From Hymenobacter volaticus (GTDB lineage: Bacteria > Bacteroidota > Bacteroidia > Cytophagales > Hymenobacteraceae): a DNA stretch of 64,000 nucleotides. The DNA is taken from NCBI RefSeq assembly GCF_022921055.1, contig NZ_CP095061.1:2767501-2831500 (forward strand). The letters are read 5' to 3'. The notes beneath the pieces were generated by a model. The model worked only from the letters and a program-made list of their open reading frames with translations, was not told the DNA's origin and ran no database searches. Position numbers and translations under genes: made by a program. Positions 1 to 64,000 of this stretch are shown piece by piece (the first letter of the stretch is position 1; the number at the start of each line of letters is the position of its first letter).

Positions 1-259
1 CTTCTGCGGCGACGGCTCGGTGGGCTTGCCCGAGCACGCGCCTTTCGACCGTATTCTGGTTACGGCCGGGTCGCCTACCTTGCCCCGGCCCCTGCTTCGG
101 CAGCTGCGGGTTGGTGGTTGCCTGGTTATTCCGGTCGGCGACGCGCAGACCCAGCGCATGGTGCGCGTCACGCGAGTAAGTGAGGAAGAATTCACGCGCG
201 AAGAATTCGAGCAGTTCCGTTTTGTGCCGCTACTAGGGCGAGCGGGCTGGGCTGGGTAA
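1..259 (+). CDS. pcm: Protein-L-isoaspartate O-methyltransferase, C-terminal part (5' end outside window)
   Basis: This is the last third of a SAM-dependent methyltransferase that repairs isoaspartyl residues in damaged proteins. The reading frame is open from base 2 and enters the window at FCGDGS, which fits the GDG SAM-binding loop of the family. It continues through APFDRILVTAG and GGCLVIPVG, both typical Pcm strand motifs, and ends with FRFVPLLGRAGW, close to the usual C-terminus. The true start lies upstream of base 1. A GTG at base 20 is an internal codon, not the start. The call rests on these motifs over about 85 residues. The family is clear, but the N-terminal substrate-binding part cannot be seen. 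Confidence 0.88.
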   Translation, partial: FCGDGSVGLPEHAPFDRILVTAGSPTLPRPLLRQLRVGGCLVIPVGDAQTQRMVRVTRVSEEEFTREEFEQFRFVPLLGRAGWAG

Positions 260-358
260 ACTGCCACTGCTGGTTGGCATTCCATTCGAACGCTGCTGCG
301 AGGCCACATTGTCTTGATAAGGCATGCGGCAAAAGCTTCGCGCTACAACCCGGTAGCC

Positions 359-366
359 TATCTTTG
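359..366 (+). promoter_or_regulatory. Candidate -7 element for the thioesterase gene
   Basis: TATCTTTG matches the Bacteroidota -7 consensus TAnnTTTG exactly and lies 30 bp before the ATG at 397. No convincing -33 TTG was found at the usual distance, so this is a half-supported promoter. Confidence 0.4.
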
Positions 367-396
367 CAGCATTCATTTCCCCGAGAATTTCACTGC

Positions 397-870
397 ATGA
401 TGCGCAAACAAAGGCCCGTAAAGGACTCGTTCGTTATAATGACTGAGTTGGTGCTACCGAACGACACCAATACCCTCAACAACTTGATGGGTGGGCATAT
501 GATGCACCTCATGGACATTGCCGCCGCTATTGCCGCTCAGAAGCATTCCAACCGCATCGTAGTAACCGCATCCGTCGACAACGTATCGTTTCGTGATGCT
601 ATCCGCTTGGGCAGCGTAGTTACGTTGCAAGCGCAGGTGACGCGGGCCTTCAGCTCGAGCATGGAAGTACACATTGATGTGTGGGCCGAGGATATTCCGA
701 GCGGAACTAAGATGAAAACCAACGAGGCCTTCTTCACCTTCGTAGCCGTCGACCAGTCGGGCCGCCCGATTGACGTGCCAGAGGCAGTGCCCGAAACGCC
801 AGAGGAAATTCAGCTGTACGAAGGCGCTCTGCGCCGGCGGCAGTTGCGACTGGTGCTCGGGGCCGTATGA
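397..870 (+). CDS. Acyl-CoA thioesterase, hotdog fold (YciA/BFIT-like)
   Basis: A single-hotdog-domain thioesterase of about 157 residues, expected to hydrolyse acyl-CoA to free acid and CoA in the cytoplasm as an oligomer. Diagnostic parts are TLNNLMGGHMMHLMDIAAA (the N-nnn-GG-H-hhh-D active-site segment of YciA/ACOT enzymes), the strand VVTASVDNVSFRDAIRLGS and the late segment EAFFTFVAVD. The frame is open upstream to 274, but the first 41 codons there look unlike protein. Two adjacent ATGs at 397 and 400 precede the conserved domain and follow a -7 element, so 397 is preferred. The substrate chain length cannot be told from sequence. It stands alone between pcm and a hypothetical gene on the same strand. 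Confidence 0.88.
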   Translation: MMRKQRPVKDSFVIMTELVLPNDTNTLNNLMGGHMMHLMDIAAAIAAQKHSNRIVVTASVDNVSFRDAIRLGSVVTLQAQVTRAFSSSMEVHIDVWAEDIPSGTKMKTNEAFFTFVAVDQSGRPIDVPEAVPETPEEIQLYEGALRRRQLRLVLGAV

Positions 871-997
871 AGCCCGCCGAAGCCACCGAACTGCGGGCCT
901 TGTTTGATATGGAGTAGCGCAGAAACGGTACAATCGGCTATCTTGCTAGTACCCCGTGAGGCCATTATAAACACAAACAAGCCGAACTATTCACCCT

Positions 998-1891
998 ATG
1001 GCAAGCGCTGATTCACTGGCTTTCTTTCAGAACTTTTATACGGATGTGTCGCTGTATGTAGTGGCCGAACGAGCGACGGCTCCGGTTGCTTCTTCCCTAG
1101 TGACTTCTCCTACAGAGATAGTCCTTCCGGCAGTTGCTCCCGTGGCGGCTGTTGCTCCGCCTACGCCACCTGTCTTTTCACCGCCTGCCCCGTTGGTAGC
1201 GCCTCGCGTGGAACCGGCACCGGCGGTTGTGCCAATAGCGGCTGCCACACCACCTGTAACACCCGCCGTACCGCCTATCACCCCTGCGCATGGCAAATTG
1301 CCTTCTTTGGCTAATCTTACGCTAAGTCCGTCACCGACTACGCCGGTCCCACCGCCTGTACCTACAGCACCGCCCGCTCCTGACCCTGGCCCGCTGTTCT
1401 CAACACCAACACTAGCAGAACTTCCGGCTGCTCCTACTGCGCCAGCTTCGCAGCCAGGTCGGATTCAGCCAACGCCCACCCAATCACCGGTGGCACACAT
1501 CCCGTTTGCTACGCTGGGCAGCAACCCCAATGGCTTGCTAATCTTAGTGCGCGTGTCGCCCGATGAATTCCGGAAACTGCCCCGCAACGTGTTCCTCAAC
1601 AACATCCTAAAAGCCATTCGGCTGGTGATGGAAGACGTGGTGCTGGTGAACGTGGAGCACGAAAAGTTTCCGGTGGCTCTCTGCTCCCTCCGCAAAAATC
1701 TGGCGGCCAAGCAATTCCTAGCATTCGGCAAAAACTTGCTCGATGTAGCGGTTTATACCACCCAACCTTACGAACCTGTATTGCTTTACGGCGACACGGC
1801 TTTCTTGGGAGCCAGTGAAATCAAGATGCTGGAATATGACGCTGGCCGTAAGAAACAGCTCTGGCATGCTATGCAGCGCATGTTTCTTTAA
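998..1891 (+). CDS. Hypothetical protein with a long Pro/Ala-rich linker and a conserved-looking C-terminal domain
   Basis: I do not recognise this protein. Its 297 residues fall into three parts: an N-terminal segment of about 25 residues (SADSLAFFQNFYTDVSLYVV), a disordered linker of about 140 residues made almost wholly of Pro, Ala, Val and Thr, and a C-terminal domain of about 125 residues starting near IPFATLGSNPNGLLILV. The C-terminal domain has alternating hydrophobic strands and helices, including DVVLVNVEHEK, FGKNLLDVAVYTT and SEIKMLEYDAGRKKQLWHAMQ. It has no signal peptide or membrane segment, so it is likely cytoplasmic. It is followed by a strong bidirectional terminator shared with the convergent TlpA-like gene. 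The two folded ends joined by a flexible tether suggest an adaptor, but that is only inference. Confidence 0.7.
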   Translation: MASADSLAFFQNFYTDVSLYVVAERATAPVASSLVTSPTEIVLPAVAPVAAVAPPTPPVFSPPAPLVAPRVEPAPAVVPIAAATPPVTPAVPPITPAHGKLPSLANLTLSPSPTTPVPPPVPTAPPAPDPGPLFSTPTLAELPAAPTAPASQPGRIQPTPTQSPVAHIPFATLGSNPNGLLILVRVSPDEFRKLPRNVFLNNILKAIRLVMEDVVLVNVEHEKFPVALCSLRKNLAAKQFLAFGKNLLDVAVYTTQPYEPVLLYGDTAFLGASEIKMLEYDAGRKKQLWHAMQRMFL

Positions 1892-1948
1892 AATAGCTGA
1901 TTAGCTGAACAATACACCCACTACTTGTTCAACTGTCATTTCACAAAC

Positions 1949-1988
1949 ACAAAGGGCCCGCCTCCATTTAAGGAAGCGGGCCCTTTGT
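1949..1988. terminator. Bidirectional rho-independent terminator
   Basis: A perfect 13-bp stem (1949-1961 with 1976-1988, core AAAGGGCCCGC) has a 14-base loop and A/T-rich flanks. It lies between two convergent genes and can serve both strands. Confidence 0.8.
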
Positions 1989-2025
1989 ATACTAACCGCC
2001 AATAAATTAGCTATTCTATTAGCTG

Positions 2026-3162
2026 TTATTTCAACACCGAAGCCAACTTAGCTTCCAGCGCTTCTCCACGCAGGTTTTTACCGATGATGCGGCCTTGCGG
2101 GTCGAGCAGAATGGAGGCAGGAATTGACTTGATGCTGTAGGTTTGGCCAGCGGCGCTTTCCCACCCTTTCAGGTCAGAAACGTGCTTCCAAATAAGGCCA
2201 TCGGCTTGAATAGCTTTCAACCACTTTTCCCGGTCTTGGTCGAAGCTCACACCGTAGATTTCAAAGCCTTTGCCCTTGTACTTGTTGTAGGCCTTCACCA
2301 CGTTGGGATTTTCGCGGCGGCAGGGTCCGCACCACGATGCCCAGAAGTCGATGAGCACATACTTGCCGCGCAGGCTGCTGAGAGCTACGGGCTTGCCATC
2401 GGGAGCGGCCAGATTGATTTCTGGTGCTTGCACGCCCACAGCAGTTGAACGCATCGGCTCTAGCTTGGCTACCAAGGCTTTGGTGTAGCGCGACTCGGGT
2501 TGGCTGGTTTTGAACACCGTTGTCATCGAATCGGCGAAAGCAAATTGCTCGTCGGGATTGATCAGGTTGGCAACCACGAAACCCGAAACCACCGAAGCAG
2601 GATTGTCGCGCACCAGTTTTTTAATACTCTCGGTGCCACGGGACTGCAAGGCATAGAATTGCTTCTCTATGCGTTGCATCGAGTCGGGACGGTTGGCTTG
2701 GGCGTTCTGGTTGTAGCGCTGCTCTAGCTGGCCCATTTGCGTCTTCGACTGCAACATAGTGCGGCTGAGCTGCTGCAACACTTCCGAGTCCTTGGAGCCC
2801 TGCACGGTGTAGGTGTCACTCAGCTTCTGCGCGTCACCGGTTAGGGAGAGGCTGCTGCCGTTAGCCAGGGCTACTAGCACCTGGTTTTGGTCGTTTACCT
2901 TCACTTGGTATAAGCCAGCTTCGGGCACCGTACCCGTAAACTTGAACTGCCCTTTATCGTCGACGGCAGCCGTATCGCGCGAGATAAACTGGGTGTCGCC
3001 GAGTTCGGCGAGGTATACTTTGGCTCCGGCCGGAGCATTCGTAAGCTGGCCCGTAATCTGGTAGCCGGTGCCGTTGGCAGCCGTGCCGGTAGTAGGCGGC
3101 GTGGCTTTGTTGCAGGCGTTGGCCATGCCTAGCACAGCCCCGATCAACAGAATGCTTTTCAT
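2026..3162 (-). CDS. TlpA/ResA-like thiol:disulfide oxidoreductase lipoprotein with N-terminal DUF4369 domain
   Basis: A periplasm-facing redox lipoprotein of 378 residues. The start at 3162 gives a clean lipoprotein signal (MKSILLIGAVLGMANAC, Cys17 as the lipidated residue). The frame is open 12 codons further up, but those precede the signal. Residues about 30-130 form a beta-rich DUF4369 domain (ITGQLTNAPAGAKVYLAE, QFKFTGTV). A helical middle follows. The thioredoxin fold begins near residue 245 and carries WCGPC near residue 280 and a cis-Pro segment IKSIPASILLD. In Bacteroidota such proteins are thought to reduce or exchange disulfides in exported proteins or cytochromes. The specific partner is unknown. 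It is monocistronic by position, with a terminator downstream and a possible -7 element at 3263-3270. Confidence 0.9.
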   Translation of the reverse strand: MKSILLIGAVLGMANACNKATPPTTGTAANGTGYQITGQLTNAPAGAKVYLAELGDTQFISRDTAAVDDKGQFKFTGTVPEAGLYQVKVNDQNQVLVALANGSSLSLTGDAQKLSDTYTVQGSKDSEVLQQLSRTMLQSKTQMGQLEQRYNQNAQANRPDSMQRIEKQFYALQSRGTESIKKLVRDNPASVVSGFVVANLINPDEQFAFADSMTTVFKTSQPESRYTKALVAKLEPMRSTAVGVQAPEINLAAPDGKPVALSSLRGKYVLIDFWASWCGPCRRENPNVVKAYNKYKGKGFEIYGVSFDQDREKWLKAIQADGLIWKHVSDLKGWESAAGQTYSIKSIPASILLDPQGRIIGKNLRGEALEAKLASVLK

Positions 3163-3262
3163 ATTGTACATCATCTCAGACGAAAGCGCCGGTACCAAGC
3201 CGGCGGACTAGTTTGCAAGTATCAGGCGTAGGGGGCGCAAGTTGCCGATTTAAGCGGGAATG

Positions 3263-3270
3263 CAAAAATA
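3263..3270 (-). promoter_or_regulatory. Candidate -7 element for the TlpA-like gene
   Basis: Read on the minus strand, TATTTTTG fits TAnnTTTG and would give an untranslated leader of roughly 95 bases. No clear -33 TTG was seen. Confidence 0.35.
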
Positions 3271-3423
3271 CTAGCCGCCTGTCCTACTTAGTACTTGCTA
3301 CTGAAAACCGAAAAGTTGCGCCTTAGTTCCTTGGATGAGTTGCAAGCAGCTCAGTTACGGCAGCAAGAAACAATGTTTGCTTCCAACCAGCCCTTGTACA
3401 GAAGGGGCCTTTAGCTGTAATTA

Positions 3424-3464
3424 AACAAAAAGCCCAGGCCACCGAAGTAACCTGAGCTTTGTTG
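3424..3464 (-). terminator. Probable terminator of gatB
   Basis: An imperfect inverted repeat (AACAAAaAGCcCAGG paired with CCTGaGCTtTGTT) starts about 20 bases past the gatB stop. On the minus strand the stem ends in a short T-rich run (GCTTTTTGTTT). Confidence 0.55.
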
Positions 3465-3483
3465 AAAGCTAATTCCTTGCTGC

Positions 3484-4941
3484 TTAAGCGTCCAGCTTCT
3501 GGCGCAAGAGCTGATTGGCTAGCTTCGGATCGGCTTTGCCACCGGTCAGCTTCATCAACTCGCCCATAAACATACCGGTCAATGACTTCTTACCGGCGCG
3601 GTACTCAGCCACTTTGGCCGGGTTAGCGTCCAGCACCTGCTGAATCATAGCTTCCAGCGCCCCACTATCCGACTGTTGCAACAAACCTTGGGCTTCGGCT
3701 GCAGCGGCGGCAGTTTGCGCAGGATTTTCGAGCAGGTATGGGAAGAGCTGCTTGGAAGCTACCGAGTGGCTGACCTTGTTGGCGTCGATAAGTTGGATGA
3801 TGTCAGCCAAGTGCTGCGTGGTGAGCGGGAACTCCGCCATGGTGAGGGCCCGCTCGTTCAAGAACGACTTCACCGGACCTTGCACCCAGTTGGCCGCGGC
3901 TTTGGCATTGGGAGTCAAGCGGGTGAGTTCGTCAAAGAACAGCGCCACGTCCTTTTCCACCGTAAGCACCGAGGCATCGTAGTCAGAGAGGCCTAGCTCG
4001 CCGGTGAAGCGAGTGTAAAGTTGCTGCGGCAGGGCGGGCAGTTCCGCCTGCACGCGGTGCAACCACTCATCATCGATGATTACCGGGGGCAAATCGGGCT
4101 CCGGGAAGTAACGATAGTCGTTCATGGTTTCCTTGCTCCGCTGCCCGCCGGTGGTGCCGGTGGCCGCGTCGAAACCCCGGGTTTCACTGTCGATAACCTC
4201 GCCACGCTCCAACATCTCAATTTGCCGTTCGATTTCGTAATCGATGGCGCGCTGCACGTTGCGGAACGAGTTCATGTTCTTCACCTCCACTTTGGTACCG
4301 AACTTGTCGGCCCCTTTCAGCATCACGGAGATGTTGGCGTCGCAACGCAGCGAGCCTTCTTCCATGTTGCCGTCGCAGATTTCCAGGTACTCAACCAGCT
4401 TCTTGATTTCGGTGAGGTAAGCATACGCTTCCTCGGAAGTCCGAATGTCCGGCTCCGATACGATTTCAATCAGTGGCACGCCCGCGCGGTTCAGGTCTAC
4501 GAGGGTTTCTACCTCGCCGGCTAAGTGTATGCTCTTGCCCGCATCTTCCTCCATGTGGATGCGCGTAACGCCGATTTGCTTGGTCGAGCCATCGGAGAGG
4601 CGCACTTCTACGTGACCCTCGTAGCAGATGGGCGTTTTGTCTTGGGTTATCTGGTAGCCCTTCGGAAGGTCGGGGTAAAAGTAGTTTTTGCGCGCAAACA
4701 GGTTGTCGCGGCGGATGTGGCAGTTGGTAGCCAAGCCCATTTTCATGGCGTATTCCACGGCCGTGTGATTCACGCGGGGTAGCGTGCCGGGGTGGCCGAG
4801 CGTAATAACGCTCAAGTTGTTGTTGGGCAGCGCGCCGTACTCATTCTCGTCGGAAGAATACATTTTGCTGTGCGTGAGCAACTGCGCGTGCACTTCGAGG
4901 CCGATGACGGGCTGGTATTTCGCTTTAATGCTTTCGTCCAT
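3484..4941 (-). CDS. gatB: Aspartyl/glutamyl-tRNA(Asn/Gln) amidotransferase subunit B
   Basis: GatB of the GatCAB complex, which amidates mischarged Glu-tRNA(Gln) and Asp-tRNA(Asn) in the cytoplasm. The 485-residue length is normal. The N-terminus YQPVIGLEVHAQL, the stretch FYPDLPKGYQITQ, the segment RCDANISV and the tail GMFMGELMKLTGGKADP are all family signatures. The C-terminal YqeY-like tRNA-binding part is present and complete. The ATG at 4941 is the natural start. gatA and gatC are not adjacent, which is common in this phylum. The gene has its own terminator, and another terminator (5023-5088) separates it from the upstream gene, so it is probably transcribed alone. Confidence 0.97.
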   Translation of the reverse strand: MDESIKAKYQPVIGLEVHAQLLTHSKMYSSDENEYGALPNNNLSVITLGHPGTLPRVNHTAVEYAMKMGLATNCHIRRDNLFARKNYFYPDLPKGYQITQDKTPICYEGHVEVRLSDGSTKQIGVTRIHMEEDAGKSIHLAGEVETLVDLNRAGVPLIEIVSEPDIRTSEEAYAYLTEIKKLVEYLEICDGNMEEGSLRCDANISVMLKGADKFGTKVEVKNMNSFRNVQRAIDYEIERQIEMLERGEVIDSETRGFDAATGTTGGQRSKETMNDYRYFPEPDLPPVIIDDEWLHRVQAELPALPQQLYTRFTGELGLSDYDASVLTVEKDVALFFDELTRLTPNAKAAANWVQGPVKSFLNERALTMAEFPLTTQHLADIIQLIDANKVSHSVASKQLFPYLLENPAQTAAAAAEAQGLLQQSDSGALEAMIQQVLDANPAKVAEYRAGKKSLTGMFMGELMKLTGGKADPKLANQLLRQKLDA

Positions 4942-5022
4942 ACGTAGTAATTAGGCGGGTATGCCGCCGGGCTGCAAGTTAAAACTATCTGCCCGAGAAA
5001 AAGTATCCCGTTTACAACAGCA

Positions 5023-5088
5023 AAAAGACCTTTTCACATCGGAACAGGCTGTGACTTCACTCCTTGTTCCAACCTGAAAAGGTCTTTT
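5023..5088. terminator. Strong hairpin terminator with a nested inner stem
   Basis: A perfect 14-bp outer stem (5023-5036 with 5075-5088, core GACCTTTTCA) encloses a second stem (GGAACA 5041-5046 with TGTTCC 5065-5070). On the minus strand it ends in TTTTTG and follows the gene at 5134-6099. It isolates gatB from that operon. Confidence 0.75.
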
Positions 5089-5133
5089 CTTATTCCAACC
5101 GGCTAAGACCGATCAGTAACTCATGCACTATCC

Positions 5134-6099
5134 CTAGTCGTTGAACACGGGAATGTAGGTAGCCTGGAAGTTGTTGCCGGCTTGGTTATAGGCCGTAGAC
5201 AGCTTTTGGTTTTGCGAATTGTAGAGGTTGATGAAGCCATTGAACTTGTCGGCGTCGGCTTTGGTGAAGCTGTCTTTGCGCTCCATCAGTACTTTCATCT
5301 GGGCGGCTTGGTTGGCCGCGAAAGTCGCGTAGAATTTAACCAGGTTGCGAGCCGCATCCCGATACTGGGCGTCTTTACCGCGAAAGGGGGTAATAGCCGT
5401 AAGGCCGGCCGCTGCGGCTTTGGTGTCTTCAATCAACTGCAGGCGCGCCTGCTCAAAGGCTTCCGCGTTCTGCGAGTTAAGGGCATCCGTGAGGCGGGCA
5501 TTGGCCTTTTCCACTCGAAACTGCGCCAGATACACTTTGTGCTGGTAAGTATTCACTTCCGAAACCTGCCGCATATAATTGGCGAGGCGCTTGCCTTCCG
5601 CATCTTCCGAAAAGGTCATGTTGTGGCGTCGGGCAAACCGGCGCTGAGCGGCATCCACGCTGTCGTTGACCACCTGAAGCTTGGCTTCGGCAATTTCCTG
5701 AAGTTTAAAGTACTGCTCCATATTTTCGATGGTAGCGGTACGCGTAGCGGCCATCATATCCACGGCTTTGTAGTCCTCGGAGTAGACTTTCAGCAGTTGA
5801 TAGAAGGCCTCCGTGGTTTGCTCCTTGAAGCCTTTGTCGTCCTCAAAAGCGGGCATTTTGGCCACTTTGTTCAGCGAAGCCTCAGTTTGCTTGATCAGGT
5901 CGAGGCGCTTAGCGTCAATCTTCTTCTCGTTGTCGGAATGAGCGGATTTGCTGATGTAGCGCAGGTTTTTCTTGAGCATGGCCCGCTGCTCGGCTATAAT
6001 GGCATTGTTGTAAGCACCCGGGTCGGTGAACACCTGGGCGGAAGCGGTGAAGGAAAAACCGGCCGCCAACACGGCCGTGGCAAGAGTAAAAAAACGCAT
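5134..6099 (-). CDS. Exported helical protein, possibly LIC11966-family surface protein
   Basis: A 321-residue secreted protein. The first 21 residues (MRFFTLATAVLAAGFSFTASA) are a standard signal peptide cut before QVF. The rest is almost wholly alpha-helical and charged, with long amphipathic helices and few Gly or Pro, resembling a helical bundle in the periplasm or on the outer membrane. Motifs such as DPGAYNNAIIAEQ and FINLYN remind me of the family named LIC11966 surface protein, but I hold that name loosely. It starts 20 bases after the end of the TonB-domain gene at 6120-6863, so the two are probably co-transcribed. A strong terminator follows it. No enzymatic motif was seen. Confidence 0.75.
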   Translation of the reverse strand: MRFFTLATAVLAAGFSFTASAQVFTDPGAYNNAIIAEQRAMLKKNLRYISKSAHSDNEKKIDAKRLDLIKQTEASLNKVAKMPAFEDDKGFKEQTTEAFYQLLKVYSEDYKAVDMMAATRTATIENMEQYFKLQEIAEAKLQVVNDSVDAAQRRFARRHNMTFSEDAEGKRLANYMRQVSEVNTYQHKVYLAQFRVEKANARLTDALNSQNAEAFEQARLQLIEDTKAAAAGLTAITPFRGKDAQYRDAARNLVKFYATFAANQAAQMKVLMERKDSFTKADADKFNGFINLYNSQNQKLSTAYNQAGNNFQATYIPVFND

Positions 6100-6119
6100 A
6101 AGAAAGTGAGGAAACGGAA

Positions 6120-6863
6120 TTAGTTGATTGTAAAAGTGACTGGCAACGTGAATAATACATCCGTTAGCTCCCCATCAAGCCGAGCAGGATTCCAGCCTCT
6201 AAGGCTGTTCACCACACGTAAGGCCTCTTGGTCGAGTAAGGGACTGACGCTTTTCCTGACGCGGGCATCCTGCACCACTCCCCTACTGCTCACCACAAAA
6301 TCAACTAACACTTTTCCTTGCTCCTCATTGCGTAGCGCCTCTTTGGGGTACTCCGTGTTGCTCTGGATGGCTCCGAGCAGCTTAAGCAGCCCACCGGGGT
6401 ATTCAGGGAATTGCAAATAATCGAAATAGGCAATGGATTTGCCATCGGCGGCAAAACACTCGGCTTTCACTTGCTTGCCCTGTTTGTACTCTTCCCGGCG
6501 CCGTAGCGTGCCGTTAGGGTAATAGGTCAGCAATTGACCGTGCCGTTGGTTGTTGGCATACTGTTCTGTTGCCTGCACTCGCCCATTTTCGAACCAACGG
6601 GTCTGGGTGCCGTGCAGCTCGTTTTTGCGCGAAAACAGATACGGTATTTCCTCCTGTTTCTGCCCGCTGGCGTAATACCGAATAATTGCCGCTGCCCCAT
6701 TCGTACCGCGCACCGTATCAGTGCGCGACTTCAGCCCATTGCCGAAATCAACATCACTGTGACTACCTGGTTGGGCTTTGAAATACGCATCAATAGATTG
6801 AGCGGCAGTTTTAGTGTTAACTGTCAGCAGACAGCCTACTATCAAAAGAGTATAACAACTCAT
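6120..6863 (-). CDS. Exported MORN-repeat protein with C-terminal TonB domain (copy 1)
   Basis: This 247-residue protein has an N-terminal hydrophobic segment (SCYTLLIVGCLLTV) that looks like a signal peptide ending near TAAQS. Two MORN-like repeats of the YwqK type follow (GTQTRWFENGRVQATEQY and GQLLTYYPNGTLRRREEY). A TonB C-terminal domain occupies about residues 165-247, with YPKEALRNEEQGKVLVDFVV and QEALRVVNSLRGWNPA. In TonB this domain touches TonB-dependent receptors, but here the proline-rich periplasmic spanner of TonB is absent. It is a tandem paralogue of the gene at 7182-7964. Copy 1 is probably the first gene of an operon with the helical exported protein. Function is unknown, and energy transduction is not safe to assume. 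Confidence 0.82.
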   Translation of the reverse strand: MSCYTLLIVGCLLTVNTKTAAQSIDAYFKAQPGSHSDVDFGNGLKSRTDTVRGTNGAAAIIRYYASGQKQEEIPYLFSRKNELHGTQTRWFENGRVQATEQYANNQRHGQLLTYYPNGTLRRREEYKQGKQVKAECFAADGKSIAYFDYLQFPEYPGGLLKLLGAIQSNTEYPKEALRNEEQGKVLVDFVVSSRGVVQDARVRKSVSPLLDQEALRVVNSLRGWNPARLDGELTDVLFTLPVTFTIN

Positions 6864-7181
6864 GTAAAATCTAATACCTAATAATATACGGCTGGTTATC
6901 TAGTGTTTAGCTAAGGTTACTGTTGACTTCGATTATAATAATAGAATTGCCTGGCAAGATAGGAAACGCTTGGGTTGCCAAGAAACACTTCTATTTAGCT
7001 TCTATGTAACTAAAGTCAGGCAAGCGTAACGGGATACACACTTCGAAGCCTGATGACAGGCTAGCATTTAGCTTTGGTGCTTTCAGCTATGAAATGCTGA
7101 TTGCAATGTCCCTTATGCAGCCTCTAGCTTACGGTTTATATAAGCAGACTCGATCAGCGAAGTTGCTCATGTAGACAGAGC
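6864..7181. other. AT-richer intergenic stretch, no gene recognised
   Basis: These 318 bases between the two tandem TonB-domain genes contain no credible reading frame, RNA or perfect TAnnTTTG element on the minus strand. They presumably hold the promoter of the 6863 gene, but I could not place it. Confidence 0.5.
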
Positions 7182-7964
7182 TTACTGTATGGCAAAATTA
7201 ATGGGGACTTTGAAGGCAACAGAAACAGCTTCTCCGTCTTGAGTGGCTGGCGTGAGTTTTTTAAGTTCTTGCACAACACGAATTGCTTCGGCATCCGTCG
7301 AGGGAGTGAGGCCTTTGGCAACGCTCACATTTTTGACGTATCCATCACTTCCAACTACGAAGCTTATAATAACCTGCCCTTGAATTTCACTGCTTAGAGC
7401 GTCGTCAGGGTATACCAGATTCCTACTTAAATCCCTTAGAAGACCGTCAATGCCACCTTCGTACACTGGCATACACTCATACGGTGTGTGCTTACGGGGT
7501 TTTCCATCAGGTCCAAAACATTGGCCTTTGGTAAATTTATCTTGTGCGTATAAATCACGTCGTTTGAGCTTGCCATTAGGATAATACACCAGCAGCTCTC
7601 CTTGTCGTTTGCCATTGACGTATTTTTCCTTGGCGTGAACATTACCGTTTTCATACCAAGAAACCACTTCACCATGTTGTAGCTGTTTCTTGATATTCTT
7701 ATAGTGCACAGATCGACGTGGCTTACCCGATGAGTAATACATTGTCTCCGTGCCGCTCACACTGTCCGCGTACACTGTTTCAATTTTGTAAGAAGCATTT
7801 TCTGCCGAGCTAAGCTTGACATCATTTGCATCATAGTAATCAACAGTGGTTGCTGGAATAATAGCACCAGACTTAGCCTGCGCGTAGGCTAAGTCTGAAT
7901 GCCACAAACAAAACAAGACAAGAAGTAGACACCAAACTCTCATAAGGCTCTTACTAACTGACAA
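7182..7964 (-). CDS. Exported MORN-repeat protein with C-terminal TonB domain (copy 2)
   Basis: The 260-residue sister of the 6120-6863 protein. It has a clear signal peptide (MRVWCLLLVLFCLWHSDLAYA, cut before QAKS), three YwqK/MORN-type repeats (GTETMYYSSGKPRRS, GEVVSWYENGNVHAKEKY and GELLVYYPNGKLKRRDLY) and a TonB C-terminal domain from about residue 180 (YPDDALSSEIQGQVIISFVV ... AEAIRVVQELKKLTPA). The ATG at 7964 lies 8 bases after the alaS stop, so read-through from alaS is likely. Base composition is lower in GC than alaS and gatB, which may mean a younger arrival. The shared domain order in both copies argues for a local duplication followed by divergence. Confidence 0.82.
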   Translation of the reverse strand: MSVSKSLMRVWCLLLVLFCLWHSDLAYAQAKSGAIIPATTVDYYDANDVKLSSAENASYKIETVYADSVSGTETMYYSSGKPRRSVHYKNIKKQLQHGEVVSWYENGNVHAKEKYVNGKRQGELLVYYPNGKLKRRDLYAQDKFTKGQCFGPDGKPRKHTPYECMPVYEGGIDGLLRDLSRNLVYPDDALSSEIQGQVIISFVVGSDGYVKNVSVAKGLTPSTDAEAIRVVQELKKLTPATQDGEAVSVAFKVPINFAIQ

Positions 7965-7972
7965 ATAAGAGC

Positions 7973-10654
7973 TTACAATGATTTCTCCACCAACTCCTCG
8001 GCTTTGCCAATAGCGGCCGTCAAACCGGCTGCATTCTTGCCGCCGGCCGTGGCGAAGAACGGCTGTCCGCCGCCGCCGCCCTGGATTTCCTTGGCCAGTT
8101 CGCGCACTAGCGTTGATGCATTCAGCTTTCCTCCTTTAGCTAGTTCATCATCCAACATCACGGCTAGCTGGGGCTTGCCGTCGATTTCAGCCCCGAGCAC
8201 AGCTACAAGGTTAGGCACAGCCTGGCGCAGGTTGAAAGCCAGGGTTTTCAGGCCGTCGGCCGACGTTACCTGCACCTGGGCCGCCAAGAAGTTGACACCG
8301 CCCAGGGGTTTCACCTGACCCACTAGCTGCTCTTTCTGCTGGTTGATGCTTTGCTGCGCGAATTGCTCGATTTGCTTGCGCAAACCGGCGGTTTCCTCGC
8401 TGAGCTTCTCAATGCTGGTCAGCAGCTGCTGCGGGTTGCCGAGGGCTTCGCGCACCTGGGCCAGCAAGTCGAGTTGCTGATTGACGTAGCTTTCGGCAGC
8501 TTCGGCGGTTACAGCCTCGATGCGGCGCACCCCGGCGCCCACAGCACTTTCCGCCGTGATTTTGAAGTAACCGATGTCGCCGGTGGTGCGCACGTGGGTG
8601 CCGCCACACAGCTCCACCGAGAAGTCGCGGTCGAAGGTGATGACGCGCACGAACTCGCCGTACTTTTCCCCGAACAGCGCCGTAGCACCCAGGTTTTTAG
8701 CCTCGGCAATAGGCACGTTACGGCGCTCATCGAGCGGAATTTGCTGGCGGATTTTCTCGTTGACGATAGTTTCCACCTGCCGCAGCTGGTCGTCGGTGAC
8801 TTTGGTGAAGTGCGAGAAGTCGAAGCGCAGCAGCTTCTCGTTTACGAGCGAGCCTTTCTGCGCTACGTGGGTGCCTACTACATCGCGCAGAGCAGCTTGC
8901 AGCAGGTGGGTAGCCGTGTGGTTGCGCTGAATTTGGGCGCGGCGGGCGTGGTCGTAGCGGGCCGTAAACTCGGCGTCCAAGTCCTGCGGCAACTCCAGCA
9001 CCGTGTGCACGATGAGGTCGTTTTCCTTTTTGGTGTCCAGTACCCGCACTTTGCTCAACGGCGACTCCAAGTAGCCGGTGTCGCCAATCTGACCGCCCTG
9101 CTCGGCGTAGAACGGGGTTTGGTCGAGCACCACTTGGTACTCGGTTTTGCCTTTACGGTCGGTGCGGCGGTAGCGCAGGATGCGGGCCGGGGCCTCGTCC
9201 TGGTCGTAGCCTACAAAAGCTGGCTGCTCTTCCGATGGCGTCACGATGGTCCAGTCGCTCTGCTCAGCTTCTTGGGCGTTGCGGCTGCGGTTTTTCTGAG
9301 CTTCCAGCTCTACCTTAAATCCTGCCTCGTCTACTGTCAAGCCTTTTTCACGAGCTATAAGAGCCGTAAGGTCCAACGGGAAACCAAAGGTATCCGAAAG
9401 TTCGAAGGCGGTTTTGCCATCGATGCGGTTGCCGTTGGCTTTGGCCGTTTCTTCCAAAGCATCGAGGCGACGCAAACCGGTTTCCAGGGTTTTCAGGAAG
9501 GCAATTTCCTCTTCCTCAATCACGCGCTGCACGAATTGCTGCTGCGCTTTCAATTCGGGGAAAATGTTGCGCATCTGGTCGGCCAGCACGGGCACTAGTT
9601 TGTACAGAAACGGTTGCTTCTGATTCAGTGATGAGAAAGCATAGCGCACCGCCCGGCGCAAGATGCGGCGGATTACGTAGCCAGCCTTCACGTTGCTCGG
9701 CAGCTGACCGTCGGCAATGGTGAAGCTGATGGTACGGATATGGTCGGCAATAACCCGGATGGCAATATCAGTTTTCTCGTTTTCGGTAGCGGGTTGGTCG
9801 TTAACCGTGGCGGGTGAGGTGCCGTGGTATTCCAGGCCCACTTCCTTGGCAATGAACTGAATGAGCGGCTGGAATACGTCGGTGTCGTAGTTGGACTTTA
9901 CGCCCGACACGGCCATCATCAACCGCTCGAAGCCCATGCCGGTATCCACGTTCTGCTGCGGCAGTTTCAGCAGCGACTTGTCGGCACGGCGCTCGAACTC
10001 CATGAACACGTTGTTCCAGATTTCCACCACTTGCGGGTGGTCGGCATTCACCAACTCGCGGCCTGACTTGGCGGCTACTTCGGCTTCGTCGCGCAGGTCG
10101 ATGTGAATTTCGGTGCAGGGGCCGCACGGACCCGTATCGCCCATCTCCCAGAAGTTGTCTTTCTTGTTGCCGGGCAAAATGCGCTCCTCAGCCACGTACT
10201 GCCGCCACAGGTCCTGCGTCTCGGTATCGGGGCCGAGGCCGTCACCTTGGTCACCCTCGAAGTACGTAACGTAGAGTCGGTCTTTGGGCAGTTTGAATAC
10301 GTCGGTAAGCAGTTCCCAGGCCCAGGCAATGGCCTCCTTCTTGAAGTAGTCACCGAACGACCAGTTGCCGAGCATCTCGAACATGGTGTGGTGGTAAGTA
10401 TCATAACCTACCTCTTCCAGGTCGTTGTGCTTGCCCGACACGCGCAAACACTTTTGGGTGTCGACGATGCGCTTAAAGGGCGCGGGCTTGTTGCCGAGGA
10501 AGTAATCCTTGAACGGGGCCATGCCCGAGTTGATAAACAGCAGCGTGGGGTCATCCTTCACCACAATCGGGGCCGAGGGCACGATGTGGTGGCCTTTGGA
10601 AGCAAAGAAATCAAGGAATTGCTGGCGGACGTGGCTGGCGGTAGGAAGTGACAT
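7973..10654 (-). CDS. alaS: Alanyl-tRNA synthetase
   Basis: AlaRS charges tRNA(Ala) with alanine in the cytoplasm and edits Ser and Gly mischarging. The full 893-residue chain is present. It contains the class II catalytic core (FLDFFASKGHHIVPSAP, NSGMAPFKDYFLG, DTGPCGPCTEIH, with motif 3 near DTGMGFERL), the tRNA-recognition helices, the editing domain with HNHTATHLLQAAL and CGGTHV zinc-site residues, and a C-terminal C-Ala domain ending in GGGGGQPFFATAGGKN. The ATG at 10654 matches the family start (MSLPTASHVRQQFLDFF). A perfect -7 element lies about 130 bases upstream. A divergent MerR gene begins 270 bases away. The TonB-domain gene at 7964 follows within 8 bases. Confidence 0.98.
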   Translation of the reverse strand: MSLPTASHVRQQFLDFFASKGHHIVPSAPIVVKDDPTLLFINSGMAPFKDYFLGNKPAPFKRIVDTQKCLRVSGKHNDLEEVGYDTYHHTMFEMLGNWSFGDYFKKEAIAWAWELLTDVFKLPKDRLYVTYFEGDQGDGLGPDTETQDLWRQYVAEERILPGNKKDNFWEMGDTGPCGPCTEIHIDLRDEAEVAAKSGRELVNADHPQVVEIWNNVFMEFERRADKSLLKLPQQNVDTGMGFERLMMAVSGVKSNYDTDVFQPLIQFIAKEVGLEYHGTSPATVNDQPATENEKTDIAIRVIADHIRTISFTIADGQLPSNVKAGYVIRRILRRAVRYAFSSLNQKQPFLYKLVPVLADQMRNIFPELKAQQQFVQRVIEEEEIAFLKTLETGLRRLDALEETAKANGNRIDGKTAFELSDTFGFPLDLTALIAREKGLTVDEAGFKVELEAQKNRSRNAQEAEQSDWTIVTPSEEQPAFVGYDQDEAPARILRYRRTDRKGKTEYQVVLDQTPFYAEQGGQIGDTGYLESPLSKVRVLDTKKENDLIVHTVLELPQDLDAEFTARYDHARRAQIQRNHTATHLLQAALRDVVGTHVAQKGSLVNEKLLRFDFSHFTKVTDDQLRQVETIVNEKIRQQIPLDERRNVPIAEAKNLGATALFGEKYGEFVRVITFDRDFSVELCGGTHVRTTGDIGYFKITAESAVGAGVRRIEAVTAEAAESYVNQQLDLLAQVREALGNPQQLLTSIEKLSEETAGLRKQIEQFAQQSINQQKEQLVGQVKPLGGVNFLAAQVQVTSADGLKTLAFNLRQAVPNLVAVLGAEIDGKPQLAVMLDDELAKGGKLNASTLVRELAKEIQGGGGGQPFFATAGGKNAAGLTAAIGKAEELVEKSL

Positions 10655-10785
10655 GGGCAGTTAGAACACCAAGCCCCAGCTTGGCGAGTCGTAAGGGGCG
10701 TTGAACGAAATGAGCTGAGCCGATGAAATTGGCAGCGGCCGGTATTTTGGTTACTTTTCGCAATTAAAGGTAATGGCGCTTGCGG

Positions 10786-10793
10786 CAAAGGTA
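10786..10793 (-). promoter_or_regulatory. Candidate -7 element of the alaS promoter
   Basis: TACCTTTG on the minus strand is an exact TAnnTTTG match in the alaS-merR divergent region. A TTTC lies about 20 bases further upstream where TTTG would be expected. Confidence 0.45.
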
Positions 10794-10924
10794 GCCGACC
10801 TGAATTGGAAAGCGAAACGTCGGCTAGCAGCCGAAGTTTGTGCATTAGTTGACCGCTATGCCGCCGTCCTATTACTACCGTTCAACGAGACGTGAAGCGC
10901 AGCCTTCGCGCTACAGCCTACGCT

Positions 10925-11284
10925 ATGCCTTATAAAGAGCGCGACATCGAAAAGCAATACTTCACCATCGGCGAGGTAGCCGCGCAGTTCAACGTGGCGC
11001 CGTCGCTGATACGGTTTTGGGAAACCGAGTTCGAGGAATTGCGCCCGCGCAAAAGCAAGAAAGGCAACCGCCTCTACACGCCCCAAGACATCGACATCTT
11101 CCGCACCATTTACCACCTCGTGAAGGAACGCGGCTATACCATTCCCGGTGCCCGCGACATGATCAAGCAGAAAGGCCCCCAGCTCAAAGAGAAAATCGAC
11201 GTGATTCAGAGCCTGGAGAAAGTGCGCAAGTTCTTAATCAACATGAAGAAAGAGCTGGACGCCATCGGTAAGGCGCAGAGCTAA
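10925..11284 (+). CDS. MerR-family transcriptional regulator
   Basis: A small DNA-binding regulator of 119 residues when started at 10925 (MPYKERDIEKQYF). Eleven further upstream codons are open but look untranslated. The winged-helix head is classic MerR: YFTIGEVAAQFNVAPSLIRFWETEF, then RLYTPQDIDIFRTIYHLVKERGYTI, followed by a coiled-coil dimerisation helix. There is no effector-binding domain and no Cys cluster, so it is not a metal- or drug-sensing type. Proteins like this are conserved in Bacteroidota without a known signal. It is divergent from alaS and upstream of dprA, with a composite repeat between it and dprA. Confidence 0.92.
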   Translation: MPYKERDIEKQYFTIGEVAAQFNVAPSLIRFWETEFEELRPRKSKKGNRLYTPQDIDIFRTIYHLVKERGYTIPGARDMIKQKGPQLKEKIDVIQSLEKVRKFLINMKKELDAIGKAQS

Positions 11285-11321
11285 GTAGTGTCAGCCGATA
11301 CGCTTCTCACTGAGCAAACTA

Positions 11322-11546
11322 GAAAACCAGCTTCACTCCTCAAATGAGGAGGGATTGGGATGAGGAACTTACACCAGAACAACTATTAAATACGTCATGC
11401 TGAGCGCAGCCGAAGCATCTCGCTAGTGTGGTAAAATCAGTTAGCACTGCAACGAGTCGAGCGAGATGCTTCGGCTGCGCTCAGCATGACCGCCAGTAGA
11501 TCAACTATACTCAACCCCTCCTCAGCTGAGGAAAGCTAGTTTTAGC
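11322..11546. repeat. Composite palindromic repeat: outer imperfect arms enclosing a family-A inverted repeat
   Basis: The inner part, 11394-11424 with 11460-11490, is a perfect 31-bp inverted repeat around a 35-base spacer (arm core CATGCTGAGCGCAGCCGAAG). It is enclosed by imperfect outer arms near 11322-11366 and 11512-11546 (CTCCTCAAATGAGGAGG and CCTCCTCAGCTGAGG with CTAG-bearing tails). Related inner copies lie at 37170, 38846 and, decayed, 39601. The outer-plus-inner arrangement recurs at 38791-39016. It fills almost all of the merR-dprA gap. Confidence 0.85.
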
Positions 11547-11590
11547 ATTTCTATCCAGAAAGTAAAATCTACAAGCACACTCTTTATTAT

Positions 11591-12715
11591 ATGAACGATA
11601 CGGATACTCTACTATACGAAGTCGCTCTTACCCTTTTTCCTGGCATCGGGCCGCAGATGACGCGGCAGTTAATGAGCTACGGTGGTTCGGCTAAGAATGT
11701 GCTGCACCTGCCCCCGGGCAAACTGCGCAAGGTTCCAGGCGTGGGGCCAGCCACAGTGGCTATCCTGACGGGCGCCGAACGTACGGCGGCCTTAAAACAA
11801 GCGGAGAGTATACTCCACAAAGCGGAAAAGGAGGAAGTGAAGCTACTTTTTTATACCTCCAAGCAGTTTCCCGCGCGGCTAAAGCAAATTCCTGATGCTC
11901 CTACGCTGCTCTACTACCAAGGCACTGCCGACCTCAACCAACCAAAGATTATTGCTCTCGTTGGCACCCGCAAAGCCACAGACTATGGCCGTGAGCAAAC
12001 CGAGCGGCTGGTACAAGGCCTGGTACAGCACCGCCCCCTGGTGGTAAGTGGCTTGGCCTATGGCATCGACATTGCGGCCCACCGTGCCGCCTTGCAGGAA
12101 GGCTTGGAAACCGTGGGCGTCATGGCTACGGGGTTAGACATTATCTACCCGCCGGCTCATCGCAAAACCGCCGAAAAGATGCGTACCCAAGGCGGTTTGC
12201 TTACCGAGTTTCCGTTTGGCACCCAGCCCGACAAATACAATTTCCCGTCTAGAAATCGAATTATTGCCGGGCTGTCCGATGGCACGGTGGTAGTGGAAGC
12301 GGCCAAGAAAGGAGGCGCGCTTATCACTGCCGATCTGGCAATGGGCTACAACCGGGACGTGTTGGCCGTGCCTGGCCCGCTCGGCTCGGTGGCTTCGGAG
12401 GGCTGCCATGAGCTCATCAAGGCAAACAAAGCCGCTCTTTACTCCGAGCCCCAGGACCTAGAGCAGCAGCTTAATTGGGATTCGGCTTTGCAGTTTCATG
12501 GCAAGCATAAGGGCCCGACAACTCATGATTCGGCGGATTTCACGGCGGCCGAATTTAGCGTAATCGAGGTGCTGCAAGCCACAAAGGAGGAGCACATCGA
12601 TAACCTAGCATGGAAAACGCAGTTACCGATGCACCAAATAGCCTCTCTTCTACTTGGCCTCGAATTTCAAAATATTGTTAAGGCGCTGCCTGGTAAGCGG
12701 TTTACCTTGCTGTAA
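11591..12715 (+). CDS. dprA: DNA-processing protein DprA (Smf)
   Basis: DprA loads RecA onto single-stranded DNA taken up during natural transformation. The 374 residues hold an N-terminal helix-hairpin-helix region (LFPGIGPQMTRQLM, VPGVGPATVAIL), the extended Rossmann fold with VGTRKATDYG, VSGLAYGIDIAAH and FPSRNRIIAGLSDGTVVVEA, and a C-terminal winged-helix-like domain (FTAAEFSVIEVLQATKEEHI). Length and order are normal. The ATG at 11591 follows an AT-rich leader just downstream of the composite repeat. No other competence gene is adjacent. Confidence 0.96.
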   Translation: MNDTDTLLYEVALTLFPGIGPQMTRQLMSYGGSAKNVLHLPPGKLRKVPGVGPATVAILTGAERTAALKQAESILHKAEKEEVKLLFYTSKQFPARLKQIPDAPTLLYYQGTADLNQPKIIALVGTRKATDYGREQTERLVQGLVQHRPLVVSGLAYGIDIAAHRAALQEGLETVGVMATGLDIIYPPAHRKTAEKMRTQGGLLTEFPFGTQPDKYNFPSRNRIIAGLSDGTVVVEAAKKGGALITADLAMGYNRDVLAVPGPLGSVASEGCHELIKANKAALYSEPQDLEQQLNWDSALQFHGKHKGPTTHDSADFTAAEFSVIEVLQATKEEHIDNLAWKTQLPMHQIASLLLGLEFQNIVKALPGKRFTLL

Positions 12716-12816
12716 GTTGCCAAGGTTGCTTCAATCGATAATCGAGCTTCTCAACTGGACACCAGCAACGAACAATTGTTGAACGATACGCATACTCAAC
12801 CTTTACGCCCCAGGAA

Positions 12817-13626
12817 ATGCTCCTCTACAATGGTCAGTTGCTACTTGATGAAGATTTTGCGCTGACCTTACCGAACCGGGGGCTGTTTTTCAACGATGGC
12901 TTTTTTGAGACGCTGGTGTGGACCGATGGCAGCATCCGCTACCTGCCGCATCACCTAGCCCGAATGGAGCGCGCGGCGGCAGCATTGGGTCTTACGTTAC
13001 CGCCCGAGCTAGTTACGGCCGAAGGCCTGACGCATATGCTCGGCAAGCTAGCAACCGGCAGTGCGCACCGTCTTCGGTTGCAATTGTGGCGCAGCGGTGG
13101 CGGCCTTTACGCTCCCGAAACCACTGAGTGTAGCTGGCTGGCCACAACGCGGCCATTTCAGCCCAACGATGCGCCGCTAGCTACGACTGGCTTTGCCGAA
13201 ACGGTCCAAACCCGGCTTTCACTGGTTTCATTCTGCAAAGGCCCCGAAAGCTTGACGTACGTGCTAGCCGCTCGGGAAAGAATTCAACGCAACCTCGACG
13301 AACTGATATTACTGGATACTGCCGGCCACGTGGCCGAAACCGTGTCGGCAGCCATTTTCTGGATATCCGACAACTGCCTGTTTACGCCCGCCTTAACTAC
13401 GGGATGCGTAGCGGGGGTACGACGTGCACACTTGCTGCAAGTAGCGAAAAAGCATGGATTGGAGTGCCAAGAAGGACTATTTCAGCCCGCGGCTCTACTA
13501 CGAGCAGAAACTGTGTTTACCGCCAACGTGGCCGGCATCCGGGTGCTAAGCGGCGTAGGTGAGGTTCGATGGGATACGGTGTCTCCGCTCCTATTCTCGA
13601 TCCGAGGTTGGGAGGCGGGGCAATAG
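12817..13626 (+). CDS. Aminotransferase class IV (aminodeoxychorismate lyase or branched-chain aminotransferase type)
   Basis: A PLP-dependent fold-type-IV enzyme of 269 residues. Visible signatures are YNGQLLLDEDFALTLPNRGLFFNDGFFETL at the start, the segment SFCKGPESLTYVLAARER that holds the likely Schiff-base lysine, and AETVSAAIFWI, which matches the family E-x-x-x-x-N/A-hhF strand contacting the cofactor. The family includes PabC, which makes 4-aminobenzoate for folate, and branched-chain or D-amino-acid transaminases. The short length and motif spelling lean towards PabC-like, but this cannot be settled by eye. Its 3' end overlaps the convergent small gene by 36 bases. Confidence 0.85.
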   Translation: MLLYNGQLLLDEDFALTLPNRGLFFNDGFFETLVWTDGSIRYLPHHLARMERAAAALGLTLPPELVTAEGLTHMLGKLATGSAHRLRLQLWRSGGGLYAPETTECSWLATTRPFQPNDAPLATTGFAETVQTRLSLVSFCKGPESLTYVLAARERIQRNLDELILLDTAGHVAETVSAAIFWISDNCLFTPALTTGCVAGVRRAHLLQVAKKHGLECQEGLFQPAALLRAETVFTANVAGIRVLSGVGEVRWDTVSPLLFSIRGWEAGQ

Positions 13627-13827
13627 GTAGTTGGGGTGCAGCGGACGCCCACACAGCACCCGCCAACTCTCCTCGAATTCGTTTAGATCTTCTTCGGTTA
13701 CTTCATTAAGGCGCAAGATTTCAAGTCGATCTTGAGCATTACTAGCTAAGGAATAAAGAGCAATCAAAGCCCGGTGCCGACGGGAAAGCGGACTTGGGTT
13801 TGTGCAAGATAGAGCCATTGAGTTCAT
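13591..13827 (-). CDS. Small hypothetical protein, convergent with the aminotransferase gene
   Basis: A possible 78-residue cytoplasmic protein. The frame is open to 13863, but a start at 13827 (MNSMALSCTNPSPLSRRHRALIALYSLASNAQ) avoids an unlikely N-terminus. The sequence is helical and acidic in the middle (VTEEDLNEFEESW) and ends LLPRLPTSDRE. Its C-terminal 36 bases run antisense to the end of the aminotransferase gene. I recognise no family. Codon texture looks plausible, but without homologues it may be spurious. Confidence 0.45.
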   Translation of the reverse strand: MNSMALSCTNPSPLSRRHRALIALYSLASNAQDRLEILRLNEVTEEDLNEFEESWRVLCGRPLHPNYLLPRLPTSDRE

Positions 13828-14048
13828 GACCCGTAAGGTACAGACCCAAATCATATTTTGCACTATTACGCTTTGATTGAATTTTTCTAATAGCCTATAA
13901 ATTAGCTTTACGAGTATGCAATCTGCTAATTTACTGCATTTTACAAAGACAACTTATTGCGTGAGTAAAAGTCATAGCAATTCACTGTCTGCTGCTACAT
14001 ACAGGCAACATACCAACAAATGAAAATACCCATCTTACTATAATGCAA

Positions 14049-14842
14049 CTAGACTGCTACTGGCGCTTTAATAGCTGGCCACGACTCGTAGTTGTCTAGT
14101 TGAAAATCTTCAAACTGAAACGAGAAGATGTCCTTCACCTCGGGTTGAGGCGCATTTGGGGTAACGGATGCGGCTCCCGGGTGAGTTGGAGGCGAGCTTG
14201 TTCGAGATGGTTGCTATAGAGGTGCGTGTCGCCGCCAGTCCAAATGAACTCGCCGGGCTGTAAGCCGGTTACCTGCGCCATCATCAGCGTGAGCAAGGCA
14301 TAGGAGGCAATGTTGAAGGGTACGCCCAAGAACACGTCGGCGGAGCGCTGGTAGAGCTGACACGAAAGCCGCCCTTCGGCCACGTAGAACTGGAACAGCG
14401 CGTGGCAGGGTGTAAGGCGCATTTGCGGCAGGTCGGCTACGTTCCAGGCCGACACCACCATGCGCCGCGAATCGGGCTGCGTACGGAGCAGGCGCACCAT
14501 TTCGGCTATCTGGTCGATGCTCTGGCCGTCGGGGGTTTGCCAACTGCGCCACTGCTGGCCGTAGATGGGGCCAAGGCTACCATCGGCATCGGCCCACTCC
14601 CGCCAAATCTTCACGCCTACTTCTTCCAAGGAATTGTTGTTGGTGTCGCCGCGCAGAAACCACAGCAATTCGTGGATGATGCTTTTGAGGTGCACCTTCT
14701 TGGTGGTCACCAGCGGAAAGCCCTGCGCCAAATCAAACCGCATCTGCGGGCCGAAAACCGAGAGCGTGCCCGTACCCGTGCGGTCGGTTTTGGGGGTGCC
14801 GTGGTCGAGGATGTGGCGGACGAGGTCGAGGTATTGGCGCAT
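14049..14842 (-). pseudogene. thyA: Thymidylate synthase with a single-base deletion near its 3' end
   Basis: ThyA methylates dUMP to dTMP using methylene-tetrahydrofolate. Residues 1-234 match the family throughout: [31 protein letters not shown], catalytic Cys146 in [28 protein letters not shown] and [10 protein letters not shown]. The frame then stops at 14135 just after LPQMRLNP. Restoring one base in the CCC run at 14142-14144 continues the frame as [18 protein letters not shown] and on to IKAPVAV and a stop at 14049-14051. That gives exactly 264 residues, the length of E. coli ThyA, with the canonical C-terminus that closes over the active site. Since the enzyme is usually essential and four other genes here show the same fault, a sequencing error is likelier than decay. 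Confidence 0.93.
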
Positions 14843-14870
14843 GAGCAGAAAGCTGATTGGGATATGGCGT

Positions 14871-14903
14871 CAAAAGTAAAGAAAGTAGTTTGAGGCCGAC
14901 AAA
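14871..14903 (-). promoter_or_regulatory. Candidate thyA promoter (-33 and -7 elements)
   Basis: On the minus strand TTTG (14903-14900) is followed after 21 bases by TACTTTTG (14878-14871), matching the Bacteroidota -33/-7 pattern. The ATG lies 28 bases further on. Confidence 0.55.
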
Positions 14904-14950
14904 CCTTCTTCCTTGTAATGCGGGCGCCGCGGGTATCTTGGAAAGCAAAA

Positions 14951-14971
14951 AGCCGCCTGGGTGAGGCGGCT
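14951..14971 (-). terminator. Rho-independent terminator of the TIGR03643-like gene
   Basis: An 8-bp GC-rich stem (AGCCGCCT with AGGCGGCT, 5-base loop) is followed on the minus strand by TTTTT. Confidence 0.8.
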
Positions 14972-14998
14972 CTTGCACTTTAGTTGCAAGGCAGTTTT

Positions 14999-15295
14999 CT
15001 ACCGCTTGCTGATCTTGTTCATCGAAATACTTCTCTGCTGGTTGGCTTTGAAATGACGAGGTTCTTCGGCTTGTAGGGCACGGTGCTTGGTGGTGCGGCC
15101 AGCCATACGCTTGCGCCACATGCGAAACGATGAAGGCTTCATTGTGGTCCGCATCAAGGCAATTACCTCTTTTTCAAGTAAACCAAACTGCGCTTCTATC
15201 GCCTCAAAGGGAGTTCTGTCTTCCCAACCCATCTCAATAATGCGGTCCGTATCGGCCGCCGATAGGCTCTTGGCTACAATGGTTTCCTTGCTCAT
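14999..15295 (-). CDS. TIGR03643 / DUF2805-family small protein
   Basis: A 98-residue basic cytoplasmic protein. The segment DRIIEMGWEDRTPFEAIEAQ, followed by KEVIALMRTTMKPSSFRMWR and KRMAGRTTKH, is the hallmark of the TIGR03643 (DUF2805) family. The first helices have a helix-turn-helix look and the C-terminal third is very basic, so nucleic-acid binding is a fair guess, but no function is established that I know of. The C-terminal extension after KHRALQ is longer than in the shortest members. A terminator lies directly downstream. Confidence 0.88.
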   Translation of the reverse strand: MSKETIVAKSLSAADTDRIIEMGWEDRTPFEAIEAQFGLLEKEVIALMRTTMKPSSFRMWRKRMAGRTTKHRALQAEEPRHFKANQQRSISMNKISKR

Positions 15296-15408
15296 ACGAC
15301 ACTAGCTAAAGTAAAAAGGATAGACAGACGAGTCTGCGAGTTATTTCACCTGCAAACCACCCTGCTTACTCTTACAACAATTTCGCGCCGAAATTGCCTT
15401 GGCAGTAA

Positions 15409-16911
15409 CTACTTATTTGCTGTTGCCCCGAGTTTCTTGAGGTGCTCGACTGCGCCGGTATTCTTCGGATTCAAGGCCAACGACTGCTTGTAGTTGCTGA
15501 TGGCAAGCGCGTTGTTGCCAGTCATTTCGTAGGCTTCTGCTAAGCTGTCGTAGGTGTTCCAGCTGTTGGGATGCAGGCTGACATTTAGTTTGAATAACTC
15601 GATAGCCTGCTTGGGGTTGCCTGCACGAGCTAGCTTATAGCCCCATTCATTTACGTACTCTTCGGTAAGGTGCAGGTCAGGATGCTTTTTCTTGACTGCT
15701 TTATACACGTCGAGGGCTTGGTTGTACTTGCTCGTAGCTAGGCTGCTTTGGAAAGCTTGAAGACCGGGTGGTACGCCGTAGATGCCTGCTACTATCTGGT
15801 CGGCTACTTCATAAAGCCGGCCTTGCGTTCCTCTATCCGATTCGTTGGACAGCACCACAATGCCAAAGCCGAGTTCGGGATAAAAGCTACAGTAGCTAGC
15901 AAATCCAAAGGTGCCGCCCGTGTGCAAAAGCTGACGTTTGCTGTCGGCGGTCTTGCGCATATTCCAGTTCAAGCCAATGGCCTCTTCCTCCAAGCTACCC
16001 CACGTTGGCTGGTGACTTAGCACTACAGCCTTATTGGTTTCTGCGAGCTGAAAAGCCAGATACTTCACCATATCGGCCGCGCTGTACCGCAACCCACCCG
16101 ACGGCTCCAAGTTATCAATGAAGTGGTAGGGCATGCGGCTGCCCTTTTCGTTGTGCCCAACCGCCAATAAGTTGTTGCCGGCTTTTACACTCGTGGCGCT
16201 CTGCATGTGCAGCGGCTTTTCAATGTACTTCTCCACTAGCTTCTCGTACGGAGTCTGGTAGACGTTTTCGAGGATGTAGGCCAGAAGTTGAGCCCCGGCA
16301 TTGGAATGCCGCGGAATTAGCCCGGGCACGGTATCGAGCTTAACGGTATGCAGGTCGTCGTAGAAATTTTGTTTGGTGTAGGTGCGAGCGGCTCGGAGAA
16401 TAAGCGCCGGTATAGAATCGGGGTTGGCTTGTTGCAGTACAGCACTTCGGTCGGGCAGATTGTCGGGTAAGGCGGAAGTGGTGTTGGCCAGGTGCAGCAG
16501 CTTGATCGGCTTGCCGGCGTACGCCAGGTTTGGATAAGCCCCTTTCAAGTAGTTGCGCACGTCATCCTCTAGGCTTAGCCGCTTCTCCGCCACGGCCTGC
16601 GCCAGCAAAAGGCTAGCAAACGTTTTGCTGACAGAGCCGATTTCGTAAACGGTGTTCTGAGTTGGCGCTTTGTTCGTTCCTTTCTCGGTGGTACCGAAAT
16701 TGTAGAAGTAGGTTTGCTTGTCTTTGATGATGCCAATTGACAGCCCCACTCGGGTCGGCTCTTTAATAAAGGCCGCCCCCTCCCGCTGCACAACTAAGTC
16801 TAGCTGACTTTTCAAGTTGCGACCTGTTGCCGGCGCAGTGGACTGCGCTGAGGCGAATGAAAGGGTCGAAGCGAACAACCAAGTGAGAATAGCGCAGCGG
16901 TTTGCAGTCAT
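15409..16911 (-). CDS. Exported serine hydrolase of the beta-lactamase/class C PBP family with C-terminal TPR repeats
   Basis: A periplasmic hydrolase of 500 residues from the start at 16911, which gives a signal peptide ending SFASAQ. An in-frame ATG 8 codons earlier is possible. The catalytic serine lies in SVSK (Ser93-Lys96, in YEIGSVSKTFA), and the third motif is HTG at 330-332. The second motif, normally Tyr-x-Asn, reads His202-Ser-Asn, which is unusual. From about residue 375 the chain turns into tetratricopeptide repeats (AIELFKLNVSLHPNSWNTYDSLAEAYE; AISNYKQSLALNPKN). Family members cleave D-Ala peptides, esters or amides, and the real substrate is unknown. The gene is transcribed alone. 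Confidence 0.88.
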   Translation of the reverse strand: MTANRCAILTWLFASTLSFASAQSTAPATGRNLKSQLDLVVQREGAAFIKEPTRVGLSIGIIKDKQTYFYNFGTTEKGTNKAPTQNTVYEIGSVSKTFASLLLAQAVAEKRLSLEDDVRNYLKGAYPNLAYAGKPIKLLHLANTTSALPDNLPDRSAVLQQANPDSIPALILRAARTYTKQNFYDDLHTVKLDTVPGLIPRHSNAGAQLLAYILENVYQTPYEKLVEKYIEKPLHMQSATSVKAGNNLLAVGHNEKGSRMPYHFIDNLEPSGGLRYSAADMVKYLAFQLAETNKAVVLSHQPTWGSLEEEAIGLNWNMRKTADSKRQLLHTGGTFGFASYCSFYPELGFGIVVLSNESDRGTQGRLYEVADQIVAGIYGVPPGLQAFQSSLATSKYNQALDVYKAVKKKHPDLHLTEEYVNEWGYKLARAGNPKQAIELFKLNVSLHPNSWNTYDSLAEAYEMTGNNALAISNYKQSLALNPKNTGAVEHLKKLGATANK

Positions 16912-17001
16912 AGAGGTTTGATTTTCGCGGGACACCTTTCGTTTAGCAAAAGGTTACAACATACAGCCTACAATCTTTAGCGCTGAAACGCATAAAGTTG
17001 A

Positions 17002-17041
17002 AAACAGAGAAGCCACCCAATTACGGGTGGCTTCTCTGTTT
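17002..17041 (-). terminator. Strong hairpin terminator
   Basis: A perfect 17-bp stem (17002-17018 with 17025-17041) has a 6-base loop and A/T ends. It sits just past the stop of the 17064-17282 gene. Confidence 0.8.
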
Positions 17042-17063
17042 CTTAGACGAAGGACTAAGTGAT

Positions 17064-17282
17064 TTACAGCGACTTCACGGTGGGGGCGGCCGGAGTGGGT
17101 GTAACAGCCGCAGTTTTGGCTCCTTTCTTCATGCAGCACGAGCCGCCCATGGCGGTTTTCTGCGCGGCAGAACATTCCATTTTAGCAGCGCCTTTTTTGG
17201 CTTTCTTGGCGTCTTTGTCGCCGTGGGCAGCGGCGGTACCTACGAAGGCGAACAGGGCAAGGGCGAGCAGAGCGTTTTTCAT
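17064..17282 (-). CDS. Small exported Cys/Lys-rich protein
   Basis: A 72-residue secreted polypeptide. MKNALLALALFAFVGTAAA is a textbook signal peptide cut before HGDKD. The mature part of about 53 residues is lysine-rich and contains three cysteines (MECSAAQ and SCCMKKG) plus Met and His residues that could bind a metal. The tail is a Pro/Thr/Ala stretch. It has its own strong terminator. I do not recognise a family. Proteins of this style are common in Hymenobacter-like genomes, often annotated hypothetical. Confidence 0.7.
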   Translation of the reverse strand: MKNALLALALFAFVGTAAAHGDKDAKKAKKGAAKMECSAAQKTAMGGSCCMKKGAKTAAVTPTPAAPTVKSL

Positions 17283-17498
17283 AAGGGTATTACGATGAGA
17301 GTGGAAACAAAACGAGGAAAATGACGGTTGGCTTCACTGTGCCTTAAACTTCGGCAACCACCGAACCTAAGGTAGCGAATAAGGTCTTACCAAGGTGCGC
17401 CTAGCTCCAGCTACGCGCGTCGTCGAACGTTCTTTGTTGCAGCGGCGCGTTTGGCGCCGTTCAACTATTCACCGAGCTGGAGCTTGGTGATACCCTCT

Positions 17499-19799
17499 AT
17501 GCCGCTTCGTAAACTCAGTTATAGCGTTCTGTTTGCCTTGGCCTTGGTGTCGGGGCTGGCGTTGTTTTTCGTGGCACAGCTACGATTTAATTACAACTTC
17601 AACGACTTCTACCCCGCCGGCGACCCCGACCTCGACTATTACCAGCAGTACTCGGCCCGCTTCGGCAACGACAACGACTACGTACTGCTCGGCTTAGAGG
17701 CCCCCAAAGGCCAGACTGTATTCGAGCCCAAGTTTCTTACCCGGGTTGATTCGCTCACGCGCTTTATTGCGCAGCGCCGACACGTGACGCAGGTTTCGTC
17801 GCCTACCACGGCCAGCAACCCGGTAGTGGAAGGCTTGGGCGTGTTCAACATTCCGTATCTGAACCCCGCCGACCCGAGCCGCCGGGCGCAGGACTCCACG
17901 CTCGTATACCGCACGCCGGGGCTAGTAGGCAACCTGATTTCGCGGGATGCCCGCGCCGTGACGGTGCTGTTCCAAACCTCCCCCAACCTCAGCAAGCCGC
18001 CAGGCGACTCGCTGCTAGCGGCGGTGCGAACCGAGTTGAAACGCCAGGGCTTTCAGGAAAGCGAGTACCACATGGCCGGCAAGATGGTGGCCCAATCGGT
18101 GTTCGTGGACCGGCTGCAAATGGAGCTGATGGTGTTTATGAGCCTCTCGGTGGTGCTCGTGACAGGGCTGCTGTGGCTCACGTTCCGGACCTGGTGGGGC
18201 GTGGTACTCCCGCTAGTAGTGGTGCTGGGCGCCATCTTATGGGGCCTCGGGCTGATGAGTGCCTGCGGCGTGAGCATCGACTTGATGACGGCCTTGCTGC
18301 CGGTGATGCTGTTCGTGGTGGGCATGTCCGACACCATCCATATCATCACGCGCTACGTGACGGAGCTCGGCTACGGCGCCTCCAAGAAGGATTCGCTCTG
18401 GATAGCGCTCAAAGAATCGGGGTTTGGCTCGGGACTTTCGGCCCTAACGACCAGCATCGGCTTCTTCACGCTGATGACCAGCACGATACGCCCGATTTAC
18501 AACTTCGGGCTGTTTACGGGTATCGCAGTGCTGCTCACGTTTGCGCTGAGCTTCACGCTGCTACCGGCCATGCTTCTGCTCTTGCGTAAGCCGCAGTTGC
18601 GGGTGCCGCGCGAAACCGGCCACAGCTGGGACGGCGTGCTAGGCGGCTTGTTCCGAAAGGTGCTGGCGCGGCGACAGTGGGTAGTCGGCATTAGCGCGCT
18701 GCTGCTGATTGGTTCGGTGGCCTCGGCCTCGCGCATCCGCATCAACTCTGCCCTGCTCGACGACCTTTCCAAAAACGACCCGGTGAAGCTGGATTTCCAG
18801 TTTTTCGAGCGGCAGTTTGCTGGCGTACGGCCCTTCGAGCTGGACCTGAAACCCGCTCCCGGCCGCACCATCTATGACTTGGCGGTGCTGCGCGAAACTG
18901 AGGAAATAGAAAGGTATTTGACCCAAAAGTTCGGTTTGAACTTCGTGGCCTCGCCCGTCACGCTCGTAAAATCGGTGCGGAAAGCCCTGAATGGCGGCTT
19001 ACTCAGCGAGTACCGCCTCCCCGATTCCGAAGCTGAATTGCGGCGCATTACCAGTAAAATCAAGCTATTTCGGAAGAAGCCGGAGTTTCGGGCGTTGGCA
19101 CTGCCCGATGGGTCGGAAGGCCGCGTGACGGGCCGTATGCCGGACGTGGGTAGTATTCGGGCCGATAAGCTTAATGCTGATCTGCGCGCTTTCCTGCGCC
19201 AGAATACCGACCCTGCTATCCTGCAAACCCGCCTCACGGGTTCGGCTAACCTCATCGACAAAAACAACGAGAACCTGACGCTGAACATGATAACCGGCAT
19301 GACCATCGACATTGTGATGGTGACGCTTATCGTGCTGGCCTTGTTCCGGAGCTTGCGCATGACGCTGGTAGTGCTCATTCCGAACTTGGTGCCCATCCTG
19401 ATTGTGGCGGGCGTCATGGGCTTAGCCGGCGTCAGCATGAAGGTGAGTACCAGCATCATTTTCACTATTGCCTTCGGCATTGCCGTCGACGATACGATTC
19501 ACTTCATCAGCAAGCTCAAGCTAACGCTACTCAAAGAACCCAACCTGTTTAAAGCAGTGCGGCACACGTACCTGCTGGCTGGCAAGGCAGTTATTGTCAC
19601 GTCGTTGATTCTGGTGGGCGGCTTTTCCACGCTGATATTTTCGTCGTTTGACGGGACGTTTTATGTAGGCTTGTTGATTGGCCTCACGCTGCTGTTTGGG
19701 GTAGTAGCCGAGCTGACGTTGCTCCCGATTCTGATTCTGGCTTTTTACCGGCATCGGCCCAAAGAAATCCGTCAGCCAGTCCCGGCGCTGGGCGGGTAA
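17499..19799 (+). CDS. RND/MMPL-family transporter
   Basis: An inner-membrane exporter of 766 residues built from two repeats, each with one N-terminal helix, a large periplasmic loop and a bundle of five to six helices. The first bundle runs over LQMELMVFMSLSVVLVTGLL to SFTLLPAMLLLL, with GMSDTIHIITRY. The second holds IDIVMVTLIVLALF and AFGIAVDDTIHFISK, with the Asp residues that carry protons in this superfamily. The periplasmic loop begins FNDFYPAGDPDLDYYQQY. Start: ATG at 17499 directly precedes the first membrane helix, and a TTG 16 codons upstream is less likely. The substrate is probably a lipid or hydrophobic compound by family analogy. No membrane-fusion partner is adjacent. Confidence 0.9.
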   Translation: MPLRKLSYSVLFALALVSGLALFFVAQLRFNYNFNDFYPAGDPDLDYYQQYSARFGNDNDYVLLGLEAPKGQTVFEPKFLTRVDSLTRFIAQRRHVTQVSSPTTASNPVVEGLGVFNIPYLNPADPSRRAQDSTLVYRTPGLVGNLISRDARAVTVLFQTSPNLSKPPGDSLLAAVRTELKRQGFQESEYHMAGKMVAQSVFVDRLQMELMVFMSLSVVLVTGLLWLTFRTWWGVVLPLVVVLGAILWGLGLMSACGVSIDLMTALLPVMLFVVGMSDTIHIITRYVTELGYGASKKDSLWIALKESGFGSGLSALTTSIGFFTLMTSTIRPIYNFGLFTGIAVLLTFALSFTLLPAMLLLLRKPQLRVPRETGHSWDGVLGGLFRKVLARRQWVVGISALLLIGSVASASRIRINSALLDDLSKNDPVKLDFQFFERQFAGVRPFELDLKPAPGRTIYDLAVLRETEEIERYLTQKFGLNFVASPVTLVKSVRKALNGGLLSEYRLPDSEAELRRITSKIKLFRKKPEFRALALPDGSEGRVTGRMPDVGSIRADKLNADLRAFLRQNTDPAILQTRLTGSANLIDKNNENLTLNMITGMTIDIVMVTLIVLALFRSLRMTLVVLIPNLVPILIVAGVMGLAGVSMKVSTSIIFTIAFGIAVDDTIHFISKLKLTLLKEPNLFKAVRHTYLLAGKAVIVTSLILVGGFSTLIFSSFDGTFYVGLLIGLTLLFGVVAELTLLPILILAFYRHRPKEIRQPVPALGG

Positions 19800-19926
19800 A
19801 CAGGTGTAGACTTCTTGCAAAGCACAGAATATTGTGCAGACGCACGCATAGGCTGGTTTTATGCGTTAGCCTGCAAAAAACACTGTGTCCTTACGCGGCA
19901 ACTAAGGTCCGCGCATATTTGCAGGT

Positions 19927-20499
19927 ATGAAACGTCTCCTCCCTTTCCTTTTTTTGATTTCCTTCGCCGCTCACGCCCAAACGCCCACCGATTCCCTGGC
20001 TGCCGACCCGCTGACGCCGCTTATTAAAGAGCGGGAGCAAATGGTGCGGCAGTACGAAGAAGCCAACGCCCAACGCAACAGCCTGTTCGGCAACAAGCCA
20101 AGCAAGAAGGACCTTGAAGAAGTGGTAGCCGCCCTGAAAGGTATTATCCGCAAAGACACCGAAATAGTGCGCGCCGTGCAGGCCGCTACCCTGCGCCGTA
20201 CCGCCAACATCCTGGCCGAAAACCAGCAAGTGAAGCAACAGGTAACCGTGGCCCGCAGTGACCAAAGCAGCACCCAACAACGCTTCTACCACCTGGAAAA
20301 CCAGATTGCCAACCTTCAGCTCCGCGACAAACAGCGCCAGAAGAAACTAGTAGAGCTACAAGCCGCCGCCGAAGAAGCTATTGAAGAACGCACCAGCCGC
20401 GACCTGCTAGCCGCCGGCTTAGCTGTGTTAAGCTTAGGCTTGCTAGGGTACGTAGTAAAGCTGCGTGGCCAGAAACCAGTTGCGCGGCGTCGAAAGTAA
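19927..20499 (+). CDS. Exported coiled-coil protein with a C-terminal membrane anchor
   Basis: A 190-residue protein with signal peptide MKRLLPFLFLISFAAHA (cut before QTPTD), a helical and coiled-coil body from about residue 30 to 150, and a hydrophobic helix LLAAGLAVLSLGLLGYVVKL near the end followed by RGQKPVARRRK. The positive tail after the last helix suggests it ends in the cytoplasm, leaving the coiled coil in the periplasm. No family is recognised. It is the last gene before a family-B palindromic repeat. Confidence 0.75.
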   Translation: MKRLLPFLFLISFAAHAQTPTDSLAADPLTPLIKEREQMVRQYEEANAQRNSLFGNKPSKKDLEEVVAALKGIIRKDTEIVRAVQAATLRRTANILAENQQVKQQVTVARSDQSSTQQRFYHLENQIANLQLRDKQRQKKLVELQAAAEEAIEERTSRDLLAAGLAVLSLGLLGYVVKLRGQKPVARRRK

Positions 20500-20534
20500 A
20501 AAAACGACCAGTACGGCCTTACTCGTTGAACGGC

Positions 20535-20639
20535 TGTAGAGACGCGACACTTCGCGTCTCAGTGTTGCTGATGTTGTTATGTTATGACTGCGCAGTTGGA
20601 TTTATTTAACGCCGAGACGGGAAGTGTCGCGTCTCTACA
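20535..20639. repeat. Family-B palindromic repeat
   Basis: Two 26-base arms (20535-20560 and 20614-20639, core TGTAGAGACGCGACACTTC) are inverted with a single mismatch around a 53-base AT-richer spacer. Each arm also contains a short internal hairpin (GAGACGCGACACTTCGCGTCTC). It occupies the gap between two same-strand genes. No second copy was seen in this window. Confidence 0.8.
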
Positions 20640-20704
20640 TTGGTTCTAGTTGCGTTAACGTCAGCCGGCAAGATGCTTCGCACATTCTCTAACCTTCCCC
20701 ACCC

Positions 20705-21055
20705 ATGCTTGTCCCGGCTGCTGACTACCTTACCTACGCCGAGGCGGTGGCGCTCTACAATGACTTGCGAGCAGTGGACATAGTGGCCCTGGTGAAGTCG
20801 GCCGGGCCGCCTACGTTTCCTTACGGGGAAGGCATGTATTACCAGCTCTGGATAGAGGAAACCGAGGCCGCGGCGGCACGGGAAACGGTGGAAGCCTTTG
20901 AGGCTGAACGCGTCAGCGTACGAGTGCTGCGCTGCCCGAAGTGTGGCACTCCTGACCCGCCAATCAGCGCGCATCCGGCGTGGTGGAAACGGCTGTTCTA
21001 CGCGGGCACCGTCCTGCACAAATGCCCGAATTGCGGCGCGGAATTTTCGGCCTGA
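20705..21055 (+). CDS. Zinc-ribbon protein, DUF2007-like
   Basis: A 116-residue cytoplasmic protein. The first 70 residues are a small alpha/beta module (YLTYAEAVALYNDLRAVDIVALVKSAG and MYYQLWIEETEAAAARE) like the DUF2007 'putative signal transducing' domain. They are followed by a zinc ribbon with CPKCG near residue 78 and CPNCG near residue 108. It lies 56 bases ahead of the probable SWIM start on the same strand and may be the first gene of that operon, though it is not a usual member of the set. Confidence 0.75.
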   Translation: MLVPAADYLTYAEAVALYNDLRAVDIVALVKSAGPPTFPYGEGMYYQLWIEETEAAAARETVEAFEAERVSVRVLRCPKCGTPDPPISAHPAWWKRLFYAGTVLHKCPNCGAEFSA

Positions 21056-21111
21056 ACCACTACTTTGCCGGGGTCTACCGCTCCGCTTCGGCGGGCATAA
21101 CTCCTGCCTCC

Positions 21112-22508
21112 TTGACCTGGACCGAAGAACAGGCCCGCGCCCTGATAACCGACTCTGGCACCCTGAAACGGGGCCTCGAACTAGCCGGCCCCGCCAAATG
21201 GAGCAACCTAGGCCAAACTGCTACCGCCGCCTGGGGCGAGTGCAAAGGCAGCGGCTCCAAGCCCTACCAAACCAGCATCGACCTAACCGAGCCCGCCTTT
21301 AAATGCTCTTGCCCGAGCCGGGTGTTTCCGTGCAAGCATGGCGCTGGCCTGCTGTTATTGCTAGCCCGCCAACCGCAGCTTTTCGGTAGTACGGTTCCAC
21401 CTTCTTGGCTGGAAGAATGGCTGGAAAAGCGCCAACAAACGCAGGAAAAGAAAACCACCAAAGCTACCCCCAAAGCCCCGGCGCCTCAGGAAGTGCCACT
21501 GGATTCGTTGGCAGCACCGGACGCGGAAGTGGCTACCGACGAAACTGCTGGCGCCAAAGCCTCGCAGGCGCTACAGAAGCGGCTGGCCCGCATGGCGCAG
21601 GGTGCGGCGGAGCTGGAAGAATGGCTGCTGGACCTAGTGCGCGCCGGTACGGCTGTGGCAAAGAGCCAGCCTCACAGCTATTGGGAAGCTCCGGCGGCTC
21701 GCCTCGTCGACAATCAGCTGCCCGGGCTGGCCAGTATCGTGCGGGAGTTGCCAGGCCTTTGCCACAGCGGCCCCGACTGGCCCGAGCGGCTGCTGGCCCG
21801 CCTCGGCGAGCTGTATCTGCTGCTGCGCGCCTTCCAGCGCCTCGACCACCAAACGCCGGACGCTCGCGAGGAAATTCTGCAGCAGGTCGGTGTCAATACC
21901 AAGAAAGAAGACCTGCTGGCTCGCCAACCCGTCGTGGTAGATGAGTGGCAGGTAGTGGGGTTGCACATCGAAGAGGAAGAGCGCCTAACGGTACGGCGCG
22001 CCTGGCTGTGGGGCCGCCACACGGGCCGCTACGCCTTGGTATTGGAATACGCATTTGGCGGCCATCGTTTTGCTACCTCTCTGGCCCCCAATGTCGTGTA
22101 TAATGGCGAATTGGTGTTCTACCCCGGGCTGCTGGCGTTGCGCGCTATTCCCGTTGTCCTCACAGTACAGAACCCCGCACCGCCCGACGTTGACCCGCCC
22201 GGCCAGAGCCTAACGCAGCTCCTCGACGAATATGCTACGGCGTTGGCCCGGCATCCGTGGCTGCGGCAGTGGCCCGCCACGTTACAAGAGGTGCTGCCTA
22301 CCTACCTCCCGCCGACGACGCGTGGGTGCTGCACCACGCCACCGACCCAACAACACTTCCGCTGCGGCTGGATGCAGAAACCGGCTGGCAACTGCTAGCG
22401 CACAGCGGTGGCCAGCCCATGAAGGTATTTGGCGAATGGAATGGCCGCACATTTCACTTGTTAACTTATTTCATTAGCGAGAAGACGGGCCAGCCGCTAG
22501 GAGCTTGA
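21112..22508 (+). pseudogene. SWIM zinc-finger protein with a single-base deletion near the 3' end
   Basis: The first gene of the MoxR-type cluster. It encodes a SWIM motif CxCx(6)CxH (Cys65, Cys67, Cys74, His76 in FKCSCPSRVFPCKHGAG from the TTG at 21112), preceded by WGECKGSGSKPYQT, which is typical of these proteins. After a linker of about 50 residues comes a helical domain and a beta-rich C-terminus. The upstream frame stays open to 20980 but overlaps the zinc-ribbon gene, so the TTG start is a judgement. The frame breaks near 22308-22313 (CTCCCGCCGACG). Adding one base joins it to ADDAWVLHHATDPTTLPLRL and on to a stop at 22506-22508, giving about 465 residues. In this family SWIM proteins accompany MoxR and VWA partners. 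Confidence 0.85.
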
Positions 22509-22535
22509 ACCTAAAGCAGAAATAATCACCGCTCT

Positions 22536-24167
22536 ATGACCACTTCTCACTCGCAGGCTTCATGGCCTCAACTGCTCCGGGTAGCGCTGTTAGGCACTCG
22601 CCAGAGTGGTGAGCCAGTGCCTGCCGTGCTAGCCACTGCCGACACCGCCACCAGCGAGGACCGCGAACAGCAAGTGCTGCTGGCCGCCGGGGCGTTGGCC
22701 CTGATGCGGCGCGCGGGCCACCAATTGCCCACAGCAACTGTAGCCACCCCCGCACCGGCCCCGCCCGACCCGCTGCCGCCGCTTGGCCCACTCGGTACGG
22801 CCTGCCTGCAACGCCTGATGGTCGATGAACTGTTTGTGGACTTGCTGCCCGACTACCTACGCCAAGTAGCGGCTGTTGGGCGCCGGGTACCCGACTCGCT
22901 CCTGGCGCACCTGTTGCGCCACGCCAAGCAGTCAGTTGAAACGGCGGCTGTGCTTGAACCAGTAGCCGGCACCCGGGGCCGTTGGCTGGCGAGCCTCAAC
23001 CCGGAGTGGAAGAGCCTGCTGGCCCCGCCTGATACCGACGCCCCTGACTTGCAGCGCTGGGAAACCGGCACCTTATCGGAGCGGCGCGCCTGGCTACGGT
23101 CCCGCTTCCGACAAGACGCCGACGCAACCCGCGCCTTGTTACTAGTCGCCTTGCCCACCGAACCAGCCAAAGCGCAAGAGGCTTTCCTGGAAATCCTGGC
23201 CGACTATCTGCACCCCGACACCGAACCCGTACTGGAAACCCTTCTTCGCGCTCGAGGCCAGGAAGTACGCCGCCAAGCCGCCGCGCTGCTAGTGCAGCTT
23301 CCCGGTGCAGCGCTAGTGGAGCGGCTTTGGGCGCGAGCCAAACCGCTGCTTGCGGTGAAGCGCGGCTTGTTGGGCCTAGGCAAAACCACGCTGGACGTTA
23401 CGCTACCGCCTACCTGGGACAAAAGCTGGCTGGCCGATGGCATCGAAGAAAAAAACGACCAATACGCCTACTATTCCGGCACTGGCAACCGGGCCACGCC
23501 ACTTGGTCCGAGCGCCATCCGGCTAGGCAATATGCTGGCGCTGCTCCCTCCTAGCCGCTGGACAACTCATTTAGGCGTTTCGGCCGAGGAGCTGCTGGCC
23601 GCTGCCTTGGCCTCGGAATGGGTGGTGCCGCTATTACCGTGCTGGGCCATCAGTACCCTCACCCACCAGGATGCCGACTTTGCGGCCGCCTTCCTGAAGC
23701 TGTGGCTGCACCAGCGGCCCACGCTACAAAAAGCCCACGCCGACCGCAACATCGATTGGGCAGCCCTCACCGAGTTGCTACCCGTGGCCACTCGACAAGA
23801 ACTGCTGCTCAAGCCTATACTGCTGCGCGTCCGGCGCCAAGAGCCCAACTGGACCGACGACCTGCTCCAACTCCCCACGCCCTGGCCCCGTGAGCTAACC
23901 ACCGAGGTCTTGCAAAGCCTGAGCGCCAAACTAACTAATTCGGCCACTCTCGAACGGTTCCACACCGACCTCTTCCAACTTAGCTACTTCATCAGCCAGC
24001 ACCTCGCCCCGGCCCTCAACCCCACCGATGCGCCCCTGGTGGAAACCACCCTGCTTGCCCTGCCCGAAGTGCACAGCACCTTCCAAAACAGCGTCCATAA
24101 CATGCTCGAAACCCTGCGCTTCCGCGTCGAACTGGCCGCTTCGCTGGCTGAGGAAGCTAGAAACTAG
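22536..24167 (+). CDS. DUF5691-like helical-repeat protein
   Basis: A 543-residue cytoplasmic protein, almost all alpha-helix and rich in Leu and Ala. WPQLLRVALLGTRQSG near the start is the signature I associate with DUF5691, and the body resembles HEAT-like helical repeats (QEAFLEILADYLHPDTEPVLETLL; QEVRRQAAALLVQLPG). It starts 27 bases after the SWIM stop and is followed 99 bases later by the MoxR ATPase. Such proteins usually act as scaffolds. Its stop codon (AAACTAG) lies inside a repeat-like stretch, 24156-24185, which shares GCTAGAAACTAGTTCCTC with the family-C element at 27131, so the extreme C-terminus may be repeat-derived. Confidence 0.8.
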   Translation: MTTSHSQASWPQLLRVALLGTRQSGEPVPAVLATADTATSEDREQQVLLAAGALALMRRAGHQLPTATVATPAPAPPDPLPPLGPLGTACLQRLMVDELFVDLLPDYLRQVAAVGRRVPDSLLAHLLRHAKQSVETAAVLEPVAGTRGRWLASLNPEWKSLLAPPDTDAPDLQRWETGTLSERRAWLRSRFRQDADATRALLLVALPTEPAKAQEAFLEILADYLHPDTEPVLETLLRARGQEVRRQAAALLVQLPGAALVERLWARAKPLLAVKRGLLGLGKTTLDVTLPPTWDKSWLADGIEEKNDQYAYYSGTGNRATPLGPSAIRLGNMLALLPPSRWTTHLGVSAEELLAAALASEWVVPLLPCWAISTLTHQDADFAAAFLKLWLHQRPTLQKAHADRNIDWAALTELLPVATRQELLLKPILLRVRRQEPNWTDDLLQLPTPWPRELTTEVLQSLSAKLTNSATLERFHTDLFQLSYFISQHLAPALNPTDAPLVETTLLALPEVHSTFQNSVHNMLETLRFRVELAASLAEEARN

Positions 24168-24266
24168 TTCCTCTCATCAGCTGAGTAAAATAGCTTGTTA
24201 GACCTTCTAGCTTTACCCTTCAGCTTCCGTTTTTTCAACTCATTCCGTCACCTCAGCTTATCCTAT

Positions 24267-25364
24267 ATGTCCGCTACGTCAACTGAGAACCTGCTCCGCC
24301 CGCACGCCGAAGTCCTATATGCCGAAGAACTAGCCGCGCTGGCCGCTGTTGACGACCGGCCCAAGCCCACCAACTGGAAACTCTCGCCGTGGGCAGTGGT
24401 AACCTACCTGCTGGGTGGCAAGCTCGACAACGGATTTGAAATTGAGCCCAAGTACATCGGGCAGCGGCGGCTGATGGAAATTGCCGTGGCCACTCTCGCC
24501 ACCGACCGGGCCTTGCTGCTGCTCGGGGTGCCGGGCACGGCCAAAAGCTGGGTTTCCGAGCATCTGGTGGCGGCCATCAGCGGGCACTCCAACCTGCTGG
24601 TGCAAGGCACGGCGGGCACCTCTGAAGACGCCATCCGCTACTCCTGGAACTACGCCCGCCTGATTGCCGAAGGACCTTCCTTGGGCGCGTTGGTGCCCTC
24701 GCCGCTGTTCAAGGGTATGCAGGAAGGCAGCCTCGTGCGCCTCGAAGAACTTACCCGCATCCCCTCCGACGTACAGGATACGCTCATCACCATGCTCTCG
24801 GAAAAGGTGCTGCCCATCCCCGAACTCGCCACCGAGGTACAAGCCGCCCGCGGCTTCAACGTCATTGCCACCGCCAACGACCGGGACAAGGGTGTCAACG
24901 AACTGAGCAGCGCCCTCCGCCGCCGTTTCAACACCGTGGTACTCCCCCTCCCCAATGATCTAACCGAGGAAGTGCGCATCGTACAAACCCGCGTTGCCAA
25001 GCAGGGCAAAGCGTTGCAGTTGCCGGTGGAAGCACCCGCCGTCGAGCAAATCAACCGCCTCGTGACCATCTTCCGGGAGCTACGCAGCGGCGTGACCGAG
25101 AACGGCAAAACCAAGCTCAAAAGCCCAAGCGGCACCCTGAGCACCGGCGAAGCCATATCCGTGATGAACAGCGGCTTGGCCCTGGCTGCCTACTTCGGCG
25201 ACGGTAGCCTCCGCGCCCACGACTTGGCCGCCGGCCTCACCGGCGCAGTGGTGAAAGACCCTGTGCAGGACCGCACCGTCTGGCTGGAATACCTGGAAAC
25301 CGTAGTGAAAGAGCGCGACGGCTGGAAGGACTTATACCGCGCCTGCCGGGAGGTAGTGGAGTAA
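24267..25364 (+). CDS. MoxR-family AAA+ ATPase
   Basis: An ATPase of about 365 residues that should work as a hexamer with a VWA-domain partner to remodel or insert a metal into a target. Walker A is GVPGTAKS (87-94). The Walker B region LVRLEEL has Glu160-Glu161 in place of the usual Asp-Glu. Sensor 1 is ATAND near 204, and arginines follow in SSALRRRF (218-220). The ATG at 24267 is chosen over an open but unlikely extension to 24195. Its N-terminal 60 residues (LSPWAVVTYLLGGK) are typical of the MoxR branch that travels with SWIM and DUF5691 proteins. The VWA partner is not next door but at 40745. Confidence 0.9.
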   Translation: MSATSTENLLRPHAEVLYAEELAALAAVDDRPKPTNWKLSPWAVVTYLLGGKLDNGFEIEPKYIGQRRLMEIAVATLATDRALLLLGVPGTAKSWVSEHLVAAISGHSNLLVQGTAGTSEDAIRYSWNYARLIAEGPSLGALVPSPLFKGMQEGSLVRLEELTRIPSDVQDTLITMLSEKVLPIPELATEVQAARGFNVIATANDRDKGVNELSSALRRRFNTVVLPLPNDLTEEVRIVQTRVAKQGKALQLPVEAPAVEQINRLVTIFRELRSGVTENGKTKLKSPSGTLSTGEAISVMNSGLALAAYFGDGSLRAHDLAAGLTGAVVKDPVQDRTVWLEYLETVVKERDGWKDLYRACREVVE

Positions 25365-25458
25365 ATGCCTTTTACATACGCTGGCATGCCATCCAAAAAG
25401 CTCTAGCTCAGGCTGATGCCTTGGTTTCTAGTTGACCTACTTCATTGATTAAGTCCGT

Positions 25459-26100
25459 ATGCCCCAAGATTCTCTGCACCGTATCACGCAGTGGCTTGCC
25501 ACTCACGCGCCGCGTATTCTGCACGAGTCGCTGAACCCTGGTGCTACCGACGAGCAACTGGCGGCGCTAGAAGCGGCGGTGGGCAAGCCCTTGCCGGACG
25601 ACTATAAGGCCCTGTATCGGTGGCATAATGGGTTGAATGAGGAGGCCGAGAATTGGGCCAGTCTGTTCTACGGCATGAGTTTTTTGCCGCTAACTGAAGT
25701 GCTGGATGCTTACCTCTACCAAGCGCCGCAAACCCTAACCTCTCCCTTACTACAGGCGGCACCCACCCTGAAAAGCGCAGTAATGCAGAACCCGTACTGG
25801 CTGCGGCTCGGTTTCGATGGTTCGCATGGCTGGCTACTCGTTGATCTTGACCCAACGGAAACCGGCAGTTATGGGCAGGTGCTGTACGTGTACGAACTAG
25901 ATGAAATCGGCTTTCGAGTGGCCAGCTCGATAACGGAGCTTTTAGGCACTTTCGCCCACGACCTAGAACGCGGCTTGTATACCCTCGACGAAGGGGCAGC
26001 CGACGACGGCAACGAGTTTCTGGTGCCAGCTGCGCATATTGACCCCGGCAATTACAACCAGCCCGGCCGCTGGCAACAAGATCTTTCCCAAACCCCGTAA
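25459..26100 (+). CDS. SMI1/KNR4 (SUKH-1) family protein
   Basis: A 213-residue acidic cytoplasmic protein. The N-terminal pattern ATDEQLAALEAAVGKPLPDDYKALYRWHNG is the SMI1/KNR4 signature, and the later FDGSHGWLLVDLDPTETGSYGQVLYVY fits the rest of the domain. Bacterial members often serve as immunity proteins against polymorphic toxins, although some are housekeeping. It follows the MoxR gene by 94 bases and precedes the next small gene by 8, so it looks embedded in the operon. No toxin gene is nearby. Confidence 0.88.
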   Translation: MPQDSLHRITQWLATHAPRILHESLNPGATDEQLAALEAAVGKPLPDDYKALYRWHNGLNEEAENWASLFYGMSFLPLTEVLDAYLYQAPQTLTSPLLQAAPTLKSAVMQNPYWLRLGFDGSHGWLLVDLDPTETGSYGQVLYVYELDEIGFRVASSITELLGTFAHDLERGLYTLDEGAADDGNEFLVPAAHIDPGNYNQPGRWQQDLSQTP

Positions 26101-26108
26101 CCTTCGCC

Positions 26109-26591
26109 ATGCTGACGCATTCTTTTTGGGGAACTGTAGAAGAAAGTTGGGCGGGCCTCTGCGCCGAACACCCGGTTTCGGTACCTGGCTTCCAGAAACA
26201 AGTTGAAGTTTTCTTGGGCGACGAACTCTTCGAGGAAGACGAAGAGTACGACCTTACGCCCACGCAACTCGACGAATACGCCGCTACCTTCCAGGATTTT
26301 GTGTCCGATGCTCCGCGCGTGCTAACCCAACTAAAGCAGCGTGCTTTCGAGCAGTACCAGGAGCTCTACGCTGCTCACTACGACGACCCCGCTCAGTCGG
26401 GCGCGCCACCCCTGTACCTAACCACCGCCGACCAGCACTTCGCCTACATGCAGAACATAGGCTACTTGCGTATTTCGGATGGCAATGCGCTCCGCCTCAT
26501 CATCCACTACGACCTAGATACGGAGCACGGCCTAGAGGTCTTGTTCGTGAACAACGAGTTGGCTGCCATGGGCGGCATTGCGGAAACTTAA
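26109..26591 (+). CDS. Small acidic protein of unknown family, immunity-like
   Basis: A 160-residue very acidic protein (FLGDELFEEDEEYDLTPTQLDEYAATFQDF). It starts 8 bases after the SMI1/KNR4 stop, so the pair is almost surely co-transcribed. The C-terminal strands GYLRISDGNALRLIIHYDLDTEHGLEVLFVN recall several small immunity families. DUF6985 is a possible name that I cannot confirm. It has no signal, membrane helix or catalytic motif. The coupling with an SMI1/KNR4 protein supports an immunity or sensing role by inference only. Confidence 0.7.
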   Translation: MLTHSFWGTVEESWAGLCAEHPVSVPGFQKQVEVFLGDELFEEDEEYDLTPTQLDEYAATFQDFVSDAPRVLTQLKQRAFEQYQELYAAHYDDPAQSGAPPLYLTTADQHFAYMQNIGYLRISDGNALRLIIHYDLDTEHGLEVLFVNNELAAMGGIAET

Positions 26592-26648
26592 GCCGTAGCT
26601 CGCCTTACTGCATTTCTCTACTGCGAAGCGCTAATCTCTTCTCTCCTA

Positions 26649-29018
26649 ATGCCCACGCCCGACCTTCGCCTCTTCGGTATTCGCCACCACGGTCCTGGCA
26701 GCGCCGCCAGCCTGCGCCACGCCCTCGACGAGTTCCAGCCCGACATCGTGCTGCTGGAATGCCCCGCCGATGGCGAAGCGGCCGTGCAAACCATCATTCA
26801 GCACCCCGACCTGCGGATGCCGGTGGCGCTGCTGCTCTACAACCCCAAGCAGTACCAGCAGGCTTCGTTTTTGCCTTTTGCCACATTCTCGCCCGAAACG
26901 CAGGTGCTCCGCTACTGCCACGAGCACGGCGCCCACCTGCGCTGCATGGACTTACCGGCCGCGTTGCGGTTTGCCCTCCCCGATGCCGTGGAAAGCGTGC
27001 CGGCGGGGACCTCACCCCCTAGCCCCCTCTCCCCAGGAGAGGAGGAACTAGACATAAATTCTAGCTCTAGCTTAGGAGTAACAGAGCATGCAACGACACC
27101 AGCCGTTAATGAACTAGAGCTAGAAGCAAAGCTAGAAACTAGTTCCTCCTCTCCTGAGGAGAGGGGGCTAGGGGGTGAGGTCCGCCGCGACCCTATCTCC
27201 TACCTCGCCGAGTTGGATGGCTACCAGGACGGGGAACGGTGGTGGGAGCTGCGCTTCGAGCACAATGCCGGCCACGCCGATACGTTTGGGGCGGTGCTGA
27301 ACATGATGACAGCCTTGCGGGAGGGACTGGCTTTACCAGAAAGCCCGGAAACTCTGCTCCGCGAAGCCTTCATGCGCGAGACCCTGCGCAATACCCTCAA
27401 ACAGGGCTACCAGCGCGTGGCGGTGGTCTGCGGAGCCTGGCACGCGCCCGTGCTGCATCCTGATCTGCTGAAGCGCGAAGACAAAGCTCTGCTCAAAGGC
27501 CTGAAGAAAGTACCTATTGAAGCCACCTGGATTCCATGGACTTACGAGCGGCTGTCGTATAGCTCCGGCTACGGGGCGGGCGTGTTGTCGCCGGCCTGGT
27601 ACGAGTTGCTATTCACCGAGCCGCATACCGAAGTAGTGACGCATTGGATGGTGCGGGCGGCGCGGCTGCTGCGCGGGCAAGATATGGATGCGTCGTCGGC
27701 GCATGCTATTGAGGGCGTGCGGCTGGCCGAAACGCTGGCCGCCGTGCGGGGCCGGGCACTACCGGGTATCGAGGAGTTGCAGGAAGCCGCCGTGGCTATT
27801 TTAGGTGGCGGCTACGAGGAAGCCCTAAGCTTAGTACACCGCGAACTAGTGATTGGGGTGTGCATGGGCGAAGTGCCCGCCGAGCTGCCCGCCACGCCCT
27901 TGCAGCAGGACCTCACGCAGCAGCAGCGCCTCACCCGCCTCAAGCCCGAAGCCGCCGCCCGCACCCTCGACCTAGATTTGCGCAAAGAATTGGATTTGAG
28001 CCGCAGCCACTTGTTGCACCGCCTGCGGCTGCTGGATGTGCCGTGGGGCCAGCCGCGCCGCGCGCAAGGCAAAGCCGGCACCTTCCATGAGTTATGGGAG
28101 CTGCAATGGCAACCCGATTACGCCTTGCACGTGCTCGACGCCGGTCGGTGGGGCAACACCATTCTCGATGCCGCCGTGGGCCGCGCCCGCCAGCGCGCCA
28201 CTGAAGCCCCCGACCTGGAAACCGTCAGCAAGCTGCTGGAAGAGGCCCTGCAAGCCGACCTTGGTCCCGCCATAGCCGCCCTGGTAGCCCGCCTAGAAAC
28301 CCTCTCAGCCGGCACCCGCGACGTAACTCATTTGCTAGCCGCCCTGCCTCCCCTGGTAAATGTGCTGCGCTATGGCAACGTGCGCCGCACCGAAACTGCC
28401 CAAGTAGCGCAGGTGGTACACCACTTGGTGCCGCGCCTCTGCATCGGGCTGCCCCAAGCTGGCACCGGCCTCGACTACGACGCGGCCCGCCAGCTCTTGC
28501 CCCGCATCGAAGGCACGCACCAAGCCATCCGGCTGCTCCAAGATTCTGCGCAGGAAGAAGACTGGTACGGGGCGCTGGCCGTGGTATTGCGCAACCCCGC
28601 CAGTTCGGGTTTACTAGCCGGAGCCGCCGGGCGCCTGCTATTTGATGCCCAACAGCTTTCTTCGGAAGATGCCGGCACTGCCCTTGGCCTGGCCCTGGCT
28701 CCCGCGCAGCCCACCGCCTACGCCACCGCCTGGATTGAGGGCTTTCTGAGCGGCAGCGGCCAACTTTTGCTTCACCATCGTCCCCTCTTTGCCTTGCTCG
28801 ATCAGTGGCTAGGGGAGCTGAACGAAGACACCTTCCGCGAAATCGTGCCCCTGCTGCGCCGCGCTTTCACCGATTTTAGCACCCCGGAGCGCCGCCAGTT
28901 GCTGGAGTTGGCCGTGCAAGGTGGCCAGCCGGCTGCGGTGCTAGCTGTAGCGGAAGATTTCGACCTGGAACGGGGACAACGGGTGTTGCCGATGCTGCGG
29001 GAACTGCTAGGGTTTTAG
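26649..29018 (+). CDS. DUF5682-like protein carrying an in-frame repeat insertion
   Basis: A 789-residue cytoplasmic protein. The start LRLFGIRHHGPGSAASLRHAL, then DIVLLECPADGEA, matches DUF5682, which I would place near the TraB/ChaN/EreA-like hydrolase fold by its His-containing first strand. A middle region has WWELRFEHN and ETLRNTLKQGYQRVAVVCGAWHAPVL, and a long helical C-terminal half follows. Residues about 119-178 are encoded by a 177-bp palindromic repeat and read as low-complexity Ser/Glu/Pro (GTSPPSPLSPGEEELD... SSSSPEERGLGGEV). The insert keeps the frame and sits in a linker before DPISYLAELDGYQD. It is the last gene of the contiguous MoxR cluster. Confidence 0.85.
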   Translation: MPTPDLRLFGIRHHGPGSAASLRHALDEFQPDIVLLECPADGEAAVQTIIQHPDLRMPVALLLYNPKQYQQASFLPFATFSPETQVLRYCHEHGAHLRCMDLPAALRFALPDAVESVPAGTSPPSPLSPGEEELDINSSSSLGVTEHATTPAVNELELEAKLETSSSSPEERGLGGEVRRDPISYLAELDGYQDGERWWELRFEHNAGHADTFGAVLNMMTALREGLALPESPETLLREAFMRETLRNTLKQGYQRVAVVCGAWHAPVLHPDLLKREDKALLKGLKKVPIEATWIPWTYERLSYSSGYGAGVLSPAWYELLFTEPHTEVVTHWMVRAARLLRGQDMDASSAHAIEGVRLAETLAAVRGRALPGIEELQEAAVAILGGGYEEALSLVHRELVIGVCMGEVPAELPATPLQQDLTQQQRLTRLKPEAAARTLDLDLRKELDLSRSHLLHRLRLLDVPWGQPRRAQGKAGTFHELWELQWQPDYALHVLDAGRWGNTILDAAVGRARQRATEAPDLETVSKLLEEALQADLGPAIAALVARLETLSAGTRDVTHLLAALPPLVNVLRYGNVRRTETAQVAQVVHHLVPRLCIGLPQAGTGLDYDAARQLLPRIEGTHQAIRLLQDSAQEEDWYGALAVVLRNPASSGLLAGAAGRLLFDAQQLSSEDAGTALGLALAPAQPTAYATAWIEGFLSGSGQLLLHHRPLFALLDQWLGELNEDTFREIVPLLRRAFTDFSTPERRQLLELAVQGGQPAAVLAVAEDFDLERGQRVLPMLRELLGF
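27007..27183. repeat. Family-C palindromic element inside the DUF5682 gene
   Basis: Two 44-base arms (27007-27050 and 27140-27183, arm core CTCACCCCCTAGCCCCCTCT) are inverted with a single mismatch. Inner 10-base arms CTAGCTCTAG (27061) and CTAGAGCTAG (27114) extend the palindrome. The total of 177 bases is 59 codons, so the host frame is kept and no stop is introduced in that frame. Confidence 0.9.
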
Positions 29019-29236
29019 CCTTCTGGCAACGTTCTATGCTCTATACTTCACTTAGAGGTGTATTTGACCCGCCCAACTTTCTACTGCTCATTCACTACTT
29101 TTTGCTTGTTGCCCGCCCCCGAAAAAATCTAGATGAGCCGCAATATTTAGGCACTTGAATAGTTAACTACCTACTACCCGGCACGCTCCGGCTACTATCG
29201 ACTTCCTCTTATTCTTCATACTATTTATTGAGAGCT

Positions 29237-30427
29237 ATGGCTTACTCGCAACTGGCCACTTCGGCCCTGTTGGTTGGCATGTTGGGCACACCCTCGTTGG
29301 TCGTCGCTCAGCAAGCGCCTCACACTATCAGCACAGCTGTTCCAGTTCTGACTTTGAGCCCCGATGCGCGCTCGGCCGCACTTGGCGAAGCTGGAGTGGC
29401 TTCGTCTCCTGATGCCAACGCCGCATACTTCAACGCTGGTAAGCTTGGATTCGCGCCAAACCGCTTCAGTATCTCGCCCTCCTATTCGCCGTGGCTAAAT
29501 TCGGTCACGAATAAAGGAGGCCTGTGGTATCTATCGGGCTATGGCCGGCTAGGGCAGCGCTCTACTTTGGGCGCTAGCGTGATGTACTTTAGTCTGGGAT
29601 ATACCGGCGCTATCCCGGTACGCGGCAACGAAACAGCTTATAGTGTTTCCTACGGTCATACATTCGGTGAGCACTTTGGTGTTGGCGCCTCGGTGCGCTA
29701 CATCCGTTCTACTCTCTCCACCTATTTTTTGGGAGGTGGAGGCGCAACGGCTGACGCGGCGGCAATGGATCTGGGCGTCTATTATACCAAAGACATACCG
29801 GCAGGTACCGATGCCTATACCCTAGCACTTGGCGCTTCTATTGCCAATATCGGCAACAAAATGACCTATTCTAATCCGTCTCAAGCTGACTTCATACCTA
29901 CGAACCTGAAGATCGGTACGGCCCTCACGCGGGCATTTGGCCCCTCCCATAAGCTGACGCTCGTGGTGGATGCCAATAAGCTCTTGGTACCCAGCCCTTA
30001 TTACGAAGAGGGCACCGATACTACTCCTGCTGCACTAGCCGCTAGAGCCGCCCGCACTAAAGAGGAAAACGATAAACGCCGCGCCAAAGGTACTATTGCG
30101 GGCGCATTTAGCTCGTTTAGTGATGCCCCCGGCGGTTTCCGCGAAGAGCTGCGCGAAATTAGATTGTCTACTGGCGTAGAATATGCTTACCAGAACACCG
30201 TATTTGCGCGCGCCGGCTACTATTACGAGAACCCTGTAAAGGGCGACCGGAATTACCTGAGTTTCGGGGTCGGTGGACGATACCGGGCCTTTGGTGCCGA
30301 CGGCGCCTACCTGATTCCTAATTCAAGGAACAACCCGTTAGCACAAACTCTACGGATATCCTTGCACGTTTCCTTCAGTAAGGAGACATTAGCCTCGGGC
30401 GCTCAGACAAGCAAGGCAGATATCTAG
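29237..30427 (+). CDS. porV: PorV-like outer-membrane protein of the type IX secretion system
   Basis: An outer-membrane beta-barrel of the FadL-like PorV/PorQ group, 396 residues from the ATG at 29237, with a signal peptide ending VVAQ. The N-terminal block LSPDARSAALGEAGVASSPDANAAYFNAGKLGF is the hallmark of PorV, which shuttles CTD-bearing substrates to the PorU sortase. The barrel strands follow, ending in the usual aromatic-rich pattern (LRISLHVSFSKE). A charged loop of about 45 residues near 270-315 is longer than I would expect. porU is not adjacent, so a PorV paralogue is possible. The 218 bases upstream hold no gene. Confidence 0.85.
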   Translation: MAYSQLATSALLVGMLGTPSLVVAQQAPHTISTAVPVLTLSPDARSAALGEAGVASSPDANAAYFNAGKLGFAPNRFSISPSYSPWLNSVTNKGGLWYLSGYGRLGQRSTLGASVMYFSLGYTGAIPVRGNETAYSVSYGHTFGEHFGVGASVRYIRSTLSTYFLGGGGATADAAAMDLGVYYTKDIPAGTDAYTLALGASIANIGNKMTYSNPSQADFIPTNLKIGTALTRAFGPSHKLTLVVDANKLLVPSPYYEEGTDTTPAALAARAARTKEENDKRRAKGTIAGAFSSFSDAPGGFREELREIRLSTGVEYAYQNTVFARAGYYYENPVKGDRNYLSFGVGGRYRAFGADGAYLIPNSRNNPLAQTLRISLHVSFSKETLASGAQTSKADI

Positions 30428-30490
30428 TAGCCCGGGCTAGCTGGTTGAGGCAGGGCAGTGGGAAGGGAAAGCCACTTTTTCAACTGATCC

Positions 30491-33118
30491 TTACATCACT
30501 AGCTTTTCGGCGCGGAACACGTCGTCGGCGGCTTGTAGGAGCTTGGCGCGCAGCTTGGGGTTGTACTGCGGATGCGCGGCCAAAAACTCCCGAACGGTGC
30601 GGGCGGCGGTAGGTGTTTGGTAGGAACCGAGCGTGGCTTGCAGCCAGGAGTACGGGAAGAAGATGTCGCCGGTCTGCTGGATTTCTTCGAGCAGTGCCAG
30701 GCTTTGAGGCAAGTACTTCTCGGAGGTGGCGGCGCGCAGCGGGTGGTGCAGATACCCCAGCGCCGAAACCACCCACGCTTCCTTTTCGCGGTTCTTTTCG
30801 TCTTTCAGCGAAGCAAAGAAGGCGTCGCGCGTGGCCACATCGGGCGCGAGGGCGGGCATCAGGAACTGCATGCGCTTCTGGCGGTCGGGGTTCTGGATGC
30901 GAGTAAGCTGCGTGGGCAGAATGGGCGTGGCGGCCGGGTAATCGCGGACGGCTAGGGCCAGGGCCAGCGCGGTGTAGTCGTCCTCGGTGAGCTTGATGCC
31001 GGTGGGTGCTTGCTGCTTGTTCCAGATAGTATAGAGTTGCGTTTGGGCCTCCTTGGTCAGCGCTACCGATTGGTAAGCTTTGAAAAGCAGCTTCTTGGAG
31101 TTGGGCGCCGGGTTTTGCTGCATCACTTGCCACAGCTCTTTTTCCAGCGCCGGAGCCAGGGCGAGGCGCTCCTCGGGCTTGAGCAGCCGCCAGAAAATGT
31201 CGGTGGCCTGGCCCGTGAGCAGTTTTATGTTCAGTTCTTCCTTCTCTTTCGGCAACACTTGGCGGTACACCTCCAGCAATTGCCGCGGCGCAACGGCGCG
31301 ACCGTTGAGCATGTTTTCGTAGAAGTTGACGTAGGCCGTGGCGCGGGCTACGGGGTTTTGCAGCTTGGCGAGACTGGTTGTCAGTTGCTTGTCAATTGGA
31401 AAAACGCCGTAGCCTAAGCCGGTCGAGTTAAACAAGATAAACGCGGGCACGGCTTCGCCAACCGCCTCAGGCAGCAGCACTTGGCGCTGGTTCATGTTCA
31501 CGGTCAGCTCCTTCACGCGGCCACTAGGGTACACCAGCAACACCTCAAACAGCTGCGGCCACAGCCGATCCGACTTGTCTTCGGCTTGTTGGGTGAGTTG
31601 TAACGCGGTGATTTTGCCGTTCGCGGTTTGCAAGGAATAGTCGAAGATGGGGCGGCCGGGTTGGTTTACCCACACTTGGTTCCAGGCTTGCAGGTCGGCG
31701 GGAGTGCGAGCGTCAAGAATCTGGATAAGGTCGGGCCAGGTGGCGTTGCTAAAGGCGTACTTCTTGAGGTATTCTTGCAGGCCCTGGCGGAAGGGCTCCT
31801 CCCCCATCAGCCGCTCTAGCTGCCGCATCATAATGGGCGCTTTGTGGTAGATGATGTTGCCGTAGAGCGAGCCGGCGTCCTTCAGGTTTTCCAGGTCTTG
31901 CCGGATGGGGTTGGCGCCCGTGGTACGGTCCACGCCGTAGGCCGCCGGGTAGTGGTCAATGACGAACTTGAGGTCGTAGTTGGAATTGGCAACGGCTATT
32001 TGGGTGATTTTGTCGGCCATGAAGTTGGCAAACACCTCCTTCATCCACACGTCGTTGAACCACTGCATGGTCACCAGGTCGCCAAACCACATGTGGGCGG
32101 TTTCGTGGCTGATCAGGTTGGAACGGGCTATTTTCTGGTCTTGGGTGGCGCCTTCGTCCAGAAAGAGCGTGCTGGCTTTGTAGTCGATAGCTCCCACGTG
32201 CTCCATGCCGCCGTACTGAAAATCGGGCAGCGCCACGAAATCGAACTTGCGAAATGGATATGGGATGCCGGTGTACTGCTCCAAAAACTTCAGCGCGTCG
32301 GCGTGAATCTGGAAAACAGGGTCCAAGCTCAGTTTCAGCTTGTCTTGGTCGGTTTCGCGGTGCAGAAACTGCATTTCGCGCCCGGCCATGCTGCGCGAAA
32401 TGCGCGTGAACTTGCCCGCCGCAAACGAAAACAGGTAGGTGCTGATGGTGTCGGAGGGTGCGAAGAAATAAATGTTTGAGCCAGGCAGTACCCCATCGAG
32501 GACGAGCTGAGTCGAATCCAGCGGCGCGTTGGCCTGTGCCTCCCAATCGGTAGGTACGTCTAGTATGAGTTTGAACGAGGCCTTGAGGTTGGGCTGATCG
32601 AAGACCGGAAACACTGTGCGTGCGCGGTCGGGTACGAGCAGCGTGTACAGAAAATCGTCGTTGCGGTTGAGACTCTGGTTGCCGGCAATGAAGTCGATTT
32701 CAACCTGATTCAGGCCGGTTTTAAGGCTGGCCGCCGGCAGCACCAAATGCTCTTCCCGAAAATCAATGGCGGTGGTTTTGCCATTGATGGTTAAACTTTT
32801 GAGATGGTCGGCTTGCTCCTTGAAATCGAGCTGCACCGGCTGACCTGCATCCGTAAGATGAAACGTGACGGTTTCCGAAGCGGCAATCGACTCGGCTTTA
32901 CTGGCCGGAATAGTAAAGATTAAGTTGTAGCCGAGCCGGGAGATGCGGCGGGCCCGGTCCTGCGCCAACTCCAGACTCACGCCGGGCACCACCGCCACAG
33001 TGGGCCCGGCTAGCACGGGCTTAGAATCGGAAACAATCGGTTTTTTCACGCAGCTACCAACGCAAAAGGCCAGCGCGAAAGCCGCGCCGTGTATGTAAAT
33101 GCTATTTTGAAACTTCAT
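30491..33118 (-). CDS. M1-family zinc aminopeptidase lipoprotein
   Basis: An exported metallopeptidase of 875 residues that removes N-terminal amino acids from peptides. The signal MKFQNSIYIHGAAFALAFCVGSC gives a lipidated Cys23. The N-terminal beta domain is followed by the exopeptidase motif written here YGGMEHVGA (the usual GxMEN form is varied), and the zinc site HETAHMWFGDLVTMQW with the third ligand in NDVWMKEVFANF. The C-terminal half is the helical repeat domain of the ERAP/APN type. The chain is complete to LLQAADDVFRAEKLVM. It is convergent with porV. The 63-base gap between them shows no clear hairpin. Confidence 0.92.
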   Translation of the reverse strand: MKFQNSIYIHGAAFALAFCVGSCVKKPIVSDSKPVLAGPTVAVVPGVSLELAQDRARRISRLGYNLIFTIPASKAESIAASETVTFHLTDAGQPVQLDFKEQADHLKSLTINGKTTAIDFREEHLVLPAASLKTGLNQVEIDFIAGNQSLNRNDDFLYTLLVPDRARTVFPVFDQPNLKASFKLILDVPTDWEAQANAPLDSTQLVLDGVLPGSNIYFFAPSDTISTYLFSFAAGKFTRISRSMAGREMQFLHRETDQDKLKLSLDPVFQIHADALKFLEQYTGIPYPFRKFDFVALPDFQYGGMEHVGAIDYKASTLFLDEGATQDQKIARSNLISHETAHMWFGDLVTMQWFNDVWMKEVFANFMADKITQIAVANSNYDLKFVIDHYPAAYGVDRTTGANPIRQDLENLKDAGSLYGNIIYHKAPIMMRQLERLMGEEPFRQGLQEYLKKYAFSNATWPDLIQILDARTPADLQAWNQVWVNQPGRPIFDYSLQTANGKITALQLTQQAEDKSDRLWPQLFEVLLVYPSGRVKELTVNMNQRQVLLPEAVGEAVPAFILFNSTGLGYGVFPIDKQLTTSLAKLQNPVARATAYVNFYENMLNGRAVAPRQLLEVYRQVLPKEKEELNIKLLTGQATDIFWRLLKPEERLALAPALEKELWQVMQQNPAPNSKKLLFKAYQSVALTKEAQTQLYTIWNKQQAPTGIKLTEDDYTALALALAVRDYPAATPILPTQLTRIQNPDRQKRMQFLMPALAPDVATRDAFFASLKDEKNREKEAWVVSALGYLHHPLRAATSEKYLPQSLALLEEIQQTGDIFFPYSWLQATLGSYQTPTAARTVREFLAAHPQYNPKLRAKLLQAADDVFRAEKLVM

Positions 33119-33274
33119 TCGTGGAGTCCATCAAGTCGAAAACCCAAGATAGAGCACTTTCTGCGTCCACCCGTATACCGCGCCGCGTATCAAGCTCACC
33201 TTACGGCAGTCTGCGTTTCCTAGGTGCTGAGGTTATTCAACTTACCGCTGTTTCTGGTCCCACGAAAAAGTAGA

Positions 33275-33330
33275 GACCAGAAAAACTAGTTTCCCTCCTT
33301 ATCTGAGGCAGAAAACTAGTTTTCTGGTCT
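33275..33330. repeat. Short palindromic repeat of the CTAG-arm type
   Basis: Imperfect inverted arms (ACCAGAAAAACTAGTTT and AAAACTAGTTTTCTGGT) flank CCTCCTTATCTGAGG. The inner sequence resembles the outer arms of the composite repeats at 11322 and 38791. It lies between the M1 peptidase gene and the divergent pxpB operon. Confidence 0.6.
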
Positions 33331-33372
33331 TTCTAGCTTTCTTAGCTGACACGTTCAACTTTAGCTTACTCA

Positions 33373-34116
33373 ATGTCCCTTTCGACTGGCAGCCTCTTAG
33401 TTGAAAATCCGGTGCAGCTTTACCCGCTCGGCGATTCAGCGGTTGTTTTGCAGTTCGGCGAGGGTATAAACCAAGCCACCCACCGCGCCATCCAGGCCGT
33501 AGGCGCTTATTTAGAGGAGCATCCGTTTCCGGGCTTTACGGAATACGTGCCGGCCTTCACCACCCTCACCGTGTATTACGACCCTTGGCGGGCCAGCAAA
33601 GCCGGCCACCTTGACCCGTACGCGGAAGTAGTACGCCACTTGCAGAAGCTATTGCGCGCAGTGCCGGCCCCCACTGACGTGGCCGCTTCTGTGGTAGTAG
33701 AAATACCAGTGTGCTACTGCGGCCGTTTCGGACCCGATTTGGCGTGGCTGGCCGACCATATAGGCCTGACGCCCGCGCAAGTTGTTGCCTTGCACACCGA
33801 ACCGGAGTACTTGGTGTACATGATAGGGTTTGCGCCGGGCTTCCCGTATTTGGGAGGCATGAAAGAGTTACTGGCAGCCCCGCGCAAAGACCAACCCCGG
33901 GCTCTGGTGCCGGCTGGTTCGGTAGGTATTGCGGGCAAACAAACCGGCATCTACTCCCTGCCCACGCCAGGCGGTTGGCAACTGATTGGCCGAACGCCCC
34001 GGCGCCTGTTCGCGCCCGAGGCGGCATCGCCGAGTTTGCTGCGGGCGGGGCAAAAGCTAAGGTTTGTGTCCATCACCGAAGACGAATACCAACACCTGCA
34101 AGAGCATGAGTCTTAA
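33373..34116 (+). CDS. pxpB: 5-oxoprolinase subunit PxpB (KipI-like)
   Basis: One of the three subunits of the ATP-dependent enzyme that opens 5-oxoproline (pyroglutamate) to glutamate. The 247 residues match the KipI/PxpB family: YPLGDSAVVLQFG at the start, PAFTTLTVYYDP, IGFAPGFPYLGGM in the cyclophilin-like domain, and PAGSVGIAGKQTGIYSLPTPGGWQLIGRTP. It is complete and intact. Its last 11 bases overlap the start of pxpC, and the operon continues through pxpA to a transporter gene. In B. subtilis the order of the equivalent genes differs but the partners are the same. Confidence 0.95.
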   Translation: MSLSTGSLLVENPVQLYPLGDSAVVLQFGEGINQATHRAIQAVGAYLEEHPFPGFTEYVPAFTTLTVYYDPWRASKAGHLDPYAEVVRHLQKLLRAVPAPTDVAASVVVEIPVCYCGRFGPDLAWLADHIGLTPAQVVALHTEPEYLVYMIGFAPGFPYLGGMKELLAAPRKDQPRALVPAGSVGIAGKQTGIYSLPTPGGWQLIGRTPRRLFAPEAASPSLLRAGQKLRFVSITEDEYQHLQEHES

Positions 34117-35115
34117 GGTTATTCGTCCGGGTATGCTGACCACTATTCAGGATGCGGGCCGATTCGGCTACCGGCAAGCCGGTGTCATTGTGAGCGGGCC
34201 GATGGATGCGCTGGCGCTACGCGAAGCCAACCTGCTGGTCGGCAATCCGGAGCAGTTGGCCGGATTGGAAATCACCCTCAGCGGGCCTACTATTCAGTTT
34301 GAAGCCGACCACCTGATAGCGCTGACCGGGGCCGACCTCTCGCCTACACTCAACGGCCAGCCTATGCCGCTGCGGCGGCCTGTGGCTGTAATTCGCGGCT
34401 GCGAATTAGCTTTTGGCGCGGCCCGGACGGGCTGCCGAACCTACCTGGCGGTAGCGGGCGGATTGGCGGTTCCGGAAGTGCTTGGCAGCCGGGCTACGTA
34501 CTTGCGAGCGGGCATTGGGGATTGCACGGCCGCGCCTTACAAGCCAAAGACGTAGTGCCCGCCACTGGCCCTACTGAACTCGGCCGCCAAGTACACCAAC
34601 GTCTCATTGCCCACCATCCCGACCGGCCGTGGGTGGCGGCAACCTGGAGTATCGCGCCGGCAGGGCGGGCCTCTCCTACCGGCGTGGCAACTGTTCGCGC
34701 CGTTCGGGGGCCGGAGTATGACTGGTTTACGGCGGCTAGTCAACAGGATTTCTGGACGCAGCAATTCACCGTAACGCCAAGCTCCGACCGGATGGGCTAC
34801 CGACTCCAGGGGCCGGAATTGCGGCGCCATACCCACCAGGAAATGTTGTCGACGGCCGTTACTTTCGGCACGGTACAGGTACCAGCTGGTGGTCTTCCCA
34901 TTATCTTGATGGCCGACCACCAAACCACCGGTGGCTACCCGCGCCTGGCGCAGGTGATTTCAACTGACTTTTCCTTGCTCGCCCAACTGCCCCTGGGTGG
35001 TAAGTTTCGGTTTCAGGAAGTGTCGCTGGCGGAAGCCCACCGCGCCTACCTGCACCAAGAACGCACCTTTCATCAACTCGCCCGAGCCATCCAGCTCACT
35101 GCCCGCCACCAATGA
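34106..35115 (+). pseudogene. pxpC: 5-oxoprolinase subunit PxpC (KipA-like), interrupted by a single-base deletion
   Basis: The biotin-dependent-carboxylase-like subunit. It begins MSLKVIRPGMLTTIQDAGRFGYRQ, a very conserved start, and reads to GSRATYLRAGIG. The frame then shifts at a GGGG run (34517-34520), giving a false stop at 34555. With one more G it continues as GLHGRALQAKDVV to the end at 35113-35115, for 336 residues. The second half contains RVRPGPEYDWF-like (read here VRGPEYDWFTAASQQ), SDRMGYRLQGP and the GGYPRLAQVI segment of the family. Its stop overlaps the pxpA start (ATGA). The neighbouring pxpA has the same kind of fault. Confidence 0.92.
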
Positions 35116-35893
35116 CCCAACCGTACTCCGTCGATTTGAACTGCGACATGGGGGAAAGCTTCGGCGCCTACTCCTTGGGCCACGACGAAGCCATTCTCCC
35201 CTTCGTCACGTCTGCCAACATTGCCTGCGGCTTCCATGCCGCTGACCCCGCCATCATGAAGCGCACCGTCCGCTTGGCTTTGCAGCACCACGTCGCCATT
35301 GGCGCCCACCCCGGCCTCCCCGACTTGGTAGGCTTTGGGCGGCGCGAAATGGCCGTTTCGGCGGAAGAGGCGTACGATATGACCGTCTACCAGATTGGGG
35401 CGTTGCAGGCCTTTGTGCGGGCTGAGGGGGCACGCTGCACCACGTAAAGCCGCATGGCGCGCTTTACAACATGGCAGCCGTAAACCCCGCCCTAGCCGAA
35501 GCCATTGCCGAAGCCGTGTACCGCGTGCATCCCCAAGCCTGCCTCTACGGGCTGGCCGGCAGCGCCCTGATTAGCGCCGGCCAGAAGCTCGGCCTGACCA
35601 CCGCCCACGAGGTTTTCGCCGACCGTACCTACCAACCCAACGGCACCCTCACCCCTCGCCGCCAACCCGATGCGCTGATTACCGACGCCAGCGCGGCCAT
35701 CAACCAAGTGGTGCGCATGGTGAAAGAAGGCCACGTACGGGCCCTGTCGGGCGAAGACGTAGCCATTCAGGCCGATACGGTGTGCATCCACGGCGACGGC
35801 GCGCACGCCCTAGCGTTTGCCCAACAGATTCGAGTTCGGTTGCAAGCGGAAACCATTAGCGTGCAGGCCGGCCTGCGGAACGCCACCGCATGA
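35112..35893 (+). pseudogene. pxpA: 5-oxoprolinase subunit PxpA (LamB/YcsF family), interrupted by a single-base deletion
   Basis: PxpA carries the metal-independent deacetylase-like domain of the oxoprolinase. It opens with [20 protein letters not shown] and [17 protein letters not shown], the classic LamB/YcsF start, then [18 protein letters not shown]. The frame fails near 35434 (CACGCTGCAC) and stops at 35447. With one C restored it reads [21 protein letters not shown] and continues in the frame of 35471-35893, ending [12 protein letters not shown] at 260 residues, a normal length. The stop overlaps the transporter start by ATGA, so the four genes are translationally coupled. Confidence 0.93.
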
Positions 35894-37080
35894 AGCCAGC
35901 CCGCAATTGGGGGGTGCTAGCAGGTGCCGCCTTCCTGATGGCCACTTCAGCGGTCGGCCCCGGTTTCCTCACCCAAACCACCGTCTTCACCGAATCGTTG
36001 GGGGCCAGCTTCGGCTTCGTCATTCTGACTTCCATTATCATCGATATCGGGGTGCAGCTCACCATCTGGCGGGTTATTGCCGTGTCGGAAATGCGGGCCC
36101 CCGACATTGCCAACCGGGTGCTGCCGGGCCTTGGTGGCTTTATTTCTGCGCTCATTGTGCTCGGTGGGCTTGCCTTCAACATCGGCAACGTGGGCGGCGC
36201 GGGCCTCGGGTTGCAGGTACTGACGGGCCTGCCGGTTTCGCTTTGCGCGGTGCTGGCCGCAGCCATGTCCGTGGCTATTTTCTTGGTGCGCGAGGCGGGG
36301 CCGGTCATGGACCGGTTTGCCCAACTCATGGGGCTCGTGATGATTCTCATTATCATTTACGTAGCCGTCACGACGGGCCCGCCGGTGGCCGAAGCCGCCC
36401 TGCGCACCGTGGTTCCTACCCGCATTGATTTCACGTCCATCGTCACGCTGGTCGGTGGCACGGTAGGCGGCTACATCACCTTTTCCGGTGGTCACCGCCT
36501 CCTCGACGCAGGCATCAAAGGACCAGATGCCCTGCCCCACGTGACGCAAAGCGCCATCATGGGTGTATCGGTGGCTTCCCTAATTCGGGTGTTCCTGTTC
36601 TTGGCCACGCTCGGGGTAGTGAGCCGCGGCCTTGCTATTGATGCCAGCAATCCGCCGGCTTCGGTGTTTCAGCTGGCGGCCGGACAGGTAGGCTACAAGT
36701 TGTTTGGCGTGGTGATGTTTGCCGCGGCCATTACGTCCATCATCGGCTCGGCTTACACCTCTATTTCTTTCTTGAAGTCCCTACTGCCAAGCGTAGCCGC
36801 CCACGAAAACCGCTTTATTATCGCCTTTATCGTGGTGTCGACGCTGGCCTTCGTGACCATCGGTAAGCCGGTGAGTTTGCTGGTGTGGGCCGGAGCGCTA
36901 AACGGATTCATCCTGCCGATTACGCTTGCAACCCTGCTCATAGCAGCCTACCGCCGCGACGTAGTTGGCACCTATCGGCACCCGCTGTGGCTGGCCGTGT
37001 TTGGGCTGGCAGTTGTGCTCATCATGACAGGCATGAGCGGTACCGTGCTGGTGGAGCAGGTATCGGCGCTGTTTAAGTGA
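35890..37080 (+). CDS. NRAMP-fold membrane transporter of the oxoprolinase operon (YcsG-like)
   Basis: An inner-membrane protein of 396 residues with about 11 hydrophobic helices and the overall NRAMP look. The canonical metal-binding motif DPGN of helix 1 is replaced: the segment reads [17 protein letters not shown], with Gly and Phe where Asp and Asn would be. The Met-Pro-His motif of helix 6 is also absent ([16 protein letters not shown]). Metal transport is therefore doubtful. Its start overlaps the pxpA stop, and a similar gene (ycsG) accompanies the equivalent genes in B. subtilis, so import of 5-oxoproline or a related acid is a reasonable inference. It is complete and undamaged. Confidence 0.88.
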
Positions 37081-37169
37081 GAAATAACAACACTTAATTA
37101 GCCCATTTGACTGAGCCGAGTGTACTAAAGTTTACACCTCTCAGGTACCGACCTTGCCAAAGTATATCT

Positions 37170-37266
37170 GTCATGCTGAGCGGAGCCGAAGCATCTCGCG
37201 TGCTGATGTTGCTTTAGTAAGGAGTTTACTACACTAGCGAGATGCTTCGGCTGCGCTCAGCATGAC
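37170..37266. repeat. Family-A palindromic repeat (copy 2)
   Basis: Arms at 37170-37199 and 37237-37266 share CATGCTGAGCGxAGCCGAAG with copy 1 at 11394 and are inverted with one mismatch. The spacer of 37 bases differs. It lies between the NRAMP-fold gene and the amidohydrolase gene and is not flanked by the outer arms seen at copies 1 and 3. Confidence 0.85.
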
Positions 37267-37344
37267 GTTCTAAAATGCTTATGGTTGATAAGAGCGTTTC
37301 CAACCGAGTTTTGCCTTTTTTGCTGACATTCTTTACCGCCTGCT

Positions 37345-38781
37345 ATGAAACTTGTCTACCGCTTACTTGCTTCTACTCTCCCGTTGCTAGCCGCAGGTTA
37401 TGCCAGCCGACAGCCCGCACAAGCTTCGTACGACCTCGTCATTACGCACGCCAACGTGGTAGACGTGGAAACCGGCCGGGTTTTGCCCGACCAAACCATC
37501 GCTGTCAGCAACGGTCTGATTCAACAGCTAAGCAAGTCGACTATTGCTCCGCTGGCCGCCAAACAAACCCTGGATGCGCGCGGCAAATACCTGATTCCGG
37601 GCTTGTGGGACATGCACGTGCACTTCCGGGGCGGCGACTCGCTCATTACCGCCAACCGCAACCTGCTGCCCCTCTACCTCGCCCACGGCATCACAACGGT
37701 GCGCGACGCCGGCGGCGACCTAACACCGGCGGTTTTCTCTTGGCGCCAGCAAATTCAGGCCGGACAATTGGCCGGACCGACCATCTACACCTCCGGCCCC
37801 AAGATAGATGGCCCGAAGGCGTTTTGGGCCGGTTCGTTGGAAGTCGAGACGCCCGCGCAAATTGAAAAGGCCCTGGATTCGTTGCAAGCCTTGAAGGTGG
37901 ATTACGTGAAGCTCTACGAAAGCACCATCTCCCGCGACGCCTTCCTGAACACCATTATCGCTGCCCAAAAACGGGGCATGACCACCACCGGCCACATGCC
38001 CTACACCGCTACGTTGCGCGAAGCTTCCGAACGGGGCCTCGATGCGTCGGAGCACCTCTACTACGTGTTTAAAGGCTGCTCGGCCAAGGAAGACAGCATC
38101 ACCAAGGCCGTTGAAAACAGCCTCAGCACACCCAAGCCGCTCGGTTTGTTTGCCGTGTTGCCCGCCATCTACCGCACCTACGACCCCACTACAGCCACCC
38201 GCCTCTACCGTACGTTGGTAGCCAACAAAACCGCCGTCGTGCCCACGCTCTACATCCAGAAGCTGCTGGCCGAACTCCCCGAAACCGACCACTCCCGCGA
38301 TACGCTGCTCGCCTATATCGACCCCAAGATTCAGGCCACCTACGCCCGCCGCTTGGCCGGTGCCCGGGCGCAATCCGCCGCAACTCGCGCCTTCAATAAG
38401 CAGCTCGGCGCCAAGTTCACGACCCTAGTACCAGCCATACAAAAAGCCGGGGTGACCCTGCTAGCCGGCTCCGACAGCGGCGCGTCCAACTCCTACGTGT
38501 ACCCCGGCACCTCCCTACTCGGCGAGTTAGAGTTGATGGTACAAGCCGGCCTCACGCCAACGCAGGCACTACAAGCCGCTACCATCAACGGCGCGCGTTT
38601 CCTGAAAGCCGACAAACGTTCCGGCACCATCCAGAAAGGCAAAGATGCCGACTTGGTACTCCTAGACCAGAATCCGCTAGCAAACATCACCAACCTGCGC
38701 AAAATCAACACGGTAATCACGCGCGGCAAGGTGTACAGCGCCGCCGACCTTCGGCAAATGATGAAGGCCGTAAAACACTAA
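37345..38781 (+). CDS. Exported amidohydrolase-superfamily metalloenzyme
   Basis: A binuclear metal hydrolase of the imidazolonepropionase/prolidase-like branch, 478 residues. The N-terminus MKLVYRLLASTLPLLAAGYA looks like a signal peptide, so action in the periplasm is likely. The metal ligands are visible in order: HVH in GLWDMHVHFRGGD, the carbamylated Lys in DYVKLYES, His in TTTGHMPY, His in DASEHLYYV, and Asp in LLAGSDSGASN. The C-terminal beta segment GTIQKGKDADLVLLDQNPL is standard. Substrate could be a peptide, an imidazolone or a lactone. It lies between two family-A repeats and has no close operon partner. Confidence 0.88.
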   Translation: MKLVYRLLASTLPLLAAGYASRQPAQASYDLVITHANVVDVETGRVLPDQTIAVSNGLIQQLSKSTIAPLAAKQTLDARGKYLIPGLWDMHVHFRGGDSLITANRNLLPLYLAHGITTVRDAGGDLTPAVFSWRQQIQAGQLAGPTIYTSGPKIDGPKAFWAGSLEVETPAQIEKALDSLQALKVDYVKLYESTISRDAFLNTIIAAQKRGMTTTGHMPYTATLREASERGLDASEHLYYVFKGCSAKEDSITKAVENSLSTPKPLGLFAVLPAIYRTYDPTTATRLYRTLVANKTAVVPTLYIQKLLAELPETDHSRDTLLAYIDPKIQATYARRLAGARAQSAATRAFNKQLGAKFTTLVPAIQKAGVTLLAGSDSGASNSYVYPGTSLLGELELMVQAGLTPTQALQAATINGARFLKADKRSGTIQKGKDADLVLLDQNPLANITNLRKINTVITRGKVYSAADLRQMMKAVKH

Positions 38782-38790
38782 TTTAATAGG

Positions 38791-39016
38791 GCTAATCCTC
38801 AGATGAGGAGGGGTTAGGGATGGTTGACCACGCATTGTTTACTTCGACCGTCATGCTGAGCTTGTCGAAGCATCTCGCGTGCTGACGTTGCAATGCTAAC
38901 TCAACGATTCAGGCAAGATGCTTCGGCAAGCTCAGCATGACGGTCTAGGTAGATTAGGAAAAGAAACTGCTCCTAAGCCTTCCTTATCTGATGCAGGAAC
39001 CTAGATTTTAACTCTC
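38791..39016. repeat. Composite palindromic repeat: outer arms around family-A copy 3
   Basis: The inner inverted repeat is 38846-38945 (arms extend GACCGTCATGCTGAGC with GCTCAGCATGACGGTC). The core GTCGAAG differs from copies 1 and 2. Outer imperfect arms lie near 38791-38820 (ATCCTCAGATGAGGAGGGG) and 38972-39016 (CTTCCTTATCTGATGCAGG). The layout mirrors the element ahead of dprA and ends about 20 bases before the next gene. Confidence 0.8.
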
Positions 39017-39034
39017 CTTTAGAAGAAAGCTCCT

Positions 39035-39574
39035 ATGCCTATTCGTGATATCCTCCAGCTTGGCCACCCTGTTTTGCGCCAGATAGCCCAACCCGTGCCG
39101 GACCCCACGGCGCCGACCGTGGCTGCCCTCGTAACGGACCTGACCGATACAGTAGCCCACTGGCGCGAAACCACCGGCTATGGCCGCGCTATTGCGGCCC
39201 CGCAGATCGGGGAATTGCAGCGGGTGGTTCTGCTACGCTTGCCGGGCCAGCCAGTGTGGCCGTTCATCAACCCGAGCATAGTGGCCTACAGCCCCGAGAA
39301 GACGGTAGTATGGGATGCCTGCTTGTCTTTTCTGTCCATTTTCATGCAAGTGGAGCGCTACGAATGGATTATGGTGCGCTACCAGGATCTTGCGGGCCAG
39401 TGGCACGAAACCTACGCCGGGCGCGAAGACGACCTCGCCGAACTACTCCAACACGAAATCGACCATCTTGACGGTATCCTCTCCATCGACCGAATAGTGG
39501 ACATAAAAACCCTCTGCTCCCGCGAGGAATTCGAGCGCCAATACCGCGCCGACAGCCCGTACGGAAGGTCCTAG
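39035..39574 (+). CDS. Peptide deformylase-like protein with an altered second motif
   Basis: A 179-residue protein of the deformylase family, which removes the formyl group from new proteins. Motif 1 GYGRAIAAPQIG and motif 3 QHEIDHLDG are intact, so two zinc or iron histidines and the catalytic Glu are present. Motif 2, normally EGCLS, reads DACLS, keeping the metal Cys but changing the two residues before it. The N-terminus IRDILQLGHPVLRQIAQPV is typical. Because of the altered motif and the short C-terminus this is probably an accessory, type-III-like deformylase rather than the main Def. It may also not deformylate at all. Confidence 0.88.
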   Translation: MPIRDILQLGHPVLRQIAQPVPDPTAPTVAALVTDLTDTVAHWRETTGYGRAIAAPQIGELQRVVLLRLPGQPVWPFINPSIVAYSPEKTVVWDACLSFLSIFMQVERYEWIMVRYQDLAGQWHETYAGREDDLAELLQHEIDHLDGILSIDRIVDIKTLCSREEFERQYRADSPYGRS

Positions 39575-39600
39575 ACGGTAGTCTTACCGCTACCCCCGTT

Positions 39601-39696
39601 GTCCTGCCGAGCAGGTGGCGCATCCGAAGCATCTCGTGTGCTAACCCAATGAATCAGGCAACATGCTTCAGCAAACGTATACTAGCTTAAGCATGA
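39601..39696. repeat. Decayed family-A palindromic repeat (copy 4)
   Basis: GTCCTGCCGAGC...CCGAAGCATCTCG on the left and ATGCTTCAGC...AAGCATGA on the right resemble copies 1-3 with many substitutions. It is a degenerate copy between the deformylase-like and Imm51-like genes. Confidence 0.6.
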
Positions 39697-39757
39697 TAGA
39701 TAATTTGGTTTCGGGCAAGGAACCAAGAGTCATGTGCTACCGCCTTACCTTTCGACC

Positions 39758-40120
39758 ATGGCAAATAGTTACGCTCCTTTCGTTGTCTACGATTTACAGG
39801 AAAACGCAACCCCTGAGCGCAAGTACCGCATCGTGGTGGATTTGTCGGAGATGGACGACTACTACAACGTGTTTGAGAAGCATGGGTACAGCGGCAGCGG
39901 CGCCTCCTGGGCCGAGCACATCGAAACCATCCTGGAAGAACACGCTCCCGAACTGCTAGACCACGTGGAGCTAGCCGGCGAAGGCGAAATATTCCGCGCA
40001 TACACGGATAGCCGCAGTTCCGCCGAGCAGTTCCTACGCCTGCTCCACCCCATCTTCGGCGACCTCGACAGCCTCAACAAGTACCTCAGCCAAACCGACC
40101 CCGGCGACTTTTTCGAGTAA
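39758..40120 (+). CDS. Imm51-family immunity-like protein (copy 1)
   Basis: A 120-residue acidic cytoplasmic protein, started at the ATG at 39758 rather than an upstream TTG. The block YYNVFEKHGYSGSGASWAEHIETILEEHAPELLDHVEL followed by EQFLRLLHPIFGDLDSLNKYL matches the Imm51 pattern known from polymorphic toxin loci. No toxin gene is adjacent. It begins an apparent operon with the CbrC-like gene (35 bases later) and the VWA gene. A second member with the same landmarks lies at 62849-63340. Confidence 0.8.
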   Translation: MANSYAPFVVYDLQENATPERKYRIVVDLSEMDDYYNVFEKHGYSGSGASWAEHIETILEEHAPELLDHVELAGEGEIFRAYTDSRSSAEQFLRLLHPIFGDLDSLNKYLSQTDPGDFFE

Positions 40121-40155
40121 AGACACTTTTCTTTGAACTAGCATTTGCTCTATCA

Positions 40156-40710
40156 ATGGTCACCCCGACTACGCCGCCGCAATTTGTCTTCAACCCCAAT
40201 GCGTACCAGGTAGGCCTTTTCGAGCAACAGGATATTGTGTGCGAATGCTGCCAGCAACCACGGGCGTACAACTATGCCGGGCCGATATACTGCGTGGCTA
40301 ATGTCGAGGAGTTATGTCCCTGGTGCATTGCGGATGGCTCGGCAGCGCGAAAATGGGACGCAGAATTTCAGGATTGGGCTTCTATTGAGGGACACGACCC
40401 GAACCCACAAGGCACCCCACCCGCAGCTATCAATCCGGCTTCGTTGGAAGAAGTATTATTTCGCTCACCGGCCTACAACTCCTGGCAGCAAGGCGTATGG
40501 CTGACGCATTGCCAGGATATGTGCGTGTTTCTCGGCTATGTAGGCGGCAACAACATTCGTCCCCTGCTCGATGAATTGCGTCCGGACTTAGAAGCGTGGC
40601 CTGATGAAGACTTTCTGTTGCGTAATCTGTCGGCCGATGGTAGCCTGACCGGCTATCTGTTTCAGTGCCGCCATTGTGGCCAGCATCGGCTGCATATCGA
40701 CTGTGATTAA
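40156..40710 (+). CDS. CbrC-family (UPF0167) protein
   Basis: A 184-residue cytoplasmic protein. FVFNPNAYQVGLFEQQ, then VCECCQQPRAYNYAGPIYC and LCPWCIADGSAARKWDAEFQD, is the CbrC pattern. The CECC, CPWC and CRHC groups look like zinc ligands. In E. coli CbrC overproduction gives tolerance to colicin E2, though the molecular role is not known. It sits between an Imm51-like gene and the VWA gene, each spaced about 35 bases, so all three are likely one transcript. Confidence 0.88.
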   Translation: MVTPTTPPQFVFNPNAYQVGLFEQQDIVCECCQQPRAYNYAGPIYCVANVEELCPWCIADGSAARKWDAEFQDWASIEGHDPNPQGTPPAAINPASLEEVLFRSPAYNSWQQGVWLTHCQDMCVFLGYVGGNNIRPLLDELRPDLEAWPDEDFLLRNLSADGSLTGYLFQCRHCGQHRLHIDCD

Positions 40711-40744
40711 GTAGCTTCCGCCTTTCAATTATCTGCTCCTTGTT

Positions 40745-41860
40745 ATGCCCGAATCTGCTGCTGCCCGCTGGAAACTGGTGCTCGGTTCCGCTGCCGACGC
40801 CAACAATCAAACGCCTTTCTCGCCCGACTACCAGGGCATGGACCAAGTGCTTACTGCTCTCTACGACGAACAAGATGGCAAAGAGCGCAAAGCGGGCCTC
40901 GGCGGTTCGGCTCCGCGCGTGAGCCGCTGGCTCGGCGACATTCGCACCTACTTCCCCTCCGACGTGGTAGCCGTGATGCAGCGCGACGCCATGGACCGCC
41001 TTGGCTTGCAGCAACTCCTGATGGAGCCCGAAATCTTGCGCACCGTGCAGGCTGACGTGCAATTGGTGGGCACGCTGCTATCGTTGAGCCGCGTGATGCC
41101 GCAGAAAGTGAAGCACACGGCCCGCGAAGTGGTGCGCAAAGTGGTGCAAGAGCTAGAACAAAAACTTTCCAACCCACTGCGGCAAGCCGTGCAGGGCGCC
41201 CTGAGCCGGGCCGTGCGCAATCCGCGCCCCCGCTACCGCGAAATAGATTGGGGCGCCACGATTCGGGTGAACCTAAAGCACTACCAGCCGGCGCAGCGCA
41301 CCATTATCCCGGAGCGGTTGGTGGGGTTCGGGCGGCGCGGGCAGGCACTCAAGGAAATTGTGCTGTGCGTAGACCAAAGCGGCTCGATGGCTTCGTCGGT
41401 GGTGTATACGGGCGTTTTTGGGGCGGTGCTGGCCTCCATCAAGGCGGTGAAAACGCACATGGTTGTGTTTGATACGGCTGTGGTCAACCTCAGTGAAAAC
41501 CTGCAAGATCCCGTGGATTTGCTGTTTGGCGTGCAGCTCGGCGGCGGCACCGATATCAACTTGGCCCTCACGTATTGCCAGCAGCTTATCACCCGCCCCA
41601 CCGATACCATTTTGGTTCTCGTTAGCGACCTGTACGAAGGCGGCAACGAGGCCGCCATGATCAAGCGGGCAGCAGCCCTCAAAGCCGCGGGCGTCACGGT
41701 AGTGGCCCTGCTCGCCCTCTCCGACGAAGGCGCCCCGAGCTTCGACCGACGCGTAGCCGAAAAGCTCGCCACTTTCGATATTCCTAGCTTTGCCTGCACC
41801 CCGGCGCAGTTTCCAGAACTGATGGCCGCCGCCATTCAAGGCCGGGAGCTGAAGGTGTAG
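40745..41860 (+). CDS. VWA-domain protein, probable partner of the MoxR ATPase
   Basis: A 371-residue cytoplasmic protein. The N-terminal 200 residues are helical (AREVVRKVVQELEQKL), and a von Willebrand A domain starts near residue 200. Its metal-ion-dependent adhesion site is complete: VDQSGSM (Asp210, Ser212, Ser214), the Thr in LGGGTDI, and the Asp in LVSDLYEGG. The helical-head plus C-terminal VWA order matches the VWA proteins that pair with MoxR ATPases of the SWIM/DUF5691 type. Here it lies 15 kb from the MoxR gene. The pairing is inferred from family habit, not from position. Confidence 0.88.
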   Translation: MPESAAARWKLVLGSAADANNQTPFSPDYQGMDQVLTALYDEQDGKERKAGLGGSAPRVSRWLGDIRTYFPSDVVAVMQRDAMDRLGLQQLLMEPEILRTVQADVQLVGTLLSLSRVMPQKVKHTAREVVRKVVQELEQKLSNPLRQAVQGALSRAVRNPRPRYREIDWGATIRVNLKHYQPAQRTIIPERLVGFGRRGQALKEIVLCVDQSGSMASSVVYTGVFGAVLASIKAVKTHMVVFDTAVVNLSENLQDPVDLLFGVQLGGGTDINLALTYCQQLITRPTDTILVLVSDLYEGGNEAAMIKRAAALKAAGVTVVALLALSDEGAPSFDRRVAEKLATFDIPSFACTPAQFPELMAAAIQGRELKV

Positions 41861-42000
41861 CGGCAACCTTCCTTAACTGACACCGAGCAAAGCTAGGGCA
41901 ACAGGGTAGTTTCGAATGAAGCCCGGCTGAGGGTTGAAAACGCGTGGCGCTATGCCCGGAGGCTGTACATTCGTCCCCGAGTCGACGTTTTGACGCCCCT

Positions 42001-44412
42001 ATGAAACATACTGCCCTAGCCTTCGTCTTGCTGCTCTTAACTTCAGGTATGCAAGCCCAAAACCTACCCGCCAAAACCGCCCTCTTCGACGCTGGCTGGC
42101 GTTTCCACCGTGGCGGGGCGCAGGGCGCAGAAAAAGCAGGCTTCGACGACGCCAAGTGGCAACCCGTCGACCTGCCCCACGACTGGAGCATCGAGGACTT
42201 GCCAGGCACTTCCTCGCCTTTCCACCCCGATGCCATCAGTCAAACCAGCGGTGGCTTCACTACGGGAGGCACTGGCTGGTACCGCAAAACCTTTGTGGTG
42301 CCCGCCGCCCAAAAGGGCCAGCGCGTGCAGTTGCAGTTCGACGGCATTTACATGAACGCCGAAGTGTGGCTAAACGGGCAATCCTTGGGCCGACACCCGT
42401 ACGGCTACACCAGCTTCTGGTACGATGTGACCGATAAAGTGAAGTTTGGGGAAAGCAACGTGGTGGCGGTGGAAGTGAAAAACGAAGGCGCCAACAGCCG
42501 CTGGTATTCGGGCTCGGGCATTTATAGGCACGTATGGCTCACGGTGCAGGCGCCGGTGCACATCGAGCAGTGGGGCACCTACCTGACCACCCCGGAAATC
42601 ACCGCTACTTCGGCGCAAGTGAAAGCGGAAACTCGGGTGCTTAACCAAAGTGCGCAGCCCGCCCAGTTCACCCTAGTTACTCGCCTCCGCAACCCCAAAG
42701 GCAAGGAGGTGGCACGCACCGAATCCAAGCAAACCGTAGCGGCCGGCGCCGCGGCCACCGTGGCGCAGACCTTGGCCGTCAAGTCGCCGGAACGGTGGTC
42801 GGTGGATAAGCCCGCGCTGTATAGCGCCCTGACAGAAGTATATCAAGGCCAGCAGTTGCTCGACCAGCAGGAGACGCCGTTCGGCATTCGCACGATTTCG
42901 TTTGATGCGCAGAACGGTTTCCGGCTGAACGGCCAGGCCATGAAGCTGAAAGGCGGCTGTTTTCACCACGACAACGGCCCTCTTGGCGCTAAAGCCTACG
43001 ACCGGGCCGAGGAGCGCAAAATCGAGTTACTGAAAGCCAGCGGCTACAACGCCATCCGCTGCTCCCACAATCCGCCTTCCCCGGCCCTGCTCGCCGCCTG
43101 CGACCAACTTGGTATGTTGGTCATCGACGAAGCGTTCGATCAGTGGCGGGAAGCTAAAAACCCCTACGACTACAGTCTTTACTTCGATAAGTGGTGGCAA
43201 AAAGATGTGGCTAGCATGATGCTCCGCGACCGAAACCACCCGAGCATCATTCTTTGGAGCCTCGGCAACGAAATACCCGAACGCGGCAAGCCCGAAGGCG
43301 CCAAAACTGCCCACGAGCTAGCCGACTTCATTCGTACCCTTGACACCAGCCGACCTATCACAGCAGCCGTCAACGGCCTCGCTCCCGACAAGGACCCGTA
43401 TTTCGCCGAACTTGACGTGGCCGGTTACAACTACGCCGCCGGCGGCGACCATCACCAGAAAGACATCTACGCCCAAGACCACACCCGTCTGCCCAACCGG
43501 GTGATGTACGGCTCGGAAACCTACCCGCTCGAAGCGTTTGATAGCTGGATGAAAACTCTGGACCATCCCTACGTAATCGGCGACTTTGTCTGGACCGCCT
43601 TCGACTACATCGGTGAAGCCAGTATTGGCTGGCTCGGCTACTGGCAATACCAATCCTTCTATCCCTGGAACCTGGCCTTCTGCGGCGACATCGACATTTG
43701 CGGCTGGAAACGGCCCCAATCCTACTACCGTGATGCCCTCTGGAAAGAAAATCAAGTTTCGCTTTTCGTGAAGCCACCCACGCCGTCTTTCCCCTTGAAC
43801 CCGACCAAAGAAGAGTGGAGCAAATGGGAATGGCGCGACTTGCTAGCCGACTGGACTTGGCCGGGCCAAGAAAACAAGCCCCTGACCGTGGAAGTGTATT
43901 CTTCCTGCGAACAGGTGGAGCTGTTCCTCAATGGCAAGAGCCTCGGCACCAAGCCCACCATCCGCTCCACCCAGTTCACCGCCACCTGGACCGTACCCTA
44001 CCAGCCCGGTGAGCTAAAAGCCATCGGCCGCAACGGCAAAAAGCAAGTGGGTGTGGCCGAACTGCGCACCGCCGCTCAACCCACCCGCCTAGCCCTCACC
44101 GCCGACCGTAAGTCCATCAAAGCCGATGGCCAGGACCTAAGCTACATCACCGTGGAGCTGCTTGACAGCAAAGGCGTCCGCCACCCCAAAGCAGAAAACG
44201 CTTTGAAGTTCGAGTTAAGCGGCCCCGGCACCATCGTTGGGGTCGGCAACGCCAACCCCATCAGCACCGAAAGCTACCAACGCCCCCAGCGGAACGCTTG
44301 GCAAGGACGCGCGCTAGTTGTAGTGAAGTCAAATCAGCAAGTCGGTAAACTCACCCTTCGCGCCACAGCAGAAGGGATGCCAGCCGCCGACGTAACGGTT
44401 GAAGTTCGTTAG
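42001..44412 (+). CDS. GH2 beta-galactosidase, exported
   Basis: A secreted glycoside hydrolase of 803 residues from the ATG at 42001, whose signal peptide ends SGMQAQ. The open frame upstream to 41944 is not credible. The order is a jelly-roll sugar-binding domain, an immunoglobulin-like domain, and a TIM barrel with the acid/base Glu424 in WSLGNEIPE and the nucleophile Glu506 in YGSETYP. C-terminal Ig-like (DUF4982-like) domains follow. Such enzymes remove terminal beta-galactose from plant glycans or host glycans. The convergent 44547 gene and terminator show it is a single-gene unit at the border of the first PUL. Confidence 0.93.
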   Translation: MKHTALAFVLLLLTSGMQAQNLPAKTALFDAGWRFHRGGAQGAEKAGFDDAKWQPVDLPHDWSIEDLPGTSSPFHPDAISQTSGGFTTGGTGWYRKTFVVPAAQKGQRVQLQFDGIYMNAEVWLNGQSLGRHPYGYTSFWYDVTDKVKFGESNVVAVEVKNEGANSRWYSGSGIYRHVWLTVQAPVHIEQWGTYLTTPEITATSAQVKAETRVLNQSAQPAQFTLVTRLRNPKGKEVARTESKQTVAAGAAATVAQTLAVKSPERWSVDKPALYSALTEVYQGQQLLDQQETPFGIRTISFDAQNGFRLNGQAMKLKGGCFHHDNGPLGAKAYDRAEERKIELLKASGYNAIRCSHNPPSPALLAACDQLGMLVIDEAFDQWREAKNPYDYSLYFDKWWQKDVASMMLRDRNHPSIILWSLGNEIPERGKPEGAKTAHELADFIRTLDTSRPITAAVNGLAPDKDPYFAELDVAGYNYAAGGDHHQKDIYAQDHTRLPNRVMYGSETYPLEAFDSWMKTLDHPYVIGDFVWTAFDYIGEASIGWLGYWQYQSFYPWNLAFCGDIDICGWKRPQSYYRDALWKENQVSLFVKPPTPSFPLNPTKEEWSKWEWRDLLADWTWPGQENKPLTVEVYSSCEQVELFLNGKSLGTKPTIRSTQFTATWTVPYQPGELKAIGRNGKKQVGVAELRTAAQPTRLALTADRKSIKADGQDLSYITVELLDSKGVRHPKAENALKFELSGPGTIVGVGNANPISTESYQRPQRNAWQGRALVVVKSNQQVGKLTLRATAEGMPAADVTVEVR

Positions 44413-44421
44413 CTTATCAGT

Positions 44422-44472
44422 TTCACAAAAAAAGGGGTCGAGGCAATGTGCCTCGACCCCTTTTTTTGTGAA
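44422..44472. terminator. Bidirectional terminator between GH2 and GH43 genes
   Basis: A 22-bp perfect stem with a 7-base loop has A7 on the left and T7 on the right, so it works in both directions between convergent genes. Confidence 0.9.
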
Positions 44473-44546
44473 GGTGTCACCTGTAAGTAAGCTGGTCAGA
44501 ACTAGGAGATATAAACTAGTTTCTAGTTCTGGCCTGAAATGTTTGC

Positions 44547-46160
44547 TTACTGACTATCCAACTGAAACCGCTCGAAGGTGGCAGTGGCGGCCACTGGCCC
44601 GCGGGCCAAAACGCCTACGCGCACACCTCGGTCCCACGGCGGCAGGTACGTGCCATTGATGGCCGCAGCACCGGCGGCGGGCATGGCCTGCCAGGTTTTG
44701 CCGTTGTCGGCGCTGTAATCGAAGCGGAACTGGTTGCCGCTTTCAGCGCGCAGGCGAAAGGTTAGGGCTGAGGCGGTGGGCAGTTTCATTTCGCTTAACG
44801 TTTTCTGTTTGCCTTTTTCCAGTTGCCAGAGTTGCAACTTGCCGCCGCCAGCGGTAAGGGCCAACGTGTTTTCCGGGTCGCCATGGGCGGCAATTCCGGC
44901 CACGGTGCCAGCAGGTAAGGTGCCGGGGTTCAAGAGTGTAGTAATGGCGGTGTAATCGGCGGTAGTGGTATGCTGGCCCAACACCGCGCCGCTGTGTTGC
45001 GGGCGGGCGGTGAGTTGCAGTTGACCACCGCGCACGGCTACGGTAGGCCGCTCTTCCACCGGCCACTGCCACGACGGCAACAGCGTGGGGCCATCAAATT
45101 CGTCGTTTAGGTCGCGAGCGGCTGCTGCGGGCGCGGGATTGGTGGGTACGGAGCCACCGCGGAACTCGGGCCAGCCGTCGGCGTTCCAGGTGAACTCGCT
45201 GAGTACGCCTTGGCGGCCCACAAACTCGAAGCTGCGGGTGTCGTAGGCGTGGTGCAACATGTACCACCGGTCGCCGCGGTTGAACACGGTACCGTGACCT
45301 GGGCAGGCCCACTTGTCGTTTTTGGTGAGAATGGGGTTTTTCTCGTACTTTTCCCAGGGCCCGAGCAAGCTCTTGGCCCGCGCAATACCGGTACCATAGG
45401 TGCACGTATGCCCGCAACAGCCGTTGGCGGCGTAAAAAGCATAGAAATAGTCGTTGCGCTTGATCATCGACACGCCTTCCACAAGGTTGCCTTCCCAGGG
45501 AGCCGTATTGCGAAACAGCTCTTTTTTCTCGCCCAGCAGGGCGGTGTGCTCTTCGTTGAGGCGTTGCGCCCAGATGGGTGTGGGCAGGTTGCGGCTGTTG
45601 CCGTCTTCCTTCCAAATCAAATACAACTCACCTTTCTCGTCGCGCATCGGGAAGCCGTCAATCGAACCCACCTCCTGCCCAACCAGCGGGCCTAGGTCGC
45701 GGTACGGGCCAGCGGGGTTGTCGGCCACGGCCACGCCTACAGCTAGGTTGCCCCCTTTTTTGTGGGCCGTGTAATAGATGTAGGTTTTGTCGCCCTCCTG
45801 GCTGATTTCGGGAGCCCAGAAATAGTAGTCGGCCCAAGCGGGCAGCTCATTGGGAAATACGTGGCCGGCCAGCTCCCAATCGGTTAGGTTGGTTGATTTC
45901 AGCAGCGGAAACACCGGGCCCCAATTCGAGGAAGTGGCCGTGGCCCAGTAGGTGTCGCCTACTTTGGTGATGGAAGGGTCGGGGAAGTCGCCGGCGAGTA
46001 CCGGATTGACAATGTTTATGGCCGGCTCCGCCGCTTCTGCCTTGGCTTCGGCGGTGGTGGAGGTGGGCGTACTGACGGTGGTGGTTCTGGTTTCCTGACA
46101 GGCGCTTAGCATGCACCAGGCCAAGCCAAGCGTCAGGTTAATCTTCGTTTTTAATGCCAT
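44547..46160 (-). CDS. GH43-family glycoside hydrolase lipoprotein with C-terminal beta-sandwich domain
   Basis: A 537-residue lipoprotein from the ATG at 46160, with the lipobox ending at LSAC (Cys21). The five-bladed propeller of GH43 shows the three catalytic acids: Asp61 in DFPDPSI, Asp168 in GSIDGFP and Glu228 in LVEGVSM. From about residue 360 a concanavalin-like domain (EFDGPTLLPSWQWP) follows, as in bifunctional arabinofuranosidase/xylosidase enzymes. It would act on arabinose or xylose side chains at the cell surface. It lies 133 bases downstream of the second GH43 gene on the same strand. Confidence 0.93.
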   Translation of the reverse strand: MALKTKINLTLGLAWCMLSACQETRTTTVSTPTSTTAEAKAEAAEPAINIVNPVLAGDFPDPSITKVGDTYWATATSSNWGPVFPLLKSTNLTDWELAGHVFPNELPAWADYYFWAPEISQEGDKTYIYYTAHKKGGNLAVGVAVADNPAGPYRDLGPLVGQEVGSIDGFPMRDEKGELYLIWKEDGNSRNLPTPIWAQRLNEEHTALLGEKKELFRNTAPWEGNLVEGVSMIKRNDYFYAFYAANGCCGHTCTYGTGIARAKSLLGPWEKYEKNPILTKNDKWACPGHGTVFNRGDRWYMLHHAYDTRSFEFVGRQGVLSEFTWNADGWPEFRGGSVPTNPAPAAAARDLNDEFDGPTLLPSWQWPVEERPTVAVRGGQLQLTARPQHSGAVLGQHTTTADYTAITTLLNPGTLPAGTVAGIAAHGDPENTLALTAGGGKLQLWQLEKGKQKTLSEMKLPTASALTFRLRAESGNQFRFDYSADNGKTWQAMPAAGAAAINGTYLPPWDRGVRVGVLARGPVAATATFERFQLDSQ

Positions 46161-46293
46161 GAAGAAGCTACAATTAGGGGTGGCTTGAGACAAAAGCTAT
46201 TCAGTACTAGAGAGGAAAGTAGAAGCCACCGCCATCTGAGAGCAACTAGCTTCTATCCCTAATCAGCTTCGCAGATTGCAAAAAAGATAGGCG

Positions 46294-47358
46294 TTACTCA
46301 CCGGCTGGCTCGGGCAAAGCAACACCGATTGGTACGGGCGTGCCGAAGTTAGGCGTACCGTCGGGGTTCCAGGTGAACTTTTGCATGCGCGGGCTACGGG
46401 CGTCGCCGCAGCCTTTGTTGGGCTCAGCGTTGGCGTGGTATAGTATCCAGTCCTCCTGCCCATTCTTCGACTTGAAAAAGGTGTTGTGCCCCGGCCCAAA
46501 CACCCTATCCGTGGGGTTCTTGGTGAATACGGGCGTGCTCGATTTAGTCCAGGCAGCGGGATTCATGGGGTCGGCGGTGCTGGAAGCGGTAAGTAAGCCC
46601 AGGGCGTAATCGTCGGTGCTGCAGTGACTGGCCGAGTACACAATAAACGTTTTGTCGTTGTGCTTGAGCACTTCGGGGCCTTCGTTCACCTTTGGGTCAC
46701 CGAGGGTTTCCCAATTGAATTCGGGGCGACTAAGTTGCGCGCGGGACCCAGTCAAAGTCCAGGGGGTGCTCATCTGGCAGATATAAAGGCGCTGCTCTAC
46801 CGAACCCACCTCCTGCCCCGACCACACCATATACCGTTTGCCGTTCTGCTCGAGGATAGTAGCATCAATGGCCCACAAATCCTGACCTGGCACGGCAATC
46901 TGCCCCTTCTCAACCCAAGTACCGGTGGTGGGGTCGGCGGCCGAATTTTCCAGCACCCATAAGCGCTGACCGCCGCAGCAATTGCCTGGTCCCGCCGTGA
47001 AATACACGTACCATTTACCGTCGAGAAAGTGAAGTTCCGGTGCCCAAATATCCCGCGAAGCCGCGCCCGTGGCCTGCGGCGTCCAGATGACTTTGCTCGG
47101 CGCCGAACCTAGTTCCGACATCTTTGCCGTTTTCCACAGCGTCAGATTCCGGCCGGTGGTGTGCATGTAGTAATAGAAACCGTCTTTTTCAATCACCCAC
47201 GGGTCGGGGCCGGAAGCAAGTACCGGATTGCGGTACGTGGTTGTTTCCGTAACGGGTCCGGTCGGCGTCGTGGCCGAGGGGGTGGACTCTTTGGTGCAAG
47301 ACAGCAGTGCAACAAGCAGCGCCGCGGGCAGGAATCGGTGAAGCGAGATGGGAAGCAT
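46294..47358 (-). CDS. GH43-family glycoside hydrolase lipoprotein
   Basis: A 354-residue lipoprotein. Starting at 47358 gives the signal ending LLSC (Cys21), whereas the upstream open frame to 47430 has no signal. Catalytic acids are Asp52 in SGPDPWV, Asp165 in AIDATI and Glu226 in VNEGPEV, with typical propeller segments DIWAPELHFLDGKWYVY and GPGHNTFF. It is a single-domain GH43, likely an exo- or endo-arabinan-acting enzyme, though xylan specificity cannot be excluded. It lies between SusD and the other GH43. A hairpin separates it from susD, so it may have its own promoter. Confidence 0.92.
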   Translation of the reverse strand: MLPISLHRFLPAALLVALLSCTKESTPSATTPTGPVTETTTYRNPVLASGPDPWVIEKDGFYYYMHTTGRNLTLWKTAKMSELGSAPSKVIWTPQATGAASRDIWAPELHFLDGKWYVYFTAGPGNCCGGQRLWVLENSAADPTTGTWVEKGQIAVPGQDLWAIDATILEQNGKRYMVWSGQEVGSVEQRLYICQMSTPWTLTGSRAQLSRPEFNWETLGDPKVNEGPEVLKHNDKTFIVYSASHCSTDDYALGLLTASSTADPMNPAAWTKSSTPVFTKNPTDRVFGPGHNTFFKSKNGQEDWILYHANAEPNKGCGDARSPRMQKFTWNPDGTPNFGTPVPIGVALPEPAGE

Positions 47359-47434
47359 AGCAGATGGAAGAGGCGAGCAAATAAGTTCGGCAAAGTAAGC
47401 TAAACAACGAGCTGAACCGGCTATAGCCAAGACA

Positions 47435-47468
47435 AACAGCCGCCCCGACCAGGGCCGGAGCGGCTGTT
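47435..47468 (-). terminator. Probable terminator after susD
   Basis: A stem AACAGCCGC with GCGGCTGTT (16-base loop) lies 20 bases past the susD stop. On the minus strand it is followed by TGTCTTGG with few Ts, so strength is uncertain. Confidence 0.5.
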
Positions 47469-47488
47469 AACACGAGAAGTTAGACAAC

Positions 47489-49063
47489 TTACCAGTTTTC
47501 GTTCTGCGCAAGTTTGTTTAGATCCACTTCTGACTGCGGCAGTGGCAGCAAACGGGAGCGGTCCACCCGGAAAGTGTTGAAATCGGGGTCGCGCGCCTTC
47601 AATTGATCTACACTTGCTTGGTTGCTAAGCAGGCCCCAGCGCTGCAAGTCAAACCAGCGTACGCCTTCGCCCGTTAGCTCGGTCACGCGCTCATGCATAA
47701 GTTGTGTGCGCAGGGTTTCGCGGGTGAAGTTATTCGTTAGAGGGGCCAAGCCGGCGCGCTGGCGCACCCGGTTGATGAGCGGAATAGCGGCGGTCGTCTG
47801 GCCTTGTTCGTTGAGAGCTTCCGCTTGCAGAAGCAACACATCAGCGAAACGCATTACCCGCTGGTTGATGGGCGAGTCGAAGTCTTCGAACGTCCGATAA
47901 TAATCGGTTTGGTACTTGCGCCAGTACACGCGGGCCCTGTTGCGTGCATCTTTACCGTAGCGGGTCAGAAAACCGGTACCGTAAGCCAACGTGTCGGCAT
48001 CGACGGGTAGGGAACTCGAGAACTGCATTTGGTCGCGGCGGTTGTAGAACACCGTAGCGGCCAGACGCGGGTCGCGCTGCCCGGTGGCGGTGGGTTCCTG
48101 CAAGAACTCGCGCACCACCCACGGCCGTACTTCGCCATCATTGAAGCCGAAGCCCGGCACGCCCCAAAACTGCGAGCGTTGTCCGCCCTGCGACGAGGTG
48201 GCATCCGGGCCGCCGCCGGCGTCGTTGCCGCCTTTTTTCTCGTCCGAAAACTGTACCTCGAAAATAGATTCAGGGTTGTTTTCGGTGGTATGGCGGAAGT
48301 TGTCGGTGTATGAGACGTCCTCTACTTTATAGAGTTTCGAATCGATTACCTGCGCAAACTGTGCCTGCGCGTCGGCCCAACGCTTGTTTTGCATGTAGGC
48401 TTTGCCAAGCAGCGTAGTGGCTGCACCTTTGGTGGCGCGCCCAGCATCGGCTGCCGGATACGTAGGAGGCAGGTCAGTCTGGGCGGCTTGCAGGTCGCTG
48501 ATGATTTGGTCCCACACCTGCGCCTCGGTGCCCTGCGCAAACGACTGGTTCAGGCCAGTGGAATATTGCAGCGCCAGCGGCACTTTGCCGTAAAGTGACA
48601 CCAAGTTGAAGTACGACAACGCCCGCAGGAACTTAGCTTCGGCCACAATCCGCTTCTGCAGCCCCGCTTCCATTCCTTGAATGGTCGGTACTCGGTCGAT
48701 TACCTGGTTGCAGCGGAAAATAGTGCGGTAGTGGTCGCGCCAGATGTTGTTCGACACCTCGAAGTCGTAATTCACCTGAATGAAGTGGGTGAAATCGGCC
48801 AATTCACCCCAGGGACTTTGGCTGAAGCCGGTATCGTCGCGCAAATCGAAGGCAAAGTTGAGCCAACGCCGGTACATACCCAAGCCTTGCAAACCCGCGT
48901 AGCAGGCCACGGAGCCCTTCACGGCATCATCGGAGTTGTTCCACGAAAGCTCGGTGAGGGGCAGGTTAGGGTTGGACTGGTCGAGCAGATCTTTTTCGCA
49001 AGCTGTGGCGCTCAGCAGCATAGTGCCCGCCAAACTTAGCCGCGTGAAAAAATTATTTTTCAT
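47489..49063 (-). CDS. SusD/RagB-family glycan-binding lipoprotein (first PUL)
   Basis: A 524-residue outer-membrane lipoprotein that binds glycan and closes over its SusC partner. The signal ends SATAC (Cys22), followed by the typical EKDLLDQSNPNLPL. The TPR-like helices and the segments AEAKFLRALSYFNLVSLYGKVPL and RFADVLLLQAEALNEQG are family hallmarks, and the C-terminus ends LPLPQSEVDLNKLAQNENW. It follows SusC by 69 bases on the same strand. Confidence 0.96.
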   Translation of the reverse strand: MKNNFFTRLSLAGTMLLSATACEKDLLDQSNPNLPLTELSWNNSDDAVKGSVACYAGLQGLGMYRRWLNFAFDLRDDTGFSQSPWGELADFTHFIQVNYDFEVSNNIWRDHYRTIFRCNQVIDRVPTIQGMEAGLQKRIVAEAKFLRALSYFNLVSLYGKVPLALQYSTGLNQSFAQGTEAQVWDQIISDLQAAQTDLPPTYPAADAGRATKGAATTLLGKAYMQNKRWADAQAQFAQVIDSKLYKVEDVSYTDNFRHTTENNPESIFEVQFSDEKKGGNDAGGGPDATSSQGGQRSQFWGVPGFGFNDGEVRPWVVREFLQEPTATGQRDPRLAATVFYNRRDQMQFSSSLPVDADTLAYGTGFLTRYGKDARNRARVYWRKYQTDYYRTFEDFDSPINQRVMRFADVLLLQAEALNEQGQTTAAIPLINRVRQRAGLAPLTNNFTRETLRTQLMHERVTELTGEGVRWFDLQRWGLLSNQASVDQLKARDPDFNTFRVDRSRLLPLPQSEVDLNKLAQNENW

Positions 49064-49132
49064 GTCAATAACTGATTGAAAAGTAGGAGTTGAGGGTGGC
49101 GCCTAGATTGCAGCGCCTACCGTTTAACTGGC

Positions 49133-52100
49133 TTAGAAACCTGCCTGAATGCCCAGCGTGAATGAGCGCAGGTTAGGATAAGAACCTTCATCAACGCCGC
49201 GGGCCAAGTTGTTGCCGATGGTGTTGAAGGCTCCGCTGCCCACGGTTTCGGGGTCGTAGCCGGTGTAGTCGGTTATCGTAAACAGGTTTTGGGCAGTGGC
49301 CACAACACGCAGCGAGGCCACGTATTTGGTGCGCTCTAGCACTGCCTTAGGCACCGAGAAGCCCAGTTGCAAGTTTTTCAGGCGCAGGTACGAGCCATCT
49401 TCCAGCCAGCGCGTCGTGTTGAAGCGGGCGTTGCTACCAGCGGCATCACCATTCTGCGGCCCGCCCGACTTAATAGCCCGCGGCGTGGTACTGGAGGGGT
49501 TGGTGGGCGTCCAGGGGCTGAAGTCTGCGCGGTAGTTGCTATTGTCCGCTGTGTTGTCGGTCAGGAAACGGGACAGGTTCATTACGTCGTTGCCTTGCAC
49601 GCCTTGGAAGAATGCAGTCAAATCAAACGCACCGTAGCCTACATTTAGGTTCAGACCATATTGCAACTTGGGAAACACCCGACCTATGTGTGCGCGGTCC
49701 TTGTCGGTGATAGAGCCGTCGCCGTCGAGGTCCTTGTAGCGCACGTCGCCCGGAGCCCGCCCAGCCGGGATGTTGGTTTCGCCGGTTTGATAAATGCCGT
49801 CGAACTGGTAAAGGTAGAACGAGCCAATTTCGTGGCCCACTTCGGTGCGCGTGATGTCGCGGGGCCCGCCATTAAAGAAGTTAGGCGCACCACTTCCTTC
49901 TGCGCCGGTGGTGCCCAGGTCGAGCACGGTGTTTTTCAGCGTGGTTAGGTTAGCCGTGGCGCCATAGCGGAAGGGTTGGCGATTGTCGCTGTAGCCCAGT
50001 ACGGCTTCCAAGCCCTTGTTTTCGAGCTTGCCCAGGTTGCGGTAGGGATTGTCGCCGGCGTTGCCCAACAGCAGCGGCACAGGCGGATTAATTAGTGCAT
50101 TGTTGGTTTGCGACACATAGTAATCAGCCGATAACGTCAGCCGATCTTCCAGAAAGCCAATGTCGAAGCCCACGTTGGTGGTGCGACGATCTTCCCACCG
50201 AATGCCCTCGCTGGCGTAACCGGTTTGGATGGCTCCGTTTTGAATAGTGCCGCCCAGCACGTAGTTGGCGTTGGTATTCAGAAATCCTTGCGAGACGTAT
50301 GACCCTCCGTAGGCACCACTAAGCAAGTCGTTGCCAAGGCGGCCGTAGGAGGCCCGGAACTTGAGGTCGGAAATAGCGGTAACGCCCTCAAAGAAGCTTT
50401 CTCTCGATATCCGCCAGCCCACAGAAGCCGCACCGAAGTTGCCCCAACGCCTGTCTTTCTCAAAGCGCGACGAGCCGTCGCGGCGAAAAGCGGCCGTTAC
50501 TAAATAGCGCTGGTTGTAGTCGTAGGTGGCTTGCGCAAAAAACGACTGCTTACCCCACACGTATGATGTGCCAATGGCTTGTGGTGTTGTGGTACCGGCA
50601 TTTAGCTCCCAGAAATAGTTGGGTCCGGTGCCGTAGCCGAAGTTCACGCCCCGTGTGAGATCCTGCTGAAAACGCTGCTGGCTGTAGCCGCCCACCACCG
50701 TCAGATTGTGGTCGCCGAAGCTCTTATCGAAGGTCAGCGTGTGTTCGGCCATGCCGAAGAACTCGTTGCCTTGGGTTTCGCCGAAGTTAGACAGCTGGGT
50801 GATGTCGTTTTGCCGCCAGATCCCGTATTTCCGCTTCTGCTGGTCGTGGAAAGCGTGAAACTCCGTAGCCAAGTTGAGGCGGTAGCGCAGGGAACTGAAA
50901 ATATCCACTTCGCCGTACACGTTGCCCTGCAAGCGGTTCGAGGTACCCGTGTCGTTCAGCAGATTTTGAGAAGCAATGGGGTTAAGTCCAAACGTGCTGG
51001 CGTTGCCGTTGCCGATGCCAAAGCCACCGGCCACCGTGGGGTCGTACACGGGGTTGACGGGCAGCATCTGCACCACGTTGTAGAACGGGGAGCCGTAATT
51101 CGGAATGACGTTGAGGCGCGTCTGGTTGGTGCGCGAGAGCATGGCGTTTTCGCCGAACCGGAACCGTCCGCGGGTGAAGCCCGTGTTCACTCGGAAGCTA
51201 TAGCGCTCAAATTTCGGCCCCTGCACCGTGCCTTTTTGGTTGAAGTAACCACCCGACACGTTGAAGTTCGAGTTTGGTCCCCCACCCGAAAAGCCCAAAT
51301 TGTAATCCTGAATCGAGCCCTGCTTGAAAAACTCTTCTTGCCAATCGGTATCGATGCCGGGCAGGTTGGCAGCGTAAGGCTGGCGCGCCAATCCGGCATT
51401 TTCATACGCCTGGTTGTTGATGGTTGCCCACTCGGCAGCGTTCATCAAGTCGAGGCGCTTCACTAAGTTTTGCACCCCGGCCGTGGCGTTGAAATTGACG
51501 GCCGTAGCGCCAGATTTGCCTTTTTTAGTGGTGATAATAATCACGCCATTGGCGCCCGAGGCCCCATACGGCGCCAATGCCGCCGCATCCTTCAGCACCT
51601 GCACCGACTCTACGTCGGCGGGGTTGAAGTCGCGCTGGCCGCCTTGGCTCTGCACCCAAAGTCCATCTATGACATAAAGCGGGCCGCTGCCACTGGCAAT
51701 GGTGCCTAGGCCCCGGATGTTGATGTTGGGCGCCTGCCCCGGCTGTCCGGAGTTGGTAACCTGTACGCCTGGCAGGCGGCCCTGAATGGCCTCACCTACC
51801 GAGGCAACTGGGGCCCGGCGCACGTCCTGGGCGCTTACAGTGGCCACAGAGCCGGTTACGTTTTGGCGCTCCTGAGTGAGGTATCCCACTACTACCACTT
51901 CATTAAGGGCTTTGGCGTCGGGAGCCAACGGCGTATCGATGGTGGTACGGCCACTCACTGGCACTTCCTTGGCCGTGTAACCCACATACGAAAACACCAG
52001 CGTAGCATTATCAGGTACGCCGGCAAGGGTGTAGCGGCCTTCTATATCGGTTTGGGTGCCATTAGAGGTGCCTTTTACCAGCACGTTTACGCCGGGTATG

Positions 52101-52279
52101 CCCTCCCCTTTTTCGTCAGTTACTCGGCCCGTTACGGTTATATCGGGATTGGGAACAGTGTCAGAGCGAAGAACTGGCAGTTCAGCGCCAAGGGCTACAG
52201 GTGTTCCGGCTACCATAGGCAGGCAAAGCAGCAAAGCCGGAAAAGCATAGCGTCCAGGTTTAGGTACAGGGTACTTCAT
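49133..52279 (-). CDS. SusC/RagA-family TonB-dependent glycan transporter (first PUL)
   Basis: A 1048-residue outer-membrane receptor from the ATG at 52279, which leads into a signal peptide (FPALLLCLPMVAGTPVALG). The 21 upstream open codons are less likely. It has a carboxypeptidase-like regulatory domain (VTGRVTDEKGEGIPGVNVLV ... TLVFSYVGYTAKEVPV), a TonB box-like region, a plug with GEAIQGRLPGVQVTNSG and GANGVIIITTKKG, and a 22-stranded barrel ending LRSFTLGIQAGF. No STN domain is present, so it is a transporter rather than a trans-envelope signalling receptor. It pairs with the SusD at 47489. Confidence 0.96.
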   Translation of the reverse strand: MKYPVPKPGRYAFPALLLCLPMVAGTPVALGAELPVLRSDTVPNPDITVTGRVTDEKGEGIPGVNVLVKGTSNGTQTDIEGRYTLAGVPDNATLVFSYVGYTAKEVPVSGRTTIDTPLAPDAKALNEVVVVGYLTQERQNVTGSVATVSAQDVRRAPVASVGEAIQGRLPGVQVTNSGQPGQAPNINIRGLGTIASGSGPLYVIDGLWVQSQGGQRDFNPADVESVQVLKDAAALAPYGASGANGVIIITTKKGKSGATAVNFNATAGVQNLVKRLDLMNAAEWATINNQAYENAGLARQPYAANLPGIDTDWQEEFFKQGSIQDYNLGFSGGGPNSNFNVSGGYFNQKGTVQGPKFERYSFRVNTGFTRGRFRFGENAMLSRTNQTRLNVIPNYGSPFYNVVQMLPVNPVYDPTVAGGFGIGNGNASTFGLNPIASQNLLNDTGTSNRLQGNVYGEVDIFSSLRYRLNLATEFHAFHDQQKRKYGIWRQNDITQLSNFGETQGNEFFGMAEHTLTFDKSFGDHNLTVVGGYSQQRFQQDLTRGVNFGYGTGPNYFWELNAGTTTPQAIGTSYVWGKQSFFAQATYDYNQRYLVTAAFRRDGSSRFEKDRRWGNFGAASVGWRISRESFFEGVTAISDLKFRASYGRLGNDLLSGAYGGSYVSQGFLNTNANYVLGGTIQNGAIQTGYASEGIRWEDRRTTNVGFDIGFLEDRLTLSADYYVSQTNNALINPPVPLLLGNAGDNPYRNLGKLENKGLEAVLGYSDNRQPFRYGATANLTTLKNTVLDLGTTGAEGSGAPNFFNGGPRDITRTEVGHEIGSFYLYQFDGIYQTGETNIPAGRAPGDVRYKDLDGDGSITDKDRAHIGRVFPKLQYGLNLNVGYGAFDLTAFFQGVQGNDVMNLSRFLTDNTADNSNYRADFSPWTPTNPSSTTPRAIKSGGPQNGDAAGSNARFNTTRWLEDGSYLRLKNLQLGFSVPKAVLERTKYVASLRVVATAQNLFTITDYTGYDPETVGSGAFNTIGNNLARGVDEGSYPNLRSFTLGIQAGF

Positions 52280-52783
52280 GGGAATTTGGATATTGGGTTT
52301 AGGAAAGAAATCAGCATTTAACCACAAACGTTTGCGGCTCACGTGTTTAAAAGGCTGTTGTTAAAGACGAGGCTGGAAAAAGACAATTCTTGTTTTTCTA
52401 CTTAACTCCGCAAATCAACTAACGCCTCTACTGATGAGCTTACTTGCAATTATCCGCCAATACGGCTCCAAGGTAGCGGTATTCCAATTAAAACTTGTGC
52501 TCAGGCTGCATCACACCCTGATTAATCATTGATCAACTATAATCTTCTCTTTAAAGAGTATGCAGTGGTAGTCTCCGCTTCAAATTGTCAATTAGCTGAT
52601 TCCCCCTACTTTTTATGGATACTATTTATTAAATATCTCCTATTATTAAAAATTTCCTCGAATGCAAACCTTTGCATTTAAACATTTATTGTTTCTCCAT
52701 GTTACGGCTAGCTTTTACAATTACTATTGGTCTTGTCATATTAGTGCGCACCTTTGCCGGTGGTATCACTCCTTGTCGCTACT
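52280..52783. other. Divergent PUL intergenic region, no gene recognised
   Basis: About 500 AT-rich bases separate the divergent susC and GH43 genes. They must hold promoters for both directions. I found no exact TAnnTTTG for either gene. The nearest (CACCTTTG, 52749-52756) is imperfect. Confidence 0.45.
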
Positions 52784-53878
52784 ATGCCCTCTGCTGTATC
52801 TCCTTCCCGCCGGTCGTTTCTGCGAACCACGGCCTTAGGCTTAGCCTCCTTGCCCCTGCTTTTGGAAGCCTGCACCACTGAATCTGCTAAACAAGGCACT
52901 TACACCAACCCGGTGTACCCGCACTCTTTCCCCGACCCTTTCGTGCTGCAACATGAGGGCATGTATTACGCTTTCGGTACCACCGGCCAAGGCCGTACCA
53001 GCCCCGACAACCGAATTTTCACGGTCCTTACCTCGCCTAACTTGGTTGATTGGAAGCCGGCGGGTGGGGCCTTAGTGCCACCAGCTGGCGCTGAAGGCGC
53101 CGACTTTTGGGCCCCAGAGGTCGTTTTTCATGACGGTACGTTCTACATGTATTATTCGATGGGCGGCGGGGCCATTGCCGCCACGGTGGGCCACCGCTTG
53201 CACGTGGCTACCAGCAAAAACCCGGCGGGCCCCTACGAAATGGCGGCTTTGCTCGATGTGCCCGAAAGCAAATTCACCATCGACGCCCACCCTTTCCGCG
53301 ACACCGACGGGCAGTGGTACTTGTTCTACGCCCGCGACTTTATTGACACTGACAACGGCTACCTTCCCGGCACTGGCCTTGCTGTGGATAAGCTTGTGGG
53401 CATGACGCGCTTGGCAGGAGAGAGCCGCACCGTCATGCGGGCCCGCCACTCCTGGACGGTATTCGAGAAGAACCGGACCATGCCGCTCTACGACAACCGC
53501 ACTTTTGCGGAATGGCACACCCTGGAAGGGCCCTTCCTGCGCCGCCACGAAGGCAAGTACTACTGTTTCTACAGTGGCGCCAACTTTCTCACCGACCGTT
53601 ATGGCGTTGATTACTGCGTGGCCGATTCCATCCTCGGCCCCTACTCCGACGCCGGCGCCGAAAACGGTGCCCGAGTACTGCACCAAGTACCCGGCAAAGT
53701 GCGCGGCCCCGGCCACCACTCCCACACCATGGGCCCCGACGGCAAAACCGAGTTTCTGGTCTATCACGCCTGGGACACCGGAATGAAAGAGCGGCAACTC
53801 TGCATTGATCGGCTGCATTGGACGGCGCAAGGCCCTCGCGCCGTGGGCCCAACCTACACGCCGCAGCAGCGCCCGTAG
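52784..53878 (+). CDS. GH43-family glycoside hydrolase lipoprotein with Tat-like signal
   Basis: A 364-residue enzyme from the ATG at 52784, whose N-terminus SRRSFLRTTALGLASLPLLLEAC combines a twin-arginine motif with a lipobox (Cys30). Catalytic acids are Asp51 in SFPDPFV, Asp167 in FTIDAHPF and Glu248 in TLEGPFL. The propeller segments FWAPEVVFHDGTFYMYYS and GPGHHSHT are typical of arabinan-active GH43 enzymes. The Tat signal suggests export in the folded state. It is divergent from the SusC operon and convergent with GH97, with two hairpins following. Confidence 0.9.
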   Translation: MPSAVSPSRRSFLRTTALGLASLPLLLEACTTESAKQGTYTNPVYPHSFPDPFVLQHEGMYYAFGTTGQGRTSPDNRIFTVLTSPNLVDWKPAGGALVPPAGAEGADFWAPEVVFHDGTFYMYYSMGGGAIAATVGHRLHVATSKNPAGPYEMAALLDVPESKFTIDAHPFRDTDGQWYLFYARDFIDTDNGYLPGTGLAVDKLVGMTRLAGESRTVMRARHSWTVFEKNRTMPLYDNRTFAEWHTLEGPFLRRHEGKYYCFYSGANFLTDRYGVDYCVADSILGPYSDAGAENGARVLHQVPGKVRGPGHHSHTMGPDGKTEFLVYHAWDTGMKERQLCIDRLHWTAQGPRAVGPTYTPQQRP

Positions 53879-53967
53879 CTGGATTCCTGGCTAGTACGGC
53901 TTTCGCGCCTTCCCTGTAGAAGCAGGTTTTGCCTTAGAAACTGTTGTTCGTCTCTAACTCTAAAACT

Positions 53968-54065
53968 CAAAGGCTCTTATCAAACTGGCAGATTAGCCAG
54001 CTCGATAGGAGCCTTTGAAGGTTATGCAGGGTATGTTGCAGCAACTGGCGCAACATACCCTGCAT
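53968..54065. terminator. Double hairpin between convergent GH43 and GH97 genes
   Basis: The first stem is CAAAGGCTC with GAGCCTTTG (53968-54017), enclosing a smaller CTGGC/GCCAG stem. The second is a perfect 16-bp stem (54024-54039 with 54050-54065). They probably end transcription from both sides. Confidence 0.75.
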
Positions 54066-54086
54066 TAGGTTAGCGCCATCAGTTAC

Positions 54087-56536
<2,450 letters not shown>

Positions 56537-58153
56537 TTAGTAACCAGTATTCTGCTTTAGATTCGGGTTGGCAACCAAATCGGTATTGGGCAGCGGGAAC
56601 ACCGTGCGAAACGGCTCGATGTCCTTGCCAGCTGCTACGCCGCCCTTGAAGGGCCAGTTGTAGCCGGTGGCATACTTACCGAACCGAATAAGGTCGGTGC
56701 GGCGGTGGCCTTCCCAATACAGCTCCCGGCCCCGCTCATCGAGGATGTCCTGCAAGCTCACGGTGGCCAGGGGCGTGGCCTTCGCGCGGGCTCGCACTGC
56801 ATTCACCTGCGAGAGAGCCGTGCCAGCGGTGCCACCCGTACCGCCACGCAATACGGCTTCGGCATACATCAGCTGCACATCGGCCAAGCGGAACAGTGGG
56901 TAGTCGGTATCCACAAAGTCGCCGTTGCCAGCAGGCGGGAAACCGGAACCGGGCAGACCAGTCGAAGTAACGTTGCGCCACTTGGTGGAGGCATACCCAT
57001 CGTTGAACGACGAGATGGTGTTGATTTGCTTGGTTTGGCCGGCCGTGTAGAACAAGGCCCGCGCATCGGTGCTGGCGCCGCCACCGGGAAACAAGTCCAC
57101 GAGGTTGCTCTTAGCCCGAATACCGAACCAGCCGCCATTCACGCCAGCCTCCGTGGCCGACATGCTCCCTCCTACCGACGCGTGCACCAGAAACGTGGTG
57201 TTGCCGAAGCTTTGGGTGCGCAGTCCGTCGTTGACGACAGGCAAGATGATTTCGTTGCGAGCAACCGACGTGTTGTTGTCGGCCAGAAACAGGAACCGGT
57301 ACGTGGACGACAACTGGTAGCCCGCCGAGGGCGCCAACACTTTGTTGGCGTACGTTACGGCTTCGGTGTTGCGCGCCGTGCCGGTGTACACCTGCGCATT
57401 CAGATACAGCTTGGTAAGCAGCGTCCAGCAGCAGGCTTGATCGGCGCGGGCATAACCGGGCTGGCGCGGGGCACCCAACGAGCCTTCAATGGCTTTCAGC
57501 TCGGATTCGATGAAGGCAAACAAGTCGGCGCGGGATATTTGCGTGGGTAGCGCCCCGCTGCCCACCTGGAAGGTTTCGTCGGCAAAGGGCACGCTGCCGA
57601 ACAGGTCGAGGGCGTGGTAGTAGCTCAGGGCGCGCAGAAACCGCACCTCTGCCCGGTACTGACGCACTTGGTCGGCGCTGGCCCCGGTGATGCCACGGCT
57701 GGCTAGCTGCTCGTCGGTGGTGTTGCGCAGGAAATCGTTGCAGCCCGACACCTGGAAGAAGATCTTCTCATACATGCCCCGGATAAACTGGTTGTCGGCA
57801 TTCCAGGTGTTGGTGTTGAGTTCGGGCAAACCGGCGTCGCCCCAGGCAATAATGGCTTCGTCGCTGGTTAGCTCCTGCACCTTCCAGTAGGCGCGCAGGT
57901 AGTTGGCATAATCGGCCGGGATGAACGAGAGGTCACTGCGGTCGACGCCGCCGTTTTGCCCGCTCACCGAGAGCGTAGCGTAGAGGCGGGCCAGCACCTG
58001 CTGAATCTGTTCGGGGTCGCGGTACACCACCTCGGGGCTAGCCAGGTAGCTCGGTGACTGATCGAGGTCTTTGGAGCAGGAAAACGCAACCGGAGCCAAC
58101 ACGGCGGCCAACGCCAGCACGCGCAAACGGCTATTTATATAGGTAGGAAACAT
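56537..58153 (-). CDS. SusD/RagB-family glycan-binding lipoprotein (second PUL)
   Basis: A 538-residue outer-membrane lipoprotein with a signal ending APVAFSC (Cys26) followed by SKDLDQSPSYLASPE. Family helices are clear in YRAEVRFLRALSYYHALDLFGSVPFADE and LADVQLMYAEAVLRGGTG. The C-terminus LIRFGKYATGYNWPFKGG ... FPLPNTDLVANPNLKQNTGY is conserved. It follows the SusC gene by 24 bases. It differs enough from the 47489 protein to be a separate type, so the two pairs probably bind different glycans. Confidence 0.96.
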   Translation of the reverse strand: MFPTYINSRLRVLALAAVLAPVAFSCSKDLDQSPSYLASPEVVYRDPEQIQQVLARLYATLSVSGQNGGVDRSDLSFIPADYANYLRAYWKVQELTSDEAIIAWGDAGLPELNTNTWNADNQFIRGMYEKIFFQVSGCNDFLRNTTDEQLASRGITGASADQVRQYRAEVRFLRALSYYHALDLFGSVPFADETFQVGSGALPTQISRADLFAFIESELKAIEGSLGAPRQPGYARADQACCWTLLTKLYLNAQVYTGTARNTEAVTYANKVLAPSAGYQLSSTYRFLFLADNNTSVARNEIILPVVNDGLRTQSFGNTTFLVHASVGGSMSATEAGVNGGWFGIRAKSNLVDLFPGGGASTDARALFYTAGQTKQINTISSFNDGYASTKWRNVTSTGLPGSGFPPAGNGDFVDTDYPLFRLADVQLMYAEAVLRGGTGGTAGTALSQVNAVRARAKATPLATVSLQDILDERGRELYWEGHRRTDLIRFGKYATGYNWPFKGGVAAGKDIEPFRTVFPLPNTDLVANPNLKQNTGY

Positions 58154-58177
58154 GGCAGAGCGAAAAGAAGGTGGGAA

Positions 58178-61100
58178 TTAGAAGCCCAGGTTGAGGCCCA
58201 CCGTAATGGTGCGCGCCCGGGGGTAGATGGTGTTGTCGACACCGGTGTTTATTTCCGGATCCAGCCCTTTGTAGTCGGTAATCAGGAACAGGTTCTGCGC
58301 CGCCAACGACACGTTGAAGGTGGTGCCTTTACGCACCAGCTCCCCGAAATCGTAACCGACCGTCACGTTTTGCAGGCGCAGGAACGAAGCCTCCTCCACG
58401 TAGTAATCAGACAGGAACTGGTTGCTGGCGTTTTGCGTGAAGCCGGAGTACAGCAGTTCTTCCCCTGAGTTGCGGATAAAGCCGTTGGAATTCTGCGAGA
58501 ACAGCGAGCGGGAACGCAGGTTGTTGTAGAGGTAGCCGCCCAAGTTCGAGCGGAACGTGAAGGCCAAGCTGGCCTTGCTATACGTCAGGTTACCCCGAAA
58601 CCGAGGATAGCCTTCGGGCGCGGCGACTTGTAGCGGTACAGGTCGCGGCTGTCCACGGTGCCGTCGGCGTTGCGGTCCACAAACTCGTTGACCAGCGGCT
58701 TGCCATCGGCGCCGTACTTCTGCTCATACACGTAGAACGCGCCTTCCTGGTAGCCGACCGTGTTGATTTGGGCGTTCTGGTTGGGCTCCCCGTCGAAGTT
58801 GTAGATGGCGCTGTTGCTCACCACCACCCCTACCGCGTTCGGCGAGTCGGAGTTGGTGAGCTTGGTGAGTTCGTTGCGGTTGAAGGTGGCGTTGGCGTTC
58901 AAGCTCAAATTCAGCTGGTCACCTTTCACGGCGTCCACGTTCACGGCCACTTCCACGCCTTTATTGGTCAACGACCCCACGTTGATGGTGCCGGCGTTGG
59001 TTTGGTTGGTCAGGGCCGCCAAGAACACGGTGTTAAGCAGGTCCTTGGTGTCACGCTTGTACACGTCAACCGAACCGTAGACGCGGCCCCCGAAGAAGCC
59101 GTAGTCGATGCCCGCGTTGTAGGTGGTGGTGGTTTCCCACTTGCGGTTCAAGTCGTAGAACTCAGCCCGCAAGGTGCGGTAGTAGTTGCTGCCCTGCGGA
59201 TACTGCGAGAGGTTGGAGCTAAGCGAGTAGAAAGGCAGATAGCCGTAGAGGTTACCGCTGCCGGTTCCAATATCCTGCTGCCCGGTCTGCCCCACCCCAA
59301 AACGGATTTTCAAATCAGAAATAGCGTTCGACTCTTTCAGGAAATCCTCGCCCTTGATGCGCCAAGCCACTGCCCCGGAAGGGAAATAACCCCAACGGTT
59401 ATCGGGCGAGAAGCGCGACGAACCGTCGGCCCGCAGCGTACCCGTCACCAAATACCGGTCGTTGATGTTCAGGTTGGCGCGGCCGTAGTACGACAGCAGG
59501 TTGTACTGATCGGTGAAGCTCAGTTGGTTGTCGTAGGTGCGCTCGGCGGCCACGTACACCGTGCCATCGGCCCGGTTGTCGTCGAAGCGGTATTGCTCGT
59601 TCTGGAATTGCTGCCAAGAGTAGCCGCCCAGCACTTCCAGCTTGGCTTTGCCGAAGTCGCGGTTATACTTGGCGTAGGTTTCCAGCAGCGTGTTGTTGAG
59701 CCCCTGCTTATACTCGCGGTTGATGCCGCCACGTAGGAAATCGGAACCGGCCGTGCCGGGCACGAACAAGTTTCCGTCGCTGCGCTGCACATCGTAGCCC
59801 AAGTTCACGTTGGCCGACAGCCCTGCCACGAAGGGCAGCTTGTAATCCAGCTGAATGTTGCCGATGCTGCGCTTCACGGTGCTCAGGTCCTCGCGCTGCT
59901 TGATGAGACCCACGGGGTTGCGCGGGGCCAGCGTGCGGATGTTGCCGTTGTCGGTGAACTCGAAGAAGCCACCAAACTTGGAATCGGTGGCGTACACCGG
60001 CTGCGTTGGGTCAAAGTACACGGCCCGGTTCACGGCGTCCTGCGCCGAGAAGTTGTTCTTGATGACCGAGCCTTTGATGTTGATATCAATGCGGAGGTTG
60101 TCATCGAGCAGCAACGGCGTCACACCTACCGAGCCGGAATAGCGCTTCAAACTGTTGTCGAGCAACAGGCCCTGCTGGTTGAGGTAGCCACCCGATACCC
60201 GGAACGGCACCTTGCCCGCCGAGCCAATCAAGCTCACCGTGTTGTCGGTGGTGTAGGCAGTGCGGAAAATTTCTTTTTGCCAATCGGTGCTGGCCGTACC
60301 GAGCGTGGCCTTCTGCTGGTCGTTGCCGTACTGGTTTACCGTCGCGCGGAACTCGCTGGCCGACAGCACGGGCACAAAATCGGCGGCCTTGGCCAACGAG
60401 TGCTGCGTGGATACGTTCACCCGCAGCGCCTCGCCCTGCAAGCCGCGCTTGGTGGTCACGATAATCACGCCGTTGGACGCCCGCGAGCCATAAATGGCGG
60501 TTGAAGAAGCGTCTTTCAGCACCGTAATGCTTTCAATATCGTTGGGGTTGATCAACGACAACGGGTTGCTGTTACCGGCCAGGCTGGTGTTGTCCACGGG
60601 CACGCCGTCAATCACAATCAGCGGCGAGTTGGACGCATTCAGCGACGAGCCACCCCGAATGCGGATGTCGGAGGCCGCTCCGGGCGCGCCACTGGCCGTC
60701 GTGATTTGCACGCCGGCCACTTTGCCTTGAATCAGTTGCTCGGGGTTGGTTACCTGCCCTTTCACAAACTGCTTCTCGTCGATCTGCTCAACGGAACCGG
60801 TTACATCTTGCCGACGCTGCGAACCATAGCCGATTACCACGGCTTCGTTGAGCAGCGTGGTGTTCTCGGCCAGAGTAGCCACGGGCACCGCCGTAGTGCC
60901 GCCTTCCGTGACAGTAATGGGCGTGCGGTTGGCTTTGAAGCCCACGTAGGAAGTGACGAGGGTATACGAACCGGCCGGCACGTTGGAAATAGAATACGCC
61001 CCGGTAGCATCGGTGCTCGCACCGAGGGAAGTGCCTTCCAGCACCACCGTTACGCCGGGCAGCCCTTCGCCGCTGGCATCAACAATCCGGCCCGTAATGG

Positions 61101-61260
61101 TGCCACCTGCAAGTGGCTCCATCGCAAGAGATGACGCATTGGCTGCCAAGCCAGCTGGGTTTGCGGCTGCAATGCCGGGCAGCAACACGATGCCAAGCGT
61201 CGGCAGCAGAGCCCACTGGAACGACCTAGGCCGCCGGGGTACTAGTAAGGAAAAAGGCAT
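58178..61260 (-). pseudogene. SusC/RagA-family TonB-dependent transporter (second PUL), interrupted by a single-base deletion
   Basis: A transporter of about 1027 residues with signal peptide (LPTLGIVLLPGIAAANP), regulatory domain (GRIVDASGEGLPGVTVVLEG), plug (INPNDIESITVLKDASSTAIYGSRA) and barrel. After SPRPKAILGFG the frame meets a false stop at 58585. Adding one base at the CCCC run at 58594-58597 (plus strand) restores NLTYSKASLAFTFRSNLGGYL and the normal end ARTITVGLNLGF at 58178. The barrel is otherwise complete, so the lesion is near residue 890. It is co-transcribed with the SusD gene. A sequencing error is the likeliest cause. Confidence 0.93.
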
Positions 61261-61863
61261 GCACTGGGGGAATTAGGTGAGTGATTTAAAAAGCGTTTTT
61301 TCACTTGAAGTCCATGAACCCAAGCCCAATTGCTGAACGGGTAGGCATCGAGCTTCAATGAATCTGAACCTCGCGGCCAGTTTGAATCAAGTACTAGAAG
61401 CCAGCACTTTGGACTGCGAGACAACGGGGTATAGAGCCGGCTAGAGCATGCGATAGATGCCTTCTTGCGGGCGTTGGTAAGGGGGTATGCCGGTGTTGCT
61501 TTTAGAGCCGCGGCTTAACTGAATCAGCAGGTTTAAGGCCGCCTGTGTGGCGCCGAACACGAACTCCGTTCGGAAAAGCTAAGTGGATTGCTGAGGCGGG
61601 CCGGCTGAGGGAGCTAGGCGGCGAAACAAAGCCTAAGCGGTAAGGCCTTCATTACCAGCATTAATGGCGAGACAGTAGTCGGGCCGACAATACTGGTATA
61701 GTTGCATTCGGGGCATTCATGAATAGAGGGGCTGAGTGGGGATACAAATAACGCTCAGCCGCTCGCCCGGCAGTTAGAACATAAATTGCCGTTTTTAGCA
61801 CTAAATTGTTGTCGCTTTAGCCTAAAACGGTTTATCAGCTTACAGTTTCACCAAAAAGTGCCG
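61261..61863. other. Divergent intergenic region between susC and araC, with a possible gene remnant
   Basis: About 600 bases without an intact gene. On the minus strand 61441-61578 is open for 45 codons, ends in a stop, and reads like a protein tail (QAALNLLIQLSRGSK ... QEGIYRML), but has no start and a stop just upstream. The rest holds presumed promoters and operators for the PUL. A near -7 element TATAGTTG at 61697-61704 faces araC. Confidence 0.4.
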
Positions 61864-62709
61864 ATGAAAATTGTCCGGGAACACATTGAGCCTGACGCAG
61901 AAAGCTCGTTTCGCCTCCTATTCACGCCCTGCATAACCGACATTTTCTTCTGGCACTACCATCCCGAATACGAGTTGGTGTACATCGAAGGCGCCAACGG
62001 CACGCGCCACGTCGGAGACCATATTTCGCGTTACGAGGGCAGCGACTTGGTTTTTATCGGGCCCAATATTCCGCATCTGAACTTCGACTACGGCGTCGCG
62101 ACGGAGCCCAAAAAAGTGGTGGTGCAGCTCAAGGATCATTTCTTGGGCGATGCCTTCAAACAAACCCCCGAATTTGCCGCCATCACGCAACTGTTCGAGC
62201 GGGCCCGGTTTGGCGTTTCTTTTCACGGCGACACCAAAGACCTGATTGGCCGGCAATTAGCGCAGTTGCCCGAACTTCCGCCATTTGAGCGACTACTTAC
62301 CTTGCTGCGCATTTTCCAACAACTAGCCACCAGCACCGACCACACGTTGCTGCACGGCTCCGCCGTCACGAGTTCCTACAACCTACAAGAGCAGCAGCGT
62401 ATTCAGCGCGTGAGTGAAGTGGTGGCGGAGCACTACCCCCGCAAAATCGAAATCCGAGAGGTGGCCGCCCTCACCAACCTGACGGAAGCCGCTTTTTGCC
62501 GCTATTTTAAGCGCATCACCCGGCTCACCTTCACACAATTCCTTAATCAATACCGGGTGCACCAAGCCCAAAAGCTCCTCTTACAAGACACCACCGTTTC
62601 GGAAGCCTGTTTTGCCTGCGGCTTCGAGAATTTATCGTATTTCACCAAAACCTTCAAACGGGTGACCGGCGAGAATCCTTTACAATTTAAAAAGCGCCTA
62701 CAAGCCTAA
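61864..62709 (+). CDS. AraC-family transcriptional regulator
   Basis: A 281-residue regulator starting at 61864 (MKIVREHIEPDAESSF). A further 26 open upstream codons are unlikely. The N-terminal cupin-like sensing domain (FFWHYHPEYELVYIEGANGTRHVGDH) is followed by a C-terminal pair of helix-turn-helix units: IEIREVAALTNLTEAAFCRYF, and the second ending VSEACFACGFENLSYFTKTFKRVTGENPLQFK. It is divergent from the second SusC operon and probably controls it in response to a sugar. It lacks the two-component parts of hybrid HTCS regulators. Confidence 0.92.
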   Translation: MKIVREHIEPDAESSFRLLFTPCITDIFFWHYHPEYELVYIEGANGTRHVGDHISRYEGSDLVFIGPNIPHLNFDYGVATEPKKVVVQLKDHFLGDAFKQTPEFAAITQLFERARFGVSFHGDTKDLIGRQLAQLPELPPFERLLTLLRIFQQLATSTDHTLLHGSAVTSSYNLQEQQRIQRVSEVVAEHYPRKIEIREVAALTNLTEAAFCRYFKRITRLTFTQFLNQYRVHQAQKLLLQDTTVSEACFACGFENLSYFTKTFKRVTGENPLQFKKRLQA

Positions 62710-62848
62710 AGCAAACAGAAGTAAACGGACAGATTCCTTGAACGCTCGCTAATACTCTATCCGATCTTCAACTGCCAATTTGCTGTTCTAAAGAACGTGT
62801 TGCCGAGCGGCATCAACTTCCTCACCTATTAAGCTCTCTTTCAGGCCT

Positions 62849-63340
62849 TTGCTAAACTATCTACACTACATAAGGTTTACCTACTTGCCATTTGCTTTAT
62901 TTCTTTTTTGCTGTAGTCACGACAAAAGAAGCAACATAACATATAAGGCATCTTCAAAGCCTGCTGCAACTATTCACTACACCTTGAAGAATTCATTTCC
63001 TTTCCAAGCTGCACCTACTCATCTAACCAATCCTAGTCGGCGTTTTAGCATTCAAGTTCCGGTAGGAGAAGTAGAAGGCTATTATAATCTTTTCACCAAA
63101 CACGGATATGGCGGCAATGGCCCATCATGGGTAGAACACATCTGTTTCATATTAGAGGAAAAAGACTCCGCCATTCTTGATCATCTTGAATTTGACGAAG
63201 AGGCCGACACTTTTTTGGTATATGCCGATAGTGAAGAAACCGTTTCTCGTTTCATGATCAGTGTCCTGCCTGTTTTTGGCTCACTGAAATCATTGAACCA
63301 ATATTTCGAGCACGTTGACTCCGACAAGTTCACAGAATAG
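62849..63340 (+). CDS. Imm51-family immunity-like protein (copy 2), with a hydrophobic N-terminus
   Basis: A 163-residue protein from a TTG at 62849. The start is uncertain. The N-terminus has YLPFALFLFCCSHDKR, a short hydrophobic run ending in two Cys that could be a lipoprotein signal, though it lacks a standard lipobox. From about residue 60 it carries YYNLFTKHGYGGNGPSWVEH, ILDHLEFDEEADTFLVYADSEE and SLKSLNQYFEHVD, the same landmarks as the 39758 protein. Its base composition is visibly lower in GC than the neighbouring genes, which suggests recent transfer. No toxin gene is next to it. Confidence 0.68.
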   Translation: MLNYLHYIRFTYLPFALFLFCCSHDKRSNITYKASSKPAATIHYTLKNSFPFQAAPTHLTNPSRRFSIQVPVGEVEGYYNLFTKHGYGGNGPSWVEHICFILEEKDSAILDHLEFDEEADTFLVYADSEETVSRFMISVLPVFGSLKSLNQYFEHVDSDKFTE

Positions 63341-63444
63341 TTCTGCCCCTTTGTTTCCTGCTCTAACTCTACACGCGAGTAAAAGCAACGTTTTTTCTTT
63401 CCGACCTTCGGCCACCAATTTCCCGTTTTCGTTGTTACCAACGA

Positions 63445-64000
63445 ATGCACAAGACCACTCTGTTGACTGAACAACCTACTTATACCGACCCTTACGCTAT
63501 AGAGAAAGAGCTGCGTAAGGTACAGGCCCTCATGAAGCTGGAACAGCAAGAGGACCTAGAGCAATTCAAAATCAAAAACGCCAAAGCCAGCATTGCCGAG
63601 CGCCAACAGCGCGGCCTCACTTGGTACCCCGTCAAAATTACCAAGGAAGACATCGGCTTCGGCGGTAAGCTGGTGATTGAGTTGGAACGCCCGGCTTCGC
63701 AAAACGGCTTGCACCTGTTTCAGGTGGGCAAGAATGCGGCCTTGTTTGGCAACATTCCCGGCCGCTCCGGCTCCGACCGTCCCACGCTCAACGGTGTAAT
63801 TACGGCCGTCAAGCGCAATAAAATATTGCTCGCCACTACCAAAGAAGACCTCCCCGATTGGGTGGAAGAGGGCAAACTCGGTGTGGACTTGACGTTCGAC
63901 GAGGTCAGCTACCGCGAAATGGAGTACGCCATGGGCAAGGTGATGGGTGCCTTCGATGGCCGCCTAGCCGAGCTGCGCGACGTGCTGCTAGGCGCCAAAC
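63445..64000 (+). CDS. SF1 (IGHMBP2/SMUBP2-like) DNA/RNA helicase, N-terminal part (3' end outside window)
   Basis: An open frame of 185 codons that runs off the window. It starts at the ATG at 63445 (MHKTTLLTEQPTYTDPY). The region has an alpha-helical head (VQALMKLEQQEDLEQFKI) and a beta-barrel-like domain (GLTWYPVKITKEDIGFGGKLVIEL ... NGVITAVKRNKILLATTKEDLPDW) followed by EVSYREMEYAMGKV. This is the N-terminal 1B-like part of Bacteroidota IGHMBP2-type AAA helicases, which have their Walker A further on. The motor motifs are beyond the window, so the call is by N-terminal resemblance only. Confidence 0.75.
   Translation, partial: MHKTTLLTEQPTYTDPYAIEKELRKVQALMKLEQQEDLEQFKIKNAKASIAERQQRGLTWYPVKITKEDIGFGGKLVIELERPASQNGLHLFQVGKNAALFGNIPGRSGSDRPTLNGVITAVKRNKILLATTKEDLPDWVEEGKLGVDLTFDEVSYREMEYAMGKVMGAFDGRLAELRDVLLGAK

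Follow-up and report, generated by a model that had tools for sequence, protein, structure and literature searches.

The stretch of Hymenobacter volaticus DNA analysed here (the window, 64,000 nucleotides) holds genes for a SWIM protein, a DUF5691 protein, a MoxR ATPase and a DUF5682 protein in a row, and a gene for a VWA protein far downstream. Do these five genes form one system, although its parts are split, and what might such a system do with immunity-like genes lodged inside it? An earlier note on this DNA had read the genes as a single split system, and had proposed a toxin-guarding role as one that it could have.

Gene content of the split locus

All genes listed here with coordinates of their own lie on the plus strand. 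The SWIM zinc-finger gene (21112..22508) follows a gene for a small protein with C-terminal cysteine pairs, zinc-ribbon-like in character (20705..21055), which is kept as the 5' neighbour of SWIM in part of the genus; every match of its product to Pfam zinc-ribbon families fell below the cut-off. The Pfam score of the SWIM protein was weak (17.1 bits against a cut-off of 19.6), but the SWIM call holds despite this score, with the zinc motif C-[ST]-CPSR-x-x-PCKH present in 45 of the 47 related ORFs checked. The gene switches frame near 22.3 kb, which had been overlooked before: its first part extends to 22398 and its last part is in frame at 22257-22508. In its nearest relatives (loci L103 and L086) SWIM is a single open frame of 502 amino acids, and the frame break leaves open whether the copy in the H. 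volaticus genome is damaged.

Downstream lie the genes for the helical DUF5691 protein (22536..24167; PF18944, 3.9e-102) and a MoxR AAA+ ATPase of the YehL type (24267..25364; PF07728 (AAA_5), 1.2e-34), in which the Walker A motif GVPGTAKS was found. They are followed by an SUKH-1 (SMI1/KNR4) immunity-like gene (25459..26100; PF09346, 4.2e-18), a gene for a small acidic DUF6985 protein (26109..26591; PF22481, 1.2e-8), and the gene for the DUF5682 protein, which has an alpha/beta N-terminal domain and a helical C-terminal part (26649..29018; PF18934, 3e-238). The second part of the locus consists of an Imm51-family gene (39758..40120; PF15595, 2.9e-11), a gene for a CbrC-like UPF0167 protein immediately 5' of the VWA gene (40156..40710; PF03691, 1.9e-50; 172 bits against NF040891, below the cut-off of 300), and the CoxE-type VWA gene itself (40745..41860; PF05762 (VWA_CoxE), 1.6e-48). 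The VWA protein, 371 amino acids long with VWA-type domains as its sole Pfam domains, has a complete set of MIDAS residues (DQSGS from residue 210, GGGTD and VSD), as the claim of an intact metal site had stated. Each gene named in the earlier note, SWIM excepted, thus matched its Pfam family above the cut-off, including DUF5691 and DUF5682, on which its reading had hinged.

When compared with solved structures, MoxR was nearer to midasin (1.6e-17) and also matched NorQ (4.6e-7), and the VWA protein gave no match at E 0.01. An AlphaFold2 model of the DUF5682 protein reached a pLDDT of 84.1 and a pTM of 0.79. Its motifs prompted the idea that DUF5682 may belong to the TIKI/TraB/EreA hydrolase superfamily; comparison with the TraB/GumN and erythromycin esterase profiles gave hhalign probabilities of 0.2 and 0.1%, and of at most 0.2% with the cropped core. 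The whole-model structure comparison covered mainly residues 456-760. A PADLOC search at E 0.01 matched the SUKH protein alone (candidate family PDC-M40A) and left the core proteins unmatched.

Operon architecture and relatives

The end of the MoxR gene (25364) and the start of the VWA gene (40745) are 15.4 kb apart, in agreement with the 15 kb given before, and 11.7 kb of this separates DUF5682 from VWA. Between DUF5682 and Imm51 (29228..39574) are genes for PorV, an M1 peptidase (minus strand), pxpB, pxpC, pxpA, Nramp, an amidohydrolase and a peptide deformylase, that is, ordinary genes, some of them metabolic, which the earlier note had also passed over. Like SWIM, pxpA shows an apparent frame break, either real or an assembly error. 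Outside Hymenobacter, complete loci of the core set of five genes (SWIM, DUF5691, MoxR, DUF5682 and VWA) keep the same gene order and strand in 24 of 24 cases and are tightly packed in 23 of 24. The claim that there is one system, and that the VWA gene belongs to it though split off, was right. PF05762 matches only once in the available genome sequence, at the window VWA, so there is no second CoxE-VWA cluster that would account for this gene.

A survey of 33 Hymenobacter loci, with copies of cargo genes counted across 17 genomes, demonstrated where the operon opens. We call the junction between MoxR and DUF5682 slot A and that between DUF5682 and VWA slot B. Slot A was 667-5229 bp wide in all 32 measurable loci, with an identified extra gene inside it in 28 and a gap free of any queried cargo family in the other 4. 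Each of the junctions SWIM to DUF5691 and DUF5691 to MoxR measured 550 bp or less in 31 of 31 loci, and in 17 rows, or 13 loci when duplicates are removed, a single reading frame runs through both SWIM and DUF5691. DUF5682 and VWA lie within 1500 bp of each other in 21 of 27 measurable loci; the window locus is not contiguous here. The M1 peptidase gene stands between DUF5682 and VWA, or the end of the available stretch, in 10 of 33 loci (besides the window, G018, L085, L086, L088, L091-L093, L103 and L106). The Hymenobacter operon is therefore opened at two fixed junctions, and the split in the window is an extreme of that pattern. Immunity-like genes inside the first part and ahead of the VWA gene, which had been called unusual in this version, are not special to it. 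These results establish a set of five genes in a constant order, compact outside Hymenobacter and opened at two junctions within it; the Hymenobacter locus would be one form of a widespread five-gene machine.

A relation to yehLMPQ of Escherichia coli had gone unnoticed before. MoxR is 42% identical to YehL over 361 columns (8e-84), VWA is 34% identical to YehP over 364 columns (6e-74), and DUF5682 is 25% identical to YehM (6e-16). An annotated SWIM gene adjoins these genes in E. coli too; BLASTP of the window SWIM against YehQ gave no match of note, and the SWIM motif is present in the Hymenobacter protein. The E. coli stretch differs in that profile searches found neither DUF5691 nor a SWIM_a match in it, its order is MoxR, DUF5682, VWA, SWIM, and no cargo lies between its four genes. 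Unlike the contiguous operon expected for the yehLMP(Q) type, the window locus is split. Judged by homology, the locus is a yehL-yehM-yehP(-yehQ) kind of MoxR-VWA system with DUF5691 added. The literature searched gave no role for yehLMPQ or for its relatives in several phyla, and no phenotype in print for any member of the five-gene system; we know of none.

The other systems compared are more distant. RavA-ViaA likewise pairs an AAA+ MoxR with a VWA partner, but MoxR matched RavA only over 25 residues at the Walker A (E 0.028) and VWA matched ViaA at 22% over 151 columns (E 0.003); we rejected membership of that system, there being no full-length homology to RavA or ViaA. In NorQ-NorD, too, the partner of the MoxR ATPase is a VWA protein with a MIDAS, but midasin, not NorQ, is closer to the window MoxR, and the window VWA has no solved match at E 0.01. 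The MoxR-vWA ternary conflict systems with VMAP, iSTAND, FtsH and beta-propeller parts (Kaur et al. 2020, PMC7159879) share MoxR, VWA and further, variable parts. The VWA expected of them is fused to variable effector domains, unlike the window VWA, and MoxR scored 25.5 bits, below the cut-off of 27, against bpMoxR of the beta-propeller subtype, the sole profile of these systems compared. The earlier statement that sets with these extra domains have been described from genome mining could not be confirmed: DUF5682 and DUF5691 were absent from the literature searched, and the word SWIM from the available part of the text of that eLife paper.

Turnover of DUF5691 and of the cargo genes

Among the five core proteins DUF5691 varies most, with a mean identity of 48% against 89% for MoxR and 85% for VWA. 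The near-identical operons L099 and L102, a pair chosen after the trees were seen, have DUF5691 proteins that are only 42% identical, with sharp edges to the flanking SWIM (88%) and MoxR (99%), so that DUF5691 resembles a replaced cassette there. One clade, defined on the DUF5682 tree, was recovered in the MoxR and VWA trees (support 81 and 84) and rejected by the DUF5691 tree (lnL difference 334, p-AU 9.8e-43), and mildly by the SWIM tree too (p 0.012). DUF5691 appears to have been exchanged wholesale between species. Nonetheless, it is the fastest part also in the loci of Chitinophaga, Niastella and Desulfovibrionaceae, suggesting that weak constraint may explain part of the effect.

The cargo changes as well. 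Slot A held 27 different sets of genes among 32 loci, and 66 of 73 cargo matches in it were on the operon strand; immunity-like genes are part of them, together with nuclease-like genes, an oxidoreductase-like gene (judged by eye) and unassigned ones. All 3 CbrC copies in the 17 genomes are at the operon locus, 13 of the 15 genomes bearing Imm51 have a copy there, and 11 of 59 SUKH rows are there. Imm51 is present at 24 of the 33 Hymenobacter loci. These counts demonstrate that the choice of cargo is non-random and recurring, and that the association of the immunity-like genes with the system is genuine, as had been claimed. On the tree, the c2 family requires 7 changes in 7 loci and CbrC 5 in 5, whereas c3 (1 change in 5 loci) and a second SUKH type (3 changes in 8 loci) are simply inherited. 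Taken together, the exchange of a core protein and the changing sets of immunity-like genes hint at an arms race.

Candidate roles

We tentatively favor a MoxR-VWA remodelling machine with a role in conflict, in which DUF5691 would be the variable recognition part. MoxR would form an ATP-driven ring, and the VWA protein would bind the client through its MIDAS. SWIM and DUF5691, which some members of the genus make as a single protein, may be the client-recognition arm, and DUF5691 would change fast and be replaced because the clients change. Within the complex, DUF5682 could be the conserved component that acts as scaffold or enzyme, and the SUKH, DUF6985, Imm51, CbrC and nuclease-like cargo, presumably co-expressed with the machine, may contribute targets or display them. 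The machine would probably protect the cell from toxin proteins of foreign origin or from mobile elements, through the capture and remodelling of one of their proteins. Weighing against this reading are the core proteins unmatched in PADLOC, the lack of a phenotype in print, the inherited part of the cargo, the slot A gaps free of queried families, the fast DUF5691 of other groups, the mild rejection of the clade by the SWIM tree, the choice of the L099 and L102 pair after the trees, and the SWIM frame break.

A somewhat less probable explanation is that the five genes mature a conserved complex, as NorQD and CoxDE do, with a loosened operon that tolerates insertions and with DUF5691 as a weakly constrained helical linker. 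MoxR-VWA pairs of known role do mature proteins (PMC13036017; PMC7159879, section 8). The strong conservation of MoxR and VWA, the ordinary metabolic genes in slot B and the fast evolution of DUF5691 in other groups fit as well, but neutral insertion leaves unexplained the concentration of CbrC and Imm51 at the locus and the common strand of the slot A cargo, and the sharp-edged change of DUF5691 is not accounted for either. It is very improbable that the divergence of DUF5691 and the cargo are by-products of ordinary homologous recombination at a hot spot, with selection on neither; the contents of the locus do turn over, but in L099 and L102 the flanking SWIM and MoxR were not exchanged along with DUF5691.

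It is unlikely that the slots store immunity genes against the toxins of neighbours because the operon is well expressed, with the AAA+ machine uninvolved. The short, mostly co-oriented genes of the SUKH and Imm51 families recall the rAID orphan-immunity arrays of Bacteroidales, whose orphan SUKH proteins protect against a T6SS effector (PMC12247911). Imm51 has been linked to Tox-RES and Tox-URI1 toxins and occurs in polyimmunity loci (PMC3482391), and the mean identities of Imm51, SUKH, CbrC and c2 are alike (59-64%), as for cargo. Against such storage, none of the 18 tyrosine recombinase (PF00589) matches of the genome is within the window, and the cargo, unlike that of rAID arrays, sits inside a conserved AAA+ operon. 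Slot A carries other kinds of gene too, and in 17 of 21 loci the identified gene closest to VWA on its 5' side is Imm51 or CbrC, though Imm51 is upstream of SWIM in 7 others.

Going beyond the remodelling machine, we consider a bolder reading, which is unlikely as it stands: DUF5691 would be an exchangeable specificity cassette that species swap between a near-unchanged SWIM module and MoxR motor, much as specificity subunits are swapped in restriction systems, and Imm51 and CbrC would be dedicated partners on the VWA side instead of free immunity proteins. If it is true, the machine would act against toxins or invaders, with its targets determined by a single swapped gene together with changing adaptors. 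In Hymenobacter the core motor is near-frozen and one core subunit and two slots turn over; this contrast shows where a changing partner may be met and makes the function testable. CbrC, which reportedly protects E. coli from colicin E2 (PMC3599342), and Imm51 would thereby gain a concrete candidate partner, the adjoining VWA protein.

The five-gene core and its relatives

Every gene named in the earlier note was found at the position and on the strand it gave. For the first part of the system, Pfam searches matched DUF5691, MoxR (AAA_5), SUKH-1, DUF6985 and DUF5682; for the second, they matched Imm51, UPF0167/CbrC and a CoxE-type VWA protein. The SWIM match lay under the Pfam cut-off (17.1 bits, with 19.6 needed), and of 47 related ORFs checked for the SWIM zinc motif, 45 retain it. 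A second MoxR-VWA cluster elsewhere had been named as evidence against the system; the single CoxE-type VWA match genome-wide (7.1 Mb, 10 contigs) is the window's own. Hymenobacter supplies the closest DUF5682 proteins, at 94% in Hymenobacter sp. BT186, and the host is accordingly taken as a member of that genus.

The SWIM gene changes frame towards its 3' end: positions 22257-22508 are in a different frame from the remainder, and its nearest relatives, L103 and L086, each have a single open frame. Similarly, pxpA (35112-35893) is divided over two frames, both matching pieces sharing one frame in the relative G018, and the pxpC start appears shortened. The pxpA split and the SWIM break together hint at assembly indels; the SWIM frame change may be an assembly error or a real break. 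Within the DUF5682 gene, two inverted copies of a 23-bp sequence (27010-27180) lie in a disordered linker, with just one additional near-match in the genome; similar residues are present in the linker of some relatives.

In E. coli K-12, yehL (MoxR), yehM, yehP (VWA) and yehQ (SWIM) are consecutive. The window MoxR is 42% identical to YehL, the VWA protein 34% to YehP and the DUF5682 protein 25% to YehM; BLASTP of the window SWIM protein against YehQ gave no notable match. RavA and ViaA are both distant from the window MoxR and VWA proteins. According to PMC3893208, MoxR proteins fall into seven subfamilies, one bearing YehL's name. Our literature search, with most subscription journals outside its coverage, found no paper mentioning DUF5682 or DUF5691 and, among papers pairing SWIM with MoxR or VWA, none that describes this operon. 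The core is an already-known kind of system; what is new is the apparent replacement of DUF5691 and two open junctions, slot A (between MoxR and DUF5682) and slot B (between DUF5682 and VWA).

A DUF5682 scan of named genomes confirmed at least 522 loci, and the best 80 were kept. Of these, 24 belong to Hymenobacter; the other 56 come from Saprospiraceae, Chitinophagaceae, Cyanobacteria, Acidobacteria, Proteobacteria, an Anaerolineae MAG and further groups. Profiles matched all five core genes in 24 of these 56, always on the same strand in the order SWIM, DUF5691, MoxR, DUF5682, VWA. Among these 24 complete loci from the best 80, gaps taken from stop-to-stop frames were at most 245 bp between MoxR and DUF5682 and at most 40 bp between DUF5682 and VWA in 23 each, the exception being L133 (Anaerolineae). 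The other 32 are in many cases on short contigs. Eight of them (L115, L121, L122, L126, L129, L138, L156, L163) had no profile match to MoxR, VWA, SWIM or DUF5691 within ~10 kb on each side, suggesting that the DUF5682 protein may work alone as well.

Open junctions and their cargo in Hymenobacter

The comparison in the genus covered 33 loci after removal of duplicates, made up of the window's own, 24 from named genomes and 8 further ones. All were chosen for the presence of DUF5682, which a separate count found in 19 of 59 genomes examined; the comparison thus speaks for genomes carrying DUF5682. Slot A was 667-5229 bp wide in all 32 loci with MoxR in view. Slot B could be measured in 27 loci and ranged over 70-13726 bp, with 21 at 1500 bp or less. 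SWIM-DUF5691 and DUF5691-MoxR spacings were 141-364 bp and 32-550 bp, respectively, in 31/31 loci. In the window, 11.7 kb separates DUF5682 from VWA, and the interval from DUF5682 to Imm51 holds, by Pfam, PorV, an M1 peptidase on the opposite strand, pxpB/C/A, an Nramp-type transporter, an amidohydrolase and a deformylase; an M1 peptidase gene lies within slot B in 10/33 loci. The split is thus near the far end of the slot B range, as an extreme of a pattern seen across the genus, and is not unique.

Cargo was called with families drawn from 17 of the 33 loci, so that it covers those families; on this basis slot A held an identified family in 28/32 loci and none in L085, L098, L102 and L106, and 27 distinct contents were seen among the 32. 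SUKH was present in slot A of 10 loci and a second SUKH type in that of 8; DUF6985, c2 and c5 (the last two unassigned) each occurred there in 7. Found in single loci were DUF6414, RusA, and restriction-endonuclease-like domains of the MTES_1575 and AHJR types. On the operon strand were 66 of 73 slot A matches, the remaining 7 all being the unassigned family c3, which runs opposite in L065 (9873-10346), L063, L081, L101 and L127, in tandem in two loci. A YhcG-type PDDEXK nuclease (DUF1016), the sole copy among the compared loci, occupies slot B of L064 (5908-6939) at the Imm51/CbrC position of other loci.

Whole-genome counts show that CbrC, Imm51, SUKH and c2 are at the locus more often than expected by chance. 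All 3 CbrC/UPF0167 copies in 17 genomes lie immediately upstream of the VWA gene. Imm51 is present in 15 of the 17, at the core locus in 13 of these 15, with 7/20 rows away from it. At the locus were 11 of 59 SUKH rows (from 5 genomes, neighbouring genes included) versus ~0.2 expected by our own arithmetic from ~0.34 Mb of 99.7 Mb. Five of 9 c2 copies are in slot A, and another is ~3 kb past the VWA gene.

Imm51 was at the locus in 24/33 Hymenobacter loci, within slot B in 17 and ahead of SWIM in 7, and its mean identity of 59% is not above that of SUKH, c2 and CbrC (60-64%), indicating a stable position and a sequence without special conservation. Its similarity tracks the core moderately (Spearman 0.54, versus 0.05 for c2). 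A second Imm51-family gene lies near the window end (62849-63340), flanked by an AraC-type regulator and a helicase-like gene. Change counts from a quick tree of DUF5682 cannot separate gain from loss; by these counts c2 changed 7 times for 7 loci, c9 5 for 5, c6 and c13 4 for 4 each, and CbrC 5 for 5, as repeated gain or loss would give. The counts were 5 for 10 loci for SUKH, 3 for 8 for the second SUKH type, 5 for 17 for slot B Imm51 and just 1 for 5 for c3.

DUF5691 variability and a proposed role

Mean pairwise identity in Hymenobacter, scored on best aligned pieces, was 89% for MoxR, 85% for VWA, ~75% for DUF5682, 64% for SWIM and 48% for DUF5691, and similarity correlated with that of DUF5682 at Spearman 0.19 for DUF5691 versus 0.87 for MoxR. 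In 39 pairs (Chitinophaga, Niastella and Desulfovibrionaceae-type loci) DUF5691 was again lowest (43%; SWIM 63%, DUF5682 67%, VWA 82%, MoxR 89%). Since no core part evolves faster than DUF5691 in any of the groups compared, the divergence of DUF5691 may partly reflect weak constraint. One clade taken from the DUF5682 tree (all core-gene trees being quick trees) was found in the MoxR and VWA trees (support 81 and 84), mildly rejected by the SWIM tree (p 0.012) and rejected by the DUF5691 tree (lnL difference 334, p-AU 9.8e-43). In L099 and L102, a pair chosen after the trees had been inspected, identity was 99% for MoxR, 93% for DUF5682, 88% for SWIM and 42% for DUF5691; DNA identity was mostly 80-95% over SWIM, about 45-70% over DUF5691 and ~96% from MoxR onward. 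In contrast, L099 and L104 are ~75-90% alike over most of DUF5691. The L099/L102 pattern suggests replacement of a cassette, not drift.

SWIM and DUF5691 formed a single open frame of ~1000-1070 residues in 17 rows, or 13 loci after duplicate removal (L094, L096, L098-L102, L104, L105, L107, L127, L063, L068), supporting a physical association of both. In MoxR-VWA pairs, the MIDAS of the VWA domain is thought to hold the client and the ATPase ring to pass on conformational change (PMC7159879 and PMC13036017). By analogy, MoxR would be the motor and VWA the client clamp, with a SWIM-DUF5691 arm that would bring the client; the variable DUF5691 half suggests changing clients, as in conflicts. 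CbrC is described as protecting E. coli from colicin E2 (PMC3599342), Imm51 as linked with Tox-RES and Tox-URI1 toxins (PMC3482391), and orphan SUKH proteins as shielding Bacteroidales from a T6SS effector (PMC12247911). Because these neighbours have published anti-toxin links, the neighbourhood points to a role of the system in interbacterial or counter-invader conflict.
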